This document shows positions 1-64,000 of a stretch of DNA of 64,000 bases, piece after piece; position 1 is the first letter of the stretch; the number at the start of each line of letters is the position of its first letter. The stretch is from the NCBI RefSeq assembly GCF_003473485.1, contig NC_053047.1, positions 30,614,972 through 30,678,971 of the forward strand, given 5' to 3'. A program made the position numbers and the translations under genes. The DNA is from Medicago truncatula. Its lineage: Eukaryota; Streptophyta; Magnoliopsida; Fabales; Fabaceae. The notes under the pieces were generated by a model that saw nothing but the letters and a program-made list of their open reading frames with translations, searched no databases and was not told the DNA's origin.

Positions 1-372
1 GCTATACCATCAGACATAGATTGCGGTTTTGATGAAGGATATATATGGAGACACTTGATGGTGTTAAATGAATCCATTGCCCTGGTCACATATCACGAAA
101 AGAAGACTACTTTAAACATATCAATTTTAGGTGAATTAAATGTGAAAGAATCATGGATCAAACTCTTCATTTTTGGATTTTTGCCTTCCATCGAGTTCCC
201 AATTGGAGTGGCAAAGGGAAAATTATTTTTCAAAAGGATAGATAAAGAATTAGCTTGGATTGACTTAACTACACATATGATTGAAGATTTTGGTGCTAAA
301 GAAGGGGACTGTAGTTTTAATATGCTAGTTTGCAAGGAAAATTTTCTTCCAATCGATCGGTGTAATAAATAA
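1..372 (+). CDS. F-box protein, C-terminal F-box-associated domain (partial, cut by window start)
   Basis: The frame is open from base 1 to the TAA at 370-372 and encodes about 123 residues. They resemble the C-terminal half of the large legume F-box family with an F-box-associated interaction domain (WRRLMVLNESIAL-like start, then LNVKESWIKLFIFG). Such proteins are substrate receptors of SCF ubiquitin ligases. The F-box itself would lie upstream, outside the window. A second copy at 4091-4464 shares the segment but carries stops, so this copy is the better preserved. The 3' flank (373-480) is also shared with the second copy, so the duplication covered more than the coding region. Whether the full gene is intact cannot be told from here. 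Family assignment is from memory of the domain; the partial state is seen directly. Confidence 0.6.
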   Translation, partial: AIPSDIDCGFDEGYIWRHLMVLNESIALVTYHEKKTTLNISILGELNVKESWIKLFIFGFLPSIEFPIGVAKGKLFFKRIDKELAWIDLTTHMIEDFGAKEGDCSFNMLVCKENFLPIDRCNK

Positions 373-1000
373 AAATAATTGCTTTTCTTGTTTTCACTTT
401 AAGCTTATTGAGATGTTGATTTTGTGCTTTAATGTTTTTTTTTGTATTTCAAATCAAAATCAATAAATTGAATGAAAAAGAATGAGCAATGTATAATCTC
501 TAATCAGTGTAGTACAACATTAAAGTATAGTCAATTTTCTCTAGAGGAACTTGTAGAACCAGGGTTCAATAGGGATCAATCAATCCTTTATCTCTAGAAA
601 ATTCTCACATTATGAAACAAACTATTGGCCAATCGAGGGTTTTCTGAAGTAGTAATAGTTAGATTTCCCAGTTTAACAAACGTGTGCTTTATACCCTTTA
701 AATCATAACAATGAAACTCTCACATTATGTTTGGTAAATCCTGGCTTAAAGATGACATTGGCATGGTTGACATAACAAAACCAAACACAACATTAATTTC
801 TTTTATTTGATATAGGGTTAGTAATATCTCATTGGCTGTTTTGTTTGGTAAAATAATATGAACTTGAATTGTTTTGCATTTCGAAAGTTTAAAACGATCC
901 AAGTAAAATCAAAGTTCAGCTGGAGAATCAAAATAACAAGATAAAGTTCAGAATAAAATCATTAGCCATATCATTAGCCACAAGAGAATCAAAATAACAA
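373..1000. repeat. Rearranged local duplication, no gene
   Basis: No coding signal. Blocks recur elsewhere: about 480-600 is repeated at 7590-7760 (both contain GTATAGTCAATTTTCTCTAG), and about 680-800 is repeated at 6945-7075 (both contain TATGTTTGGTAAATCCTGGC). Block order differs between the copies, so the region has been duplicated and shuffled. Confidence 0.6.
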
Positions 1001-1029
1001 GCTAGTTCTGAATAACCCAAATCATTAGC

Positions 1030-2460
1030 CATGACCAGACCATGATAAATGGCAGAAAATTCAGCTAGCATAATATCATATGAGTTTGGAAGAAAATCAG
1101 AAAACCCGCAAGAAACAAACCTGAATTATTACACAAAACCCCTCTAATCTCTGTTATGAGAGGAGTACCATGGCAGCTACCGTCAACATTCAAAATAACA
1201 TAAGAGAGATTATTGTTGTTCCATTTGACATATCGGTTAACTGGAGTAACAAGAGCAGTGGGAGTAAAGTTGTTTGTTATTACCTCAATTGAATGCTTTA
1301 TGCTACAAATAAGCATGTGTAAAGATCAAGTTTCACCGCCAAACACACCAGGTTACGAAGGCACCAAGACCACCAAACTCTAGCTAAAACTGTGGTTGCT
1401 TGAGAACCCCTAGCACCCTCTTTAAGCGAGTCATGTGCATCATTGGGAGAGAAAAACTCAGAATTAGTGAAGCCAAATTGATGCCATATCCTAAGGGAAA
1501 AGTTGCAGTCTCAAACACAATGAAGAAAGGTCTCATTCTGAAGACTGCAACGAGAAGGTCTCGTTCTAAAAAAATAGCAGAAGGCGCTATATTCATGTGG
1601 TTTAGCAAAGATAAGGTAGGAACCGGATTGTTACAAGTCAGCCAAAAAAGAAATTTATATTTTTCGGGAAGACAAAACTTCCAAATCCAAATCAAAGAGT
1701 GAAGGTGTTGGTTTGATCAACTCTGTCGGAATTATTGAGAAGCCAGATGTAACCGCTTTTTGGAGTATGAATACCATTCTTTTGGTTGTTCCATAGAACT
1801 GGATCTTCCTCGGTATCATTGAAATTCATGTGAGTGAGGTTTATGTGATCATAAATTGTATTAGATAGCAGAATATTCGTGTGGGGATCATTAGAAGTGA
1901 GCACATCTTTTACGGTTAGATGCAAGTCATGTATGTCAATATAAGGGACAAGAGACCCAAGAACACCAAAAAAGCTCCTTCGAGTAAACCAAAAGGATGA
2001 AGAAACGGACCCGACACACCAAGAGTATCCCACTTTAAGGGCATTTTTAGCTTTGATAATTGAGGACCAAATTGGAGAGTTGTTCGAATTATTAGTTGCT
2101 TGAAGGATGTTATGACCAACCACATATTTGTTAGAGAGGATACTGACCCAAAGTTTTTCAGATGATTGGATCAAATCCCAAACAAGCTTTCCAAGAAGGC
2201 AAGTATTCAATTCCCTGGCTCTCCTGATTCAAAGGCCACCAAGAGTCATGGGACGGGTAGTTTTTTCCAACCTACCAGATGAATGCCTTTATCATTTGAA
2301 CCTTTCCAGATGAAATTCCTGGTTGTTTGATCAATGCGATTACAAATTGATTGAGGAAGCCAAAAAAATTCCATATAATATGGAGGAATAGAGGAGAGAA
2401 CAGAGGAGGCAAGAGTCATTCTTCCAGATTTGTTTAACAGTTTATTCTTCCAAGAAGCAA
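1030..2460 (-). pseudogene. LINE (non-LTR retrotransposon) 3' remnant: zinc-binding RT region and RNase H
   Basis: On the minus strand, 2210-1692 encodes a stretch like the zinc-binding segment that follows reverse transcriptase in plant LINEs (GKLVWDLIQSSEKLWVSIL, then WNNQKNGIHTPKSGY). Further 3', 1316-1065 encodes the start of an RNase H domain (ILNVDGSCHG, then GVLCNNSG and LAGF). The pieces are in the order expected for a plant L1-type element, but they are broken by stops and frameshifts and no reverse-transcriptase core is seen. It is a dead 3' fragment. Recognition of the family is from memory; the fragmentation is seen in the sequence. Confidence 0.7.
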
Positions 2461-3300
2461 GACAAGATTGCTTTTTCTCAATAATAAAATAGAAATCATT
2501 CTTTTTTCGCTATTCCTTCGACACTCATTGATTTTAATACAATGCATTTTACATTCCTTTTAAGTTTATGCGTTTAAACTTTTACCTTTTCCTTTAACTT
2601 TATCTTGCTTTTACTTGTAATCTCAAACCTGTCGAGAGACAGTGCCCTTTTATTTCAAAACCCATCCTGCTCTCTAAGTAACCTGAGTGCATCTCATGGC
2701 CCTTTTTTCAAACATTTTTCTATCAAAACCTTTGCACAACATGTCTTGAGATTTCTAGTTCGGTCTCACTTTCAACAATCAGAACTGGCCCGTAGTTTGC
2801 CGAAAACACAGGTAAACAAATAGATTTAATTTGGTTTGTTATAGCTAGAAAGCAACAAACATTAGTTTTAATCAAAATCTCATAAAAAAAAATATAGTTC
2901 ATAATTTTTAAATTTTAGCGCATGTGCCCGCCTTTTCGCTAGTACACACCAAAGAAAATATGAGATTTTAGGTTAGGTTATTTTTCTATTCTAATTATAT
3001 CCTTAAGCAAATTTTTTTATAATATTGTTATATTATTGATGTCATGCAAAAAGATATAATTTTAGGAACACCAATGCTATTATCCACCCTTAAGAAATAA
3101 ATGATTTTTTGAAGGAAAAAAAGAAAAGAAGATGAATGATTTTTTTGTTTAAAGAAGAAAAAAAACCAATGACTTTATCCATTATATTTTTTTAGTTTTT
3201 TTTTGTTTAAAAATTTGTTTTAGTTTAGTGAGAGAGACATATAAGGCGGTTGGGTTTGTTTCAAAAGAAAAAAAATATATAAAGCTCTTTGCTTGATTAG
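2461..3300. other. AT-rich intergenic DNA
   Basis: No coding signal, RNA gene or clear repeat seen. It precedes the F-box pseudogene and may hold its former promoter. Confidence 0.5.
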
Positions 3301-4464
3301 GTAAACACCTATTTACATGATGATATACTCTTCTCTATTCTATCGAAATTATCTCTTAAATCTTTGAAGTGATTTGGATGCGTCTATAAATCATGGTCCC
3401 TCTTATTTGAAAACATTTATTTCATGAACATGGTCTGCAATTATTTTTTATCCAAAGACCCTTCTTATCGCCATGATGCCTTTATCCTTCTACGACAGCT
3501 GTTTAATTTAAATCAATCACGATGTATTCTCTTTTAGACAAGAGGATTGAGAATATGGCCAAACTAGATTTTCCAAATCCATTTCAAGAGGAAACTGAAA
3601 CTTGCTTTCAGTTTGATATTTTAAATATGGGTGGTATTAATGAGATATATGTGTTCATTGTCATCTTCGTGGTAATGATTTGGAAAATTATACAAGAGTT
3701 TTACTATGGAATCCAACTACGGATGAATTAAAGGTCATTCCTCGAAGTCCGACTAAAACTCAACCGGTTACCGTGGATGTGAGTGTTCATGGATGTGGTT
3801 ATGATTGTGTTAAGCATGACTATAAGGTGCTTCAACATATACAATTTATGCGACGTTCGTTTCCATGTACCGGATATGTGTCATTGAGAGATATAACTTT
3901 CGAACCCTTCTGGGACATATATAACTTAAGAAGTAATTCTTGGAGAAAACTTGATGTCGTTATGCCTACATTTTACCATACTCCTCATGCTAGAGTGTAC
4001 ATGGATCTCCTGTTTCATTGGTTATCTATATAGATTTTGAATCATATTTAGTGTCGTTTGACTTAAGCAATGAGACGTTCTTTACCACACAGCTATACCA
4101 TCAGACATAGATTGTGGTTTTGATGAAGGATATTTATGGAGACGCTTGATGGTGTTAAACGAATCCATTGCCCTGGTCACATATCACGAAGAGAAGACTA
4201 CTTTTAACATATCAAATTTTGGTGAGTTAAATGTGAAAGAATCATGGATCAAACTCTTCATTGTTGGATTTTTGCCTTCCATCTAGTACCTAATTGGAGT
4301 GGCAAAGGGAAAATTATTTTTCAAAAGGATAGATAAATGAATTAGCTTGGATTGACTTAACTACACATATAATTGAAGATTTTGGTGCTGAAGAAGGGGA
4401 CTGTAGTTATAATATGCTAGTTTACAAGGAAAATTTTCATCCAATCGATCGGTGTAACAAATAA
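3301..4464 (+). pseudogene. F-box protein pseudogene (F-box plus F-box-associated domain)
   Basis: The plus strand encodes, in pieces, an F-box (LHDDILFSILSKLSLKSLK, about 3318-3370), a linker, and an F-box-associated domain (LLWNPTTDELKVIP at about 3697-3740, then NLRSNSWRKLDVV). The C-terminal part from 4091 matches the copy at 1-372. Several lesions are visible: a TGA inside the F-box near 3370, frame changes near 3530 and 3650, a frame break near 4033-4090, a TAG near 4285 and a small insertion near 4336. An intact relative would act as an SCF substrate adaptor. This copy cannot make a full protein. The family is recognised from memory; the breaks are read directly. Confidence 0.75.
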
Positions 4465-5175
4465 AATTTGCTTTTCTTGTTTTCACTTTAAGCTTGATTG
4501 ATTTTGTGCTTTAATTTTTCTTTTGTATTTTAAATCAAGATCAATAAATTGAATGTGTCTAAGAACGATGGCTTTAGTTCAAATCAAGATTAAGGGTATG
4601 GCTACACTTTTCCTTGAGTTTCATCATTATTATTGTCTTTGTTGATTCATGTTATATACACACAATAATGGAAAATAAACAAAGGGGAAGGAAAATGATC
4701 ACATGAGGTATTACAAACACTCTCATGACTTCAAACATAATCACATGAAGTATCTAAGATTTTTTCCATTTCCCAAAGGAATATGAAAAGAAATTGAAAG
4801 CTCTATTACCATGATTTTGAATTTATAAATACTTAATTATTTCACATTTTAACAAATGTGTGTTTTATACACTCTAAATCATAATAATAACCATCCAAAC
4901 TGTTGTTGAAACTGTTGCACATTCCTCTGGCCTTCCAAGCAAGGTGATCAGCATCTCCAACGGTACCAAAACGTTGTACCCTGATTTTTATGAATTCTAC
5001 TTCAGTTGTTTCATTTATAAATGAAATAAAAAAATATATTATAACTTTGTGTAATTTTACAGTAGTGAGAGGCTGAGTGTGAAAACAAATGTAGACAACT
5101 CATATAAATTAAATTAAAAAATATATTTAATTCTAAACTTTATATTATATATATTAACATTTGCATTTAGATGTG
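4465..5175. repeat. 3' flank of F-box copy and a ~300-bp dispersed duplication
   Basis: The 3' flank of the F-box pseudogene resembles 373-470. About 4600-4910 is repeated at 6705-6990 with high similarity (both contain AATCAAAGGGGAAGG-like and GATCACATGA segments). No gene seen. Confidence 0.55.
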
Positions 5176-5177
5176 CT

Positions 5178-5248
5178 CGTGAGTTTAGCTCAATTGGTAT
5201 GGACAATGCATAAAATATGCAAGGTCCAGGTTCAAACTCTGGCCATCA

Positions 5249-5280
<32 letters not shown>
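5178..5280 (+). mobile_element. tRNA-derived SINE with poly(A) tail
   Basis: A 72-nt tRNA-like head has a Pol III A box (TTTAGCTCAATTGG) and B box (GGTTCAAACTC), and its ends GTGA and TCAC can pair. It is followed directly by about 30 A residues. A related sequence, with box B GGTTCGAACCC, lies at 18966-19018. This fits a tRNA-related SINE. The family name is not assigned. Confidence 0.7.
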
Positions 5281-5281
<1 letters not shown>

Positions 5282-6690
5282 ATTTGCATTTATATTACAA
5301 GCATATACATCTAGTGTAGTGGTGAAGCAGGACGCCTATGAGCTCTGTGTCATGAGTTTGTTCCTGAACAAAGAGTTTCGAACCAAAGTTAAGGGATCTA
5401 AATATAAAAACGCCCAAACCACTTGAGCTACAACTTTATATAAAAGTATTTAATGAAAATATATGTATATATTGTAAAAATATGGCGCTTCCGTTAAAAA
5501 CATTGTTGGCTCCGCCACTATCACTGCTACCATTAGTAGATTCTCCCAACACTCTCATATCCTATCATACCCGATATTCATTTCCATAAGGACATGTTAT
5601 ATGATACATAGACATGTCAGGTTTGAGAAAAGATGAAATATATATAAACAAAAAAAAAATGGAAGAGAGTGAGTGGTCAGTATTGGTTAGGAGGATGAGA
5701 AACCAACTAATAGCCCCCCGTTTTCCATCTTAGCTTTAACAGAATCCAAATCAACATGTTTTCGGAGAATCTAAATTGTCTCCAGAGTTTTCTTATACGA
5801 TCTAAAATAAAAAGAATCTAAAAAATACAATTTGGAAGGGATTTATACATGTGGCCCATTAAAAAATAAAAAATAAAAAGAAATGACATCTCAGCGCTAT
5901 GTCATCAATTCTGATGAGTTGGATGGGGAAGGGGGTGTTCCGGATTTCTTTTTTAAAAGGACCAATTCCAAACCGAAATGTTTTTAGGGGGGTAAAGCGA
6001 GTTTTTAACAACTTTTGCAGCCCGCGATGCTGATCCTTGGAAAATTCTCTGAATTAGCGTTGCGCTGCTCACAACACACATTGCAAGGGTTGATGAGGCT
6101 TCTTCATGCATGATTCTGCTCCACATCTTCACACCAAAACATCTATAACAACTATGCCTCAAGAATCACAAAGTTGTTAGATTTGAGTGGATTTCTATGG
6201 CTTCAAATATACTTTCATGTTCTTATCTTCTCATGACTTTCTTCTAAAATATTTTAACAAAATACAATTAAAGCTAGCTACTTTTATCCTAAATTAGTTC
6301 TAAAAAACGACTAAAAACCCTGTGCAATTGTCTGTCATTAAAAATTCACATGTAAATTGATCCAAAAGACGAAAAACGATAGAATCTTTACTGAAACTAA
6401 GTTAAGAGAATACATATGTAATTTTGCCTAAATATTACTTTGCTAAGTACAAGTGAAATGGTTTGTCTCAATTGAGAAAAAAAAAACTATAGATTCTTAA
6501 TCTCCATATTATCAACGATCAAGATCTCTAGCTATTTTTTTAATGGTCAAAATCTCCCTGTTATTTCTCGATTCTGTTTTCAACTAAGAATCTGATATCA
6601 TCTCATAGTACAATGGTTAGATAGATTTAGTTAAAAAAAAGAAAAGATCTTGTTAATCAGTTCCTCCGGAGCATTGGTTAAGGAATCCAT
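5281..6690. other. Intergenic DNA, nothing recognised
   Basis: AT-rich sequence without a supported gene. The short open frame at 5953-6162 (-) has no recognisable domain. Confidence 0.5.
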
Positions 6691-7754
6691 GAATAGGAAT
6701 CCACTTTTCCTTGAGTTTCATCATTATTGTCTTTGTTGATTCCATGTTATATACACACAATAATGGAAAATAATCAAAGGGGAAGGAAAATGATCACATG
6801 AAGTATTACAAACACTCTCATGACTTCAAACATAATCACATGAAAAATATAAGATTTTTTCCATTTCCCAAAGGCATATGAAAAGAAATTGAAAGCTATA
6901 TTACCATGATGTTGAATTTATAAATATTTGATTATGTCACATTTTAACAAATTTGTGTTTTATACACTCTAAATCATAATAATGAAACTCTCGCATTATG
7001 TTTGGTAAATCCTGGCTTTAGACATGACATTGGCAAGGTTGACATAATAAAACCAAACACAACATTAATTTTGTTCCTCTAATTGTTGCCAAATCAACAA
7101 CCCAAGATTTTGTTGAGCTGTACAACACAAATATCAAACCTCTTGATGCAGGATGTTAAGGTAAATTTGGAGAATGGGTTATTCAAAACCAAAAGAGTGA
7201 GGTGATCTTTGCAACAACCAAGAAGCCTGTCTTGGTTCAGATTTTGGTACCGATGAAGTGTTCGTATCGGGTGGAGCCTCCAACTAGCTTCTGAGCTAAA
7301 GCTGAGATCATTGATTGTCATCAGCTGCTCATAAGTTAGCTCAAGCAGTAAAAACTTTGAGCCTGAAGAATACAAATCTTGTTTCATAGTTCTCTTTCTC
7401 TGTTGGCTTGAAGCCTTTTTTTTGTTTTTTTGAGCAAGGCTTGATGCCTTAATATATAAGTATTTGATGTTTTTTATGAAACAAAAAAATAAAAAAAATA
7501 AAAGTGTTACAAGGGAAAAACAGAAGGCAGAATAATACTGCAATTCCACAATCACACTACTGCGAAAAAATTCGACTTCCAAAAAACTTGTATAAAAAAG
7601 AATGAGAAATGTATAATCACTAATCAGTATAGTACAACAGTATTTGACATGGAAATCTAAAGGACATTAATGTATCCACTGGTTGATAAACTTGAGGGAA
7701 AGTATAGTCAATTTTCTCTAGAGGAACTTGTATCGCTTTATCCCCAGAAAATTC
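6691..7754. repeat. Second copy of local duplication blocks downstream of CLPT
   Basis: About 6705-6990 repeats 4600-4910, about 6945-7075 repeats 680-800, and 7590-7760 repeats 480-600. A 162-codon minus-strand frame (7582-7094) lies here; it shows no known domain and a low-complexity Lys/Ser stretch, so it is not called as a gene. The last part overlaps the 3' region of the CLPT gene. Confidence 0.5.
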
Positions 7755-10700
7755 TTATGCTTGCTTCTTGAAATTCCAATCAATATCTCCACTAGCCTAC
7801 AAGAAACAAAAACCATATTTTTGTCATTGAGGTGTTAGTCAGTCAATCAGTCGAAGTGAATATTATTGTAAATGTTTAAAAAATCGAACCAAACCGGCTA
7901 GTTCAACCGATTGAACTGGGAATAAGACAGTTCACCGTTAGTTTGATTCCGGTTATCATGAAGTCCAGTTGAATTGGCTTGAACCGGAGTTGAACCACGG
8001 TTGGTTCAAATGTTTTAAATTTTTGCATTATTTATTATCTGGTTCAACTGTGGTTGAACCGATGAAACCAAATAAAACAATGCTCGAAGGTCTCGCCAGT
8101 TTGATCACCAGTTTATTTTTTAAAACATTGTATTATTGCAATAGAACTTGAAACTTACTGCTGTTTCAGCAATTTCTTTGGCTTTTTGATCGTTGAAACC
8201 TAAAGCAGACAAGACCTTTCGACCTGCTGATTCTTCTTGTGACCAAATTCCAAGAAGTAAATGAGTCACGTTTGTTTCCCCCTCACCTACATTTTATATC
8301 ATAATAACTTTAGTATTACAAAAAAGGAAACATTAAAAACTGTATGATAGTTTCAACTTGTATTAAGAGAAGGAATCTTGTTGAGACTTCTTCCAAATCC
8401 AATGTGATTTTGAGGAAGGAATTAATGTAAAAATAAACAATAGGGCTAATTCTTGAGTGTCCTGAAAGTCTCTCACATTCAACAAGCTCACTAGACAATT
8501 TCTAACTACCTTCTATGTCTATTTAGTACATTTTGTTACAGTTGTTACACTTGATATTTATAGAGATAAAAAACATATGTTTATTTCGTTACCTCCTACT
8601 ATCTCCTGAGATACACATTTCTTATGAAGCATAGACACAAACCCGGACAGTGGACACCATACATGTAACACATAACCTTTCTAACAAGTGGCTTCCTATT
8701 ATTGAACTAAGATCAGAAGAAATCTAGATAAAGATCTACATTATAAGAGGAAATTGCACTCGCCTCCCCCCAAGATACACTTAAAACAGTGCATACATCC
8801 TTTCTATCTTTGAAATGAACACTTGCGGCGCTAACCTCTACTCAATTCTGTTTAAACGACACCCTCTCTCTGTTTGATACAACAGTGGGAGATGTACGAC
8901 TGAGGAGGGCTCATCAATGTCTTTTACAGTATGTGTTATTTAAGCATACCTCTGAGGTAAGTGCAATTTCTCCTTGTTAGAGAATGCAACAGCAGAAGGT
9001 CAATAATAATTATATTAGGGATTGATAAGCACTTATTATAGTATAGAGATAGTTTACAAACTGAGGCATGACTAAACACTCGAGCAAATTATCAACATGG
9101 CTGAAGCGTAAAAGTTTAAACTACTAAAGCTGGCTGAAGTGTAAATATCTCTCACAACAACACCTGATTTTCACTCTTTATTAAGCAGCGGGGAAAAATA
9201 AACCATTAAAATTTAAAATCATTTTTCATATTTCAACCTTTTTCTAACAGATCAGGCACAGACGAAGATAACAGAGTTTTTTCTTTTACTTGAACTTGCG
9301 AACTCTGATATACACAATTTGGACCAAAAAAAATGGGACAACAATTTGGATGATTAACACAGCCTAAATATATGATTCGTTATGTTTAGTAGATGGTTAA
9401 TACTTTATTTTAAACTTATTAGGTATAACAAAGTTTCGCAAGCCATTAGTTATCCATTGAACACACTTAACCACGATTTTAAACGTCATTACTCATCAAT
9501 ACTGATTTTTTTAGGTGTATATTTCAACACAAATCGTCGTAATTAACTACATAGTTGACCTGCATCATCCAAACTGTTGTTGAAATTTGTGTGTCAAAAT
9601 ATCGTTTCTGATTAATTAAAACATGAACACAATGGCACAAAATTTGAAAATGGAGCCCTACCACCAGCAGAACAATGAATCTAGCAGATCAATTGGGAAA
9701 ATGGCAGGGGGCTACTTCTGAATACATAGATATGTCATCACCTAAATCATCCATACCTGACTTTGATGTCTCATTAAGTGCCCAATCGAGGGCTTTATGA
9801 AGTGGTTCAGTCAAAGACAGTACCACAGGGCTGGAGTAGGACCAGTAAGATTTCCCAAGTATCTCTAATGTTTGTTCGCGTACTTTCAGATAAGTAATTC
9901 CATTAGCTCTTAAGAATTTTGCAGCTTTACTTGTTCCTGAAAAGGACAGCAAAAATTAATCAAACGCTGAACAACGTATAGAAGGTACCCAACCTGAAAA
10001 AAACACAACTTCCTTCCGAATAAATGGAAGGATCTTGGCATGATTTTAAAAAACTTTGGCATAATCTTAGTAGAAACAAAACCTAGAATCAAATATTCAA
10101 ACTTGGGTATGCCTAGCTCACTATCTATTATAATTTTCAAACCCATAACTCATTTCTTAGAGACAGCAGTCTTGACACTTTCCGGTCTACGCATCCAATT
10201 TTAAGATTTAATAATGTGCAATTGTTGAATCTAGTTATAAGAAACACAACTGACCCAGATACAATTTTGTCAAAACTCAAGACATCTTGGCCCATATGGA
10301 AGGTATGAACAAAAAAATGGACCACCGATAATTTTCAGAGCAAATGAACAGTGCCAATATTGCAAAGTAAATCCTGTAGGCAAAACTACACAGTTTCTAG
10401 AAAAAATCACAGGGTTAATCTTTCTACATCCATTCTTGGTTCTATATATGCAAGCACAAAACATTAAAATATATTTTGGCTTGCTGACGTCCGGATTGGA
10501 AACGAACTTATAACAAATGATGTCAGTGGATAGAACATATTAAAATAACACAACCAAAAGGTGCTTAATCGCATTTAGGGGGCATATGGAAGAGTTTCTT
10601 TAAGTTAATGTTATGATTTATAACAAAAGTGCTCGTGTAAGTATTGTAAAGAGATTATAGAAATAGTTTATATATGTGAATATGCCCATAATCTATTCCG

Positions 10701-13348
10701 AAGTTATATAATAAATAAGTTACTCAAATAACTAATGGAAATAACTTATGTACAATTTCATCCATCTCAAGTTCTATTTTTCAATGAAAACAAATATTAA
10801 GAATGCAAAAAGCTTTCTAGCACGTGCCATATGTACCCAAATGCATATACCTATTAAATTTATGTGTTTATAAAATAAACTCTTATGTGTGATACTGATA
10901 ACCACTTATTGCATAATGGTTTGAGAAAATGAATAATGCCCTGCCGGTATAAAATCTCTTTACACAGTCACCCAATCACATTTTATTGTTCAAGTATGAC
11001 ATGATTGGATGATAGTGTAAAAACATTTTTACAGTGTCATTGTATATCAAATAACTAAAGCATCTATTCCATGCGAAAAGATAAATGCAGTTTGCTATTA
11101 CTACTGAAAGCAAAATAAAAGAAAAAAAGAAAAACTAATTGAGCATTGCAACAAACCTTCAATTAAAATCCCCATGAGAAGAGCTTCAGTTCCTAATTTA
11201 GGATACTTAAGTTTCCTCGTTTCCAACTCCGACATTGCATATGCCTTTATAGCCCTCGCCGACCACCTTAAACCACACAAAAACAAAACAAATTGATGAG
11301 AAAATCATCTAACCACAACAAAAAAAAAAAAACCCAATTACATGAATTATTGAAGAGTAAACCTAAAATTTTTCACCTAAACTTTCATTATCTATCCTAT
11401 TTTTTTTTGGTGAACCATTATCTATCCTATTTAATCCCTAAACTATAGAAATGGAATGAATAGACTATAAACGATCTTCAATCAATCATGTTAATCCACA
11501 AACTCTCTCTCCATCTATCTATCTCTATCTCTTCTATTTTTTAAACATAAATGAGGACTAATAGTTTAGGAACTATTTCTTATTTTTTTATACTTCAGAG
11601 ACCAAGTACAAATAGTATGGACCATGTTGAAGCTTCACGCATAATTGAATTATAAGCAATGTGAACAAATTGAAGAAAACATGTCGTTTATCTAACAGTG
11701 TTGTCAATTGCAGAAAATAGCCGTCATTTCAAATTTCAGTACTGTTCAATGGTAAAGCACTGCTACAGCCACCATTTGACAACGCTATGTACTAAATATT
11801 GTATCGCATAATAATAACGATATGTTCGAATTCCACACAAATCTATAGCAGTATAGCTCGACTATAACAGTTACTCCCTCCATCCCTTATTTCAGGAAGG
11901 TCTAACAAAAATATGGTATTAAGAAAATCATTGGACTAATAAATTTGTCCGAAATGTGAGTGTCTATTAGTAAATTACCCTCTGTGAATAAATGCATTAA
12001 TGTTGGTTTTTCATATTCTCTGGAAAATTTGTAATACTAATCAGGGATATATTTAAATAAATGCATCTAGAAATTTGTAGAGGGTCTTATATTTAGGGAC
12101 AAACAAACTTTAAAAACGGTAGGACAACCGGAGTACTCCCTCCACCCCTAATTATGAGACCCATTGCAAAAATTATATTTTCCCTAAATATAAGACCCTC
12201 TACAAATTTCTATATGCACTTATTACTTTTTTTCCTCAAATATATCTCTTATTAATACTATCAATTTATCTTAGAATATAAAAAATAAACACTAAATGTA
12301 TTTATACATAGAGGATAAACCAGTAATAGTCTGAGACATTTCAAATAAATTTATTATTCCAACAACTTTTTCTTAATATATGTGATTATTGTTAGAGATT
12401 CTTATAATAAAGGATTAAGGGAGTACTCCCTCCGTCCCAAATTGTATGTCGCTTTGAAAAAAAAATTATCCCAAATTATATGTCGCTTTACAATACCAAT
12501 GAAATATTAATGTTATTTTTCCTATTATATCCTTAACTATTAATTATTATCTCTTCTTTCAATTATTTCATTTATCTTTTCCATACCATTTATTATGGAT
12601 AATTTTGTAAAAAAACTCATAATTTATCTTCCCCACACAATATTAATTACATTTACGTGTGAAATGGCCAAAACGTCATACAATTTGGGACGGAGGGAGT
12701 ATTTGACTACATTCAATCCACAAACATAAAAACACAACATTCTAACCCCAATTAGATGAATTATTCTATTTTATCTGTATTCGGCTCAAGTACCAACTAA
12801 TCCGGTTAACTTAGCGGGGCTCAATTGAAGCCGGAGAAAAGCCATGTATGGACTAACCCAACACATGAATTGTTAACACTAAATAATCGAACCTAAGACA
12901 TTGAGAGGAACACACTCGTAGGTCCCGGACCCAATTACATGAAATATTGAACTATAAACAAAATGAACAAACAAATAAAATAAAAAAACTCACTTTGACG
13001 GAGTTGGAGTTTTCTTGGTTTCACCAGATTGTGGATTCCTGAAAGAAAAAAAAAAAACAAAAAAGATAGAAACTTTAAGCAAATTAAAACCGACCCAGAA
13101 GAAAATTGATGAAACCAAACAACTTACGAATCAGTGGGGAGATTAAAAGGCACCGTTTCTGAAGTGGCACGGAAGTTAGTGATGGAGATAGAACCCGTTG
13201 AAGAAATGGGTCGTTGGAGAGTGAGTTTGGTTCTAAAGAGAGAGGTTAGAGAGAGAGTGTGGGATGGTGAGGTTGAATGGGGAAAGAGTGTTGTGGTGTT
13301 GGGTTTGGGGAGGAGAGAGTGTGGAGAGAAAGTGGGAAGAGAAGCCAT
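7755..13348 (-). CDS. CLPT: Chloroplast Clp protease accessory subunit CLPT (Clp N-domain protein), six exons
   Basis: Six exons with GT/AG borders can be joined in frame: 13348-13128, 13038-12994, 11266-11157, 9936-9757, 8286-8159 and 7796-7755 (726 nt, 241 residues). The N-terminus is Ser/Thr-rich and lacks acidic residues, like a chloroplast transit peptide. Exons 3-5 encode a Clp N-domain: KWSARAIKAYAMSELE, then GTEALLMGILIEG, KFLRANGITYLKVREQT and HLLLGIWSQEESAG. Length and motifs fit the CLPT1/CLPT2 proteins of land plants, which associate with the ClpP/R core in the stroma. The start at 13348 (MASLPTFSP) is preferred over an in-frame ATG at 13417, because it gives a typical transit peptide. 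No disabling lesion was seen. It could be CLPT1 or CLPT2; sequence alone does not separate them here. Confidence 0.9.
8750..8977. mobile_element. Small MITE candidate in CLPT intron 4
   Basis: The block begins GGAAATTGCACTCGCCTC and ends with the inverse of GGAGAAATTGCACTTACCTC, making imperfect inverted termini about 225 bp apart. Flanking target duplications are not clean. The superfamily is undecided (possibly Mutator). Confidence 0.45.
11874..12133. mobile_element. Stowaway-like MITE 1 (CLPT intron 2)
   Basis: Starts CTCCCTCCATCCC after TA (11872-11873) and ends CCGGAG before TA (12134-12135). The right terminus is degenerate. Its right half contains a segment (about 12075-12110) that is the inverse of 12178-12215 in the next MITE. 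Confidence 0.6.
12136..12423. mobile_element. Stowaway-like MITE 2 (CLPT intron 2)
   Basis: Starts CTCCCTCCACCCCTAATTAT and ends with the inverse of CTCCCTTAATCC. It is flanked by TA on both sides and shares those TAs with MITE 1 and MITE 3. Confidence 0.65.
12426..12699. mobile_element. Stowaway-like MITE 3 (CLPT intron 2)
   Basis: The first 20 or more bases, starting CTCCCTCCGTCCCAAATTGT, are perfectly inverted at the right end. TA lies on both sides (12424-12425, 12700-12701). At 274 bp it is non-coding and the youngest looking of the three. Confidence 0.85.
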
Positions 13349-13529
13349 TGAAGAGAGAGAGGTTAGAGAGAGAGAGAGAGAGAGAGAATGTTGGGTTTGG
13401 GTTTGGATGAATTTCAAGTGTGCACAACACTTTCATCTTCTACTAGGTGATGGAGACTCACTTGAATTTACATATATTTTGTGTAATTTGGATTGCTGAG
13501 ATTTATCTCTCGGGTCTCGGTAATTTAAG

Positions 13530-14638
13530 GGTTAAAGTGCACTTTTCGCCCTCTATATTTTAAAATATTGCGATTTTGGTTCTTTTTAAAAAAAAAGCTT
13601 AAATATGCAAACCGTCCCTGTAATTTGGGCGAATTTTGATTTTCGTCCCCGTAAAAAAAAAAATTTAATTACATCCCTGTGAAATTTTTTTTGTTTTAAA
13701 AAGGTCCCTGGCCCCACTTCCTTGGTGATTTGGCAAGGTTTTGGCCACGTGGCAGTTGCTGACTGTGCAACTTTTGCCACGTGGCGGTCCACGTCATTAT
13801 TTTTTATTTTTTTAAAAAAAACTGATTTATTTTTTTTCCAAATTATTAAAAATTTGAAAAAAAACTGAAAATAAATAAAAAAATCATAAAAAAATTCCAA
13901 TTTTTTTTTTTTTGAAATGTGAAGAAAAAAATTGGAAATTAGTGTTTTTAAAATCTACAAATAAATTTTTGAAAAATAAAATTAAAAATTATATAATCTC
14001 AAAATTTATAACTTTTGAAAATATAATTTAATTTTCAGAATTAAAAAAAAAATGAATTTTCGTCAATTTAATTTTTTTTTTAATTTTCAGTTTTTTTTTA
14101 TGATTTTTATATTTATTTTCGGATTTTTTAATTTAAAAAATGAATTTTTAGAATTTTGAAAAAAAAAACAAAAATTAATTATGTGGCATGACACGTCAGC
14201 GCCACGTGGCAAAAGTTGCACAGTCAGCAACTGCCACGTGGCCAAAAATGTTGCCACATCACCAGCGAAGTGGGGCCAGGGACCTTTTTAAAACAAAAAA
14301 AAATTTACAGGGACGTAATTAAAATTTTTTTTTTTACAGGGACGAAAATCAAAATTCGCCCAAATTACAGGGACGGTTTGCATATTTAAGCCTAAAAAAA
14401 ATGGCAATTTTGGCCCATTTCATCCCAAAATTGATGAGAAGACGCCACGTGTCCCAAAAAAGAGGTCATAATCGCAACTTTTTGTAAATATAAGGGGTCA
14501 AAAAGTATATTTCTCTTATGTTAGGAGGTCAAAAGAGCATATTTCCCTAAACATAGGGGGTCACTTTTGCCATTTTTTTAATAGGGGGCCAAAATCGCAA
14601 CATTTTGAAACTTAGAGGGCGAAAAGTGAAGTTTAGCC
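13530..14638. mobile_element. Mutator-like non-autonomous element with 9-bp TSD, carrying a nested foldback
   Basis: Flanked by perfect 9-bp repeats TAATTTAAG (13521-13529, 14639-14647). Ends start GGTTAAAGTGCACTTTTCGC and, inverted, GGCTAAACTTCACTTTTCGC. No coding capacity. It sits about 180 bp upstream of the CLPT start codon. A second large inverted repeat (about 13597-14392) lies inside it. Confidence 0.85.
13597..14392. mobile_element. Foldback element nested in the Mutator-like element
   Basis: Two arms of about 200 bp are inverted copies, beginning GCTTAAATATGCAAACCGTC and including GTGGCAGTTGCTGACTGTGC. The AT-rich centre is itself partly palindromic. Arms contain CACGTGGC blocks (G-box core CACGTG). 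The target duplication is hidden in A-runs. Confidence 0.75.
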
Positions 14639-14759
14639 TAATTTAAGTGGACGGTTTTAACATCGTTGCATAATTATATTTTATAATAAATTTCAAAACA
14701 CGTGTATCTTTAAATTTAAGTTTACACATAAACTAACAATAAATTTTATATTTTTTAGG

Positions 14760-15231
14760 AAAATATTATTTGGTTGATGCTGGATATCCAAACATGAAAG
14801 GGAACCTTTCACCATACAAAGGTGAAAGATATCACATTCCTGATTTTAGAGATAATAGTCAAGCAGAAGGTATCCATGAAGTGTTCAACCATGCACATTC
14901 TTCATTGAGAAATGTCATTGAAAGAACAATTGGAGTTTGGAAAAAAAAGGTGGCATATCTTATGTGATATGCGACCATTTTCACTAATCAAACAACAAAA
15001 GATCATAGTTACAACAACAGCACTCCACAACTTTATTCGAATGTGTGGAGTTGAAGATGAAGAGTTTAATAAATGTGATGTTATCTCTGAATATATGATT
15101 GAGCGTGACGAAGAAAGCAATATAAATGAAGAAATCAGTTCATATAATCCAGTAAGAGTGCAAGATGGAGGCTGCATGAATAAAGTTAGAAATCAAATAG
15201 GAGTTGCGTTGATAGAGAGTAGAAATGTTTG
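14760..15231 (+). pseudogene. PIF/Harbinger transposase remnant (C-terminal exon)
   Basis: After an acceptor-like TTTTTTAG, the plus strand encodes LVDAGYPNMKGNLSPYKGER, then ERTIGVWKKK. After a 1-nt frame change near 14945 it continues WHILCDMRPFSL and TALHNFIRMCG, ending at 15231. These are the features of the DDE_Tnp_4/HARBI1-type nuclease of plant PIF/Harbinger elements: the Asp of VDAGYP and the later Glu region. The N-terminal part with the first catalytic Asp is absent, so this is a truncated, frameshifted remnant. The neighbouring Mutator element ends only 120 bp upstream. Family recognition is from memory. Confidence 0.8.
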
Positions 15232-15551
15232 AGTTTGTGATGATTTATGTCTTTTTTTAAATAAAAAAAAAAAGATGATTATTGTTTTTAATTTTCCAAA
15301 CTACTTTGATATTATTTATGTTATTATTTGAGCCTCCTTAAATTATTTCTCCTATTCAAATATTTAACAAGTCGTTTATATGATGATACAAATTTGTATT
15401 CATGTTACACAAAATAAACGTCATTGAGTAAATATAGTATTGGTAAAAATATATCTTTTATATTTTAAACATTTTTTCCCTTCAAAAAATATTTTAGACA
15501 TTTTTTTATTTATTATGTTAATTCATAATGAATTCAAAGTTTTTTTAATTT
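15232..15551. other. AT-rich spacer between transposase remnant and solo LTR
   Basis: No coding signal. The segment TAATGAATTCAAAGTTTT (about 15527) is nearly repeated at about 19021-19038, which may be the target duplication of a SINE later split by the LTR. Confidence 0.4.
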
Positions 15552-15556
15552 ATAGA

Positions 15557-18500
15557 TGTTATACCCTGTTTTTGGACCTAAAAATACTGGGCCCAATTTC
15601 ATTTCAAACTTTGTCAATTATCAAATTTCAACTGCACAGTTCAAATTGTCTCTGCCTCGCAGTTTTTTTTCAATCACAATTTTACCTATGTTTTTCTTGC
15701 ATAAAACCTTTCGAAATGTCTTTACTTGTCTTGTAAGTCATTCAAAAGTGTCTCTGAATCATTACATTGCTTTTTCTACAGTTTATTTCAAAATTTGCAA
15801 AAAGTCATACAGAAGGGTATTTTGGTCATTTCCTGCAGTGGGACCCATTTTCATCCTTGTGACTGTCTCTGAGTCTTTTCAAATTCATTTTTAACATTTC
15901 ATCAGTAAACCCTGTTTAAATTCATTTCAAACTTGCATCTGAGTCAGTGTCAGAGTCAATTTGAGTTGGTTTAGGTCATTTTTAGCCCCAGGGGCATTTT
16001 GGTCATTTCACACGAAATTTTGGCATAGAGAGGTTACTTTGAAGTACCTCATTTAGGCCATTGGTTCGTTTTAGTCCGTTTTGTCGATTTTATTTTTATT
16101 TCGCTTTACGTTTAGTCAAATTACATATTTTAATTCATTTTTTATTTTTACTTTGCATTTTAATCCTTCAACTTTTTAAAACTGCATTTAAGTCCAAATT
16201 GTCCAATTCTCTTTTATTTTTGAGTCTGTTTTACAATTGCAGTCCAGTCCTTGTCATTTCACAATTTGCAGATTGGTCCTTAAATGAAAATAGCAAGCAG
16301 CGCCCAAGTGAGCAAGCTAGGACACGTGGCAGTTCTTTATTGGGCCAAATACACATCTGTCAGCTTATAAATACAGTGCACAGTGCCACATAATCCAGAG
16401 ATTGAAGGCCACATCAACAAACACAGAGAAATTTCTCTCTCTTGGCAGTTACAGATCAAAAACCAAATCAAAACTGAAAAAGCTTGAAGCCTTCATCAAT
16501 GGCGCAAAAAACCCTAAACCACTTCCAGAACGCAAAATCCAGACAAAATTGAACTAATTTGTTACTGCAATTCTCACTGATTCAATTGAATCATCATCAC
16601 TGAATTGCAGACTCTGCAATTCGAAGCACGAGCTCTTCACCTATGGCGAAAAGCTACGAGTGCTGATCACAGAGGTTTGAAGGAAGAAGAGGGAAAGAAC
16701 CGATTCGGACCAGCAAAGAGAAAAAGAGAAGAACCGATTTATTTTCGGATCCAAGCCAGAGAATCAACAAACCGCACCAACAATCAAGTTTTCCGAAGAT
16801 CTTGTTCAAAATCTCCAGTCAAAAATCACAGGTAAACACGTGAAACTCATCTTTCTTTCTCAGAAACGGTAACAAACACGAATCAAACACAGATTTGCAA
16901 CTTTCATTCAATAAAACACTAAAAAGAATCAAGAAAAATCTTTTCAAAACCGCGAACCAAAGTGTAGATCTACAGAGATTTAGACCTCGTGTGAGAAAAC
17001 CAGTACCGGATTCGTGTTTGCGACCAAAAAGGATATCTAAAAATGTGAAAATTTTTGAAAACGGAGAAGTTTGTTCATCTCCGGCGGCGGCGCCGCCACC
17101 CTTGGGTGGCCGGCCACCGCGCCGGAAGAACAAGCTTCACCGGAGAAGATGAAGACTCATCTTCCTCCTTGAGGTTTCCGGCGAGAGAGGGAAGAGAGAA
17201 GTGGGAGCTTCTCTCACTAGGATGAGAGGAGAGAGAGAAGGAGAGGAAGAAAATGAAAAAAACCGGAGCCTTTGTGTTTATATAGCCAGTGAACCGGACC
17301 GGTTTATTTCCGGTCCAGTCCCCCTTGTTCCCGGCCGTTTGATCTAGGGTTTCAGAATCCTAGATCAATCGTGTGGCTCCTGTGCAATCTGAGTTTTGAG
17401 TGTGGGCTTTGGGTTTGGGCTTAGTTTTCTTTCACGTTTTTTTGTTTTTCTTGCTATTTGCACCGTATTTCTTTGCTACTTGCACCTGTTTCTTGCTCAC
17501 TTTTTTATAAAAAAATCCTAAAAATCCTGGTTGTTTCTTGGTATATTTTTGGCATTTCTATGGTGTTTCTTGCATAAAAAAAGATGTTAAAGTGGCATGA
17601 ACTAATTCCATGTGTTTTTACACTTTTGGTATGCATTTTGCTATGTTTTGTTCTTGACATTTTGATGTTATGACATGGATAAAGGATGCCTAATATGGTG
17701 ATGAATATGCCTCTGGAAATGTGTTTTTGTTTGCTGTTTTTGAATATGATTTTATGAATTTCTTGTTTTACAAGCAACAAGTTTAGTTTTAAGGAATAAA
17801 GTGGCAAATTTCTCTATGAACTTGGTGTGATATTTTGCATGCATATGCCTCCATTAATTGCATGTCATGGCTTGAAACAAAATTTCTTTCTAAATTGCCA
17901 TGATGTGATGATTATGGGCCACTAGCATCTTTAGGTATCATATCAAATGTCTTTTAGGTTTATTACCACTTTATTACTTTTTCTTTGTCATCTTTATGCA
18001 TTTCCTTTTAATTACTTCCTACTATTGTGTGCTTTATGATTACTAACCATTTCATCTCATGTGCCATACATTTCATAGCATTCCACCACTCTCTCCACTT
18101 TCTTTAGCTTAGCATTTATTTTTTTTGCAAGTTTTAATTCATTTGGTAATGTAATTTGTTATCATTGGTTTGTAGCTTGGCAAAGGGGCCATAGAATGTA
18201 TTTAGGCAATTTTTGTAATATGGACTATGGACACTATGACGCACCGACACGCACACACTCACCTTAGATGTATGCATAGGATTGTATGGTTAGATAAGCG
18301 TTTAGGTTTGAACACTTAGATAAAAATCCAACTTTTTTCCAAAAAGAACATGCAAATAACTTCACTTGAAAATCTTTTTTTTGAAAATAAAATGGAGTCA
18401 AAACTCCTTATTTCCCCTTTTATTTTCTTAAGTAAAACTTTCAATGAATCTTAACCCTTCTTAGACTTTATTTTTGCAAAATGACTAAATCCACCTCACA

Positions 18501-18960
18501 CTTTCCAAACCTTATGCCCTTGAGGCCTCTCATCTCTATTCTTCAAAATCTCTTTTCAAACCTAAAATCAACCAACAAACACAAAAACTATTTTTGAGAA
18601 TGAACTACGAACGGTTTTGATCCCTTAAAAGGGTACGTAGGCAATGAGTCAAAACTCATCCAAGCCGAAACAAAAAATCAAATTCTACTTCTTCTCACCC
18701 CCATTCTTCACTAATCATACCTTCCTTTTTACAAAAATAAGCAATAAAACTAAAGCGTAGAAATAAACTTAGGAGAGCGGTTCTTATGGAATACCATAAT
18801 CGCTCCGGGTGCCTAACACCTTCCCGTAGCGAAAACGACCCCCGAATCCGGAAACTCAAGGGTTTTTCTCCTTTTACCCTTCCCAAGAAAAAAGAGAGAT
18901 ATCAACGGTCAAAAGGTTCAAGTCCAATTAATGGCTTGGCACCCAAAAACCATGATAACA
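15557..18960. mobile_element. Solo LTR, ~3.4 kb, Ogre/gypsy-like
   Basis: The segment starts TGTTATACCCTG, ends CATGATAACA, and is bounded by the 5-bp direct repeat ATAGA (15552-15556 and 18961-18965). That is the signature of an LTR left by recombination. The length of 3,404 bp and the block GGGTGCCTAACACCTTCCCG near its right end resemble LTRs of the giant Ogre-type Ty3/gypsy elements of legumes. It contains no credible gene; open frames in 16.0-17.2 kb have no domains. Ogre assignment is from memory; the termini and duplication are read directly. Confidence 0.85.
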
Positions 18961-18965
18961 ATAGA

Positions 18966-19018
18966 CAATGCATAAATATATGCAAGGTCCCGGGTTCGAA
19001 CCCCAGACACCACCAAAG
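18966..19018 (+). mobile_element. SINE 3' part interrupted by the solo LTR
   Basis: Contains CAATGCATAAA-TATATGCAAGGTC and the B box GGTTCGAACCC, matching the 3' two-thirds of the SINE at 5178-5280. The A box is missing. The LTR target duplication ATAGA abuts it, so the LTR inserted in or beside this SINE. Confidence 0.6.
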
Positions 19019-20265
19019 GATAATAAATTCAAAGTTTTGTACAATATTTTGCCAAACAGCTTTTAACTCAAAAATAACTTTAGAACTAAAAAATAAAATA
19101 AAGAAACAGCTTTAGCCTTTTTCTTAAATAGTTTTATTTTAACTTTGTTTTAAAGTAGCTTTTAGACCGAAAAAAAGTCTGACCAAACGGTACCTTAATA
19201 TTGGATTTGAAGTTTAATTCAAAGGTAGTTAAAGTAGGATAAAAAAATACTTCATATAAGAATGGAATTTTATGTTGAAAGTATTACAAATTTGAACATA
19301 ATAAATTCACATTAATGCATTTTAGGGAAAACTAATGCATTTATAATAATTTCAACATAATATTGGTTTTTCATTTTAGGGACTAAAAACAAAACTGTGA
19401 TAAATAATAATTTTTTAGGGAAAAAAGTAATTCTTTATTTTATTTTTTGTTCATAGTCGATAAAAAAAAATGACTTTTGAAATATGTTAATTAAGAGGGG
19501 TTGGTAAAAAGTTGACTCATTAGTGATAGCTTTGATTTTTGACGCTAATTTTTGTTTGATGAAGCCAAAATGAAATTTATTAAATCACAATGAATCCTGA
19601 CCAGCACAAGGAATGTTAGAATATGAGTCGTAAAGTAGCAACATATAAATAAGGGTTAATTAAGTTTTTAGTTCCTATAAATATTCACAGTTTTGTTTTT
19701 AGTCCCTACAAAATAAAATCACACTTTTTAGTCCCTGTGACATTTTTCTTAAGCATTTTAGGGACCAAAACTTTTTATTTAAATTTTTGACAGGGACTAA
19801 AAGTGCTGATGGAAAATGTCAACAACCAGCAACCTTTGAAAAACAACCAGTAACTAACGATTGAAACAACAACAACAACCACCTTCGCCACAACAACAAT
19901 CGATGACACCTTAATGAATCCACCGTTGCAACAACAACAACAACCAGCGCAACAACAAAATCCACCTTCACAACAGCAATATCATCGATCCATACGGACA
20001 AACCACCAGATAACAGAGTAGTCGAACCGGATGAGAAGTTTTTGAATCATGAAGTTAATTCATCTAAATTATTTTCCACATAAAACATAAATTTGAAAAT
20101 AAGATAAACTTTGAAAGTTTGATTGCACTAATTACAATTGGTTTTTCACAAAATCACTAGTTTCGTGAAGATAAAGGATCAAATGCATTTAAACCTAAAA
20201 ATTATTAATGATGCAGAGGAAAGCAATTTTGGGCTGCAAAGTCCAAACTTAACCGGCATTGGTTT
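19019..20265. other. Intergenic repeats, no gene
   Basis: About 19640-19810 has inverted TTTTTAGTCCCT and AGGGACTAAAA blocks typical of small dispersed repeats. About 19860-19980 is a CAACAA-rich simple-sequence stretch. No gene seen. Confidence 0.5.
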
Positions 20266-23200
20266 TGTTGTAATTTTAGAGTTTTATTTTATTTCAAAAG
20301 TTAATGCAATTAAATATTATTATTTCAGCACATTTACTTTTTTATTGAGTTACTGAGTCAAAGACAGTTAAACTTAATTCATAACATTCACAATTTAGTA
20401 GCTATTATTTAGGCTTTATTTTTGCATTACAATGATACTGCTTGCTTGGAAAAATGATTTTCACAGGAAAGAAAAAGAGGAGTTAAGCTTTTTTCTTTTC
20501 TAGCCTTTGATTATTAGCAACCTAAACAACTCTTCTCTCAAATATAGTTTTCTCTCTTCCCAAATATTTTAATTCTGGGTTGCATCTCCTGTGTTTATCA
20601 TATTTAAGTTGTTCTGTCACCTCTGATGTAGGGAAGAACATGTTGTATCCTGGGAGGATATGCGCTTATGAGGCGAATAAATCCTTAAGGACAGTGACTT
20701 TGTCACGCCTCATGTTATATAATGGATTACTGTTTGGCAGGTTATCTCCTTTCATGGTTTTCTGATTGTTTACTTCGATTTCGTCGAGGTCAAATCACCG
20801 CAATTTCAAAAAAGATAAGTTTAATTGATCTCACTCTTTTGCTTATATTTAATTGAATATTATTTCTAGAGATAATTTATGCCTAATTTTACTACAATCT
20901 TAAGGATTTATTATTAGCATAGAATTATTAATTTTGTTGTAAATTTGTTAATTGAGCTATTTGGTGATGAAAGGAAATGACGAGAATTAAAAGCAGTGTT
21001 TTGTTCCTCCTCTTAATCTAATTTTTTTTGACAAGAATCTTAATCTTATTGATCAATTATGCTTGAGTAATTATTATATATATGTTTGACGTTCCTGTTA
21101 ACTATGTTATGTATAAATTATTGTTGATTTATTATTATAATGTAGAAGTGTTTTGGGATTATTTTTGTTGTCCCCTATCATGCTTAATTATTTTAAGAAC
21201 AGTATGGTAAATGGTAATTAGTATGTCTCTAATTGGTAATAGTCTATGTTAGTATAAATTAATAAGCAAGTTTACAAATTAAATGTACTATCTTTGTTGC
21301 AGTTGTTAGATGTTTGTAAAACTAAACTTCAATTGTACGTGGTGAACTATTTGGTGTACACGGAATTAACGGTGCATACGTTATCATTAATTTTTGGTGT
21401 AACAAATGGTTCGTTGAATATCTCAGTTAATTCAAGGTGATCTACTTTGTTGTAAGTTTTAAACACGTCTCCCTTTGAAATCATCCACAAGGGGTCAGGT
21501 ACACATTCTAATTTAATATCTCAAAAAATCTTGATTTTATTTGTTTAAGTTGTGAGAGTGTATTGAATGTGTGGGAAAAAAAAAAATTGATTGTATGATT
21601 TTTCAAAATTGTGCTCTCGTAGCTTTCATTTAATAGTGACTTTAGTTTGAGGCATGGTTGTTTAAGCTTGCGTAATATTTTTAATGATGTCGAAAATTGA
21701 TGTCTTGCTTGAATTGGAAAAGACTTAATGTGATGAAATATGCATATAGAAAAGTGATGCAAAAATGTTAATTAACCACATGTTTGTTTGATTATGATTA
21801 TTTTGAACTCCAGTTTTCGAAAATGTCTTATTCTTCTTTGTTGTATTATTCTTTGTTCTGGTTGATGTAGAGACATTGATTTATCCTTGTTGAAAACTGA
21901 ATTTTACGAAGTACTATTATATGCCTAAAAAATAGAAGCAAGCATGAGTTGTTGAAAAGTGATATAAAAATTTATTCAAAATGTATAGAGTTGTGATATA
22001 CATGTTAAAGTTGAATATCTTGTTAACCTACATTAAAATATAGTATTGATATGTCATCTTTAGTTTTGATAAATTTTTTGAGATGTATTTTTTGTGTGGG
22101 CATGCAATTTTGAGCTTGCTTCTCGATCGATCTAACATTCGTTGCAGCATTGTTCTTTTAAGATTATTAAAATAAAATGATCTTCTGGGGTCTATTTGGA
22201 TCCTTACTATGACATTCATTTTAAAAAGAGATGGAAGTGTACTCCGTAACAAGATGTTATTAAGAAATCCACTGTGATACCTATATGTGTATGAGTAAAA
22301 CAAGTGTGATATTGTCGCTTAGAAATAATCTAAGTAGATCTGAATATAATTTTGTGGCACTTGCTAAACTCAAGAGATATATATATTAAGATACACCGTA
22401 AAATATTTGGTGTAATATTGTGGATTATCCATTGTAGTAAAATAATACGATGATGTTTGATTTACCTATGTGTTATTTTCCTGAATGTGGGGGCATCGTC
22501 ACTTGAAAAAGAATTCAAGCAGACTTGAATAGAAAAATATATCTGGCTTATGTAGGGGATATTGTCGCCTGAAAGTTTTTCAAGTAGACATGTATAATAA
22601 AATTAATCATAAATATATTTCCCCCTTTATGAAGATGTTGTCGCTTAGTATTTATCTAAGTAGACCTGATGACATATATTATGGAAATTAGTTTGATAAT
22701 ATATTAGATATTTTTACTGATTGGATAAACCTTTGTATTAAAATAATACAAAGATGTCAAATAGATATGAATCCAATGAGAATAAATCTATAAGTAGATT
22801 TATCTTATTGATGAACATGTTGTCGCTTAATAGACAACGACTTGTATTAGTTTATTATGTAATCCAAGTTTATTTTCATAAACTTGATGAAATACGAGGT
22901 TAATTGACTTAGAGACGTCTTAGTCAATATTTGTGAATTTAGCGGATCCGTATATAAAAACCCTTGGGAAGAAATTTAGGAAAATGAGATTCTGCCACTC
23001 GAAAACGACAAGTAATGGAAACCCAACCTTTGTGATTGGAGATCCCATGAAGAAGGTTCAATGGGTAAAAACAAGTTACTTGTTAGTTCTGTGAGCACTA
23101 ATATAACGTTGTCTCTTTCCTATGGTGTATGATAATGGATGAGATGTGCTAAATAATATAAAATTGAGGGATAAACTTTAAAGGCTTTTAATGATTACCA

Positions 23201-24199
23201 TAAGCCTTTATGGGTGGTGTATGGTTGTAGCATACACTAGATGGAATCACCTATATGAGTGTCAAGTGGGGCCGCTTGCATGAGACCGTGGCGGGTCTCT
23301 AGAGCACTCACGAATACCAGGCACGCGCACAGCCTATTAGCGCACAACCGCGTAACAGCAAGAATTATGGGGGTGTAATGTGATTGTGAGACCTCTTGCA
23401 TACAACAAGTGTCTTGGGGTTCCATAGCTTGCTAAACCAATTCACTGTGTGTTAACTCTCATTAGTCTAGGATGGGTTCCATAGCTTGCTACACCGTTCC
23501 GATGCATTACATCTACGATGTATACCTAAGAAAAACTTTATTTAACATTTTATTTTAACTTTTTGAAATATGTGGGGGATTGTTGTAATTTTAGAGTTTT
23601 ATTTTATTTCAAAAGTTAATGCAATTAAATATTATTTTTTCAGCACATTTACTTTTTTACTGAGTCAAAGACAGTTACACTTAATTCATAACGTTCACAA
23701 TTTAGTAGCTATTATTAGGGCTTTATTTTTGCATTACAATGATACTGCTTGCTTGGAAAAATGATTTTCACGGGAAAGAAAAAGAGGATTTAAGCTTTTT
23801 TCTTTTCTAACCTTTGATTAGTAGCAACCTAAACAACTCTTCTCTCAAATATAGTTTTTTCTCCTCCAAAATATTTTAATTCTGGGTTGCATCTCCTGTG
23901 TTTATCAGATGCAAGCTGTTCTGTATCACATCAGGGAAGAACATGTTGTATCCTAGGAGGATATGCGCTTATGAGGCGAATAAATTCTTAAAGACAGTGA
24001 CTTTGTCACGCCTTATGTTATATAATGGATTACTGTTTGGCAGGTTATCTCCTTTCATGGTTTCGTAATTGTTTACTTCGATTTCGTCGACGTCAAATCA
24101 CCGCAATTTCAAGAAAGATAAGTTTAATTGATCTGACTTTTTTGCTTATATTTAATTGAATATTATTTCTAGAGATAATTTATGCCTAATTTTACTACA
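20266..24199 (+). mobile_element. LTR retrotransposon with decayed coding, probably copia-derived
   Basis: Direct repeats 20266-20896 (631 bp) and 23581-24199 (619 bp) both start TGTTGTAATTTTAGAG and end TTTTACTACA. The purine-rich tract GTGGGGGA lies directly before the right LTR. Flanks GGTTT and TGTTT agree at four of five positions. The 2.7-kb interior has no long frame, but about 22935-22970 reads NLADPYIKTLGK, like the end of a copia RNase H. It therefore looks like a non-autonomous or decayed copia element. The interior also has repeated small hairpins (22.3-22.85 kb). The right LTR ends only about 70 bp before the heat-shock elements of the HSP gene. Confidence 0.85.
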
Positions 24200-24271
24200 T
24201 GTTTTGTGGAGGAAGTCATGATCTAGAGACTTCTAGTTGACTGTGGAAGAAACTCTACAATGTTTCTTATT

Positions 24272-24341
24272 TTCCAGAAAGTTCGTTAATTATAGAATAT
24301 TTCTGGAACGTACTAGATTACTCATCCACTTCTTTTAAATA
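24272..24341 (+). promoter_or_regulatory. Heat-shock elements and TATA box of HSP copy 1
   Basis: TTCCAGAAAGTTC (24272-24284) is a perfect alternating TTC-GAA-TTC heat-shock element. A second array, GAATATTTCTGGAAC, lies at 24295-24309. A TATA-like TTTAAATA lies at 24334-24341, about 90 bp before the ATG. The arrangement predicts heat-shock factor control. Confidence 0.85.
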
Positions 24342-24431
24342 CTCGGCGAATCCCTCTTGCTTTACTAGAAAACACATTTTTCATTCATTTTCAGAATTCT
24401 CAATTCACATCAAACACAACACAGCAGAACA

Positions 24432-24911
24432 ATGTCGCTGATTCCAAGTTTCTTTGGTGGCCGAAGGAGCAACACTTTTGATCCATTTTCCCTTGACGTT
24501 TGGGACCCCTTCAAGGATTTTCCTTTAACCAATTCTGCACTTTCTGCTTCTTCATTCCCTCAGGAGAATTCTGCTTTTGCGAGCACCAGGATCGATTGGA
24601 AGGAGACCCCAGAAGCACATGTGTTCAAGGCTGATCTTCCTGGACTGAAGAAGGAAGAAGTGAAGGTTGAAATTGAAGATGATAGGGTTCTTCAGATAAG
24701 CGGTGAGAGGAACGTTGAAAAAGAAGATAAGAATGATCAATGGCATCGTGTGGAGCGTAGCAGTGGAAAATTCATGAGGAGGTTTAGATTACCAGAGAAT
24801 GCGAAAATGGATCAAGTGAAAGCTGCAATGGAGAATGGTATTCTCACTGTCACTGTCCCTAAGGAAGAAGTTAAGAAGCCTCAAGTGAAGACCATTGATA
24901 TCTCTGGTTAA
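24432..24911 (+). CDS. HSP18: Class I small heat-shock protein (17-18 kDa), copy 1
   Basis: A single-exon gene of 159 residues. The N-terminus [14 protein letters not shown] and WDPFKDFP are typical of cytosolic class I small HSPs. An alpha-crystallin domain spans roughly residues 50-145, with [43 protein letters not shown] and [11 protein letters not shown]. The protein forms oligomers in the cytosol that hold unfolding proteins during heat stress. There is no intron and no signal peptide, as expected. Two heat-shock elements lie upstream. Its near-twin at 50988-51467 differs at about seven residues and has the same orientation. The two were probably a local tandem pair before the 21-kb element inserted between them. 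Confidence 0.97.
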
Positions 24912-25646
24912 ACTCGGAACAAATTTAGTTACTCTGTTGTTTCAGCTCTGTACTTAGACCAAGTCTCGTCTGTAATGTTTACCTTTTGTGTGATGTTTGC
25001 TTGTGCAAGAGACATGATGATGTATGTGCAATGTTAATGCCTAAATAAATAAGTAAATCGCTTTAAATAGTTGTTGATCTTCTTAATGCATATTCCTATA
25101 CAAAGCAATCGTAACATATTCTTCACTCTTCACATTTAACACTCAATTTAAATTTCAAGCTTCAAATCAAATTTTAGCACTTTGATATGGGTCTCGTTGA
25201 CTTCACCCTTACATTTCTTTGTTTTTCCCTTGAGAAAATAGTTCGATATTGTAATGCTTCATGTAATGTGTGTTGTGATGATTGTGAAGATTACATAGTA
25301 TTTGCAACTTGATTGTCAATAACATCTGCGTTTCCCCACTTTGTTCAAGAAATTTGCATACTCGAAAGGTCACCTTATTAACAAGAAATTTGCATACTCG
25401 AATGTCTATAATCAAATGGCAGGTAATTTTGGGAACCTCAGATAAAACAACTAAGATCACTTGATTCCAAAGTGAAAGCAAATTATCCACATTTATTTAG
25501 TAAAACAACAGAAACAAACATAAACCCACATCAAACTATAGTTTTTCAAAGGCCGTTACAGACCATAGACCCAAGTTCTAAAACATAAAACCAAAGATCT
25601 GTAGAGCCTCCACACATCCTAAAACAGCTTTGCAACACTGACATAC
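24912..25646. other. Convergent 3' flanks of HSP and polyubiquitin
   Basis: Holds the 3' UTRs of the HSP gene (AATAAATAAG near 25045) and of polyubiquitin on the opposite strand. No further gene seen. Confidence 0.6.
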
Positions 25647-26563
<917 letters not shown>

Positions 26564-26601
26564 CTACACCCAAAACAAATGATTCAATCATCTATATAAT
26601 C

Positions 26602-26672
<71 letters not shown>

Positions 26673-27024
26673 TCTATCATATATATAATATATAAATATT
26701 TCAAATTAAATCAATTGAATGAATATCCAGAGACTAATATAATTAAAGGAAATTTCAAATTCATACAATACATAATTCATATCAAACAATTTATCTGTAC
26801 ACCTAACCCCTTGTTGACAGATCAGAAGATCATCTTTAATCAAAATAAAATAAAATTGATCACCTACCTTATGAAAACACGGTAAGCCCTATAATTCGAT
26901 TTCTAACAGCTCCAATTAATAATTGATGTCTAAAAACCTAAATCAAATTCAAATTAGACATAAACGATACTAGCTAATAATAATCGAAGTGTTAATTGGG
27001 ATGAGAATAAAAAGTAGATGATAC
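26564..27024 (-). other. 5'-UTR intron of the polyubiquitin gene
   Basis: The donor CAAG|GTATC lies at 27025/27024 and the acceptor GGGTGTAG lies directly before the ATG. A leader intron ending at the start codon is usual in plant polyubiquitin genes. It contains a (TA)n microsatellite at 26606-26669. Confidence 0.8.
26606..26669. repeat. (TA)n microsatellite
   Basis: About 32 uninterrupted TA units within the polyubiquitin leader intron. Confidence 0.95.
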
Positions 27025-27106
27025 CTTGAATTGAAACGAACGGTGTTGTGTGCTAGGTTAGGTTTGGTATGAATCTCTTTTTCTGTTCTCTGCAACCTAA
27101 GGAACG

Positions 27107-27122
27107 GTGGTTTTATAGCAAA
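27107..27122 (-). promoter_or_regulatory. TATA box of polyubiquitin gene
   Basis: On the minus strand the sequence reads GCTATAAAACCACC, about 45-50 bp upstream of the inferred leader exon. Confidence 0.6.
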
Positions 27123-27543
27123 ATACGATAGGAGGTTTAATTACGGTAACGGAAATTCTACCAATAAAAACATGACACGTGGATAAAGTGTGACCTGTTA
27201 ACCCTTAGTATACGGCACGGTAGAATCTGTTGACTTGCACCGCCTCCACAAGATTCTTACAACCAAGGTTTTCTTTTTGAGTAGTGATATTTGTACATCT
27301 AATTGATGACAATTTTGGTGACAACTTTGATTTGATTTTCTCTCTTCTTAGTCAAAAACAATGGAGAGAGAAAAAGTAAGAGAGGGAATAAGAATCTCAT
27401 GTGAGTATGAGAGTGAAAGTTGTCTAATTGTCACATAATGGTTGTACAAATATCATTTCTCTTTCTTTTTTTCTTTGTTTTTGTGTCATATTTGTCGTAA
27501 GCCGTGTTTGAATACTTCTCAAGAGTATGCAGCTCATTGTAAG
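27123..27543. other. Polyubiquitin promoter region and left flank of the giant element
   Basis: No gene seen. The last nine bases, CATTGTAAG (27535-27543), are the left target duplication of the giant Mutator-like element. Confidence 0.6.
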
Positions 27544-27590
27544 GGTACCGTTTGGTATGGACAAACATACAATTTGTGCACCGTGCACAA
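27544..27590 (+). repeat. Left terminal inverted repeat of the giant element
   Basis: 47 bp from GGTACCG to TGCACAA. It contains the near-perfect palindrome AATTTGTGCA-CCG-TGCACAAATT (extending to 27595), a possible binding site for the transposase. Confidence 0.8.
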
Positions 27591-27820
27591 ATTGTGCATT
27601 TTCAACCTGAAAGCAAATCTGGACCATTGATTTATTATTATTTTATTCGAATGGTCAGGATTTGTTGGAAAAACTGGAAAGGTGACCTGCTGCCATCAAG
27701 TTGTCTTTGTGCAGGCGGGTCCCACGCGTGGATTAAAATTGATTATTTAAATGGTTTTTTTTGGCAATTATTCTAGTGGGCTTTATATTGGGCTTAGCAG
27801 GATCAGGTGCATAACGTAGG

Positions 27821-27903
27821 CACGACCGCGCCAACGTTAAGCACGACCGGGTCGAATAGAACAAGGGTCGAGCACGACCGTGTCGAGGTAGTGCACGACC
27901 GTG
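27821..27903. promoter_or_regulatory. Paired CACGRYCGTG decamers, cluster 1
   Basis: Decamers start at 27821 and 27842, and at 27873 and 27894. Each pair is offset by exactly 21 bp. Located between the left end and the repeat domain. Confidence 0.8.
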
Positions 27904-28199
27904 TGTCGATTTCTATTGGGATTAATGGTATTAGAAAATTCTACAATTTTTCTTAATTCATAATATAAATTAAATATACGATAAATCATATTTATAAATT
28001 AAATATACATTAAATAAAAAAAGAATAAAAATTTAGTAGAAGTTTTTGTTGTAAACTGAGAAAATTTAGTTAATAATTGGATTTTGTTTTATTGTTTTAA
28101 TTAGACTTACATAATTAAATTAAAATGATCATTTTAGATAATCCTCGTTTACATAGATTAATTAATTAATAAATTTAAAATGTCAAGTTTAGGTTATTT

Positions 28200-30160
28200 T
28201 GGTGACGAGAGTGTGATCAGTCGTTTTGAAATCTTTGAATTAGTTTAGGTCAAATAAACTTGTCATTAGGGTTATAGTTGAAGTCTTGGTTAGTCGATAA
28301 AGACTTTGATTAGTCAGTGATCGTTCATCCAATTAGTCTGACTTGAAGATTCTTGAAGTTAAGGCTAGAGTTGTGAGTTTGATCAGTCGTTTTGAGGTCT
28401 TTGAAGTAGTTTAGGTGAAAGAATATTGGAATTAGGGTTAGATTTGTCATTAGGGTGATACTTGTAAGCCTGATTAATCGATAAAGTCTTTGATTAGTCG
28501 TTGGTCGTTCATGAACGTACTTTGACTCCAATATTCTTTAAGTTGGGGTAAGAGTTGCGAGTTTAATCAGTCGTTTTGAAATCTTAGAAGTAGTCTAGGT
28601 CGAAGAATCTTGTCATTAGGGTTAGAGTTACTTGTTTGATCGGACGAACTATCCCGTCATAAACTAGTCAACTTAGTAACTAGTTTACTCGGAGGACCTA
28701 AACGTGCCTATCACCTGAATAGCAACAAGTACAATCAATCCGACCGTTGAAAATGACCTTCTAAGACCTAAAAGGAGATATAAACTTGATATTTCTCATA
28801 TCGAGTTCCGGGAGCTAAGTCGATTGGACGAAGTATCCCGTCATAAACTAGTCAACTTAGTAACTAGTTTACTCGGAGGACCTAAACAGCAACAAGTACA
28901 GTCAATCCGACCGTTGAAAATGACCTTCTAAGACCTAAAAGGAGATATAAACTTGATATTTCTCATATCGAGTTCCGGGAGCTAAGTCGACCGTTCAAAA
29001 TGACCTTCTAAGACCTAAAAGGAGATATAAACTTGATATTTCTCATATCGAGTTCCGGGAGCTAAGTCGATTGGACGAAGTATCCCGTCATAAACTAGTC
29101 AACTTAGTAACTAGTTTACTCAGAGGACCTAAACGTGCCTATGACCTGAACAGCAACAAGTACAATCAATCCGACCGTTCAAAATGACCTTCTAAGACCT
29201 AAAAGGATATATAAACTTGATATTTCTCATATCGAGTTCCGGGAGCTAAGTCGATCGGACGAAGTATCCCGTCATAAACTAGTCAACTTAGTAACTAGTT
29301 TACTTGGAGGAAATAGTTTAAAATGACATCTTGGAAATAGTTTAATCAGTCGTTATGACATCTTGGAAATAGTTTAGGACAAAGAATCATGTCATTAGGT
29401 TGAGAGTTGTTAATTTGATTAGTCGGTGAAAAATTTGATTAGTCATTGAACATTCATCCAAGTACTTTGTCTACAAGATCTTTCAGTTATAGTAAGAGTT
29501 GTGAATTTGATTAGTTGTTATGACATCTTGGAAGTTGTTTATGTTGAAGAATATTGTTATTAGGTTGAGAGCTGTAAGCTTGATTAGTCGGTAAAGAGTT
29601 TGATTAGTCAGTAAAGATATTGATTAGTTGATAAAGAGTTTGATTAGTCATTGAACGTTCCAAGTACTTTCGCTGCAAGATTATTTCAGTTTGATTAGTT
29701 ATTCTAACATCTTTGAAGTAGTTTAGATCATAGAATCTTGTGATTAGGGTTAGATCTGCAAGCTTGTTTTCTCATTGAACGTTCATGCAGGTAGTTTGAC
29801 TCCAATATTCTTTCAGTTAGGTCAAGAATTTTGAGTTTGATTATTCGTTTTGAAATCTTCGAAGTAGTTTAGGTGGAAGAATATTATAATTAGGGTTTAG
29901 GGTTTTTAGTAGATATAGATTTGTAAGGTTAGTTAGTCGATAACAATAGTTTGATTAGTGATTGGATGGTTATCCAAGTACTTTGAATACGTTCATCAAA
30001 GTACTTTGATTCCAATATTCTTTAAGTAAGGGTAACAGTTGTGCATTTGACAAGTCGTTTTGAAATCTTTGGATTAGTTTAGTTATAACAAAATTGTTAT
30101 CAGGGTTATAGATGTAAGCTTGATTAGTCATTAGATAGTTTTATTAGTCACAATTTTAAT
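28200..30160. repeat. Subterminal tandem-repeat domain of the giant element
   Basis: A degenerate ~170-bp unit (phrases such as TTGATTAGTCG and AGTCGTTTTGAAATCTTTGA) is repeated across the region. In the middle (28642-29310) is a much better conserved unit: copies of GGACGAAGTATCCCGTCATA start at about 28642, 28826, 29073 and 29257. Spacing is 184, 247 and 184 bp; the 247-bp step holds an extra partial copy. Each unit contains the inverted repeat AAACTAGT-10-ACTAGTTT. No coding signal. Confidence 0.85.
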
Positions 30161-30368
30161 ATTTTAAGTAAAAAAATATATTTACATCTATCCAATTTCT
30201 ATTCAACCAAACATTCTTTATAAACAAACATAACATATAAACCTTTTTTCCATCAACTACCAAACAAACATTTAATGATCTTATTTCATTCTTTTACATA
30301 AATTTCTTTCCATTTATTTCATCAACCTTATACTTTAACAATCCAAACAGATGAGAAGGGTTAGGGTC

Positions 30369-30377
30369 TATATAAAA
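30369..30377 (+). promoter_or_regulatory. TATA box for the GRF zinc-finger gene
   Basis: TATATAAAA lies about 520 bp before the ATG. A leader exon ending AAC|GTAAGT near 30550 and an acceptor TTATCAG before 30893 imply a 5'-UTR intron. Confidence 0.55.
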
Positions 30378-30897
30378 TACCTCAACCACTTTCCATTTCT
30401 TTCCATTTATTTCATTTACGATTTTGCACCAACCACAACCACTACCAGACCTTCTTCTTCATCTTTCCTGACCTTCTTCTTGAAGCTACTCACGCGAGCT
30501 TCACCAACTTATTCTCTTCATCCGAGGTTCAGCATGTTCTTCTCTTCAACGTAAGTGTACCTTTTAATCATAGTTTCTATAGGTTACAAAAGTTGTTTTT
30601 CAATTTCGATTTGGGTGATTCTTCGATTTCAATTTCACTTTCAATTTCAATTACATAAGTTTACTTTGAATATATGTTGTTGATCTGGTGTCAATTGAAT
30701 TTTTTCCTTAACCGAAATCTAAACAAAAGGGTAAATTTTCTAAATTGCAGTTTATTTTAATGTGTTGTTTTGTAATGAATCTGGGGTTTGATAATGAAGT
30801 TCTTTAATTTTAATTATAATAGTTATTTCTGAAATTGAATTATTTTTGAGATGGTTTGTTATGCCGATAACTGAAAATGTGATTTTATCAGTGAACC

Positions 30898-31560
30898 ATG
30901 AATGGATCAAAGGCCTCATCAAGCAACAAAGGTGGTTGGATTAGATATTCCAAGAAGTTTTGCTTCTGTCGAAATGTAGCTGTTATTAAGGTCGCAATGA
31001 CTGAGGAAAATCGTAATCGGTTGTTTTACCGTTGCAAGCACGAGAAACCAGAAGAAAATTGTGGATTTTTTCTATGGTGTGAACCTATTGGATGTGAAAC
31101 AGAAACTACACAAAAGGTGGATAGTAGAATGATGGAGATTGATGATGAATTGCATGGTGCACTAGCTGATCAAGCTTTGAAGTTTGATGCTATGAAGAAA
31201 GAACTTGAAGGTAAGTTGGCTGAGATGAAAAAAGTAATGGAGGAAGAGATCGACACTGTGAAGAAGGAATTTGGGGTGGAGATTTTAAAAATGAGTAAAA
31301 TCTTAGAAGCTCAAGTGCATTTGGCCGACGAGGAAAACAAATAAAATTTGCTTGAAGTGAAAAAAAATGTGGATCTGGAAATTGCCATTTGTAAGAAGAT
31401 TGTCATGGAGGAGTTGTTTTTAGTAAAAGAAAGTCTAGATGATGAGGTATCTTTGCTGAAGGAAGAGGTAGGATGGTCAAATAGTTCATTGTGGAAGCTG
31501 AAATTGGTTGTGCTCATGATGTTGTTCATGCTTGGTTGGCTGGTATTCCTTAAAACTTGA
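30898..31560 (+). pseudogene. GRF-type zinc-finger protein with coiled coil and C-terminal membrane segment, split by an in-frame TAA
   Basis: The ATG at 30898 opens a frame to a TAA at 31342-31344 (148 residues). The same frame then stays open to 31560. The N-terminal part has a GRF zinc finger (FCFCRNVAVIKV, then LFYRCKHE and CGFFLWCEP). This is followed by a Glu/Lys-rich coiled coil (EGKLAEMKKVMEEEI) that continues after the stop (LEVKKNVDLEIAICKK). It ends in a hydrophobic helix (LVVLMMLFMLGWLVFL), the usual plant layout of GRF finger, coiled coil and membrane anchor. The TAA therefore cuts a 220-codon gene. GRF fingers bind single-stranded nucleic acid in other proteins; the role here is unknown. 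A decamer cluster lies just downstream. Confidence 0.75.
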
Positions 31561-31616
31561 GAAGAATTATTTGGTTCATGTTGTTCTGAAGATGGAATGG
31601 GAGAAGGGAAGTGAAA

Positions 31617-31723
31617 CACGGTCGTGTCTATATTATGCACGATCGTGTGTGTATTCAGAACAAAAAGAAGGATTGAAGCCAGTGAATTTGCGCACGACCG
31701 TGTCATAATAAAACACGGTCGTG
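31617..31723. promoter_or_regulatory. Paired CACGRYCGTG decamers, cluster 2
   Basis: Decamers start at 31617 and 31638, and at 31693 and 31714; both offsets are 21 bp. The pairs are 76 bp apart. The second pair is preceded by CCAGTGAAT and followed by TTCAGG, as in cluster 5. Confidence 0.85.
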
Positions 31724-32690
31724 CGTGATGTTCAGGTCAATTTATTTGTACTTTCTTCCGTATTTAGTTTAGGTTTTTAGTTAGTTAAGTATGTTTAATC
31801 TTGTATTTGATTATGTTTAATGGAGGTTAAGGAATTATCCAACTATATATGAATTATTTTATGTTGCAAGGCTGTCAAACAAATTTAAGCTATGAAAATA
31901 AAAGTTTTAGAGGGAACTCTTTTGTCTGCTGGATAATTGCTTTGCTATCAGATTTGTACACTTTACTAGCTAGCTGTGATGGGGGTTGAGTGTTTTGGTT
32001 GATTTTTTAGCAAAATTAACAGCTAGTAACAGCTATGCCAGTTGTGGTGATTTTTTTCTAAATTAATATAAATGTTGTACCATAAGCAAAAGAAGAGAAG
32101 ACTAATTGATTGTTTTAATTAAAAAAATAAACAAATTTCTGTCTTAATATAAGAGTAAAAAATAAAGAAATAAAATAACAGACAAGTTATTCAAAAATAT
32201 TAAAAAATTAGTAGACTGTAATAGAGAAGAAAGTTTTATTTTACAATTTGTTTGATAAATTGTCTTGCATAGAGAAGAAATTTCTTACATAATAATCATG
32301 CTTTCAATTGTATTTTGTAGAGAAAATTCATGTGACATTTTAATCCTGCTATCATCTTACAATCGTTATAAATGCTGGAGTGCACATGAAGAGAATGGAT
32401 TCGGGGATGGCCGCGGAAATCTTATAAGAAGTCAAATTTTCGTTCCCAATGGAAAAAATAGGTATGACACCGTTAACCACCTTTTTTTTGTTTTTATGTT
32501 ACAATGTCATGATTTATTTATGTAATTTTTGGAAAATATTAGCACCATATTTATTTAAAAATCAAGTTATGTCCTGATTCCTGATTATTGGTTGTATACA
32601 ATTTTAAAATAAATATACAATTATTAACAATTTGGACCAATTGGAGATTGACACCAATATTATAAATTAATAAAGATAAAACTTTCCCTA
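31724..32690. other. Spacer between GRF and ULP1-like genes
   Basis: AT-rich sequence with no supported gene. The frame at 32265-32525 has no domain. The last part is the ULP1-like gene's promoter. Confidence 0.5.
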
Positions 32691-32820
32691 AATAGTTTCA
32701 ATCACACCTTTTGAGACTTGAGTGTAAGAAATTACTCTACCATTTTCTTTGTAAACTCTATCAGCAAGTACCCTTTTGTTTGAAAGAAAGATTACTCTCT
32801 CAAAAACTTGAACACCTACA

Positions 32821-35800
32821 ATGGAAGAAAATGGTCATGCACTCAACCCTCAACAAATAGGAACACCTTCTGCTCTGCCGTGAGTTAACTTATTTTTTCA
32901 TATTATTTGTGTATTTTGCTGTTGCTATGCGTGAATAAGTGTAGTGTGATAGATATGATTTTTTTTTTCTTCAAGATTTTTAGTATTTTGATGAAGTGAA
33001 ACTATAATGAAAAAAATAAATGAACTTTTAGGTATTTAGGTATTTGAAGTTCAAAGAAACTTTCAAGTTTTGAGCTTTTGTTTGATGATGTCATGTTTGA
33101 AGTTTCATGTTTAGGGGTGACGTTTTTACTTAAACTTTTTAGTATATTGATGAAGTTTTAGAAATTTGAAAAAAGATATAAACTTTTTAGTATATGGATG
33201 AAGTTTTAGATATTTGAAAAAAGAAATAAACTTTTTGGTATATGGATGAAGTTTTAGATATTGATGAAGTGAGATGTTGTTGTAATGATTTTTTTACTTC
33301 ATGTTTGTTGATGATTTTTTCACTACAACTTTCAAGTGTTGTTGATGATATAGATATGATTTGTTTTTTAACTTTTTAATTGATAACAACTATTTCATGA
33401 AAGAGATGACAACTATATAGAAGTGGAAGATGTCACTTCTGGATGTATTGCCAACAAGGAAGTTGTTGGTGCTTATAAAGAACCAACTATTCAAGATGTC
33501 ATGGAAGAGATGACCTCCTTGAAAGTCCTGCTCATCGAAGTGTCGAAGAAACAAGATACACTTGAAACGGTATAACATTTTGTTATTGTGACTTCCTTTC
33601 TCGTGACTATTACTACATTCCTAACGTATTTACGGGATAACAGGGATTAACGATGGACTTCAACTTATTGAGGACCAACATTGCTTCGATTCAAACCTCT
33701 ATTGAGGTATTTGAAATGTTAGCAAATTCTAAATGTTTTTGTAATATTCGTGGTTCATCAACAAGCTGTGAAGAGGAAGAATTTAAGGAACCACCTGTGC
33801 CAACCGAACAAGAACGGTTTGCGAAGGAGTTAGCTGAATTAGGGTTGAGTCGTGAAACTGAGAAAGTTGGTGAATCTTTCGGCAAATATATTCATCAAGG
33901 TTTTGTTCGTGATAAATCTGCCGAGGGAACATCTAAAGAAGTAGTGTTTAATGGTAGGAGCAGTAGTGTCTTTGGTGGAATGGAAACTTTTGACAATCAT
34001 GATGTTGATGTCAACTTTTCAAAGACTAATTTTTCAAACAGTGTGGGAAAAGCTTTCGTACCAGACCATTGGCTCGAGGAAGAGACAACGCCGAAAGGCA
34101 GGACTAGCGGTAAACAAAGTTTTCTCATCACAAAGAGCGACTACAAAAGAAAGCCTCAACATTTTAGCCAAACTGCACCATCTACGGTTCCAGAAAGTGG
34201 TGTTCACAAGAGATTGAAATTTCACACCCCTTCGGCGACACTAAAGCCAACACAAAGTAATTCTTCGAAAAAGAGCGCCAAACTTCGTCAATCGGCGAAG
34301 AAATTAAAAGGACAGCGGGAAGAAGCTACTCCAAGAAGTGCTAGGATGAAAGGTGGGGTTACACCCAAGGTAAAAATAAATAATATTCAACTAATGCTGT
34401 TGTTGATTATGTAAGATGATAACTATATATGACTGGTGTTTTGCATGCGTATAACAATCCATGGTTTACACTGCAGGGAAAGGAAATTGCTCTTGACACC
34501 AAGAATGTTGCTCTTGACGAAAGAACAAAACGAGCTCTTAGGAATGCACATGTTTGCTCCTTCCTTTTTCAAAAATCATCCGAAGTTAATTTGATTAACG
34601 AGACACTTGTGTTGACGATGAGTCTAGCATCTACAAGGTCTGAACTTCAATGTCTCCTCCCTGATGTACATATAACTGAATTGGTAAGAACGCAGATTAC
34701 CTTGAATTTGAGTTTGAGTTATTTTGGGAACATTAGGTAAACTTACAAAATGTATACATTGCAAGGTCATTGCATTGGCAGCGGCAAGAGTAACATGTAG
34801 ACACACCTTGAGGCAGTCTGTTTGGTGCCTCCCACCATCATTTGCGGTTTGCCTATAGTTTCTCTACTATAGTGTTAAATTTTTTATAAGTTATTTAAAA
34901 AGCAAAGTAGTAGCATAATATGGGATATTATTTTGTTTACAAATAGTTTGATTTCGAGGATGGATTATCGTTACCACACATAAGAGCGAAGTACCGTGGT
35001 GACTGGATGGCCCCTTTCGCTAAAGTGCAGTTTGTAAGTATACAAATCAAAATTTTTAAAAGATTACTCGTTGTCAATCTATAACCACTGTGACATCTTG
35101 TATTACAGATATATATCCCATTGAGGGGTGCGGAGGGTCATTGGTTTTCGATGGTGGTACATGTTCCAAGCGGAATAACGTATCACCTTGATTCTAACTG
35201 TCCAGCTGGACTAACCGAGGAGCAACGACATTACAAGATTAGAAGAATGGTAAATAACATATAAACTATTTTAAATAGATACTTGCTATTATTCGAAAAC
35301 ATTGACATTGAAGTCCACTTTATATTAGGGATTGTTGTTACATCGCCTTGTGGATTGTGATGAATACTCCACGATCTTTCCCAAGAAGAGTCAAGAGTTT
35401 GAAAAGTTTGAAATTGTCCGGCCTAATTTAATGATCGATGGCTGTAGTAGGTAAGATATTGTAATTTTTAAAATTAATGAATCAATTAGTGTGCTTCTGT
35501 TGTGCGATATAATATAGTTGTTATCACTGCAGCAGTGAAAACTCCGGAGTATGGGTGTTGCACTGGCTAAGTATGGAACATTATTATAGACCGGAAAATT
35601 TTCTTAGGATCGTAAGTTTTATAAAATATAATAATTATATATCATTATTTGGTCTAAACTAATTCCACATTCCATCTTTATGTCAATCTTTTTACTAAGC
35701 ACTTTATTTGTAGATGGACGTAAAATCTGTGCGGCTGAACACTGCGGCTGAACTGTTGATTGGGGATGAAAATTCCCTCCGCTATGAAGTTCAGAAAAAG

Positions 35801-35860
35801 ACCGATGAATTTTTGAAGGCCAGGAATGAGAAGAAACCCATTGATCTGGATACCGATTAA
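32821..35860 (+). CDS. ULP1-like (C48) protease family protein, ten exons, catalytic Cys replaced by Ser
   Basis: Ten exons with GT/AG borders join in frame: 32821-32879, 33404-33569, 33644-34369, 34477-34683, 34766-34846, 34947-35033, 35109-35249, 35329-35450, 35533-35611 and 35714-35860 (1,815 nt, 604 residues). The N-terminal half is basic and low in complexity. The C-terminal half resembles the SUMO-protease fold: [13 protein letters not shown] gives the His, YHLDSNC gives the Asp, and [11 protein letters not shown] lies where the Cys-Gly box (DCG) should be. The codon TCC (Ser) replaces Cys, so cleavage of SUMO is not expected unless Ser can act. Plant MULEs of the Kaonashi type carry such genes. 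The 5' region is duplicated at 43880-44130. The frame is otherwise intact. Confidence 0.8.
33130..33262 (+). repeat. ~55-bp tandem repeat in intron 1 of the ULP1-like gene
   Basis: Three imperfect copies containing TATGGATGAAGTTTTAGA and AAACTTTTTAGTATAT. Confidence 0.65.
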
Positions 35861-36280
35861 TGGTTGTGTGTAGCTAATCTATCTCATCTCCAATCCAACC
35901 ATTTTTTTGGAGTCAATTGTGTGTTCTGATACGAAGATGAGACAAGATTTTTTGGTTTTGGGTGCCATCATATATTTTGTTTTGGCTAAAGGGCCCATAT
36001 ATTTTGTTGTTCTGTATTATTGTAATATGATTCATGAACAAAAATCATGTTACTCATGAACAAGATTTAGTGTTACTGTGGAACAATTAATTAATATTTC
36101 ATATTTTTATGTCCGAAAATTCACCTCACGTTTAATGTACATTTGATTGAAAAGTAAAAAATTGAAAACGATCGAATGAATACGACAGACTGTGCCTAAA
36201 TATTAAAATTAATTTATTTACTAAATAAACTAATGTCTTATAATACCAAAATAGACCAAGGAAATATAAACTAATGTCCA
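35861..36280. other. 3' flank of the ULP1-like gene
   Basis: No coding signal. Convergent with the transposase gene. Confidence 0.5.
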
Positions 36281-36418
36281 CACAACCATGTTATGCTTAC
36301 ACACGACCGGGCGTTGCAAATTCAACATCTACTCAGGACCAGTTTCTTTACACACGACTACGCGTTTTAGATTCCAGTGTATTTTCACACGATCGTGTCA
36401 TTCATGCACACGACCGTG
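36281..36418. promoter_or_regulatory. Paired CACGRYCGTG decamers, cluster 3
   Basis: Pairs at 36281 (degenerate CACAACCATG) and 36302, and at 36388 and 36409, with 21-bp offsets. A lone degenerate site at 36353 lies 72 bp after 36281, matching the usual pair-to-pair period. Confidence 0.8.
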
Positions 36419-36714
36419 CGTGTTATAATTTTAAAAATGACAACTTTTGAGTTTCATGGAACTCAAACAAGAACACACACAACAACATACTTCAAACTTC
36501 GTTCTCCTCCATCGCTTATCACTTTTAATTTAAGTCATCCTACATTGTCAAAAAATATTAAATTAGTTTAAAACATTGATACGATTATTGACATTTCAAA
36601 ATAATACAATAACACTTTAATACATACCATAGGAACGTTCCAGTCATCGTTATTATGATCATAAAATTCCTCCTCATGATTGGAAGTTGAAGAATGAGTT
36701 TCTTGGTTACGGAA

Positions 36715-36777
36715 CCGACATGACACGCGGTTGTGTCCCTTTCCGCCACATATTCCACATTTAGGCGTACTCCGTTT
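36715..36777 (-). pseudogene. CCHC zinc knuckle stranded after the transposase stop
   Basis: In frame with the transposase, directly after TAA, the minus strand encodes TPKCGICGGKGHNRVSCRF (C-X2-C-X4-H-X4-C). It would be part of the protein if the TAA were a sense codon such as CAA. Confidence 0.75.
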
Positions 36778-39143
36778 TTATTCCGCAGTTGCACGTCTAG
36801 TTGAAGAACCGGGTGCTGCTCCACCTCTTTTTCTGAGGCGCTGCGGATTACCTAAACTTGTTCCTGTCTCCGGAAACCTATCAAACATCTCATCAACTTC
36901 ACCCCTGTTGTATGATTCCAATTTATCAGTGTGTTGTTCAACCATTTCCATGGTTTTGTGTATATAGTTTGGATTGCCACACTTTAACACTGCATTTGCC
37001 ATCCTCTTGCAACGCTCTAGAAACATAACATACGTAGTTACAAATGCTGGATCCCGGTGAGTTGAACTATTACCATTTTCGGCATTGATTACATCTTTAG
37101 CACGTCTGGTCCATCGTTCCAACACAACAGATTCCGGCAATTTTCTTATGTTCATTTTCACTAAAACAGCTACGATATGTTCACATGGAACACCATATGT
37201 CTCCAATCTCTTGCAAGAGCATTCAAATGTTAATCGCTCTTGGCAATATGAAACAGTCCAATGGATGTCATCTCTAGGGTATTTGAAAACAATATAATGA
37301 AAAATGGAACCGTTGTAGAAAGTTCCTTCGATTTTACAACGACAAGCTCTCTCCAATACAGGCCTAAATAGTTTGAAAACTGACCTTGTATAGTTTTTTG
37401 CTGCTGAGCTCTCTAAACTTTTATGTTGGGTTTGTAGAACGGTTTCACCAATGGAAGATGCATAATCCGCCTCTATTTCTCTGTATCTGACGTAACTCAG
37501 CCACCGGATAAAATGATTTAAAAAATCCACCAGATTTGACAACACGGTAACATATTTTCCAAATTCAGAATGAAGCCCCTCACACCTTGAGGTTGTTCTA
37601 AACCCAACATAGAAAGTACCCCGAATGTGGGCAGTTGACCATTGATGCCGCTTCTCATAGAGCTCATGAATCCACCTGTTATTTTCCAACTCAAATTCAG
37701 CAACCAAATTCACCCAGCTACTTTCAAACTCTTGGATATCAAAATCACCAAACATACATTGTTTGAACTTTGGGACAAATTTTGGATTTTTGATATTGCT
37801 TGATGCATTTCTTGCCAAGTGCCAGGCATACAAACGATGATAAGCATGTGGAATTACACTTCTGATAGCATTTCTCATGGATAAATCTCCGTCGGTTATA
37901 ACCGACACCGATGCCTTTCCGTCCATTGCCTCAAGAAATTGTTGCAAGAGCCACACGTAACTTACCTCAGTTTCATAACCAACAATTGCACGGCCGAATA
38001 TTACACTTTGATTGTGATGATTTACGCCGGAAAAAATAACTAACGGTGTATTATATCTAATTTTCCGATAAGTAGCATCAAATGCCAAAACATCTCCAAA
38101 CACCTTGTAGTCCATACGGCTAACACCATCACACCAAAATAAATGTTGAAGTGTTCCGTCCTCATTCACAGTGTGCCTCCAGTACATCATATCGTCCGTC
38201 CTAGACAATTCCTTCAAAAATTCAACCGCTTCATCTGCATCAGATGTCTTCCTCTCTCTCTCCTTGAATTGCTCATTGTACATGGTCCTTTTTGAATATC
38301 CAAGATTTTTGAATCCACCAGCTTGTGAGGCAAAAAAACCATAAATACGTGACGTAGGAATGCCAACTTTTCTCATTGCTTTCATTTGAAATTTGTCATA
38401 ATCACTCATCTTTCTATGTGCAGGTAGCATCCCCTCATACTTCTCATCCAAAAATGTGTGATTATGAATATCGTCAAACATTTTTATGTACCACCGATTA
38501 CTACCATCATCAACGTGTACTTGAATTTTTGCCATACATCCACACCTAGTAGTTGGCTTGTGCTCTCTTTTTCTTTCACGAGTATTGAGATTCCTTGCAT
38601 CCCGGAGACCTTCTCTATGGCAAAAAAACGATCGTTGAATAACATCGCCATCCTTGTTCTTAACAACGCGGCTTCTTCTACCAGCAAATCCATGCGCACA
38701 ACCGTACATATTGTAAAACTTGAATGCAACTACACGATCCGGAAAATGGTACATCATAATTTCATCGTAGGTTAATTCCTTGAAATTGATTTTCTCAAAG
38801 TCAGTCGTGCAATCGACCGCAAATTCATCATCAAAACTGCACTCATACATTGAATTGAACGTGTCTTCCGTTTCATCATCCGAGGAACACACAACACTCT
38901 CCGAACAAGAGCCACTATCCAAGTCCTGTAGAATATAACATGGTAAATAACTTAGTAATTGAAAAAACAAACGATCGTAATTACCATACGCTTTTCCCTA
39001 TTATATGCAACTTGTATAATATTTTATACAACAACGTAATCACTATCACATACCTCTGAACCTTCTTCACCTATGTTGCCTTCCCCGGTAATGTTGCCCA
39101 CATTTGAAACTTGTAAAATTTCAAGAATTTCACTCATATCCAT
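36778..39143 (-). CDS. MULE transposase (FAR1/MuDR type) with FAR1 zinc finger, MULE core and SWIM finger
   Basis: Two exons, 39143-39054 and 38925-36778, join in phase and give 745 residues. A FAR1-type WRKY-GCM1 zinc finger (about residues 100-190, CAHGFAGRR to DDIHNH) should bind DNA. The MULE core has Asp in FDATYR (about 309), Asp in VITDGD (about 373) and a likely catalytic Glu in SRCEGLHSEF (about 479). A SWIM zinc finger, ECSCKRLETYGVPCEHIVAV, lies near 596-612. A TAA at 36780-36778 ends the frame. In the same frame beyond it (36777-36720) lies a CCHC zinc knuckle, CGICGGKGHNRVSC, which MULE transposases often carry. This copy has therefore probably lost its C-terminal tail. The domains needed for catalysis look complete. 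It is the likely source of mobility for the surrounding element. Confidence 0.9.
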
Positions 39144-39801
39144 TTTGATGTTCCTAATGCATACATAAATTGAATTAGACACAATCACTTGGATAGCCAA
39201 ACACGGAATGAAAATAAGGTTGGGTATACTATTACAAGGACTTCAGGTATGAAACCTAAGACTAGTATTCAACAGCAATACTTCATCATATCTACCAAGC
39301 TTATACATACCTTCAACTATAAAGATTTAATAAATGAACCAACAACTTTAATAAATGTAGATCTAGAAACCAAACTAAGTTGCAATCTCCAAAATGTAAT
39401 GAAATGTGAAATAAAATTGAACAATGTTGTTGAGGAAGCTGAAATTTAACTTAATGTTTAGGTTGATGGTGACTAACAATTTCTGAAAATTTGTACTTCA
39501 ATAGAGGGTGTTGTATGTTAATGGTACTTCAATGTGAGATGAAGTGAAGGAAGGAGGGAGAAAAGGAGACTAAAGTGTTGGGTGAATAACTTAATTAGAA
39601 ATAAAATCTGAAAATGAATTAAATTATATGAGAAATTGAATAAATGATGAATGTTTAAATATAAAATATAAAATATGTTTTGTTGTTGTAATATAATAAT
39701 AATAATATTTATTTATATTGTAAGTCAACGATGAATATACCGTTGATATTGAAATAAGAAAATATTAGATTTAATTTTATCAGGAAATTAATAATTTCGT
39801 A
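39144..39801. other. Upstream region of the transposase gene
   Basis: No gene supported; the frame at 39189-39449 (+) is in the presumed promoter/leader and has no domain. Confidence 0.5.
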
Positions 39802-40112
39802 GGGAACTTCAACGGTACACCCACAATTTTGAGTGTACCGGTACTCTTGTTGCACAAAATTTATAAATTAACGATCACTTTAATGAAATAAAAAAGTATC
39901 TTAGTTATCAATATTCATTGTTATGAGTAATAAAAATTCTTAAAAATTTATTTTTATTTCGTCAAAGATTTTGGTAAATAAAATTTAATTATCTTAGTTG
40001 TCAATGATAGAAAATTTATTATTTTTCTTCAAAAAAACAACTGAATTATTATTAATTTTACAACTTGGTGTACCGATACACCCAAATTCATTGGTGTACC
40101 ATAGAATTTGCC
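39802..40112. mobile_element. Mutator-like MITE nested in the giant element (311 bp)
   Basis: Ends read inwards GGGAACTTCAACGGTACACC and GGCAAATTCTATGGTACACC. Flanks AATTTCGTA (39793-39801) and AATTTTGTA (40113-40121) are a 9-bp duplication with one change. Non-coding. Confidence 0.75.
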
Positions 40113-40180
40113 AATTTTGTATTGTACTGAATGAAATAAGTATTTTGTTAATTATTTTTAAAAGGAAGGATTTGTAGTAA

Positions 40181-40433
40181 CACGACCGTGCTATGGTTTG
40201 AAAAGGTCGTGCTTAAAGTGTGTTATTCATGGGTTTGTAGTATAATTGATGTCGCACGACCGTGCTATTAGTTGAAACGGTCGTGCCGTAACTTACTGGA
40301 ATTTGTTATGTAAATGTCTTTTTAAAAACCCACGCCCCTGCATGTTAAACGCACGGTCGTGTGTATCTATCAGGTAGGGTTTTTTCCTGTATTGGTTACG
40401 TGCACGGTCGTGCGTGAATTTGGCACGGTCGTG
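40181..40433. promoter_or_regulatory. Paired CACGRYCGTG decamers, cluster 4 (four pairs)
   Basis: Pairs start at 40181/40202, 40255/40276, 40331/40352 and 40403/40424. All four offsets are 21 bp, and pair-to-pair spacing is 74, 76 and 72 bp. Some members are degenerate (CACGCCCCTG at 40331). Lies between the transposase promoter side and the 3' end of the next gene. Confidence 0.88.
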
Positions 40434-40658
40434 CATTTTCTGGCATTATCCAGTTTCAACAACCATCATTAGTACAAAAAAAAACAATGTGTTATGTTAG
40501 CATGCAAACAAGTTAAAGATCAAATATAATTTACACCATAATTATAATCGGATCATTGTTCATAACATACCCTATGGAAATTTGAAAAGCTCTTAAAGGA
40601 GTACATTCAAAATGCAGCCAAAACAAAGCAATAAACTTGAATAGGTGTAACTTTATTA

Positions 40659-41864
40659 TCATGGACTAGGGGGGGGGGGGGGGGGGGGGGGATATTGGAT
40701 GTTGAGTTGTCGCATTGTTGCTGCAAGCATATGTTTGACGAGTGCAACCTCCTCATACGTTCTGTCAACCTTCGCCTCCATCCTTTGACGCCAATCATTG
40801 TCATCTTTTGAACCCTCCGTTGGTTGTTTATCCTCCCGGTAATCACCCATTTCTTCGTCTTTGGCAGGCCCCTCTTTAGGTACCCGGGAATCTAAATCTA
40901 TATAAAGCCAATTTTCCGGAATTGTTACGTCAGTTCTCGATGTATCTGGCAACAAGATTGAATCTTCACCGAATACCAACAATATAAAATTCATATTGTT
41001 CCCATCTAGATCCCTTACCATATGTATCTGTTTACAGAAATCAATATCAATGGTATAGTTTCCATCAATTCCAATTTCATGTGTTGCACTTCTTGCTCGC
41101 AGCTTCCAAGCTATGAAACTTACCAACCCCTCCGCCACTATCTTACCTTTGGGTTGTTCCGCCACATATGTCAGATGGTCTAATAAGTAATAGGCCGTGT
41201 TTACAGGACATTTATGAACCATAGCCCATAGAAGGAATAGCTCATCAGACCTCACTGTTGCAGTTTCCGGCCTACCGAAAATGGTGCATGCCATTACTCT
41301 ATGCAAGTATCGGAAAACTGGGTTTTGTATCATGCTGGCCTTGGCAGTTTTACATTCATAACGTTTTCGGCCTGTTATTTGAAACAAAAACCCATGTTTG
41401 TCATATCCTCGGTGCATGGCATCATGGTTACGGGATACATGAATGACCCCCGTGCTTTCAAATCCCATTATGTCACTAAATTCGGTGAGGGACATGTTGT
41501 ATTCCACGTTGCCGAAACTAAATGAAACAGTGTGGTTTGGGTGTGTGGTATTGTGTGTATCATGATTAAAATTGACTGTACTCAAAAATTCAAATGTACT
41601 CGTTTCGAAGGTGAAGTGCGTCTCCCCCACGAAATATTTCCAGCCAATGTTACTAATTAATGTTGTGACATTGTCGTCTATACCCAATGCCTGTAAAGCT
41701 GTTGAATCGGGATACCTATTTGGTACAATGTCTCTGTTCAAAAGCATTTTGTACCTTTCCCTCTCAGATTTGTTTAGAATAAGTCCCCTCTCATTTAGTT
41801 TACCCTGTTTCTTCGTTCCGCAAGAAGTGCCGCCAACATGAACACCCTTTCCCTTAGAAGCCAT
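40659..41864 (-). CDS. ORF1-like 'plant transposon protein', copy A (401 aa)
   Basis: A single exon of 401 residues. After a basic N-terminus come SERERYKMLLNRDIVPNRYP, a central domain with VSFSFGNVEYNMSLTEFSDI, and the highly conserved-looking block AKASMIQNPVFRYLHRVMAC, then RSDELFLLWAMVHKCPVNT. This resembles the family named from the ORF1 of Athila retrotransposons and related 'putative plant transposon protein' domains. Its biochemical role is unknown. The C-terminus has a short coiled coil (WRQRMEAKVDRTYEEV) and ends in polyproline encoded by a 23-base G run on the plus strand (40669-40691). A paralogue lies at 46100-47437. No lesion is seen. The family link is from memory and moderate. 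Confidence 0.75.
   Translation of the reverse strand: MASKGKGVHVGGTSCGTKKQGKLNERGLILNKSERERYKMLLNRDIVPNRYPDSTALQALGIDDNVTTLISNIGWKYFVGETHFTFETSTFEFLSTVNFNHDTHNTTHPNHTVSFSFGNVEYNMSLTEFSDIMGFESTGVIHVSRNHDAMHRGYDKHGFLFQITGRKRYECKTAKASMIQNPVFRYLHRVMACTIFGRPETATVRSDELFLLWAMVHKCPVNTAYYLLDHLTYVAEQPKGKIVAEGLVSFIAWKLRARSATHEIGIDGNYTIDIDFCKQIHMVRDLDGNNMNFILLVFGEDSILLPDTSRTDVTIPENWLYIDLDSRVPKEGPAKDEEMGDYREDKQPTEGSKDDNDWRQRMEAKVDRTYEEVALVKHMLAATMRQLNIQYPPPPPPPPSP
40669..40691 (+). repeat. G23 homopolymer at the 3' end of the ORF1-like gene
   Basis: 23 consecutive G on the plus strand encode prolines near the C-terminus of copy A. Its length sets the reading frame of the last residues and is prone to slippage. 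Confidence 0.9.
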
Positions 41865-42649
41865 TTTTCAAAATTTCTCTTCCTGTTGAAAACAAAAAAA
41901 ATGAAATTACTAGTTAAATTCTAAAGGGTAGTAGTAACAATTTTCATGGATTAATTATACAAATATATTAGTATTAGTAACAACAATTAAAAACCCACTT
42001 ATATTTTGACTATGGTAAAGGTTATGGGTTCATTTACATACTAACACAAGATTGATAAGCAACCAAAAAAACCAAAATAGTGGTATTTTACATTTCCTAA
42101 TAGCAATTAAGGAGAAGCCCCTTTTCCATTTAACAAACATGCAGGACAAAGAACACCCAACAAATCAGACATTCATTCATACTCTTAAGAATAACTATAA
42201 CAAAAATAAGCCAACAATCATTATGAATATAATAATTTAGCTATTTCAACATTCAATAAATAGCATCCAAATGCATGCATGAAATTAAGTAAAAGAGATA
42301 GAAGAAATGGAGGTTAATTACCTTATACTTAGTGTAGATCTGGACAGGTTGAGAATGCTAGTGCTAGTGCTTCGATGAAGAAGAAGAATGAAGTAGAATA
42401 ACAAGAAGGTTGAGAATAATGAACACGTGAAAATGATTTGGGGGAAAAGGTGTGGTTTTGTGTGTTGTTGAGAAATCATTAATGATATAATGATTAGAAC
42501 ATTAATGATTAAAAGATTTAATTATTTTGTTATAAATGATTATATTAAATGAGATTAGGTATGATTAAAAATGAACTTAATTAAGTTTAAATATAAAGGA
42601 TTCTTATTCAATAATTTCATTTATAATGTTAAATGTTATAAATGAAATT
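41865..42649. other. 5' region of ORF1-like copy A
   Basis: Leader and promoter region on the minus strand. No other gene seen. Confidence 0.5.
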
Positions 42650-42658
42650 AATATTAAA

Positions 42659-42803
42659 GGGATTTGCTAGAACACACCCAACCGTTTTTATGTAGGAGTA
42701 TTTTAGCAAGTTATAACTAAAAAGTTAATAAATACACCTTAAGGTGTATGTTGCTATAACACACCTTCTAACAAAAACAAGTGGGTGTGTTCTACCAAAC
42801 CCC
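42659..42803. mobile_element. Mutator-like MITE nested in the giant element (145 bp)
   Basis: Ends read inwards GGGATTTGCTAGAACACACC and GGGGTTTGGTAGAACACACC. Perfect 9-bp duplications AATATTAAA lie at 42650-42658 and 42804-42812. Non-coding. Confidence 0.88.
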
Positions 42804-42835
42804 AATATTAAATGATGCCATAGTAAAAGTTATAT

Positions 42836-43320
42836 ACAGGTGAAGTTGAAAAATTATCGAACGCGCCCCATGTGGCTAATTGGTAAAGAATGTGTCCTTA
42901 GGAGGTGGAGGGTTTGGGTTTGATTCCCACCATCGAAAACCCCTCCTTTTTTTTTGTTATTCTTTTTCATTTTGACAGGATGTCTCCTTTTTTAAGGATA
43001 TAGACAGGTGAAGTTGAAAACTTAACGAACGCGCCCTATGTGGCTAATTGGTAATGAATATGTCCTTAGGAGGTGGAGGGGTTGGGTTCGATTCCCACCA
43101 TCGAAAACCCCTCCTTTTTTTTTTTGTTATTCTTTTTCATTTTGACAGGATGTCTCCTTTTGTAAGGATATACACAGGTGAAGTTGAAAACTTAATGAAC
43201 GCGCCCCATGTAGCTAATTGGTAACGAATATGTCCTTAGGAGGTGGAGGGGTTGGGTTCGATTCCCACGACCAAAAACCTTTTTTTTTTATTCTTTTTTA
43301 TTTTCGCAGGAATTCTCATT
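42836..43320 (+). repeat. Three tandem tRNA-like Pol III cassettes (~169-bp period)
   Basis: Units begin ACAGGTGAAGTTGAAAA at 42836, 43004 and 43174. Each has a tRNA-like stretch starting GCGCCCC or GCGCCCT (42863, 43031, 43201), with A box TGGCTAATTGGT (TAGC in unit 3) and B box GGTTTGATTCC or GGTTCGATTCC. A run of 9 to 11 T follows about 20 nt downstream, as in a Pol III terminator. A related single unit lies at 45539-45623. They look like tRNA-derived, possibly transcribed units rather than a working tRNA. Confidence 0.7.
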
Positions 43321-43341
43321 TTGGGGACCATTGATGTTTGG

Positions 43342-43447
43342 CACGGTCGTGTCATTTTAATGCACGGTCGTGTTTAATAACCAGGAGTTATAATGTTTGA
43401 TTCCAGTGAATATATGCACGATCGTGTCATATGAACGCACGACCGTG
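43342..43447. promoter_or_regulatory. Paired CACGRYCGTG decamers, cluster 5
   Basis: Pairs at 43342/43363 and 43417/43438, both offset by 21 bp and 75 bp apart. The second pair is preceded by CCAGTGAAT and followed by TTTCAGG, as in cluster 2. Confidence 0.88.
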
Positions 43448-43586
43448 CATAAATTTCAGGACAATGTTTTTTTATTTTTTTTGTTTATCTAAAGTTTTTA
43501 ATATATATTACCAATGACAATAGGACAACACATGTGGGGTACTGTTTGTTAAAAAATTGGTTGAGTGAGGGACCATCCAATTTAGG

Positions 43587-43800
43587 GAATCTCTGAGATT
43601 GAAGTTGAAAGACATATGCATGCCAACATGAAAAGCATTCAAAAAGCAAATGAATGTGAATCTCTGAGATTGAACTTGAAAGACATATGCATGCCAACAT
43701 CAAAAGCATTCAAAAAGCAAATGAATGTGAATCTCTGAGATTGAAGTTGAAAGACACATGCATGCCAACATGAAAAGTATTCAAAAAGCAAATGAATGTG
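43587..43800 (+). repeat. 71-bp tandem repeat, three copies
   Basis: GAATCTCTGAGATTGAA starts at 43587, 43658 and 43729. Copies are nearly identical, so the array is recent. The minus-strand frame across it is an artefact. Confidence 0.9.
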
Positions 43801-43879
43801 CTATCCAATCAATAAAAACCTTTAACCTATATTATAAAGTAACAATTTATTTATGTCATTTTGGAAAATAGTAGTACAA

Positions 43880-44130
43880 TATTTCTATAAATAGTTTCAA
43901 TCACACCCTTTGAGACTTTAGTGGAAGAAAATACTCTACCCAAAATACTTTCTCTCTAAACTCTATAAGCAGTACTCCCTTTTTTTTGAAGGAAAGAATA
44001 CTCTCTCAAAAACTTGAACACCTACAAACTCTACAAGGTGTGAATAAGTTTAGTGTGATAGATATGATTTTCTTTTTCCTTCAACATTTTTAGTATTTTG
44101 ATGAAGTGAAACGTATAATGAAAAAAACAA
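43880..44130 (+). repeat. Duplicate of the ULP1-like gene's promoter/leader
   Basis: Matches 32690-33010: shared TAGTTTCAATCACACC, ACTCTCTCAAAAACTTGAAC and TAGTGTGATAGATATGAT. The copy has a TATA box CTATAAATAG (43886-43895) but lacks the first coding exon. It precedes the foldback locus. Confidence 0.8.
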
Positions 44131-44398
44131 ATAAACTTTAAGAAGACTAATTTTTTTAGGATAGATGTTAGTTTTACATGTTATAATTAATTTTTAGGAT
44201 AGATGTTAGTTTTAGAGTAGATTTACATGACTAATTTTTTATTTTATTTTAGTAAGAAGACTATATCATTTATAATTTTAGAGTTATTTTTATGAATTTA
44301 AGAGTCAATGTATTACGTGCACATCAAGTGTTTGACGAAATGTTTGAATAAGTTTTTTATTGATTGTTTTTTGTTTCTTATTGTGTAGATTTAAAACA

Positions 44399-44488
44399 AT
44401 GGCCGGGTGGATCAACGTTCATACGCAATTCAACGGGGGAGAAGCTCAGAGACACAACGATGGTGGAACACGTTTGGTATGCGGGTGA
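44399..44488 (+). CDS. Short open frame (29 aa) upstream of the foldbacks
   Basis: After an acceptor-like TTATTGTGTAG, ATG at 44399 opens MAGWINVHTQFNGGEAQRH and runs to the TGA at 44486-44488. It could be the 5' exon remnant of a larger gene or a small frame in a non-coding transcript. No domain is recognised. Confidence 0.3.
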   Translation: MAGWINVHTQFNGGEAQRHNDGGTRLVCG

Positions 44489-44560
44489 AGTTGCTTAGAT
44501 CAACTTAAGATATCATCAAAAGTTTGATTCCGCCATAAAATCGTCATTAGTTAGGGTAAG

Positions 44561-44891
44561 GTGCATTCCAACTACAACAATTGTCTTCCTTTGAATGGGG
44601 TAATTCAAACTTGTCAAACAACAGGACTCGAGCATTTCGCAAGCACCTCATGTTTCTCCTTTGAAAATATCAAATTCTTGTTATGCTGGTTTAGATGAAG
44701 GTATTAAGTGTCAAGGATTGAACCTCAATTCGGTGGCACTTGAATACCATCATCTAAAGCAAGCCTAACAAAAATTTATTCTTTTCAAAGGGAAAACATG
44801 AAGTGCTTGGCGAAGTGCTTGAGTCCTGTTGTTTTCCAAGTTTGAATTTATCCCATTCAAAGGTAACACAATTGTTGTGGTTGAAATGCAC
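44561..44891 (+). ncRNA. Long imperfect RNA foldback 1 (miRNA/hairpin-siRNA precursor-like)
   Basis: The left arm from GTGCATTCCAACTACAACAA to GCAAGCACCTCATGTTT pairs with the right arm AAACATGAAGTGCTT to GTTGAAATGCAC. The centre also pairs: GTTTAGATGAAGGTATTAAG with CTTGAATACCATCATCTAAA. The pairing spans about 330 nt with scattered mismatches, like a young plant MIR precursor or hairpin RNA. The minus strand would fold similarly; the plus strand is preferred because a TATA box and leader lie upstream. The mature small RNA cannot be named from sequence. Confidence 0.6.
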
Positions 44892-45125
44892 ATTCCAACT
44901 GCAACAATTGTCTTACGCTGGATGGGGCAATTCAAACTTGCTAATCAGCAGGACCCCAATATTCGATCAGCATCTTGAACGTTGATATTCAAGTGTCAAG
45001 GAATGCACCTCATTCTTTTGACACTTGAATACCACCGTTCAAGATCCTGATCGAATACTGGAGTCCTGCTGCTTAGCAAGTTTGAATTTGCCCAGTGGTA
45101 AGATGATTGTTGCAGTTGAAATGTA
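44889..45125 (+). ncRNA. Long imperfect RNA foldback 2, tandem paralogue of foldback 1
   Basis: The left arm CATTCCAACTGCAACAATTG ... TATTCAAGTGTCAA pairs with the right arm TTGACACTTGAATACCACC ... TTGTTGCAGTTGAAATG over about 110 nt at roughly 85%. The outer and inner arms match those of foldback 1, and the two hairpins abut end to end. A tandem duplication of a hairpin precursor is the simplest reading. Confidence 0.62.
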
Positions 45126-45344
45126 AATTTCGGAATATAATGTAATGTCTAATGCAATGTAATGTGATAACATATATTTTGTTTTCAATGGAACAATAAT
45201 TATCTTATTTATTCACTTTTCAAATTTAAGGACAATGCCAAATGTGGGAACAACAATTCTCTAACTTTAATATCAATTGAAGGACAATGCCTGCTTGAAG
45301 GTGTTGTTGGGAGTGTTAACATGGATATTTATGGTGAAACCTTG

Positions 45345-45375
45345 CATGACCGTGTTAATATGCAACACGATCGTG
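45345..45375. promoter_or_regulatory. Paired CACGRYCGTG decamers, cluster 6a
   Basis: Decamers at 45345 (CATGACCGTG) and 45366, offset 21 bp. Confidence 0.8.
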
Positions 45376-45538
45376 CACTGCTTATTTTTTCAAAACAATG
45401 TATTATAGGTTAATGTCAATTCGTTTTTGTGACGAAAAACTACTCATTTACTCTATTAGACTAAAAGAAGAAGAAAAAAAAAATTAAAAAACGGCCTAAT
45501 AAGTAATATATACATGTGAACTTAATTACTTATCGAAC

Positions 45539-45623
45539 GCGCCCCATGTGGCTTATTGGTTAAGAATGTGTGCTTGCGAGGTGGAGGGTTTGGGTTCAAT
45601 TCCTAGATCCAACACTTTTTTTT
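45539..45623 (+). repeat. Single tRNA-like Pol III cassette
   Basis: GCGCCCCATGTGGCTTATTGG with B-box-like GGTTCAATTCC, followed by an eight-T run. Related to the three tandem units at 42836-43320 but more diverged. Confidence 0.6.
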
Positions 45624-45644
45624 TAAAATATCATTCAATAATGA

Positions 45645-45675
45645 CACGACCGTGTCATTAACGAACACGGTCGTG
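45645..45675. promoter_or_regulatory. Paired CACGRYCGTG decamers, cluster 6b
   Basis: Decamers at 45645 and 45666, offset 21 bp, about 425 bp before the ATG of ORF1-like copy B. Confidence 0.85.
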
Positions 45676-46099
45676 CTCGATGTTACTTTATCAGTTCCCA
45701 CCCAAACCGCTCTTCATTCAAACAAACACTCTTTCAAATTCTCTCAAAACCTAAACCTCCATTAACCTATCAATCAACTTATTTCCCAACCCAATCTCAG
45801 TTTTTACTTCTCAAAACTTCAATAAATCTTAACAAAAACAACATCAACCACCAAGTTTGCCACATTCATTTCCAAACCTCCACAAAACTCATCCAATCAT
45901 CATATAAATTCCCAAATTCGTGTGGTCAAAAAACCTAACTCAAAACCAACGAAATTGAAGATTAAACAAGACCCAAACACAAATCCTCATCCCCAAACAC
46001 TAAACCCAACATAAATTCACCTTTCCACAACCAAAATTTAAGGTCAAAACCCAACAATCTTCAAAACCCATATTTTGTACCCTTTTGAGAATTTAAAAA

Positions 46100-47437
46100 A
46101 TGGCGAGCAAGAGAAAAGAAGGTGTTGATGACGCTTCATCTGATTTAAAGAGGAAAAAAGTTGTTGATGATGCTGGCTCTTCGGACGGAAGGAAGAAGAA
46201 GGGTAAGACTAATGAGCTTGGGATTATCCTCAAGAAATCGGAGGAAAGGGAGAGGTACAACAAACTCGCTGCAAGGGGAATTGCATTCAGCAGGTATCCC
46301 GATAAAACAACGTTAAATACATTAGGTATGATAGAAAATGTTAGACTTCTGGCTAAAAACATAGGATTGGAGAGATTATTAGAGCATATGCACTCCACAT
46401 ATATACACACTACCCTAGAATTCCTTAGTACGTTGTGTTTTACCAAAGATAAATTGAATATCGATGAACCACAACACACTGTGTCATTTAGCTTGAATAA
46501 CATAGAGTTTAGCATGACCCTACCTGAGTTTAACGAACGGATGGGTTTCCCAGCCACGGGATTCATCCAAGATTCTCGTAACCTAAATACTAGGCCTGAT
46601 AATTATGACTCTGATGAATTTTGGCTTAAAATCTCTGGGAGGACAAAATTTGTGGCTAGATCTGCTAAAGCTAGTTCAATCCACAACCCTGTTTTCCGCT
46701 ACATTCACAGGGTTATGGCTTGCAGCTTATTTGGTCGGAAGGAAACGGTTACAGTTAGGACCGATGAACTTTTCTTTTTATGGGCTATGGTTAACAAGTG
46801 TCAGGTAGACACGGGATACTATCTTTTAAGCCATATGGCATATGTTACAACACAGGAGGCTGGTCTTATTGTGGTCGGGGGGCCAATCGATTACATTGTA
46901 AGGAAGTTAGGAATAAAATATTATTCTGACCAACCTCCAATGAAGGATTACAAGGGAATTGAGATTGAGACACTAATTCAGATGAAAATGATTAAGGATG
47001 TAAGTGGCGGGAGGAGAGAATAATTTCAATTGAGGGTTGATAAACAAGACGCGTTTCTATTGCCAAATCCAGAGAGGACCGACACATCCAATCCAGCAAA
47101 TTGGATTTATTCTGATTTAGATCCAGAAGTTGCAGAAGAGCAGCATCTTGAAGACGACGCACCGGCTGCTGACCAAGTGGAACATCAACCACACCCGGTG
47201 GTTCAAGATGACCAGGAATGGCGTACAAGGATAGAGGCTGAGGTTCAAGCGACAAGGTCCGATTTTCAAGAGATGAGACTATGGCAGCAAAGGCAGGTTC
47301 AAGATGACCAAGAGTGGCGTGCAAGGATGATGACTAAGGTTGAAGGTACAAGGTCTGATGTTCAACAGATCAGGCAGGAACAGCAAAGGCAAGGATGTAT
47401 TCTTGACCTAATGATGCAGCGCCTTAACATTGATTAA
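46100..47437 (+). pseudogene. ORF1-like 'plant transposon protein', copy B, interrupted by one in-frame TAA
   Basis: The ATG at 46100 opens 307 codons to a TAA at 47021-47023. The same frame continues without further stop to 47437. Blocks match copy A: ERERYNKLAARGIAFSRYPD, VSFSLNNIEFSMTLPEFNER, AKASSIHNPVFRYIHRVMAC and RTDELFFLWAMVNKCQVDT. After the stop, LLPNPERTDTSNPANWIYSD matches LLPDTSRTDVTIPENWLYID of copy A, so the stop lies inside the conserved body. Without it the protein would have 445 residues, with a longer C-terminal coiled coil (two DDQEWR repeats) than copy A. It could be dead, or read through. Confidence 0.78.
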
Positions 47438-47900
47438 CCAACCTCCCGGTGGATTGTAATGATGGGAGATATAGGCTATTGCTTCTTGGATCTGTTTGGT
47501 TTGGCAACAATCGTGTCTTTCTTTTATTTAATTTAACGTCTACTCTAAAACTGTTTTGTTGGTTTCAATTTGAAAATGCTCTTGCGAGAGTTGTAATAGT
47601 AATGCACTTTTAACAAAGTACTCTTTTATTTCTATATAATTTGGTTTAAGTTTCACTGTGAACAATGCTTTTGTAATATTAATTACAATGTTACCTATCT
47701 ATCTATGTGTGTGGGTTCGTAATTTAATTGGTAATGTATGAGATTACATATAAAGCTTTGCCGTTGTCATAATCTATGATTGTGTTGGTTTACTATTCTA
47801 AACAATTCATACTTGTTTGTGATATATAATGGAAGTAAACATGAATCATTTAATATTGTGTTACAACTAGATCATGTTCAAGCTTCAAATGTGTGTAAAG
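47438..47900. other. 3' flank of ORF1-like copy B
   Basis: No further gene seen. Confidence 0.5.
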
Positions 47901-47907
47901 CAGTCAG

Positions 47908-48264
47908 CACGATCGTGCCAATGTTACACACGGTCGTGCAACATCCACTTCAACTGAAAATATGTGCCAGTGCATACTGACACGATCGTGTTAAACAAAG
48001 CATGACCGTGCTTCCATATGACCAACAATTTTTCTTAAATCAGTATTATCAGCACGACCGTGCTTATAATACACACGATCGTGCTATGTATGCAGTTCAA
48101 AATCTATCTCATAAAAACTACCCTAAACCATCCATATTTACTTCCATTATGACAAGCACAACCGTGTCAATATTAAGCACGACCGTGTTCGTGATAAAAA
48201 CTTTAAAACCAACAAATCACCAGTGAGTTTAGGCACGGTCGTGCAATAAATAAGCACGACCGTC
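47908..48264. promoter_or_regulatory. Paired CACGRYCGTG decamers, cluster 7 (five pairs)
   Basis: Pairs start at 47908/47929, 47981/48001, 48053/48074, 48157/48178 and 48234/48255. Offsets are 21, 20, 21, 21 and 21 bp. Pair-to-pair spacing is 73, 72, 104 and 77 bp. This is the richest cluster and lies about 0.7 kb from the right end of the element. Confidence 0.88.
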
Positions 48265-48908
48265 CACTATACCAGAAAATAAAAAAAAATCAACAAATCA
48301 CCATTGTTGGCTTCTTACTCACTTTCATTTACCAAAAACTTACTAAGACAATAATAATTTATTCTTTCGGTTATGCTATCTAACACTCTTTTATTAGTCA
48401 ACAACAATACTATACAACACCCAACCATATAGCATAATAAAACATTTAAAATGATAAACTAAATTTTATTCATACCTTTAAAACGTAAATGAATCAAGAT
48501 CTATAAACCAAACTAAGCAGAAAACTCCAGATCAATAAACGAGACTGAAATAATGTTGAACAATTTTGTTAATGAAGAAGAACTTTAAGTTAAGCACAAA
48601 GGAGAAAGGATGTCTGGAAATGTCAAAAATTTGGGTGGCTATGGAGATGAAGAAGAATGTTAAGCATGAAGGAGAAGGGAAACAAAGCTAAAAATGATAT
48701 ATTCTGGTGTGTCACTAGTGAAAAGAGTTGAATTACTACTCTCCATGTTTCAATTTTAGTAGGGGGTGTACAAGTTATTGCTGATAACTAGTTGTTTTTT
48801 AGGGGGGTGTGAGCAACAGAAACAATAAATGAATATTTTACAATATAATATGTTTCATTAAAATAATCCAGCAGGTAAATTACCGTCAGCTGTCCTTCCA
48901 TGGGAAAA
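48265..48908. other. Right subterminal region of the giant element
   Basis: No gene or clear repeat seen between the last decamer cluster and the right terminal repeat. Confidence 0.5.
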
Positions 48909-48955
48909 TTGTGCATGGTGCACAAATCTATCATTTGTGCATACTAAATGCAACC
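48909..48955 (-). repeat. Right terminal inverted repeat of the giant element
   Basis: Inverted relative to the left end: GGTTGCATTTAGTATG, then ATTTGTGCACCATGCACAA. 35 of 47 positions match the left TIR. Confidence 0.8.
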
Positions 48956-49024
48956 CATTGTAAGAAGCTTACTAGCTTTAATTAAGTAGAGATATGACTT
49001 TGTTAAGGATGTCATTTTTTATAT

Positions 49025-49404
49025 ATTCAGGTGGGCGAGAGTATCGGTGAGGAAGGAGACGCCTGTGAACTTCCTGACTGACACACTTGATAGATAGGAG
49101 GAAAACATGCATGTGTGAATTTGACCGGAGTTTCCCCACTTGTGGGATTAGGAGTCGGGGCTTTTTGGGAAGACAGACAACCGTAAAAGTTGCATCAAGT
49201 AAAATAGTCAAACATGAGAAAGCTTGTTCTCACAATCAACATGTTTTTATACCATTTGCTATTGATAGTTTTGGTTTCCTAGCACCAGATGTTGTTGATT
49301 TTTTACATAGAGTTCAAAGGGTCATGCACAAGAATGTCATGTCTCCTAAGTACATAAATATTATGTTTACGATAATTGGTTTTGCTATTAAAAAAAAGAT
49401 CTAA
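49025..49404 (+). pseudogene. Fragment of a widespread plant repeat-encoded protein
   Basis: Three frame segments in order read VSVRKETPVNFLTDTLD, ACVNLTGVSPLVGLG and KHEKACSHNQHVFIPFAIDS, then FGFLAPDVVDFLHRVQRVMH. These blocks resemble a segment I remember from many legume hypothetical proteins, often next to reverse-transcriptase genes. I cannot name the family with certainty. Stops and frame changes show it is decayed. It lies only 70 bp outside the right end of the giant element. Confidence 0.5.
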
Positions 49405-50770
49405 TGACGCAGATTGTTACCTACTTGTCTTCTATTCATATGTGATTAATCCTTAATATATAAAAGAATTAACACAAAAAAAGTTATGGTGAATTATTGA
49501 TATGCTAGCTATAAATGATACATTCTTTTAGCATATTCATTATTTTCACAAAATATACACAACTGTTTAATCCAAAGGGTCTAGTATCTCTTTGATAACA
49601 AGTAAAATTAACACAAATTTTAAGAAAAGAAAACAAAAATACTTTCTTTATGGCTATAAGTTGTCTTGTTTCGTGGACTTTGAGGAATAAGGAGGAGCAT
49701 TATAGTGACTTTGAAAGACCAAAATTGTGTTCGATAACATAACGCCATTCCGATGTCATATCCAAGTCGGGTGAATGCGTAGTGAAGGAACAAATTTAGA
49801 TTAGTTGGAGTCACCCCGTGGTTGGTTGATGGGTTGGTGTAAGGTGACAAATGCGAGTGGCTTTGTAGTTTCTCTTCTCAGGCAATTGTAAAGCATATAT
49901 AGCTGAGTTGTGCGTGATTATGTAGGGTTTATATATCTCAGAGTTGTACTTGTATAGTTTCCCTTTGGACTAAGGCCCTCTTTATTTTCAATATATACAC
50001 ACAAATTCACAAAGTGAGGTTTTAGTTTCTTAAATTTATATAATACCAAATTCGTTTCTAAATTTAAAGAACGTCCATAAGATTAGTCTCTCTATCAAAA
50101 TACTTCTTAAGTAAATATTTATCAAAATCAAAAGAAATTTTACATATTTTGTTGAATAGTCTATTGCGTAAAAATGCATATAATCTTTAAAAATAGTGTT
50201 AAATTTGAAAACAGGGATTAAACTATTTTTATTAATTAAAATTTCTCATTGGAAATGGCAAACATCTATTAATTTTGAATTCCATTCTCTCTCAAGGTGT
50301 AGATTAGATATTGAATGTCAATTATGACTTAATAAATAAAAGGCTAAATTGCACTTTTAACCTCCCAATTTTTACAAACCGACGATATTGACCTTCAAAC
50401 TTTTAAAGTATCACTTTTGGTCTCCCAACCTTAGCATTATTTGTAAAAATGATTTTTCCTTGATTTTGACTAGATCAATGTCATACATTACATCAAATTT
50501 TTCCTTGATTTTAAAGTAACTTATTATTTGAGTAAACAACACTTTTGGTTCCCCGACCTTAAAGACCAACAATTTTGACCCCACTGTACACAAACGGACG
50601 ATTATGACTCCCGACATCCTTATTGACTTGATCAAAATTGATGTGGAGTCACTATTCAAAAAGGGTTAAAGTTAGGGCCAAAAGTTATAATTTTGAAAGT
50701 TTGAAGGTTGTAATTTCAGGTTTGTAAAAGTTGGGGTCAAAATTCAATTTAACCTAAATAAAACAAGCTA
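49405..50770. other. Intergenic DNA before HSP copy 2
   Basis: No gene supported. About 50345-50745 has inverted phrases on 'TTTTGGTCTCCCAACCTT' and 'GGGTTAAAGTTAGGGCC', suggesting a small degenerate transposon. The superfamily is not determined. Confidence 0.45.
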
Positions 50771-50780
50771 GGTCTCTCGA

Positions 50781-50879
50781 GAATGTTCCTGAATTTTCAA
50801 GACTTGAGTGGTGACAATGAATCAATAGAGCCGCATTTTCTCGAGAGTACAAGATCATTCCACTATCTCCTTTATAAAC
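50781..50879 (+). promoter_or_regulatory. Heat-shock element and TATA box of HSP copy 2
   Basis: GAATGTTCCTGAATTTTC (50781-50798) is a four-module GAA/TTC array. TTTATAAAC lies at 50871-50879, about 110 bp before the ATG. Different upstream sequence from copy 1, but the same logic. Confidence 0.85.
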
Positions 50880-50987
50880 CCGTGACAACGGTATCCGGAC
50901 TATGCTATTCATTAGATTTACACCGAACATCTATAGCATTAAGCACTCAGTTAGTTCTCAGTTTACAAAGTTCTTTACTTCTTCAAA

Positions 50988-51467
50988 ATGTCGTTGATTC
51001 CAAGTTTCTTTGGTGGCCGAAGGAGCAACGTTTTCGATCCATTCTCCCTTGACGTTTGGGACCCCTTCAAGGATTTTCCTTTAACCAATTCTGCACTTTC
51101 TGCTTCTTCATTCCCTCAGGAGAATTCTGCTTTTGTGAGCACCAGGATTGATTGGAAGGAGACCCCAGAAGCACATGTGTTCAAGGCTGATCTTCCTGGA
51201 CTGAAGAAGGAGGAAGTGAAGGTTGAAATTGAAGGTGATAGGGTTCTTCAGATAAGCGGAGAGAGGAATGTTGAGAAAGAAGATAAGAACGATCAATGGC
51301 ATCGTGTGGAGCGCAGCAGCGGAAAGTTCATGAGGAGATTCAGGTTGCCCGAAAATGCGAAAATGGATCAAGTGAAAGCTGCAATGGAGAATGGTGTTCT
51401 CACTGTTACTGTTCCAAAAGAAGAAGTTAAGAAACCTGATGTTAAGTCCATCGAAATCTCTGGTTGA
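50988..51467 (+). CDS. HSP18: Class I small heat-shock protein (17-18 kDa), copy 2
   Basis: A single exon of 159 residues that differs from copy 1 (24432-24911) at about seven positions: for example Val for Thr in the N-terminal RRSN-x-FDP, Val for Ala in FVSTR, Gly for Asp in IEGDRV, and the tail [12 protein letters not shown]. The alpha-crystallin domain is complete, with [20 protein letters not shown] and the Val-x-Val tail region VLTVTVPK. It is a cytosolic ATP-independent chaperone induced by heat. There is no intron. The 5' and 3' flanks differ from copy 1, so the duplicated unit was close to the coding region or the flanks have since been replaced by transposons. Confidence 0.97.
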
Positions 51468-53026
51468 ACACATATTCAAGCTCTATTACTCTGTTTTTAG
51501 GTTGAGAATATTGTGAAGTGTGTTGTGTGTGCGTTCTGTTTTATGTAAAAGTAAATTCTGTGAATTATATTTTGTAAGGAATAAATTATGTAAGAATGGT
51601 TTAATTATCTATTGTCTCACATCGTTTTTTATGTCTATTTTAAGTATTGGTATTGTATTCTATTTATACACAAGAGTTAATAATAGCATAACATAAATTC
51701 CACAAGGATCAAGTAAAATAATATCCACATGAAACATCTAAGAAAGGAAAACAATATGGCTCAATTTCCTATCTTTCTTTATTTATGTTTTAGTCATCTT
51801 TCTTTCCCTATTTCTTGTTGAAAGCTAATAGGAGTATGGTACTTTCTACGCCATTTTTTTTTAAGTACTCTCTTTTACACAATATTTTATCAAATTGTAG
51901 TGACATTTTATTTTACGATGCAGTTAATGTTCGTTGTGTTACTGTCAATGATTGTCCAAAGGTGAAAAAAGACCTCTAGTTATGAAGTGTTCAGGTAATT
52001 ATTGTTTCCACTTTTTGAGTTGGAAAAATTAAGAAAAAACAAGTAGGTTATGTCTAAGCGTAGCCTATGATCTCAAGACTGTTACAATTGTCATATGATA
52101 ATCACTCTTGTTGATGTGGAACAATGGATGGATGAATGAGTTGTGATGTTGGAAATGGAGCTGTGGAATAAGTTCTTTTGAACAAGAATTGTTCAATGAT
52201 CCCAATAAATTGATTGTGGACTTTTCTTTATTTAGGGATGAAATATTTTTTTTTTATATGAGAAATGGAAGAAAATAGCTAAAAAAAAAATATTAAATGT
52301 TATTAAAACTAGATGGTGGTAGTACTAGTTTTTCGCATTCGCTGCAGAATCATTATTAGCTTTGTAATCTTGTACTAATTCATTTTCCCTATACTCATCA
52401 TCAAATAACATTCTTTAATCATGCTTAAACAAACTTCCACAAAGCCAAGTATTAAAGTGAATTGCAAATTACCATGTATCATAGAAAAATACAGCCACAA
52501 ATATATTCAACAGTGTAAGAGCAATATTTGTATAACTTATTTATAAAACAAATAAAGGATGAAAATAGACAATACATTAAAAATTTCATCAAACAAATGA
52601 ATCCCCTTCTTGCTCTTTGATGGAATTGCAGTGTGCAAGATCGGTAAAATCAATGCAGATAAACACATTCTCCCCCATTTTGTCATCAAACAACATAGAT
52701 TGAAGGTATCCTTCATCAATCTATATCTGAAATGTAAAACTAGAATCTAGCAGAACCACTAACAAAAAGTGATTAGTAACAACTTTGTCTGGACAACGGC
52801 ATTTGAAATATTTATTTCCATCTATTTGATATGATTAAGCCTAATTATGATACATAATATTAGTACAGTTCCTGTTAAGTAATTAGATCTGTTCAGACAA
52901 TGGCAATGTCTCAAGTTGCATGATCATGCTCAACAATCAGACCATCAATATAACAGATTTTCAATGTCATAAATTTTTCCAGATGCAACAAAAGGAGAAA
53001 GTAATCCATGAATATTTTAAATTATA
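51468..53026. other. Intergenic DNA downstream of HSP copy 2
   Basis: 3' UTR of the HSP gene, then AT-rich DNA with no supported gene or clear repeat. Confidence 0.5.
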
Positions 53027-53822
53027 GGCCAAATACCTACTCGGGTCCTTTAAGTTTCACGTTTGTTTCAGATAGATCCTTTAAGTTTCTAAGGTTTCAG
53101 ATAGGTCCTTTAAATTTCGAGTTTGTTTCAGATAGGTCCTTTCTATCAACCTCCGTTAAGCCAAAGTTGATTTGATAGAAATAACCTATCTGAAACAAAC
53201 TTGAAACTTAAAAGGACCTATCCGAAACAAACTCGAAACTTAAAGGACCTATCTGAAACCTTCGAAACTTAAAGGACCTATCTGAAACAAACGTGAAACT
53301 TAAAGGACCCAGGTAGGGTTGGGAATAGGCCAGGCCGGCCTACAGGGGCCTATGGTCTGGCCTGTTTAAGCCTGGTCTGGCCTGTTTATTAAAAAGGCTA
53401 GGCTTAGGCTTTTTAAAAAGCCTATTTAAGTAAATAGGCCAAACTTAGGCTATAAAAAAAGCCTATGAATCCTAATAGGCCGGCCTGTTTATGCATGTTA
53501 GGCTTCATAGTGGACTTTTTAAATAGGCTTTAAAGCTTTATAGTGAAATATGTTTTTAAGGCCTTATAGTGATAGACAAATCTTACACTGGAATAGCCTT
53601 TGAAGCCTATTAAGCCTATTTAAAAGTAGATAAAATGGAATGTTTAGTGACTTTAATAGTAAGTAGGCCTGTAAATAGGCTTTCAGGCCAGGCCAAAATA
53701 ATAGGCCTATGAAAGGCCATAGGCCAGGCTCGGGCCTGCAAATTTTTTCGTAGGCCAGGCTCAGGCCTATCAAAGCCTGGCCTGGCCTATTCCCAACCCT
53801 AGACCCAGGGAGGTATTTGGCC
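53027..53822. mobile_element. Mutator-like MITE (outer), 9-bp TSD, split by a hAT MITE
   Basis: The outer ends GGCCAAATACCT and AGGTATTTGGCC are inverted. Perfect 9-bp duplications TAAATTATA lie at 53018-53026 and 53823-53831. Internally it is a series of inverted TTTGTTTCAGATAGGTCCTT blocks. The inner element occupies 53314-53801. Confidence 0.88.
53314..53801. mobile_element. hAT-type MITE nested in the Mutator MITE (488 bp)
   Basis: Ends TAGGGTTGGGAATAGGCCAG and its inverse CTGGCCTATTCCCAACCCTA. Perfect 8-bp duplications GACCCAGG lie at 53306-53313 and 53802-53809. An 8-bp duplication fits hAT. Non-coding, with many TAGGCC words. Confidence 0.9.
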
Positions 53823-53831
53823 TAAATTATA

Positions 53832-54609
53832 TTCTCGAATTCAGCTATTACGAACACAAGTTGTATGAATTTATAAAGATATGACAGGGTTATAATGCAT
53901 TTATATCTATGGTCATTTAATCTTGACAGAAATGGAAGACCATAACCAATTGCATAAGAGTTTCATAAACTAATTTAATATAGAAAAGAGCATATGGATC
54001 AACCCCTATTCCCTCCTCCAAATAAATGGATTTAAATCATACCTTTGATTGCTCAAGTTCTTCAACCCTGCTACTGTCTATATGCACTTCAAATTTTGTA
54101 TATTGAATAATGACTGCATTCTCTAAAGTCTAAACTTGCCTTAATCAGAAATAACTCTAGCAAAAATAAGACAGTATAAATATCAGAAGATTCGAGTAGG
54201 TAAGAAATAGTAGAGAAAATAATCATTGTCAAACAGTATAGCTTCACCCTTTGATTAAACAAAAGAATTGAAGTATCATGTCCTCCTTCCAATCTGCAAA
54301 CAGCAAGCAAAACATTCAAAGGAAGAAATAGACCAGAAAGAGAAAAAAAATCATGAAACATGGACTCCAAATTATAACAGAGCTTCCAATATATTTCTCA
54401 ATTGTCCGCATAAAAAAGTTAATAAAAGACTTTCATAAACAAATTTAAAATCCAAATCTTTTGCAGAGCCATAAAAAACTACCAACAAACCAACTGTGCC
54501 CAAGAAAATGAATTACTAAACAGAAATAAAGCAGGTAATGTACTTCCCTCCAGAAGCATACTCTTTCCTCCAACAAAACCACCTCCCAACGAATGTAAGC
54601 ATATTTGGG
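53832..54609. other. 3' flank of the DEAH helicase gene
   Basis: Downstream of the helicase stop. It probably holds the 3' UTR; no other gene seen. Confidence 0.5.
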
Positions 54610-57324
54610 TTAGGATGTGCCGGCTCCAGCTGACTTCCCTGCAAGTCCACTTCCACGGGGCATTTTCTTGGAACTCAAGTCTTCAACATCCTTAGGATTG
54701 TAAAAATTGGGGGCTATCTCCAGCAACCACTCTGGCTTTATCTCTGTGACCTGTCTCAGATATTCCTTGGTTGTGAGTACTAGTTCATGGTACAAAACCA
54801 ATCTAGGAAAAACCTCGGCCAGCCCCGAACTAGGATGTATGTGACCAGTTTGTAGACGTTTAACCATCTGATAAGTACCATATTTTTGCAGCTTTGCAGT
54901 ATTAGGGAAAAATCCAGATGTTATGGATTTCTTGATGGCATCTAAATCATTAGAATTCGAAGTTAGTTCAATCTCAATCCTCTCCAAGAGACCTACAAGT
55001 TGATCACGGATATCCTTAGCACGTTTCATACTCCTTACCTGTATATAATTCTCATAACACCATTGTCTTGAATAATTGGACTCCTTCCATGAATTGTAGA
55101 CATTTAGATGAGCAATGTGGTCACCAACATTTCCAGTGTGAAAATTCATTCTTGCATTGTCTGCATGTACCTTTTTATTCTTTGGACTGTAAAATATTGA
55201 ACCGCCAACAGAAAGCATAGCAGCAATGGAGATGATCTCGTCAGAACACTTGTACTTTTCTGAAGCAATTATCATTTTTGACAGCATAGGATCAAGTGGG
55301 AACTCTGCCATTCGTCTGCCTACCTTAGTTAACTTGACATGCCCATTTAAAGCACCCAGATTACATAAAAGCTCCACGGCATTCTTTAAGGCATCAAGTG
55401 GTGGAGGATCCATAAATTCAAACTGAAACAATTTCTCTATCTCAATACCAAGACTAATTAAAGTTAAGACAACATTTGCAAGGTTAGTCCGTTGTATTTC
55501 AGGTGTAGTATTATCTTCCATATCATTTTGAAAACTGTATGAAGTATACAATCGAAAGCACTTACCAGGACCTGTTCTTCCAGACCGACCAGCTCTTTGC
55601 ATTGCTGAAGCTTTTGAGATGGGAGTTACTAGTAAAGACTCCATTCCAGTCCTTGGATTATAAGATTTCATCTTACAAAATCCTGGATCAATGACATATT
55701 TGATCCCATCGATTGTCAAAGACGTTTCTGCAATATTGGTGGCAAGGACAACCTTTCGAGCCCCTTTAGGTGTGGGTTCAAATATTTTAGCTTGTATTTC
55801 AGTTGGTAGGTTGGCATATATAGGACATATAATTAACTCAGCTATTTTAGTCCCCAAGGCTCCCACCCGAAGCTTCAGATGTTCTTCTGCGGTTTCAATT
55901 TCTTCTTGACCAGTAAGGAATAGCAATATATCTCCGGGAGGTTGAGTGGTATGGATCTGAAGCGTCGTAACAATAGCAGCATCAAAGTAGTTGGCTTCTG
56001 CTTTTTCCGTGAAGTGTATTTCAACAGGATATGGTCTCCCAGGAATTTCGAATTTTTGAGCATGATCAAAGAAGTTAATGAACTTCTCTGCATCAAGAGT
56101 AGCACTAGATATCAACAACTTAAGATCAGGCCGGGCACGAGCAACATCCTTAAGTAATCCAAACAAAATATCAGTTGAAAGTGTTCTTTCATGAGCCTCA
56201 TCCACCATCACAACACTATAACTGTCCAGCTCAGGTTGAGCAAGGAACTCCCTCAACAACATTCCATCCGTCATATATTTAACAATGGTCTTCTTGGACG
56301 TGCAATCCTCAAAGCGTATGGAGTAACCAACCTCGTGTCCTAGTTTAACACCCATTTCTTGAGAAACTCGGGCAGCAACACTCATAGCAGCAACACGCCG
56401 TGGCTGAGTACATGCAATCATTTTTCCATGCTTCGTATAACCAGCTTCGTGAAGATATTGGGGAATCTGTGTAGTTTTTCCGGAACCAGTTTCGCCAACA
56501 ATGACAAGTACCTGGTGATCATGAACAGCTTGGAGAAATTTATCCCGAACAGCATAGACAGGTAGTTTTTTCCTCTCCTCCCGAATTGCGTCTAAAGCTG
56601 ACCTCTTAGCTCTAGATTTTTCTAATGCAACCTCTTTCTCATAATCAAACTTAACACCATCCATTACCGACGCCTTGATTAAATCAATCTGGTCCTCAAA
56701 CACAAACTGGTAATCATCACAGACTTGTCTTTTATCTTTCGAACCAAATTTCAGTGTTGCCTTTCTAATTTGATGTTCCTCCCAAGCCTCTTCTTTCTCA
56801 GCATTTGGATCATTGTAACGCTGCCTAGCCACAGAAAACCTCTTTTCTTGATTAACACCAGCTTGCTGATCATCATAAGCTTCTGGTATTCTATACTCAT
56901 GACCCCCATTCTCTAACTCCTTCTTCGCAAGTACATTGTATATATCTTTCTTGTGCATGAAATCACGGTATTCCACGTCTGAACGCTTCACTCCTTCAAA
57001 TAGATAATGCTCATCTTCAATGTCATCTCTAAGTTCTTGTAATTTCTGCTCCTCCCTTTTCTTCAAGTACTTTTGCCTTGAAACTTCTCTCAAAGCTCGA
57101 ATATCCTTGTTCTCCTCTGCAGCATTAGATTTTCTTTGAATTGCCTTTGGTTCGGCTAACTTGCGCGTTCTAGCTGCATCTCTTTCTCTCAAACGCTGCT
57201 CTAGTTCCTCCTTCTCTCGCTGATCTTTCAACATTTCTTCATCACCTGAAGAAGCTCTTCTCTTAAATTCCCTCTCTTTTTCCTCAACTTGAACTGATTT
57301 TCTACTTCTCTTCCTGAAATCCAT
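54610..57324 (-). CDS. DEAH-box pre-mRNA-splicing helicase, PRP2/DHX16 type
   Basis: The coding exon is uninterrupted and gives 904 residues. All helicase motifs are present: I GETGSGKTTQIPQY (about residue 275), Ia TQPRRVAAMS, II DEAH (about 375), III SAT (about 406), IV LFLTGQEEIE, V ATNIAETSLTIDG and VI QRAGRSGRTGPGKC (about 580). HA2 and OB-fold regions follow. The N-terminus is Arg/Glu-rich and charged, as in PRP2/DHX16, which activates the spliceosome for the first step. The start at 57324 (MDFRKRSRKS) is chosen because an acceptor TTCTGTTTTTAG ends at 57343. An ATG at 57360 would therefore lie in the intron. It resembles Arabidopsis DEAH1/ESP3-type proteins, with a shorter N-terminus. 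No lesion seen. Confidence 0.93.
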   Translation of the reverse strand: MDFRKRSRKSVQVEEKEREFKRRASSGDEEMLKDQREKEELEQRLRERDAARTRKLAEPKAIQRKSNAAEENKDIRALREVSRQKYLKKREEQKLQELRDDIEDEHYLFEGVKRSDVEYRDFMHKKDIYNVLAKKELENGGHEYRIPEAYDDQQAGVNQEKRFSVARQRYNDPNAEKEEAWEEHQIRKATLKFGSKDKRQVCDDYQFVFEDQIDLIKASVMDGVKFDYEKEVALEKSRAKRSALDAIREERKKLPVYAVRDKFLQAVHDHQVLVIVGETGSGKTTQIPQYLHEAGYTKHGKMIACTQPRRVAAMSVAARVSQEMGVKLGHEVGYSIRFEDCTSKKTIVKYMTDGMLLREFLAQPELDSYSVVMVDEAHERTLSTDILFGLLKDVARARPDLKLLISSATLDAEKFINFFDHAQKFEIPGRPYPVEIHFTEKAEANYFDAAIVTTLQIHTTQPPGDILLFLTGQEEIETAEEHLKLRVGALGTKIAELIICPIYANLPTEIQAKIFEPTPKGARKVVLATNIAETSLTIDGIKYVIDPGFCKMKSYNPRTGMESLLVTPISKASAMQRAGRSGRTGPGKCFRLYTSYSFQNDMEDNTTPEIQRTNLANVVLTLISLGIEIEKLFQFEFMDPPPLDALKNAVELLCNLGALNGHVKLTKVGRRMAEFPLDPMLSKMIIASEKYKCSDEIISIAAMLSVGGSIFYSPKNKKVHADNARMNFHTGNVGDHIAHLNVYNSWKESNYSRQWCYENYIQVRSMKRAKDIRDQLVGLLERIEIELTSNSNDLDAIKKSITSGFFPNTAKLQKYGTYQMVKRLQTGHIHPSSGLAEVFPRLVLYHELVLTTKEYLRQVTEIKPEWLLEIAPNFYNPKDVEDLSSKKMPRGSGLAGKSAGAGTS

Positions 57325-57342
57325 GTCTTTCACAAAGATAGA

Positions 57343-57998
57343 CCTAAAAACAGAAGGCACAAAAATTAATTAGCCGAAATTTCCGGAAATATTTAAATTA
57401 TATTAATGATTATTATATATTTAGTCATCAATGCGGAGTTGCGGCGCAGCACGGCTAACCCAAAAAATGGTGTGGTGAGGGACCGGGCGCTATTTCAGCG
57501 ACGCGGACACTAATGCGGTGGGAGCGGATGATATTGCGGTGGATAGCGCTGGGACAATTCGGTCAAAGCGGCCGCATCACCCATCTGAACCGCTCCGGCG
57601 CGGCTGGGAGTGGCGGCATCAAGATTTCTGCTCAGCACCACTATATCGGCTGTAGCGGCCGCTATTGACAACAGATATATCACTAGACTTTTAACATTAT
57701 TTTTTTTTTCTTTAATTCTTCTACATTATGCCAATCAATGCTAAAATATCCCAGATATTATAAAGCCTGTTTCGAACAGCTTATTTTGTAAAAATAAAAA
57801 CAAACTTTTTAGAAGAAAATAATTACTTTTCGGAAGTCTAATCGAACACTTAATCAAATCCCCAATCTAATCGAACAAATATATAATCTAATTGAACCAT
57901 ATGATCCGAAAATACAAACCCTAAATAAGAAACAAGAAACTGAAAGAAAGAAAAAAAAGAAAAAAATGTTGGTAATAAATAGAAGTATGAGAAACTAA
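57343..57998 (-). other. Leader intron of the DEAH helicase gene
   Basis: Donor TTTAG|GTTAGTTTC near 57998 and acceptor TTCTGTTTTTAG at 57343. A GC-rich island (57430-57680, many GCGGC words) ending near GCTATTGACAAC lies inside and is probably a degenerate transposon. The leader exon upstream (about 57999-58100) has no ATG. Confidence 0.65.
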
Positions 57999-58199
57999 CC
58001 TAAAGATGTTTGTGTGCGGAATTCGATGCAATTGATGATGAATTGAATGAAGGAAGACGATGTTGCTGAACCAAAAAGGGCTAATCGATGAAAGTAAAGA
58101 TGAAGCTCCAACACCATAATACAAACTTGCAAATTGGGGGCACAAACTATTTATATGAGAAATATTTTTGGACAACTTTCTCTCTCATACTTACATGAT

Positions 58200-58460
58200 A
58201 TTCTTATCATCTCTTTTTCTTTTTCTCTCTCCATTGTTTTTGACCAATAGAAAGAGAGAAAAGCAAGGTTGTTATCAATTGGATGTACAAATATCATTAC
58301 TTTATTTATATTGCTACTTTTCTTGATTAATTATGTATTTTCTAGTTAAATATATTTTAATCCTACAAAATTTAGAGTCCTTTTATCACGCAATAAAATA
58401 AAATAGATTTTGATATCGAATAATATGTTCGTTTTAGTTTTTTAAAGGAAAAAAAATCAT
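58200..58460. other. Helicase promoter side, AT-rich
   Basis: No gene seen. Confidence 0.4.
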
Positions 58461-58464
58461 TTTT

Positions 58465-59065
58465 TTTAAATAATTATTTTTAAGAGTATCGCATTCATTT
58501 GTTATAACTTTTTTAAAAAAATTAAAATTTAAAAAAATTTAAAAAAAGATTCAAATGAGAAATTGTTAAGAGTAGTTTTTGAAAAAATAGATTTTTTTAT
58601 GGCAACATAATCTCTAAATTTTCTCAAAATAATATAAAATAATCTCTAAATTATTTTATGGCCAAATCATTTTTATTTTAATCCGTAACAAACGGGTTAA
58701 AGATTATTTTTTAGAGATTTTATAAAAAATCAGAATCTATTTAGCATTTGTTTACTGTAATAAAAATCATTTTTTTAAAATAAATAATTTAGTTTGTTAG
58801 GATTTTTTTGATTAATTTAGTTTGTTTCGATACATTTATGTAAAACGGATTTTGTTGTTACAAAATTAGTTCAATTTTTTGACATTTAATTTTTCTCTCT
58901 AAAAGAAATATTTTCTAAGAAGCTACTCTTAACAACTTCTCATTTGAAGTTATTTTAAGATTTTTATTTTTTAAAAAAAGTTGTAACAAACGTATACAAA
59001 TACTCTTAAAAGTTGTTTAAAAAAGTAATTTTTTCTTAAAAAAAGCTATAACAAATGAGTTCTTA
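58465..59065. mobile_element. AT-rich foldback element
   Basis: Left blocks TTTTAAGAGTATCGCATTC and CAAATGAGAAATTGTTAAGA return inverted on the right as CTACTCTTAACAACTTCTCA and ATACAAATACTCTTAAAAG. The arms are about 150 bp. Superfamily undecided. Confidence 0.6.
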
Positions 59066-60648
59066 ATTATTTTCTTATTTAAAAAAAAAATCGGCATTAG
59101 TCTACTAAAATATTTTTAAATGAAATATTCATTTGAGCTTAGCTCAGTTATCAATTTAAATGTTTTCAACCAACTATTTCACTTATCAGTTTAACTTAAA
59201 AGAAATCAAACAGAGATGTCATTATAGGGTTCAAAACTTGTGACATAATTTAAGTCACATAAGTAACAAAGAAATAAATAATGCATAAATGCTCAATGTG
59301 GTTTCACAAAGTATATAACAATAATAAATCATGGTGGCTTGAAAAAAAACTCAAGATACTAAAACAAGTGTGTGTGACAATATAACTGATAGTTCAAAAC
59401 AACTTCTTCTTAAAAAGAAGTTTGATACAACCTGAACCTCCTCAACCCTCCACTTCTTAATGAATGTTTCTTTTATCAGTGTCTTTTATACAAGTTATAT
59501 TTTTGTTGATGACAAAATTGAGAGTAAGGTTACATAGAATTTAATTCTCCTAAACAATTGTTTAACTCTATGCAAAAAATAGATTTTATAGCTTATGATG
59601 CATTAATTAGATTTATTGAGAATTAATTAACCGGGCTAAAGACTTAAGCGGAGCTTACATACCTCACCCTTTAGCTTATAAGACTCTTATCAACCTTATT
59701 GGCTCAACTTGTTTGTTTTTAACTGTCTAAATGGATTCACACATTTAGTGATTCGATTCATTGTGTATTTTTTGCCATATGTTTGCATTTGCCACTCTTT
59801 TTTATATATATACTTATATCCTCATAACACCCAAACTATTAAATCATTTGCATCTATTCTCTCTAGAGTCTTCAAACCTCATTTTTCATTTGTTCTTCAG
59901 ATTAAACACTTTTTCTAAGAATTTTTGTGGTCTTTTGTGTTATAGATTGCTAGAGTGCTATATGAATTGTAAGTTGATTTCTTTCAAGGATATTATTTGG
60001 GAAACAAGGATCTAAAGTTAATTGAGTAATTTCCTTCCACCTCCGAGGGTATTGGGGGTTCTTTCTAATCTTCTCATATTCAAGGGGATCCAACCACTGG
60101 ACGTAGCAAAGAAAAGTTTGAGGGAAAAGCTTCAAGGATTGCACAGGTGATTGAGGATTCAAAGACTTGAAGAAACACCAATTTCAAGGGGTACTTGAAG
60201 ATTTGGGTAATGGTTGCATAGGAATTGAAAATTTGGATAATTGAAGGAGTTCTTGTAATCACAAAATTGTAATCAAACATTCAATTTTAGTGGAAGTCCT
60301 TGAAAGAGACGTTTTCTGTCAAGAAGAGTGGATGTATCGCAAAGCAAGGACGAGAGGGAGAACCACTATAAATTTTGGTGTCGTTTCTCTTCCCTTCCTC
60401 TTTTACTTTCTTATATATTGAGTATATGAATGTTTGATTATCGTACCTTATTGATTTGAATGTGATCTATGTTTAAGCATTAACCTAGTTTTGATTCATT
60501 GAATCGAATTTTCTTATTAACTCAATATCGATCACATCAGAATTCAGGTAAAGTTCAATTCATCGAATTCATATACTTTGTTTTCATTAGTTATAGCTCG
60601 ATTTATTTCTATTATCTTCACTAACGGTTAATCACCGGAAGAATCGAT
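59066..60648. other. AT-rich DNA upstream of a copia gag fragment
   Basis: No complete gene. The last few hundred bases may be the leader of the copia fragment; no LTR pair is seen. Confidence 0.4.
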
Positions 60649-60962
60649 ATGGCAAGTAAGAGCCCAAGGGGGCGTATAATAGAGCACCAATTTTTTACGA
60701 CGAAAATTATGACTATTGGAAAGAATGCATGAGTGTTCATATCCAATCGGTTAATATGGATGTGTGGGATGCCGTGACTAACGGGCGGTATCAACCGCAA
60801 GTTGTTGCTAACAATGTCGCACAAGACAAACCAAAAGCCGATTCGAGTGACGATGACAAAAAGAAGTTCCAATACGATTTAAAGGCGAGAAACATACTTA
60901 TTTCCTCTCTTGGAGTGAATGAGTATCGCTCGGTTTCTCATTGTAAAACCGCTAAGGACCCT
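60649..60962 (+). pseudogene. Ty1/copia gag N-terminal fragment
   Basis: ATG at 60649 starts MASKSPRG. After a frame change it reads APIFYDENYDYWKECMSVHI, then VWDAVTNG, YDLKARNILISSLG and VSHCKTAKD. This is the usual N-terminal order of plant copia gag (substrate-like YDYWK block, VWDAV, YDLKA, CKTAK). It stops after CKTAKD and no protease or polymerase follows. It is a truncated, frameshifted relic. The neighbouring Helitron-like end at 61601 lies downstream. Confidence 0.75.
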
Positions 60963-61569
60963 GATTAACCCTAATTAATCCCGCCCTTTTTTTAGGGTTC
61001 TGAAAAATATTTATGAAAAAATCCTTCAAGAGATTCAAACCCATGACATTTTGGTTACTTCAAAGCATTTTAACCACCAAGCCACTTGCTGTTTTTGTGA
61101 TATAATTTGGCTTCAACTTCAATGATATCCAATATTAAACTCCCTTTTCATGAAACCAATTAATTCCTTTTCTTTTTTTCCAAACGGTTTCGAACCCTTT
61201 TTTCTCCTTTCTCCTTCGCAATCTAAACCCAAAAGTCTGCGGTTTTCAACCATTTCTTCCCTCTTTTTCCTATGACATGTCTTGTAAAATGAAAATGTAG
61301 GTGACCTTATAGGCTTATATGGTTGAATCACTTGATATGTTTCTCATACTAACTTTATACAGTAACTTTTTTCCTTTGATGTGTAGTTTGAACTATTTAA
61401 CTAGCTCATTGTTTAAATTTTGCTCATTGTTTAGATTTTGTATGATGAGTTCCAACTTTGGTGCATTTTATTCATTGTAGTCTTTATTGAAATGTTATAC
61501 ATAATATATTTAAACATGTCGACAACTAATAATATAATCAACCTGATGCTTATATATGAAAATCGAAAC
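60963..61569. other. Probable body of a Helitron-like element
   Basis: No gene. The 5' border was not found. The 3' end is described separately. Confidence 0.35.
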
Positions 61570-61601
61570 AAACCTGTGCATTGCACGGGTTAGGGTCTAG
61601 T
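61570..61601 (+). mobile_element. Helitron-like 3' terminus
   Basis: The hairpin AACCTGTGCA-TTGCACGGGTT is followed after a short spacer by CTAGT (61597-61601) and then T. This is the Helitron 3' signature: a stem-loop, then CTRRT, with insertion before T. The left border is not identified. Confidence 0.6.
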
Positions 61602-64000
61602 TCTTTCAAACATGTGTTAAACATTGGCTAGAGATAAAGATGATGACAATGCCCTAATTTTTGTCTTGATGAGCAACCAAAAAAAAAGCATAAATCAACA
61701 TGACTTGGTGACCAAGTATGCAAAAATAATTAACTAATAATGTCTTGGAGACAAGCAATGCAAGGTCAATGATAATAATGCATCTTTGAGTACAAGTAAG
61801 AAAAAAGTGGTAAAAAGAAAAGACATTTGTACTGTTCATGTACTTTTTACCGTTCATGTACGTTTTTGTAAAAAGACACGCTCAAGCTGTTAGTTATAAA
61901 GTTGAGGTCGAGGTTGACAAGCTCAAGTTCAGCATACAAAAGAATGAGAAAATGACAATTTTGCAATTCCTATCAAACAACAAGGGTGTTTATACAAGAA
62001 TGAACATATGCAAGATATTTAAGGATAAAAGTTGGCTATAAATAGAAGTTTTCTCTCAACAAAGAAAACATGAATTTTACAAACGATCACAAGCCTACAA
62101 CCAAGTGAATAATTCATCAATCAATCTCAATATCAAATACTCTTACAATGATAGTGGTAAGGGGGATAGAACTCTTTCATCAAATAAACTATAATCTCAT
62201 TTTTTTTTTACTTTTGGATCATAAGTGCTTTTGTGTGAATTATGATTTTGATGATTTTAAATGCTAATTTCGTACTCATATACTTGAATGATGATTTTGG
62301 AAAGGAAAGATGAGATTGTTTCTAATATCTCAAGACAATTATATGTGGCCAGTCATTGAAGTGGAAACTTTGTTCCAATGACAACGAGTACATCAACCGC
62401 ACCCTTAGTGGTAAAACCACAAGCAGAATGGTCAAAAGAAGAAAACTAAAAGGTATTTCTAAACTCTAAAGCTTAATTATTTCTAACATGTACTTTAAGC
62501 AGGGGAAGAGTATGATAGAGTATAGAAAACTAAGTCAAGACCCAATTGAACAAATATTACAGATAATTTTTTTTGATAGACCAAGTGATAGGTTAGACAT
62601 CAAGGGTAAGAAGATACATCCAATTAGGTTGGGATCTGACTGATTCTCCCATCCTCTACCGTCTATTCAATATATATTATTAAAAAAGGAAAAATAAATA
62701 CAAGAGGGAGGACTAGGCCAAAACTCTTCAAAAGAATAAAACAAGCCAAGGGAAACAATAATTAGGCAAAGAAATAAAACCCGATGAAAACATAAAAACT
62801 AAGTTGTTGAAAATCTTACCATAAAAACTTAGTGGGATAAGATGAAGAAATAAAAGCATAAAAATACAATTAAGTTATAAACCCAAAGAAATATAAATTA
62901 AATTTTTAAGTAAATTATTATAAAAGTACAAACATAGTGACGTACACATAATATTATCTACTTAGAGATAACCAAGTTATTTTTTTAACTTTTTTTTCCA
63001 CCACAAAAAGTAGTTACAGTAATTCTTTCAAAAATAAAAGTAGTTACAATATTTGTTTCCTAACGAAAAAGTAATGACAAAATTTTCCAGTACACATCAT
63101 AACTACAGGTTTTGTCACCTTTGGACAATCATCGACAGTAGCGCAACGAATATCAACTGCATCGTGAAATAAGAAAATATGTCACTAAAAGTTTGTAAAT
63201 ATTGTGTAAAAGAGAAAACTATAGAGAAATTAAAAATGTTGTAAAAAGTGTCATACGCTTTTCCGATTCAACAAGAAATAGAGAAAGAAAGATCATTAAA
63301 ACATAAATAAAGAAGATAAATTGAGTCATATTTGTCTTCCTTTGCATGTAATAAAGAATATTCTTGGATCGTTTTATAAGTAAAAAATCAATGCTCCCTC
63401 AGCTTTAATTAAATGAATTTAGCACTTAGGAATTACAAGAAGCCATTTATAAAACTTTAATTAATTAATATTGAACACATCTAACCCATATGTTGCGTGT
63501 TTTCTTTTACCACATTAAATTTTTATTGAACTTGATTATATTTTAGCCTTTAGTAAAAGATAGTAATGAATGAATAAACAAATATGTGCATCGAATAGGT
63601 GATTGATTATTAGTCTATATGGCTAATTAGTTTTCAAGCTAGAGATGGGGTGAATAACTTTTTGAAAAGTTTTTCAGGAGTTTTAATAAAAACCAATTTT
63701 AACGTAATCGATTATTGTAATCGTTCTCGAACAATCACAACAATGTACAAAAAAATAAATATATGTGCAATAAGATTTAATCTTAGAATTGAGAGATTCA
63801 CGATACAAATCTTATTATATACTCAAACTTTAATTAACCTTGAGCAATGTACAAAGCTTTTAGACAATTTCAAACCAAACCTATATGAACAAAATTACTA
63901 AGCTATCAAATCAAAACACAATACATGTGAAATTAAAGAGTTGAATAGATTTTGCAATCAATTGATCTAAGCAAATTATTTGAAACCTAATTCAATCAAT
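61602..64000. other. Intergenic DNA at the right edge
   Basis: No supported gene. Short frames at 61838-62041 and 63650-63901 lack domains. About 62570-62660 looks like a degenerate repeat but was not identified. Confidence 0.45.

Follow-up and report, generated by a model that had tools for sequence, protein, structure and literature searches.

The window, that is, the whole 64-kb stretch of DNA that was analysed, contains a giant Mutator-like element (MULE) with a transposase gene and two genes that match ATHILA ORF-1. The element and its features are:

27535 to 27542: target-site duplication CATTGTAA, left, read from the flanks
27543 to 48955: giant MULE, 21.4 kb, recognised by terminal inverted repeats, 8-bp duplication and homology to the C3 copy
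27543 to 27593, plus strand: left terminal inverted repeat arm, without CACGRYCGTG
33641 to 34411, plus strand: open frame of 257 aa, no Pfam match
36781 to 38997, minus strand: transposase, with FAR1 DNA-binding (PF03101), MULE (PF10551) and SWIM zinc finger (PF04434) domains in Pfam
40662 to 41867, minus strand: ORF1-like gene 1, 402-aa open frame, ATHILA ORF-1 (PF03078), 87.8 bits
46097 to 47020, plus strand: ORF1-like gene 2, 308-aa open frame, ATHILA ORF-1 (PF03078), 88 bits
48906 to 48956, minus strand: right terminal inverted repeat arm, without CACGRYCGTG, its last base perhaps part of the target duplication
48956 to 48963: target-site duplication CATTGTAA, right, read from the flanks

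Target duplications of MULEs are 8-11 bp long, and the 8-bp duplication flanks the element on both sides. The inverted repeat arms of 51 nt are 75% complementary, the C3 copy is homologous from 27542 to 48955, and the combination of PF10551 and PF03101 identifies the transposase as MULE-type. Both ORF1-like proteins score far above the curated PF03078 cut-off of 20.2 bits; they share 48% identity with each other and 36-44% with the two Athila proteins used for comparison. ORF1-like gene 2 encodes 440-449 aa at five other places, and 310 and 379 aa at two. Searching the sequences of the PDB with ORF1-like protein 1 gave no credible match, and Rfam at gathering thresholds gave none on the whole window. 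Plasmids held no match to the transposase gene.

The preliminary description of this locus had reported CACGRYCGTG decamers in pairs with a start-to-start distance of 21 bp, and all 19 pair starts that it listed are present in the window:

27821 to 27903: pairs 27821/27842 (both degenerate, 9 of 10) and 27873/27894
31617 to 31723: pairs 31617/31638 and 31693/31714
36281 to 36418: pairs 36281/36302 (degenerate) and 36388/36409, downstream of the transposase ORF
40181 to 40433: four pairs, 40181/40202, 40255/40276, 40331/40352 and 40403/40424, ~1.2-1.4 kb upstream of the transposase ORF
43342 to 43447: pairs 43342/43363 and 43417/43438, ~1.5 kb upstream of ORF1-like gene 1
45345 to 45675: pairs 45345/45366 and 45645/45666, ~0.45-0.75 kb upstream of ORF1-like gene 2
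47908 to 48264: five pairs, 47908/47929, 47981/48001 (20 bp), 48053/48074, 48157/48178 and 48234/48255, near the MULE right end

The window has 27 exact decamers, with AC, GT or AT at their centres, and all 27 lie within the MULE; when one mismatch is allowed the number rises to 35, all at 27821-48255. Simulated Markov-1 windows (200 runs) contained a mean of 0.025 decamers, one at the most, and no pair. Both members are exact in 10 of the 19 pairs, while in the other nine one or both are degenerate (8 or 9 of 10). The 21-bp lock with its single exception was confirmed (18/19 pairs), and the 20-bp spacing of 47981/48001 recurs in copies L005 and L007. A scan of offsets from 10 to 40 bp on both sides gave mean scores of 6.0 at -21 and 5.8 at +21 (of 10), against 3.6 for the next best offset and an average of 2.8. 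The sites are also non-coding, as had been proposed, with none of the 38 decamers inside the four long ORFs that make up 5,130 of the 21,413 bp of the element. The usual 72-77 bp between neighbouring pairs holds for 8 of the 11 distances below 130 bp, the remaining three being 52, 104 and 107. Helical phasing of these distances (R 0.55, n = 11, p ~0.04 at 10.5 bp) was considered post hoc and set aside as too weak.

The preliminary description had seen the sites only in the giant element. This is true within the window but fails genome-wide, where unrelated retrotransposons also carry 21-bp pairs. The fixed-gap search that it suggested found the exact pair at gap 11 in 134 places, some of them in further copies of the element, against none for the reversed-pattern control; among the 174 places with paired exact decamers at gaps 0-30, these 134 have gap 11. 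The carriers are MULE relatives, a Ty3/gypsy LTR family and other repeats; among 61 places of one type, 30 lie in the Ty3/gypsy LTR family. A variant pair, CACGGCCCGTG-N10-CACGGCCGTG, whose centre is GC(C) in Athila instead of the RY of the MULE, occurs in 1,754 places (reversed-pattern control 0), which is nearly all of the 1,781 variant-pair places at gaps 0-30. Sampled variant places lie ~0.4-0.56 kb upstream of Athila ORF1 (7 of 8 stretches, hand-picked from a longer list of ORF1 places) or near LTR sequence, and 5 of the 8 stretches have two variant pairs 75-76 bp apart. In the part of contig C1 that was covered, an exact pair stands in that same upstream position at 7 of 10 ORF1 places, and none of the same ten has a pair within 700 bp downstream.

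We also noticed that sites and ORF1 do not always go together. Two places (L044 and L052) have ORF1 without the site, and their upstream DNA is not alignable with that of the others; a search of both for alternative palindrome pairs found none. Athila-type L041 gave no ORF1 match and has no internal site, its sites being confined to the two LTRs. Two MULEs (L012 and L014) have sites with no ORF1 seen in the 20 kb around each, and the Ty3/gypsy family (L018/L022) has pairs within its LTRs and no ORF1 seen; ORF1 is thus dispensable in cis. ORF1 may still be present at a further locus, L033, of which 2.5 kb was read.

Between copies, CpGs within the sites are retained better than other non-coding CpGs. 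CpGs of the window are kept in 158 of 167 comparisons within sites and in 306 of 437 in other non-coding DNA (66/99 within 150 bp of the sites and 240/338 in the rest), and a symmetric test gave 158/177 against 321/597. These between-copy comparisons lack independence, which leaves their P values indicative only. L025 and CpGs facing a gap in the copy were left out of the CpG test, and alignments below 80 bp and the duplicate loci L003/L004 were left out of both CpG and substitution comparisons. In three diverged MULEs with no ORF1 seen, the corresponding values are 25/28 in sites and 13/37 outside. The transposon seems to maintain these sites to its own advantage. In the closest copy (C5), substitutions are not lower in the decamers (9/250) than in the flanks (22/926). 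The site columns of Athila are 93% conserved against 82% elsewhere, a difference reached by 12 of 665 shifted masks; this figure comes from eight alignable sequences, all of which hold the site, because L044 and L052 could not be aligned. The ORF1-like genes gave a dN/dS of 0.30 at dS 1.4 (gene 1 of the C5 copy against gene 2 of the window) and of 0.32-0.71 among close copies of gene 2, with one 135-codon piece of gene 2 at 2.1, a value resting on a single synonymous change.

The presence of similar pairs in unrelated transposon classes suggests one protein common to both. With 21 bp between their starts, the two dyad sites (CACG-RY-CGTG) could be bound by protein from the same side of the helix; the earlier idea of a dimer-binding array is supported, as is the fixed two-turn spacing, and we regard the array as candidate promoter or anti-silencing sites. 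By keeping pairs in its non-coding DNA, the MULE may have its transcription units switched on or shielded from silencing. The leading candidate for the binder would be a nuclear, transposon-encoded ATHILA ORF1-type protein, supplied by the two genes of the MULE and the one gene of Athila-type retrotransposons; the available portion of one report describes the sunflower Athila ORF1 protein as predicted nuclear (PMC11728184). MULEs with no ORF1 seen, and likewise the Ty3/gypsy family whose LTRs hold sites, would then be free riders on such a protein. This reading as a whole, from the protein-bound array and its ORF1-type binder to activation or anti-silencing and free riding, is one that we put forward tentatively, as quite possible though short of probable. 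That ATHILA ORF1 is a sequence-specific activator or anti-silencer, and that the giant MULE acquired the gene together with the site array, making a circuit of class I and class II elements in one genome, is likewise possible but open to more doubt. The association of ORF1 with the sites could merely reflect the promoter of ORF1 itself.

It is possible as well, if rather doubtful, that a host transcription factor binds the pairs, and that unrelated transposons, each on its own, retained or gained them for use in promoters. We know of no plant factor whose site matches the strict pairing. The carriers without visible ORF1 fit such a factor, as does the location of sites in LTRs and upstream of genes, and the palindromic motifs of Sireviruses have been compared with known regulatory sites of plants, with the suggestion that stress regulates them, according to the portion of that study available (PMC2829016). 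On the other hand, all 17 further loci have sequence in common with a known carrier or with one of the other loci sampled, so that in this small sample no single-copy host-gene use was seen.

Binding by the MULE transposase through its FAR1 domain, at subterminal or internal sites, had been proposed in the preliminary description and is unlikely. FHY3/FAR1 sites contain CACG, and the FHY3 site, CACGCGC, occurs once in the window. The element does encode a FAR1-domain transposase, and sites are found in relatives whose transposases are ~70-80% identical (L014 and L025; L012 in pieces of 68-82%) but not in two relatives at 62-65%, which have no pair in ~6 kb each and no convincing over-represented words or other palindromes. 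The proposal nevertheless finds little support because both MULE ends are free of the motif: the terminal 200 bp of either end have no decamer match better than 6 of 10, and the nearest decamers are ~280 and ~690 bp away. Sites are instead scattered over the entire 21 kb, and many of those sampled lie in Ty3/gypsy and Athila retrotransposons, which use no MULE transposase.

A neutral origin, in which local duplication of one ancestral repeat spread functionless pairs, is very unlikely. The spacers of MULE pairs resemble one another more than shuffled ones do (0.46 against 0.37, with 0 of 200 shuffles reaching 0.46), so part of the 21-bp register may be inherited through duplication, and 53-bp units in the Ty3/gypsy LTR resemble duplicates; the retention of CpGs, the conserved Athila site columns and the one spacing across unrelated elements all argue against it. 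Least probable is a host silencing factor that recognises the pairs and recruits methylation, which would suit CpG-rich sites found in repeats as far as sampled, but not CpGs retained against decay, since this is not expected if the site harms its bearer.

Returning to the ORF1-type binder, its interest lies in the coincidence of palindromes and ORF1. A 2010 study described clustered palindromes in plant retrotransposons and, in the part available, identified no binder (PMC2829016), and the literature, as far as it was accessible, gives no known function for plant retrotransposon ORF1 and envelope-like genes. Here, the Athila-type elements that were sampled have the sites upstream of ORF1, and a DNA transposon combines ORF1-like genes with a whole site array, which makes a direct and cheap test possible, namely the binding of ORF1 to the pair. 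If ORF1 does bind it, a large protein family would gain a function, and a regulatory circuit common to transposon classes would come into view. A literature search with the decamers gave no title on plant transposons among the matches listed.

The closest precedents are the repeated palindromic motifs of Sireviruses and the VANC targets of VANDAL elements. VANC carries DUF1985, and VANDAL elements are without terminal inverted repeats, whereas the giant MULE has them and its genes match ATHILA ORF-1; a search at E up to 10 with an Athila ORF1 and both ORF1-like proteins, which covered the exons elsewhere in the MULE only in part, gave no DUF1985 match. VANC targets are short motifs clustered in non-coding regions of multi-gene Arabidopsis VANDAL MULEs, and both binding by this transposon-encoded accessory protein and demethylation have been demonstrated (PMC5735166, PMC10398659), while our case is built on sequence. 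The giant MULE resembles them in its clusters of short motifs in the non-coding DNA of a multi-gene element, and also in the presence of some motifs in unrelated elements, AT9TSD1 in the case of VANC (PMC5735166, PMC10398659). The motifs themselves differ, being YAGTATTAY and AGTTGTCC/AC there and CACG palindromes here.

The Sirevirus (Ty1/copia) motifs, in the available part of their description, are CpG-rich dyads in many copies in LTRs and, in elements with an envelope-like gene, also upstream of it (77/79 linker copies; PMC2829016). The sites described here are similarly palindromic, CpG-rich and multi-copy, and lie in LTRs or upstream of genes. The Sirevirus CGG-CCG core is present in the Athila variant and absent from the 27 exact MULE decamers. 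None of the identified carriers (the MULE, a Ty3/gypsy-type element and ORF1-bearing Athila-type elements) is a Ty1/copia Sirevirus, one sequence is common to several unrelated element types, and the pair is locked at 21 bp, a feature not described for the Sirevirus motifs in that part of the source (PMC2829016). Finally, Athila ORF1, or 3' additional ORF (PF03078, PF20167), is a retrotransposon gene of unknown function according to the accessible part of PMC11728184, while the two genes of this family found here sit in a DNA transposon.

All 27 exact CACGRYCGTG decamers recovered from the window by motif search lie inside one element, a 21.4-kb Mutator-like element (MULE); windows simulated with an identical dinucleotide composition gave a mean of 0.025 decamers per window and no pairs in 200 runs. 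The 19 pairs listed in the preliminary description are all present, with both members exact in 10 and one or both degenerate in 9, and, as described there, all but one pair have a start-to-start spacing of 21 bp (18 pairs; 20 bp in the remaining one). Among the offsets scanned (10 to 40 bp in both directions from the decamers), only -21 and +21 are prominent. The palindrome is extended by one base on the inner sides: the 11-bp spacers start with T or C in 18/18 cases and end with A or G in 18/18. The element has an 8-bp target duplication (CATTGTAA) and encodes a FAR1/MULE/SWIM transposase (Pfam) as well as two ATHILA ORF-1 family proteins (PF03078), both far over the Pfam cut-off. None of its decamers (0/38) is inside a long ORF, and the clusters are placed as follows.

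27543-48955: giant element, bounded by inverted terminal repeats whose 51-nt arms are 75% complementary
1.2-1.4 kb upstream of the transposase gene: decamer cluster
Downstream of the transposase gene: decamer cluster
Upstream of each ORF1-like gene: decamer clusters, 1.5 kb away for one gene and 0.45-0.75 kb away for the other
At 31617 and close to both ends of the element: decamer clusters

The element also contains a 170-bp unit in 2.7 tandem copies (42831-43279), in which tRNA-like promoter boxes, TGGCTAATTGGT and GGTTCGATTCC, were recognized by eye; the array received no call from Rfam or ARAGORN, and similar units are present in other copies of the element. A lysine-rich open frame of 257 amino acids without a Pfam match (33641-34411) is perhaps a piece of a cargo gene. 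The insertion site is gene-rich, judging from two closely alike HSP20-type genes, one on each side (24369-24908 and 50955-51464; Pfam for the first), a ubiquitin-repeat frame noticed by eye (25982-26563) and a DEAH-type helicase (54613-57369; Pfam).

In the preliminary description the pairs were seen only inside the giant element, but they are not confined to it. Across the whole 430-Mb genome there are 134 places with the exact 21-bp pair, out of 174 exact decamer pairs at all gaps from 0 to 30 summed, and a reversed-pattern control gave 0. Of 61 places with two same-direction CACGACCGTG decamers, 30 belong to one LTR family, 19 have MULE genes at a distance of up to 25 kb and 12 are elsewhere. 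With its protease, reverse transcriptase, RNase H and integrase, this LTR family is Ty3/gypsy-like; it is probably a Tekay-type chromovirus. The copy that was read has two exact pairs and one single decamer per LTR, and elsewhere in the family pair-to-pair and site-to-site distances are 32-33 and 53 bp. Each of the 17 further loci examined has sequence in common with a known carrier or with another of the sampled loci; two of them (L033 and L039) turned out to be MULE relatives, and similarity to L019 connects eight others (L001, L019, L020, L028, L029, L036, L037 and L040). The L019 block matches both LTRs of the Athila-type locus L041; the gag of L041 and the gag of ORF1-bearing L043 are 74% identical. 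At C7:10430932-10431238, three pairs with an identical spacer are 138 bp apart, in what looks like a recent tandem expansion of a site cluster, and a MULE-type ORF1-like gene lies nearby (C7:10427018).

L043 has an ORF1 gene (PF03078) after a gag frame, and upstream of this ORF1 are two pairs 76 bp apart, each consisting of CACGGCCCGTG then CACGGCCGTG at 21 bp; one further pair downstream adjoins LTR-like sequence. Eight stretches of 771 bp, each located upstream of a further Athila ORF1 match, were hand-picked from the match list; at least one variant pair is found in seven and two pairs in five, these being 75-76 bp apart, with one mismatch in one decamer in three of the five; the eighth stretch, L044, has no pair. 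Among the matches listed on contig C1, an exact variant pair lies 400-560 bp upstream of ORF1 at 7/10 places and within 700 bp downstream at 0/10. The genome as a whole has 1,754 places with the variant pair at one gap, against 1,781 over all gaps from 0 to 30 and 0 for the control; samples of these places were assigned to elements. Site columns are more conserved than the remaining columns (0.93 versus 0.82 in eight alignable sequences), a difference matched by 12/665 shifted masks. L043 (281-3729; gag and ORF1) and L041 (gag without ORF1) are both Athila-type; in the stretches read, none of their long frames encodes pol, and they perhaps represent non-autonomous families.

Site-bearing MULEs have transposases about 70-80% identical (77% in L014 and L025; pieces of 68-82% in L012). 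L012 and L014 have a site cluster directly upstream of the transposase, L033 (72-79% DNA identity with other MULEs) also bears sites, and in L025 the partners of exact decamers are degenerate. Two relatives at 62-65% identity have no sites in about 6 kb each. No ORF1 match at 1e-20 was obtained in 20 kb each of L012 and L014, nor was ORF1 seen in the 2.5 kb read of L033. The sites in this clade may predate its ORF1-like genes, or the small MULEs may have lost ORF1.

Methylated CpGs in transposons decay fast, and each decamer contains two. With window CpGs as the reference and seven groups of other copies, in comparisons that are not independent, the CpG was kept in 158/167 cases in sites, 66/99 within 150 bp and 240/338 in other non-coding DNA; for the three diverged MULEs with no ORF1 seen, retention was 25/28 versus 13/37. 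The transposons therefore keep their site CpGs, which fits a site of benefit to them. Local absence of methylation would be expected to leave the same pattern, and would also be compatible with an anti-silencing role. In the closest copy, overall decamer substitution is not below that of the flanks (9/250 versus 22/926). The ORF1-like genes themselves look constrained, with dN/dS of 0.30 at dS 1.40 over 285 codons between ORF1-like 1 of another copy (C5) and ORF1-like 2 of the window, and 0.32-0.71 between close copies, apart from one short piece at 2.1 that rests on a single synonymous change.

The decamer is a dyad, as would be expected of a dimer target, and two of them 21 bp apart present the same helix face. 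We favour an ORF1-type protein as the binder, with activation or anti-silencing as the possible outcome, on the grounds of a lysine/arginine-rich N-terminus and a coiled-coil-like C-terminal stretch in the ORF1-like proteins (both by eye) and of a sunflower Athila ORF1 protein predicted to be nuclear (PMC11728184). Binding by a host factor is nearly as likely. The MULE transposase, to which the pairs had earlier been tentatively ascribed, is a less likely binder because both element ends lack the site. A different imperfect palindrome, approximately TTTGTGCACCRTGCACAA, is present in both terminal repeats (27543-27600 and 48906-48955) and is a candidate transposase site.

Among the papers listed in searches of an open-licence library, none on this motif in plants was found. 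In Sirevirus retrotransposons, CpG-rich palindromes are clustered in the LTRs and upstream of the envelope-like gene if present; a regulatory role was suggested, and a common binder could not be identified by the authors (PMC2829016). VANC proteins of VANDAL elements are described as binding short clustered motifs in non-coding regions with a resulting loss of methylation (PMC5735166, PMC10398659), and VANC6 motifs were found in an unrelated element as well (PMC5735166). The arrangement described here resembles the Sirevirus palindromes and the VANDAL/VANC system alike, yet by the tests made it belongs to neither.
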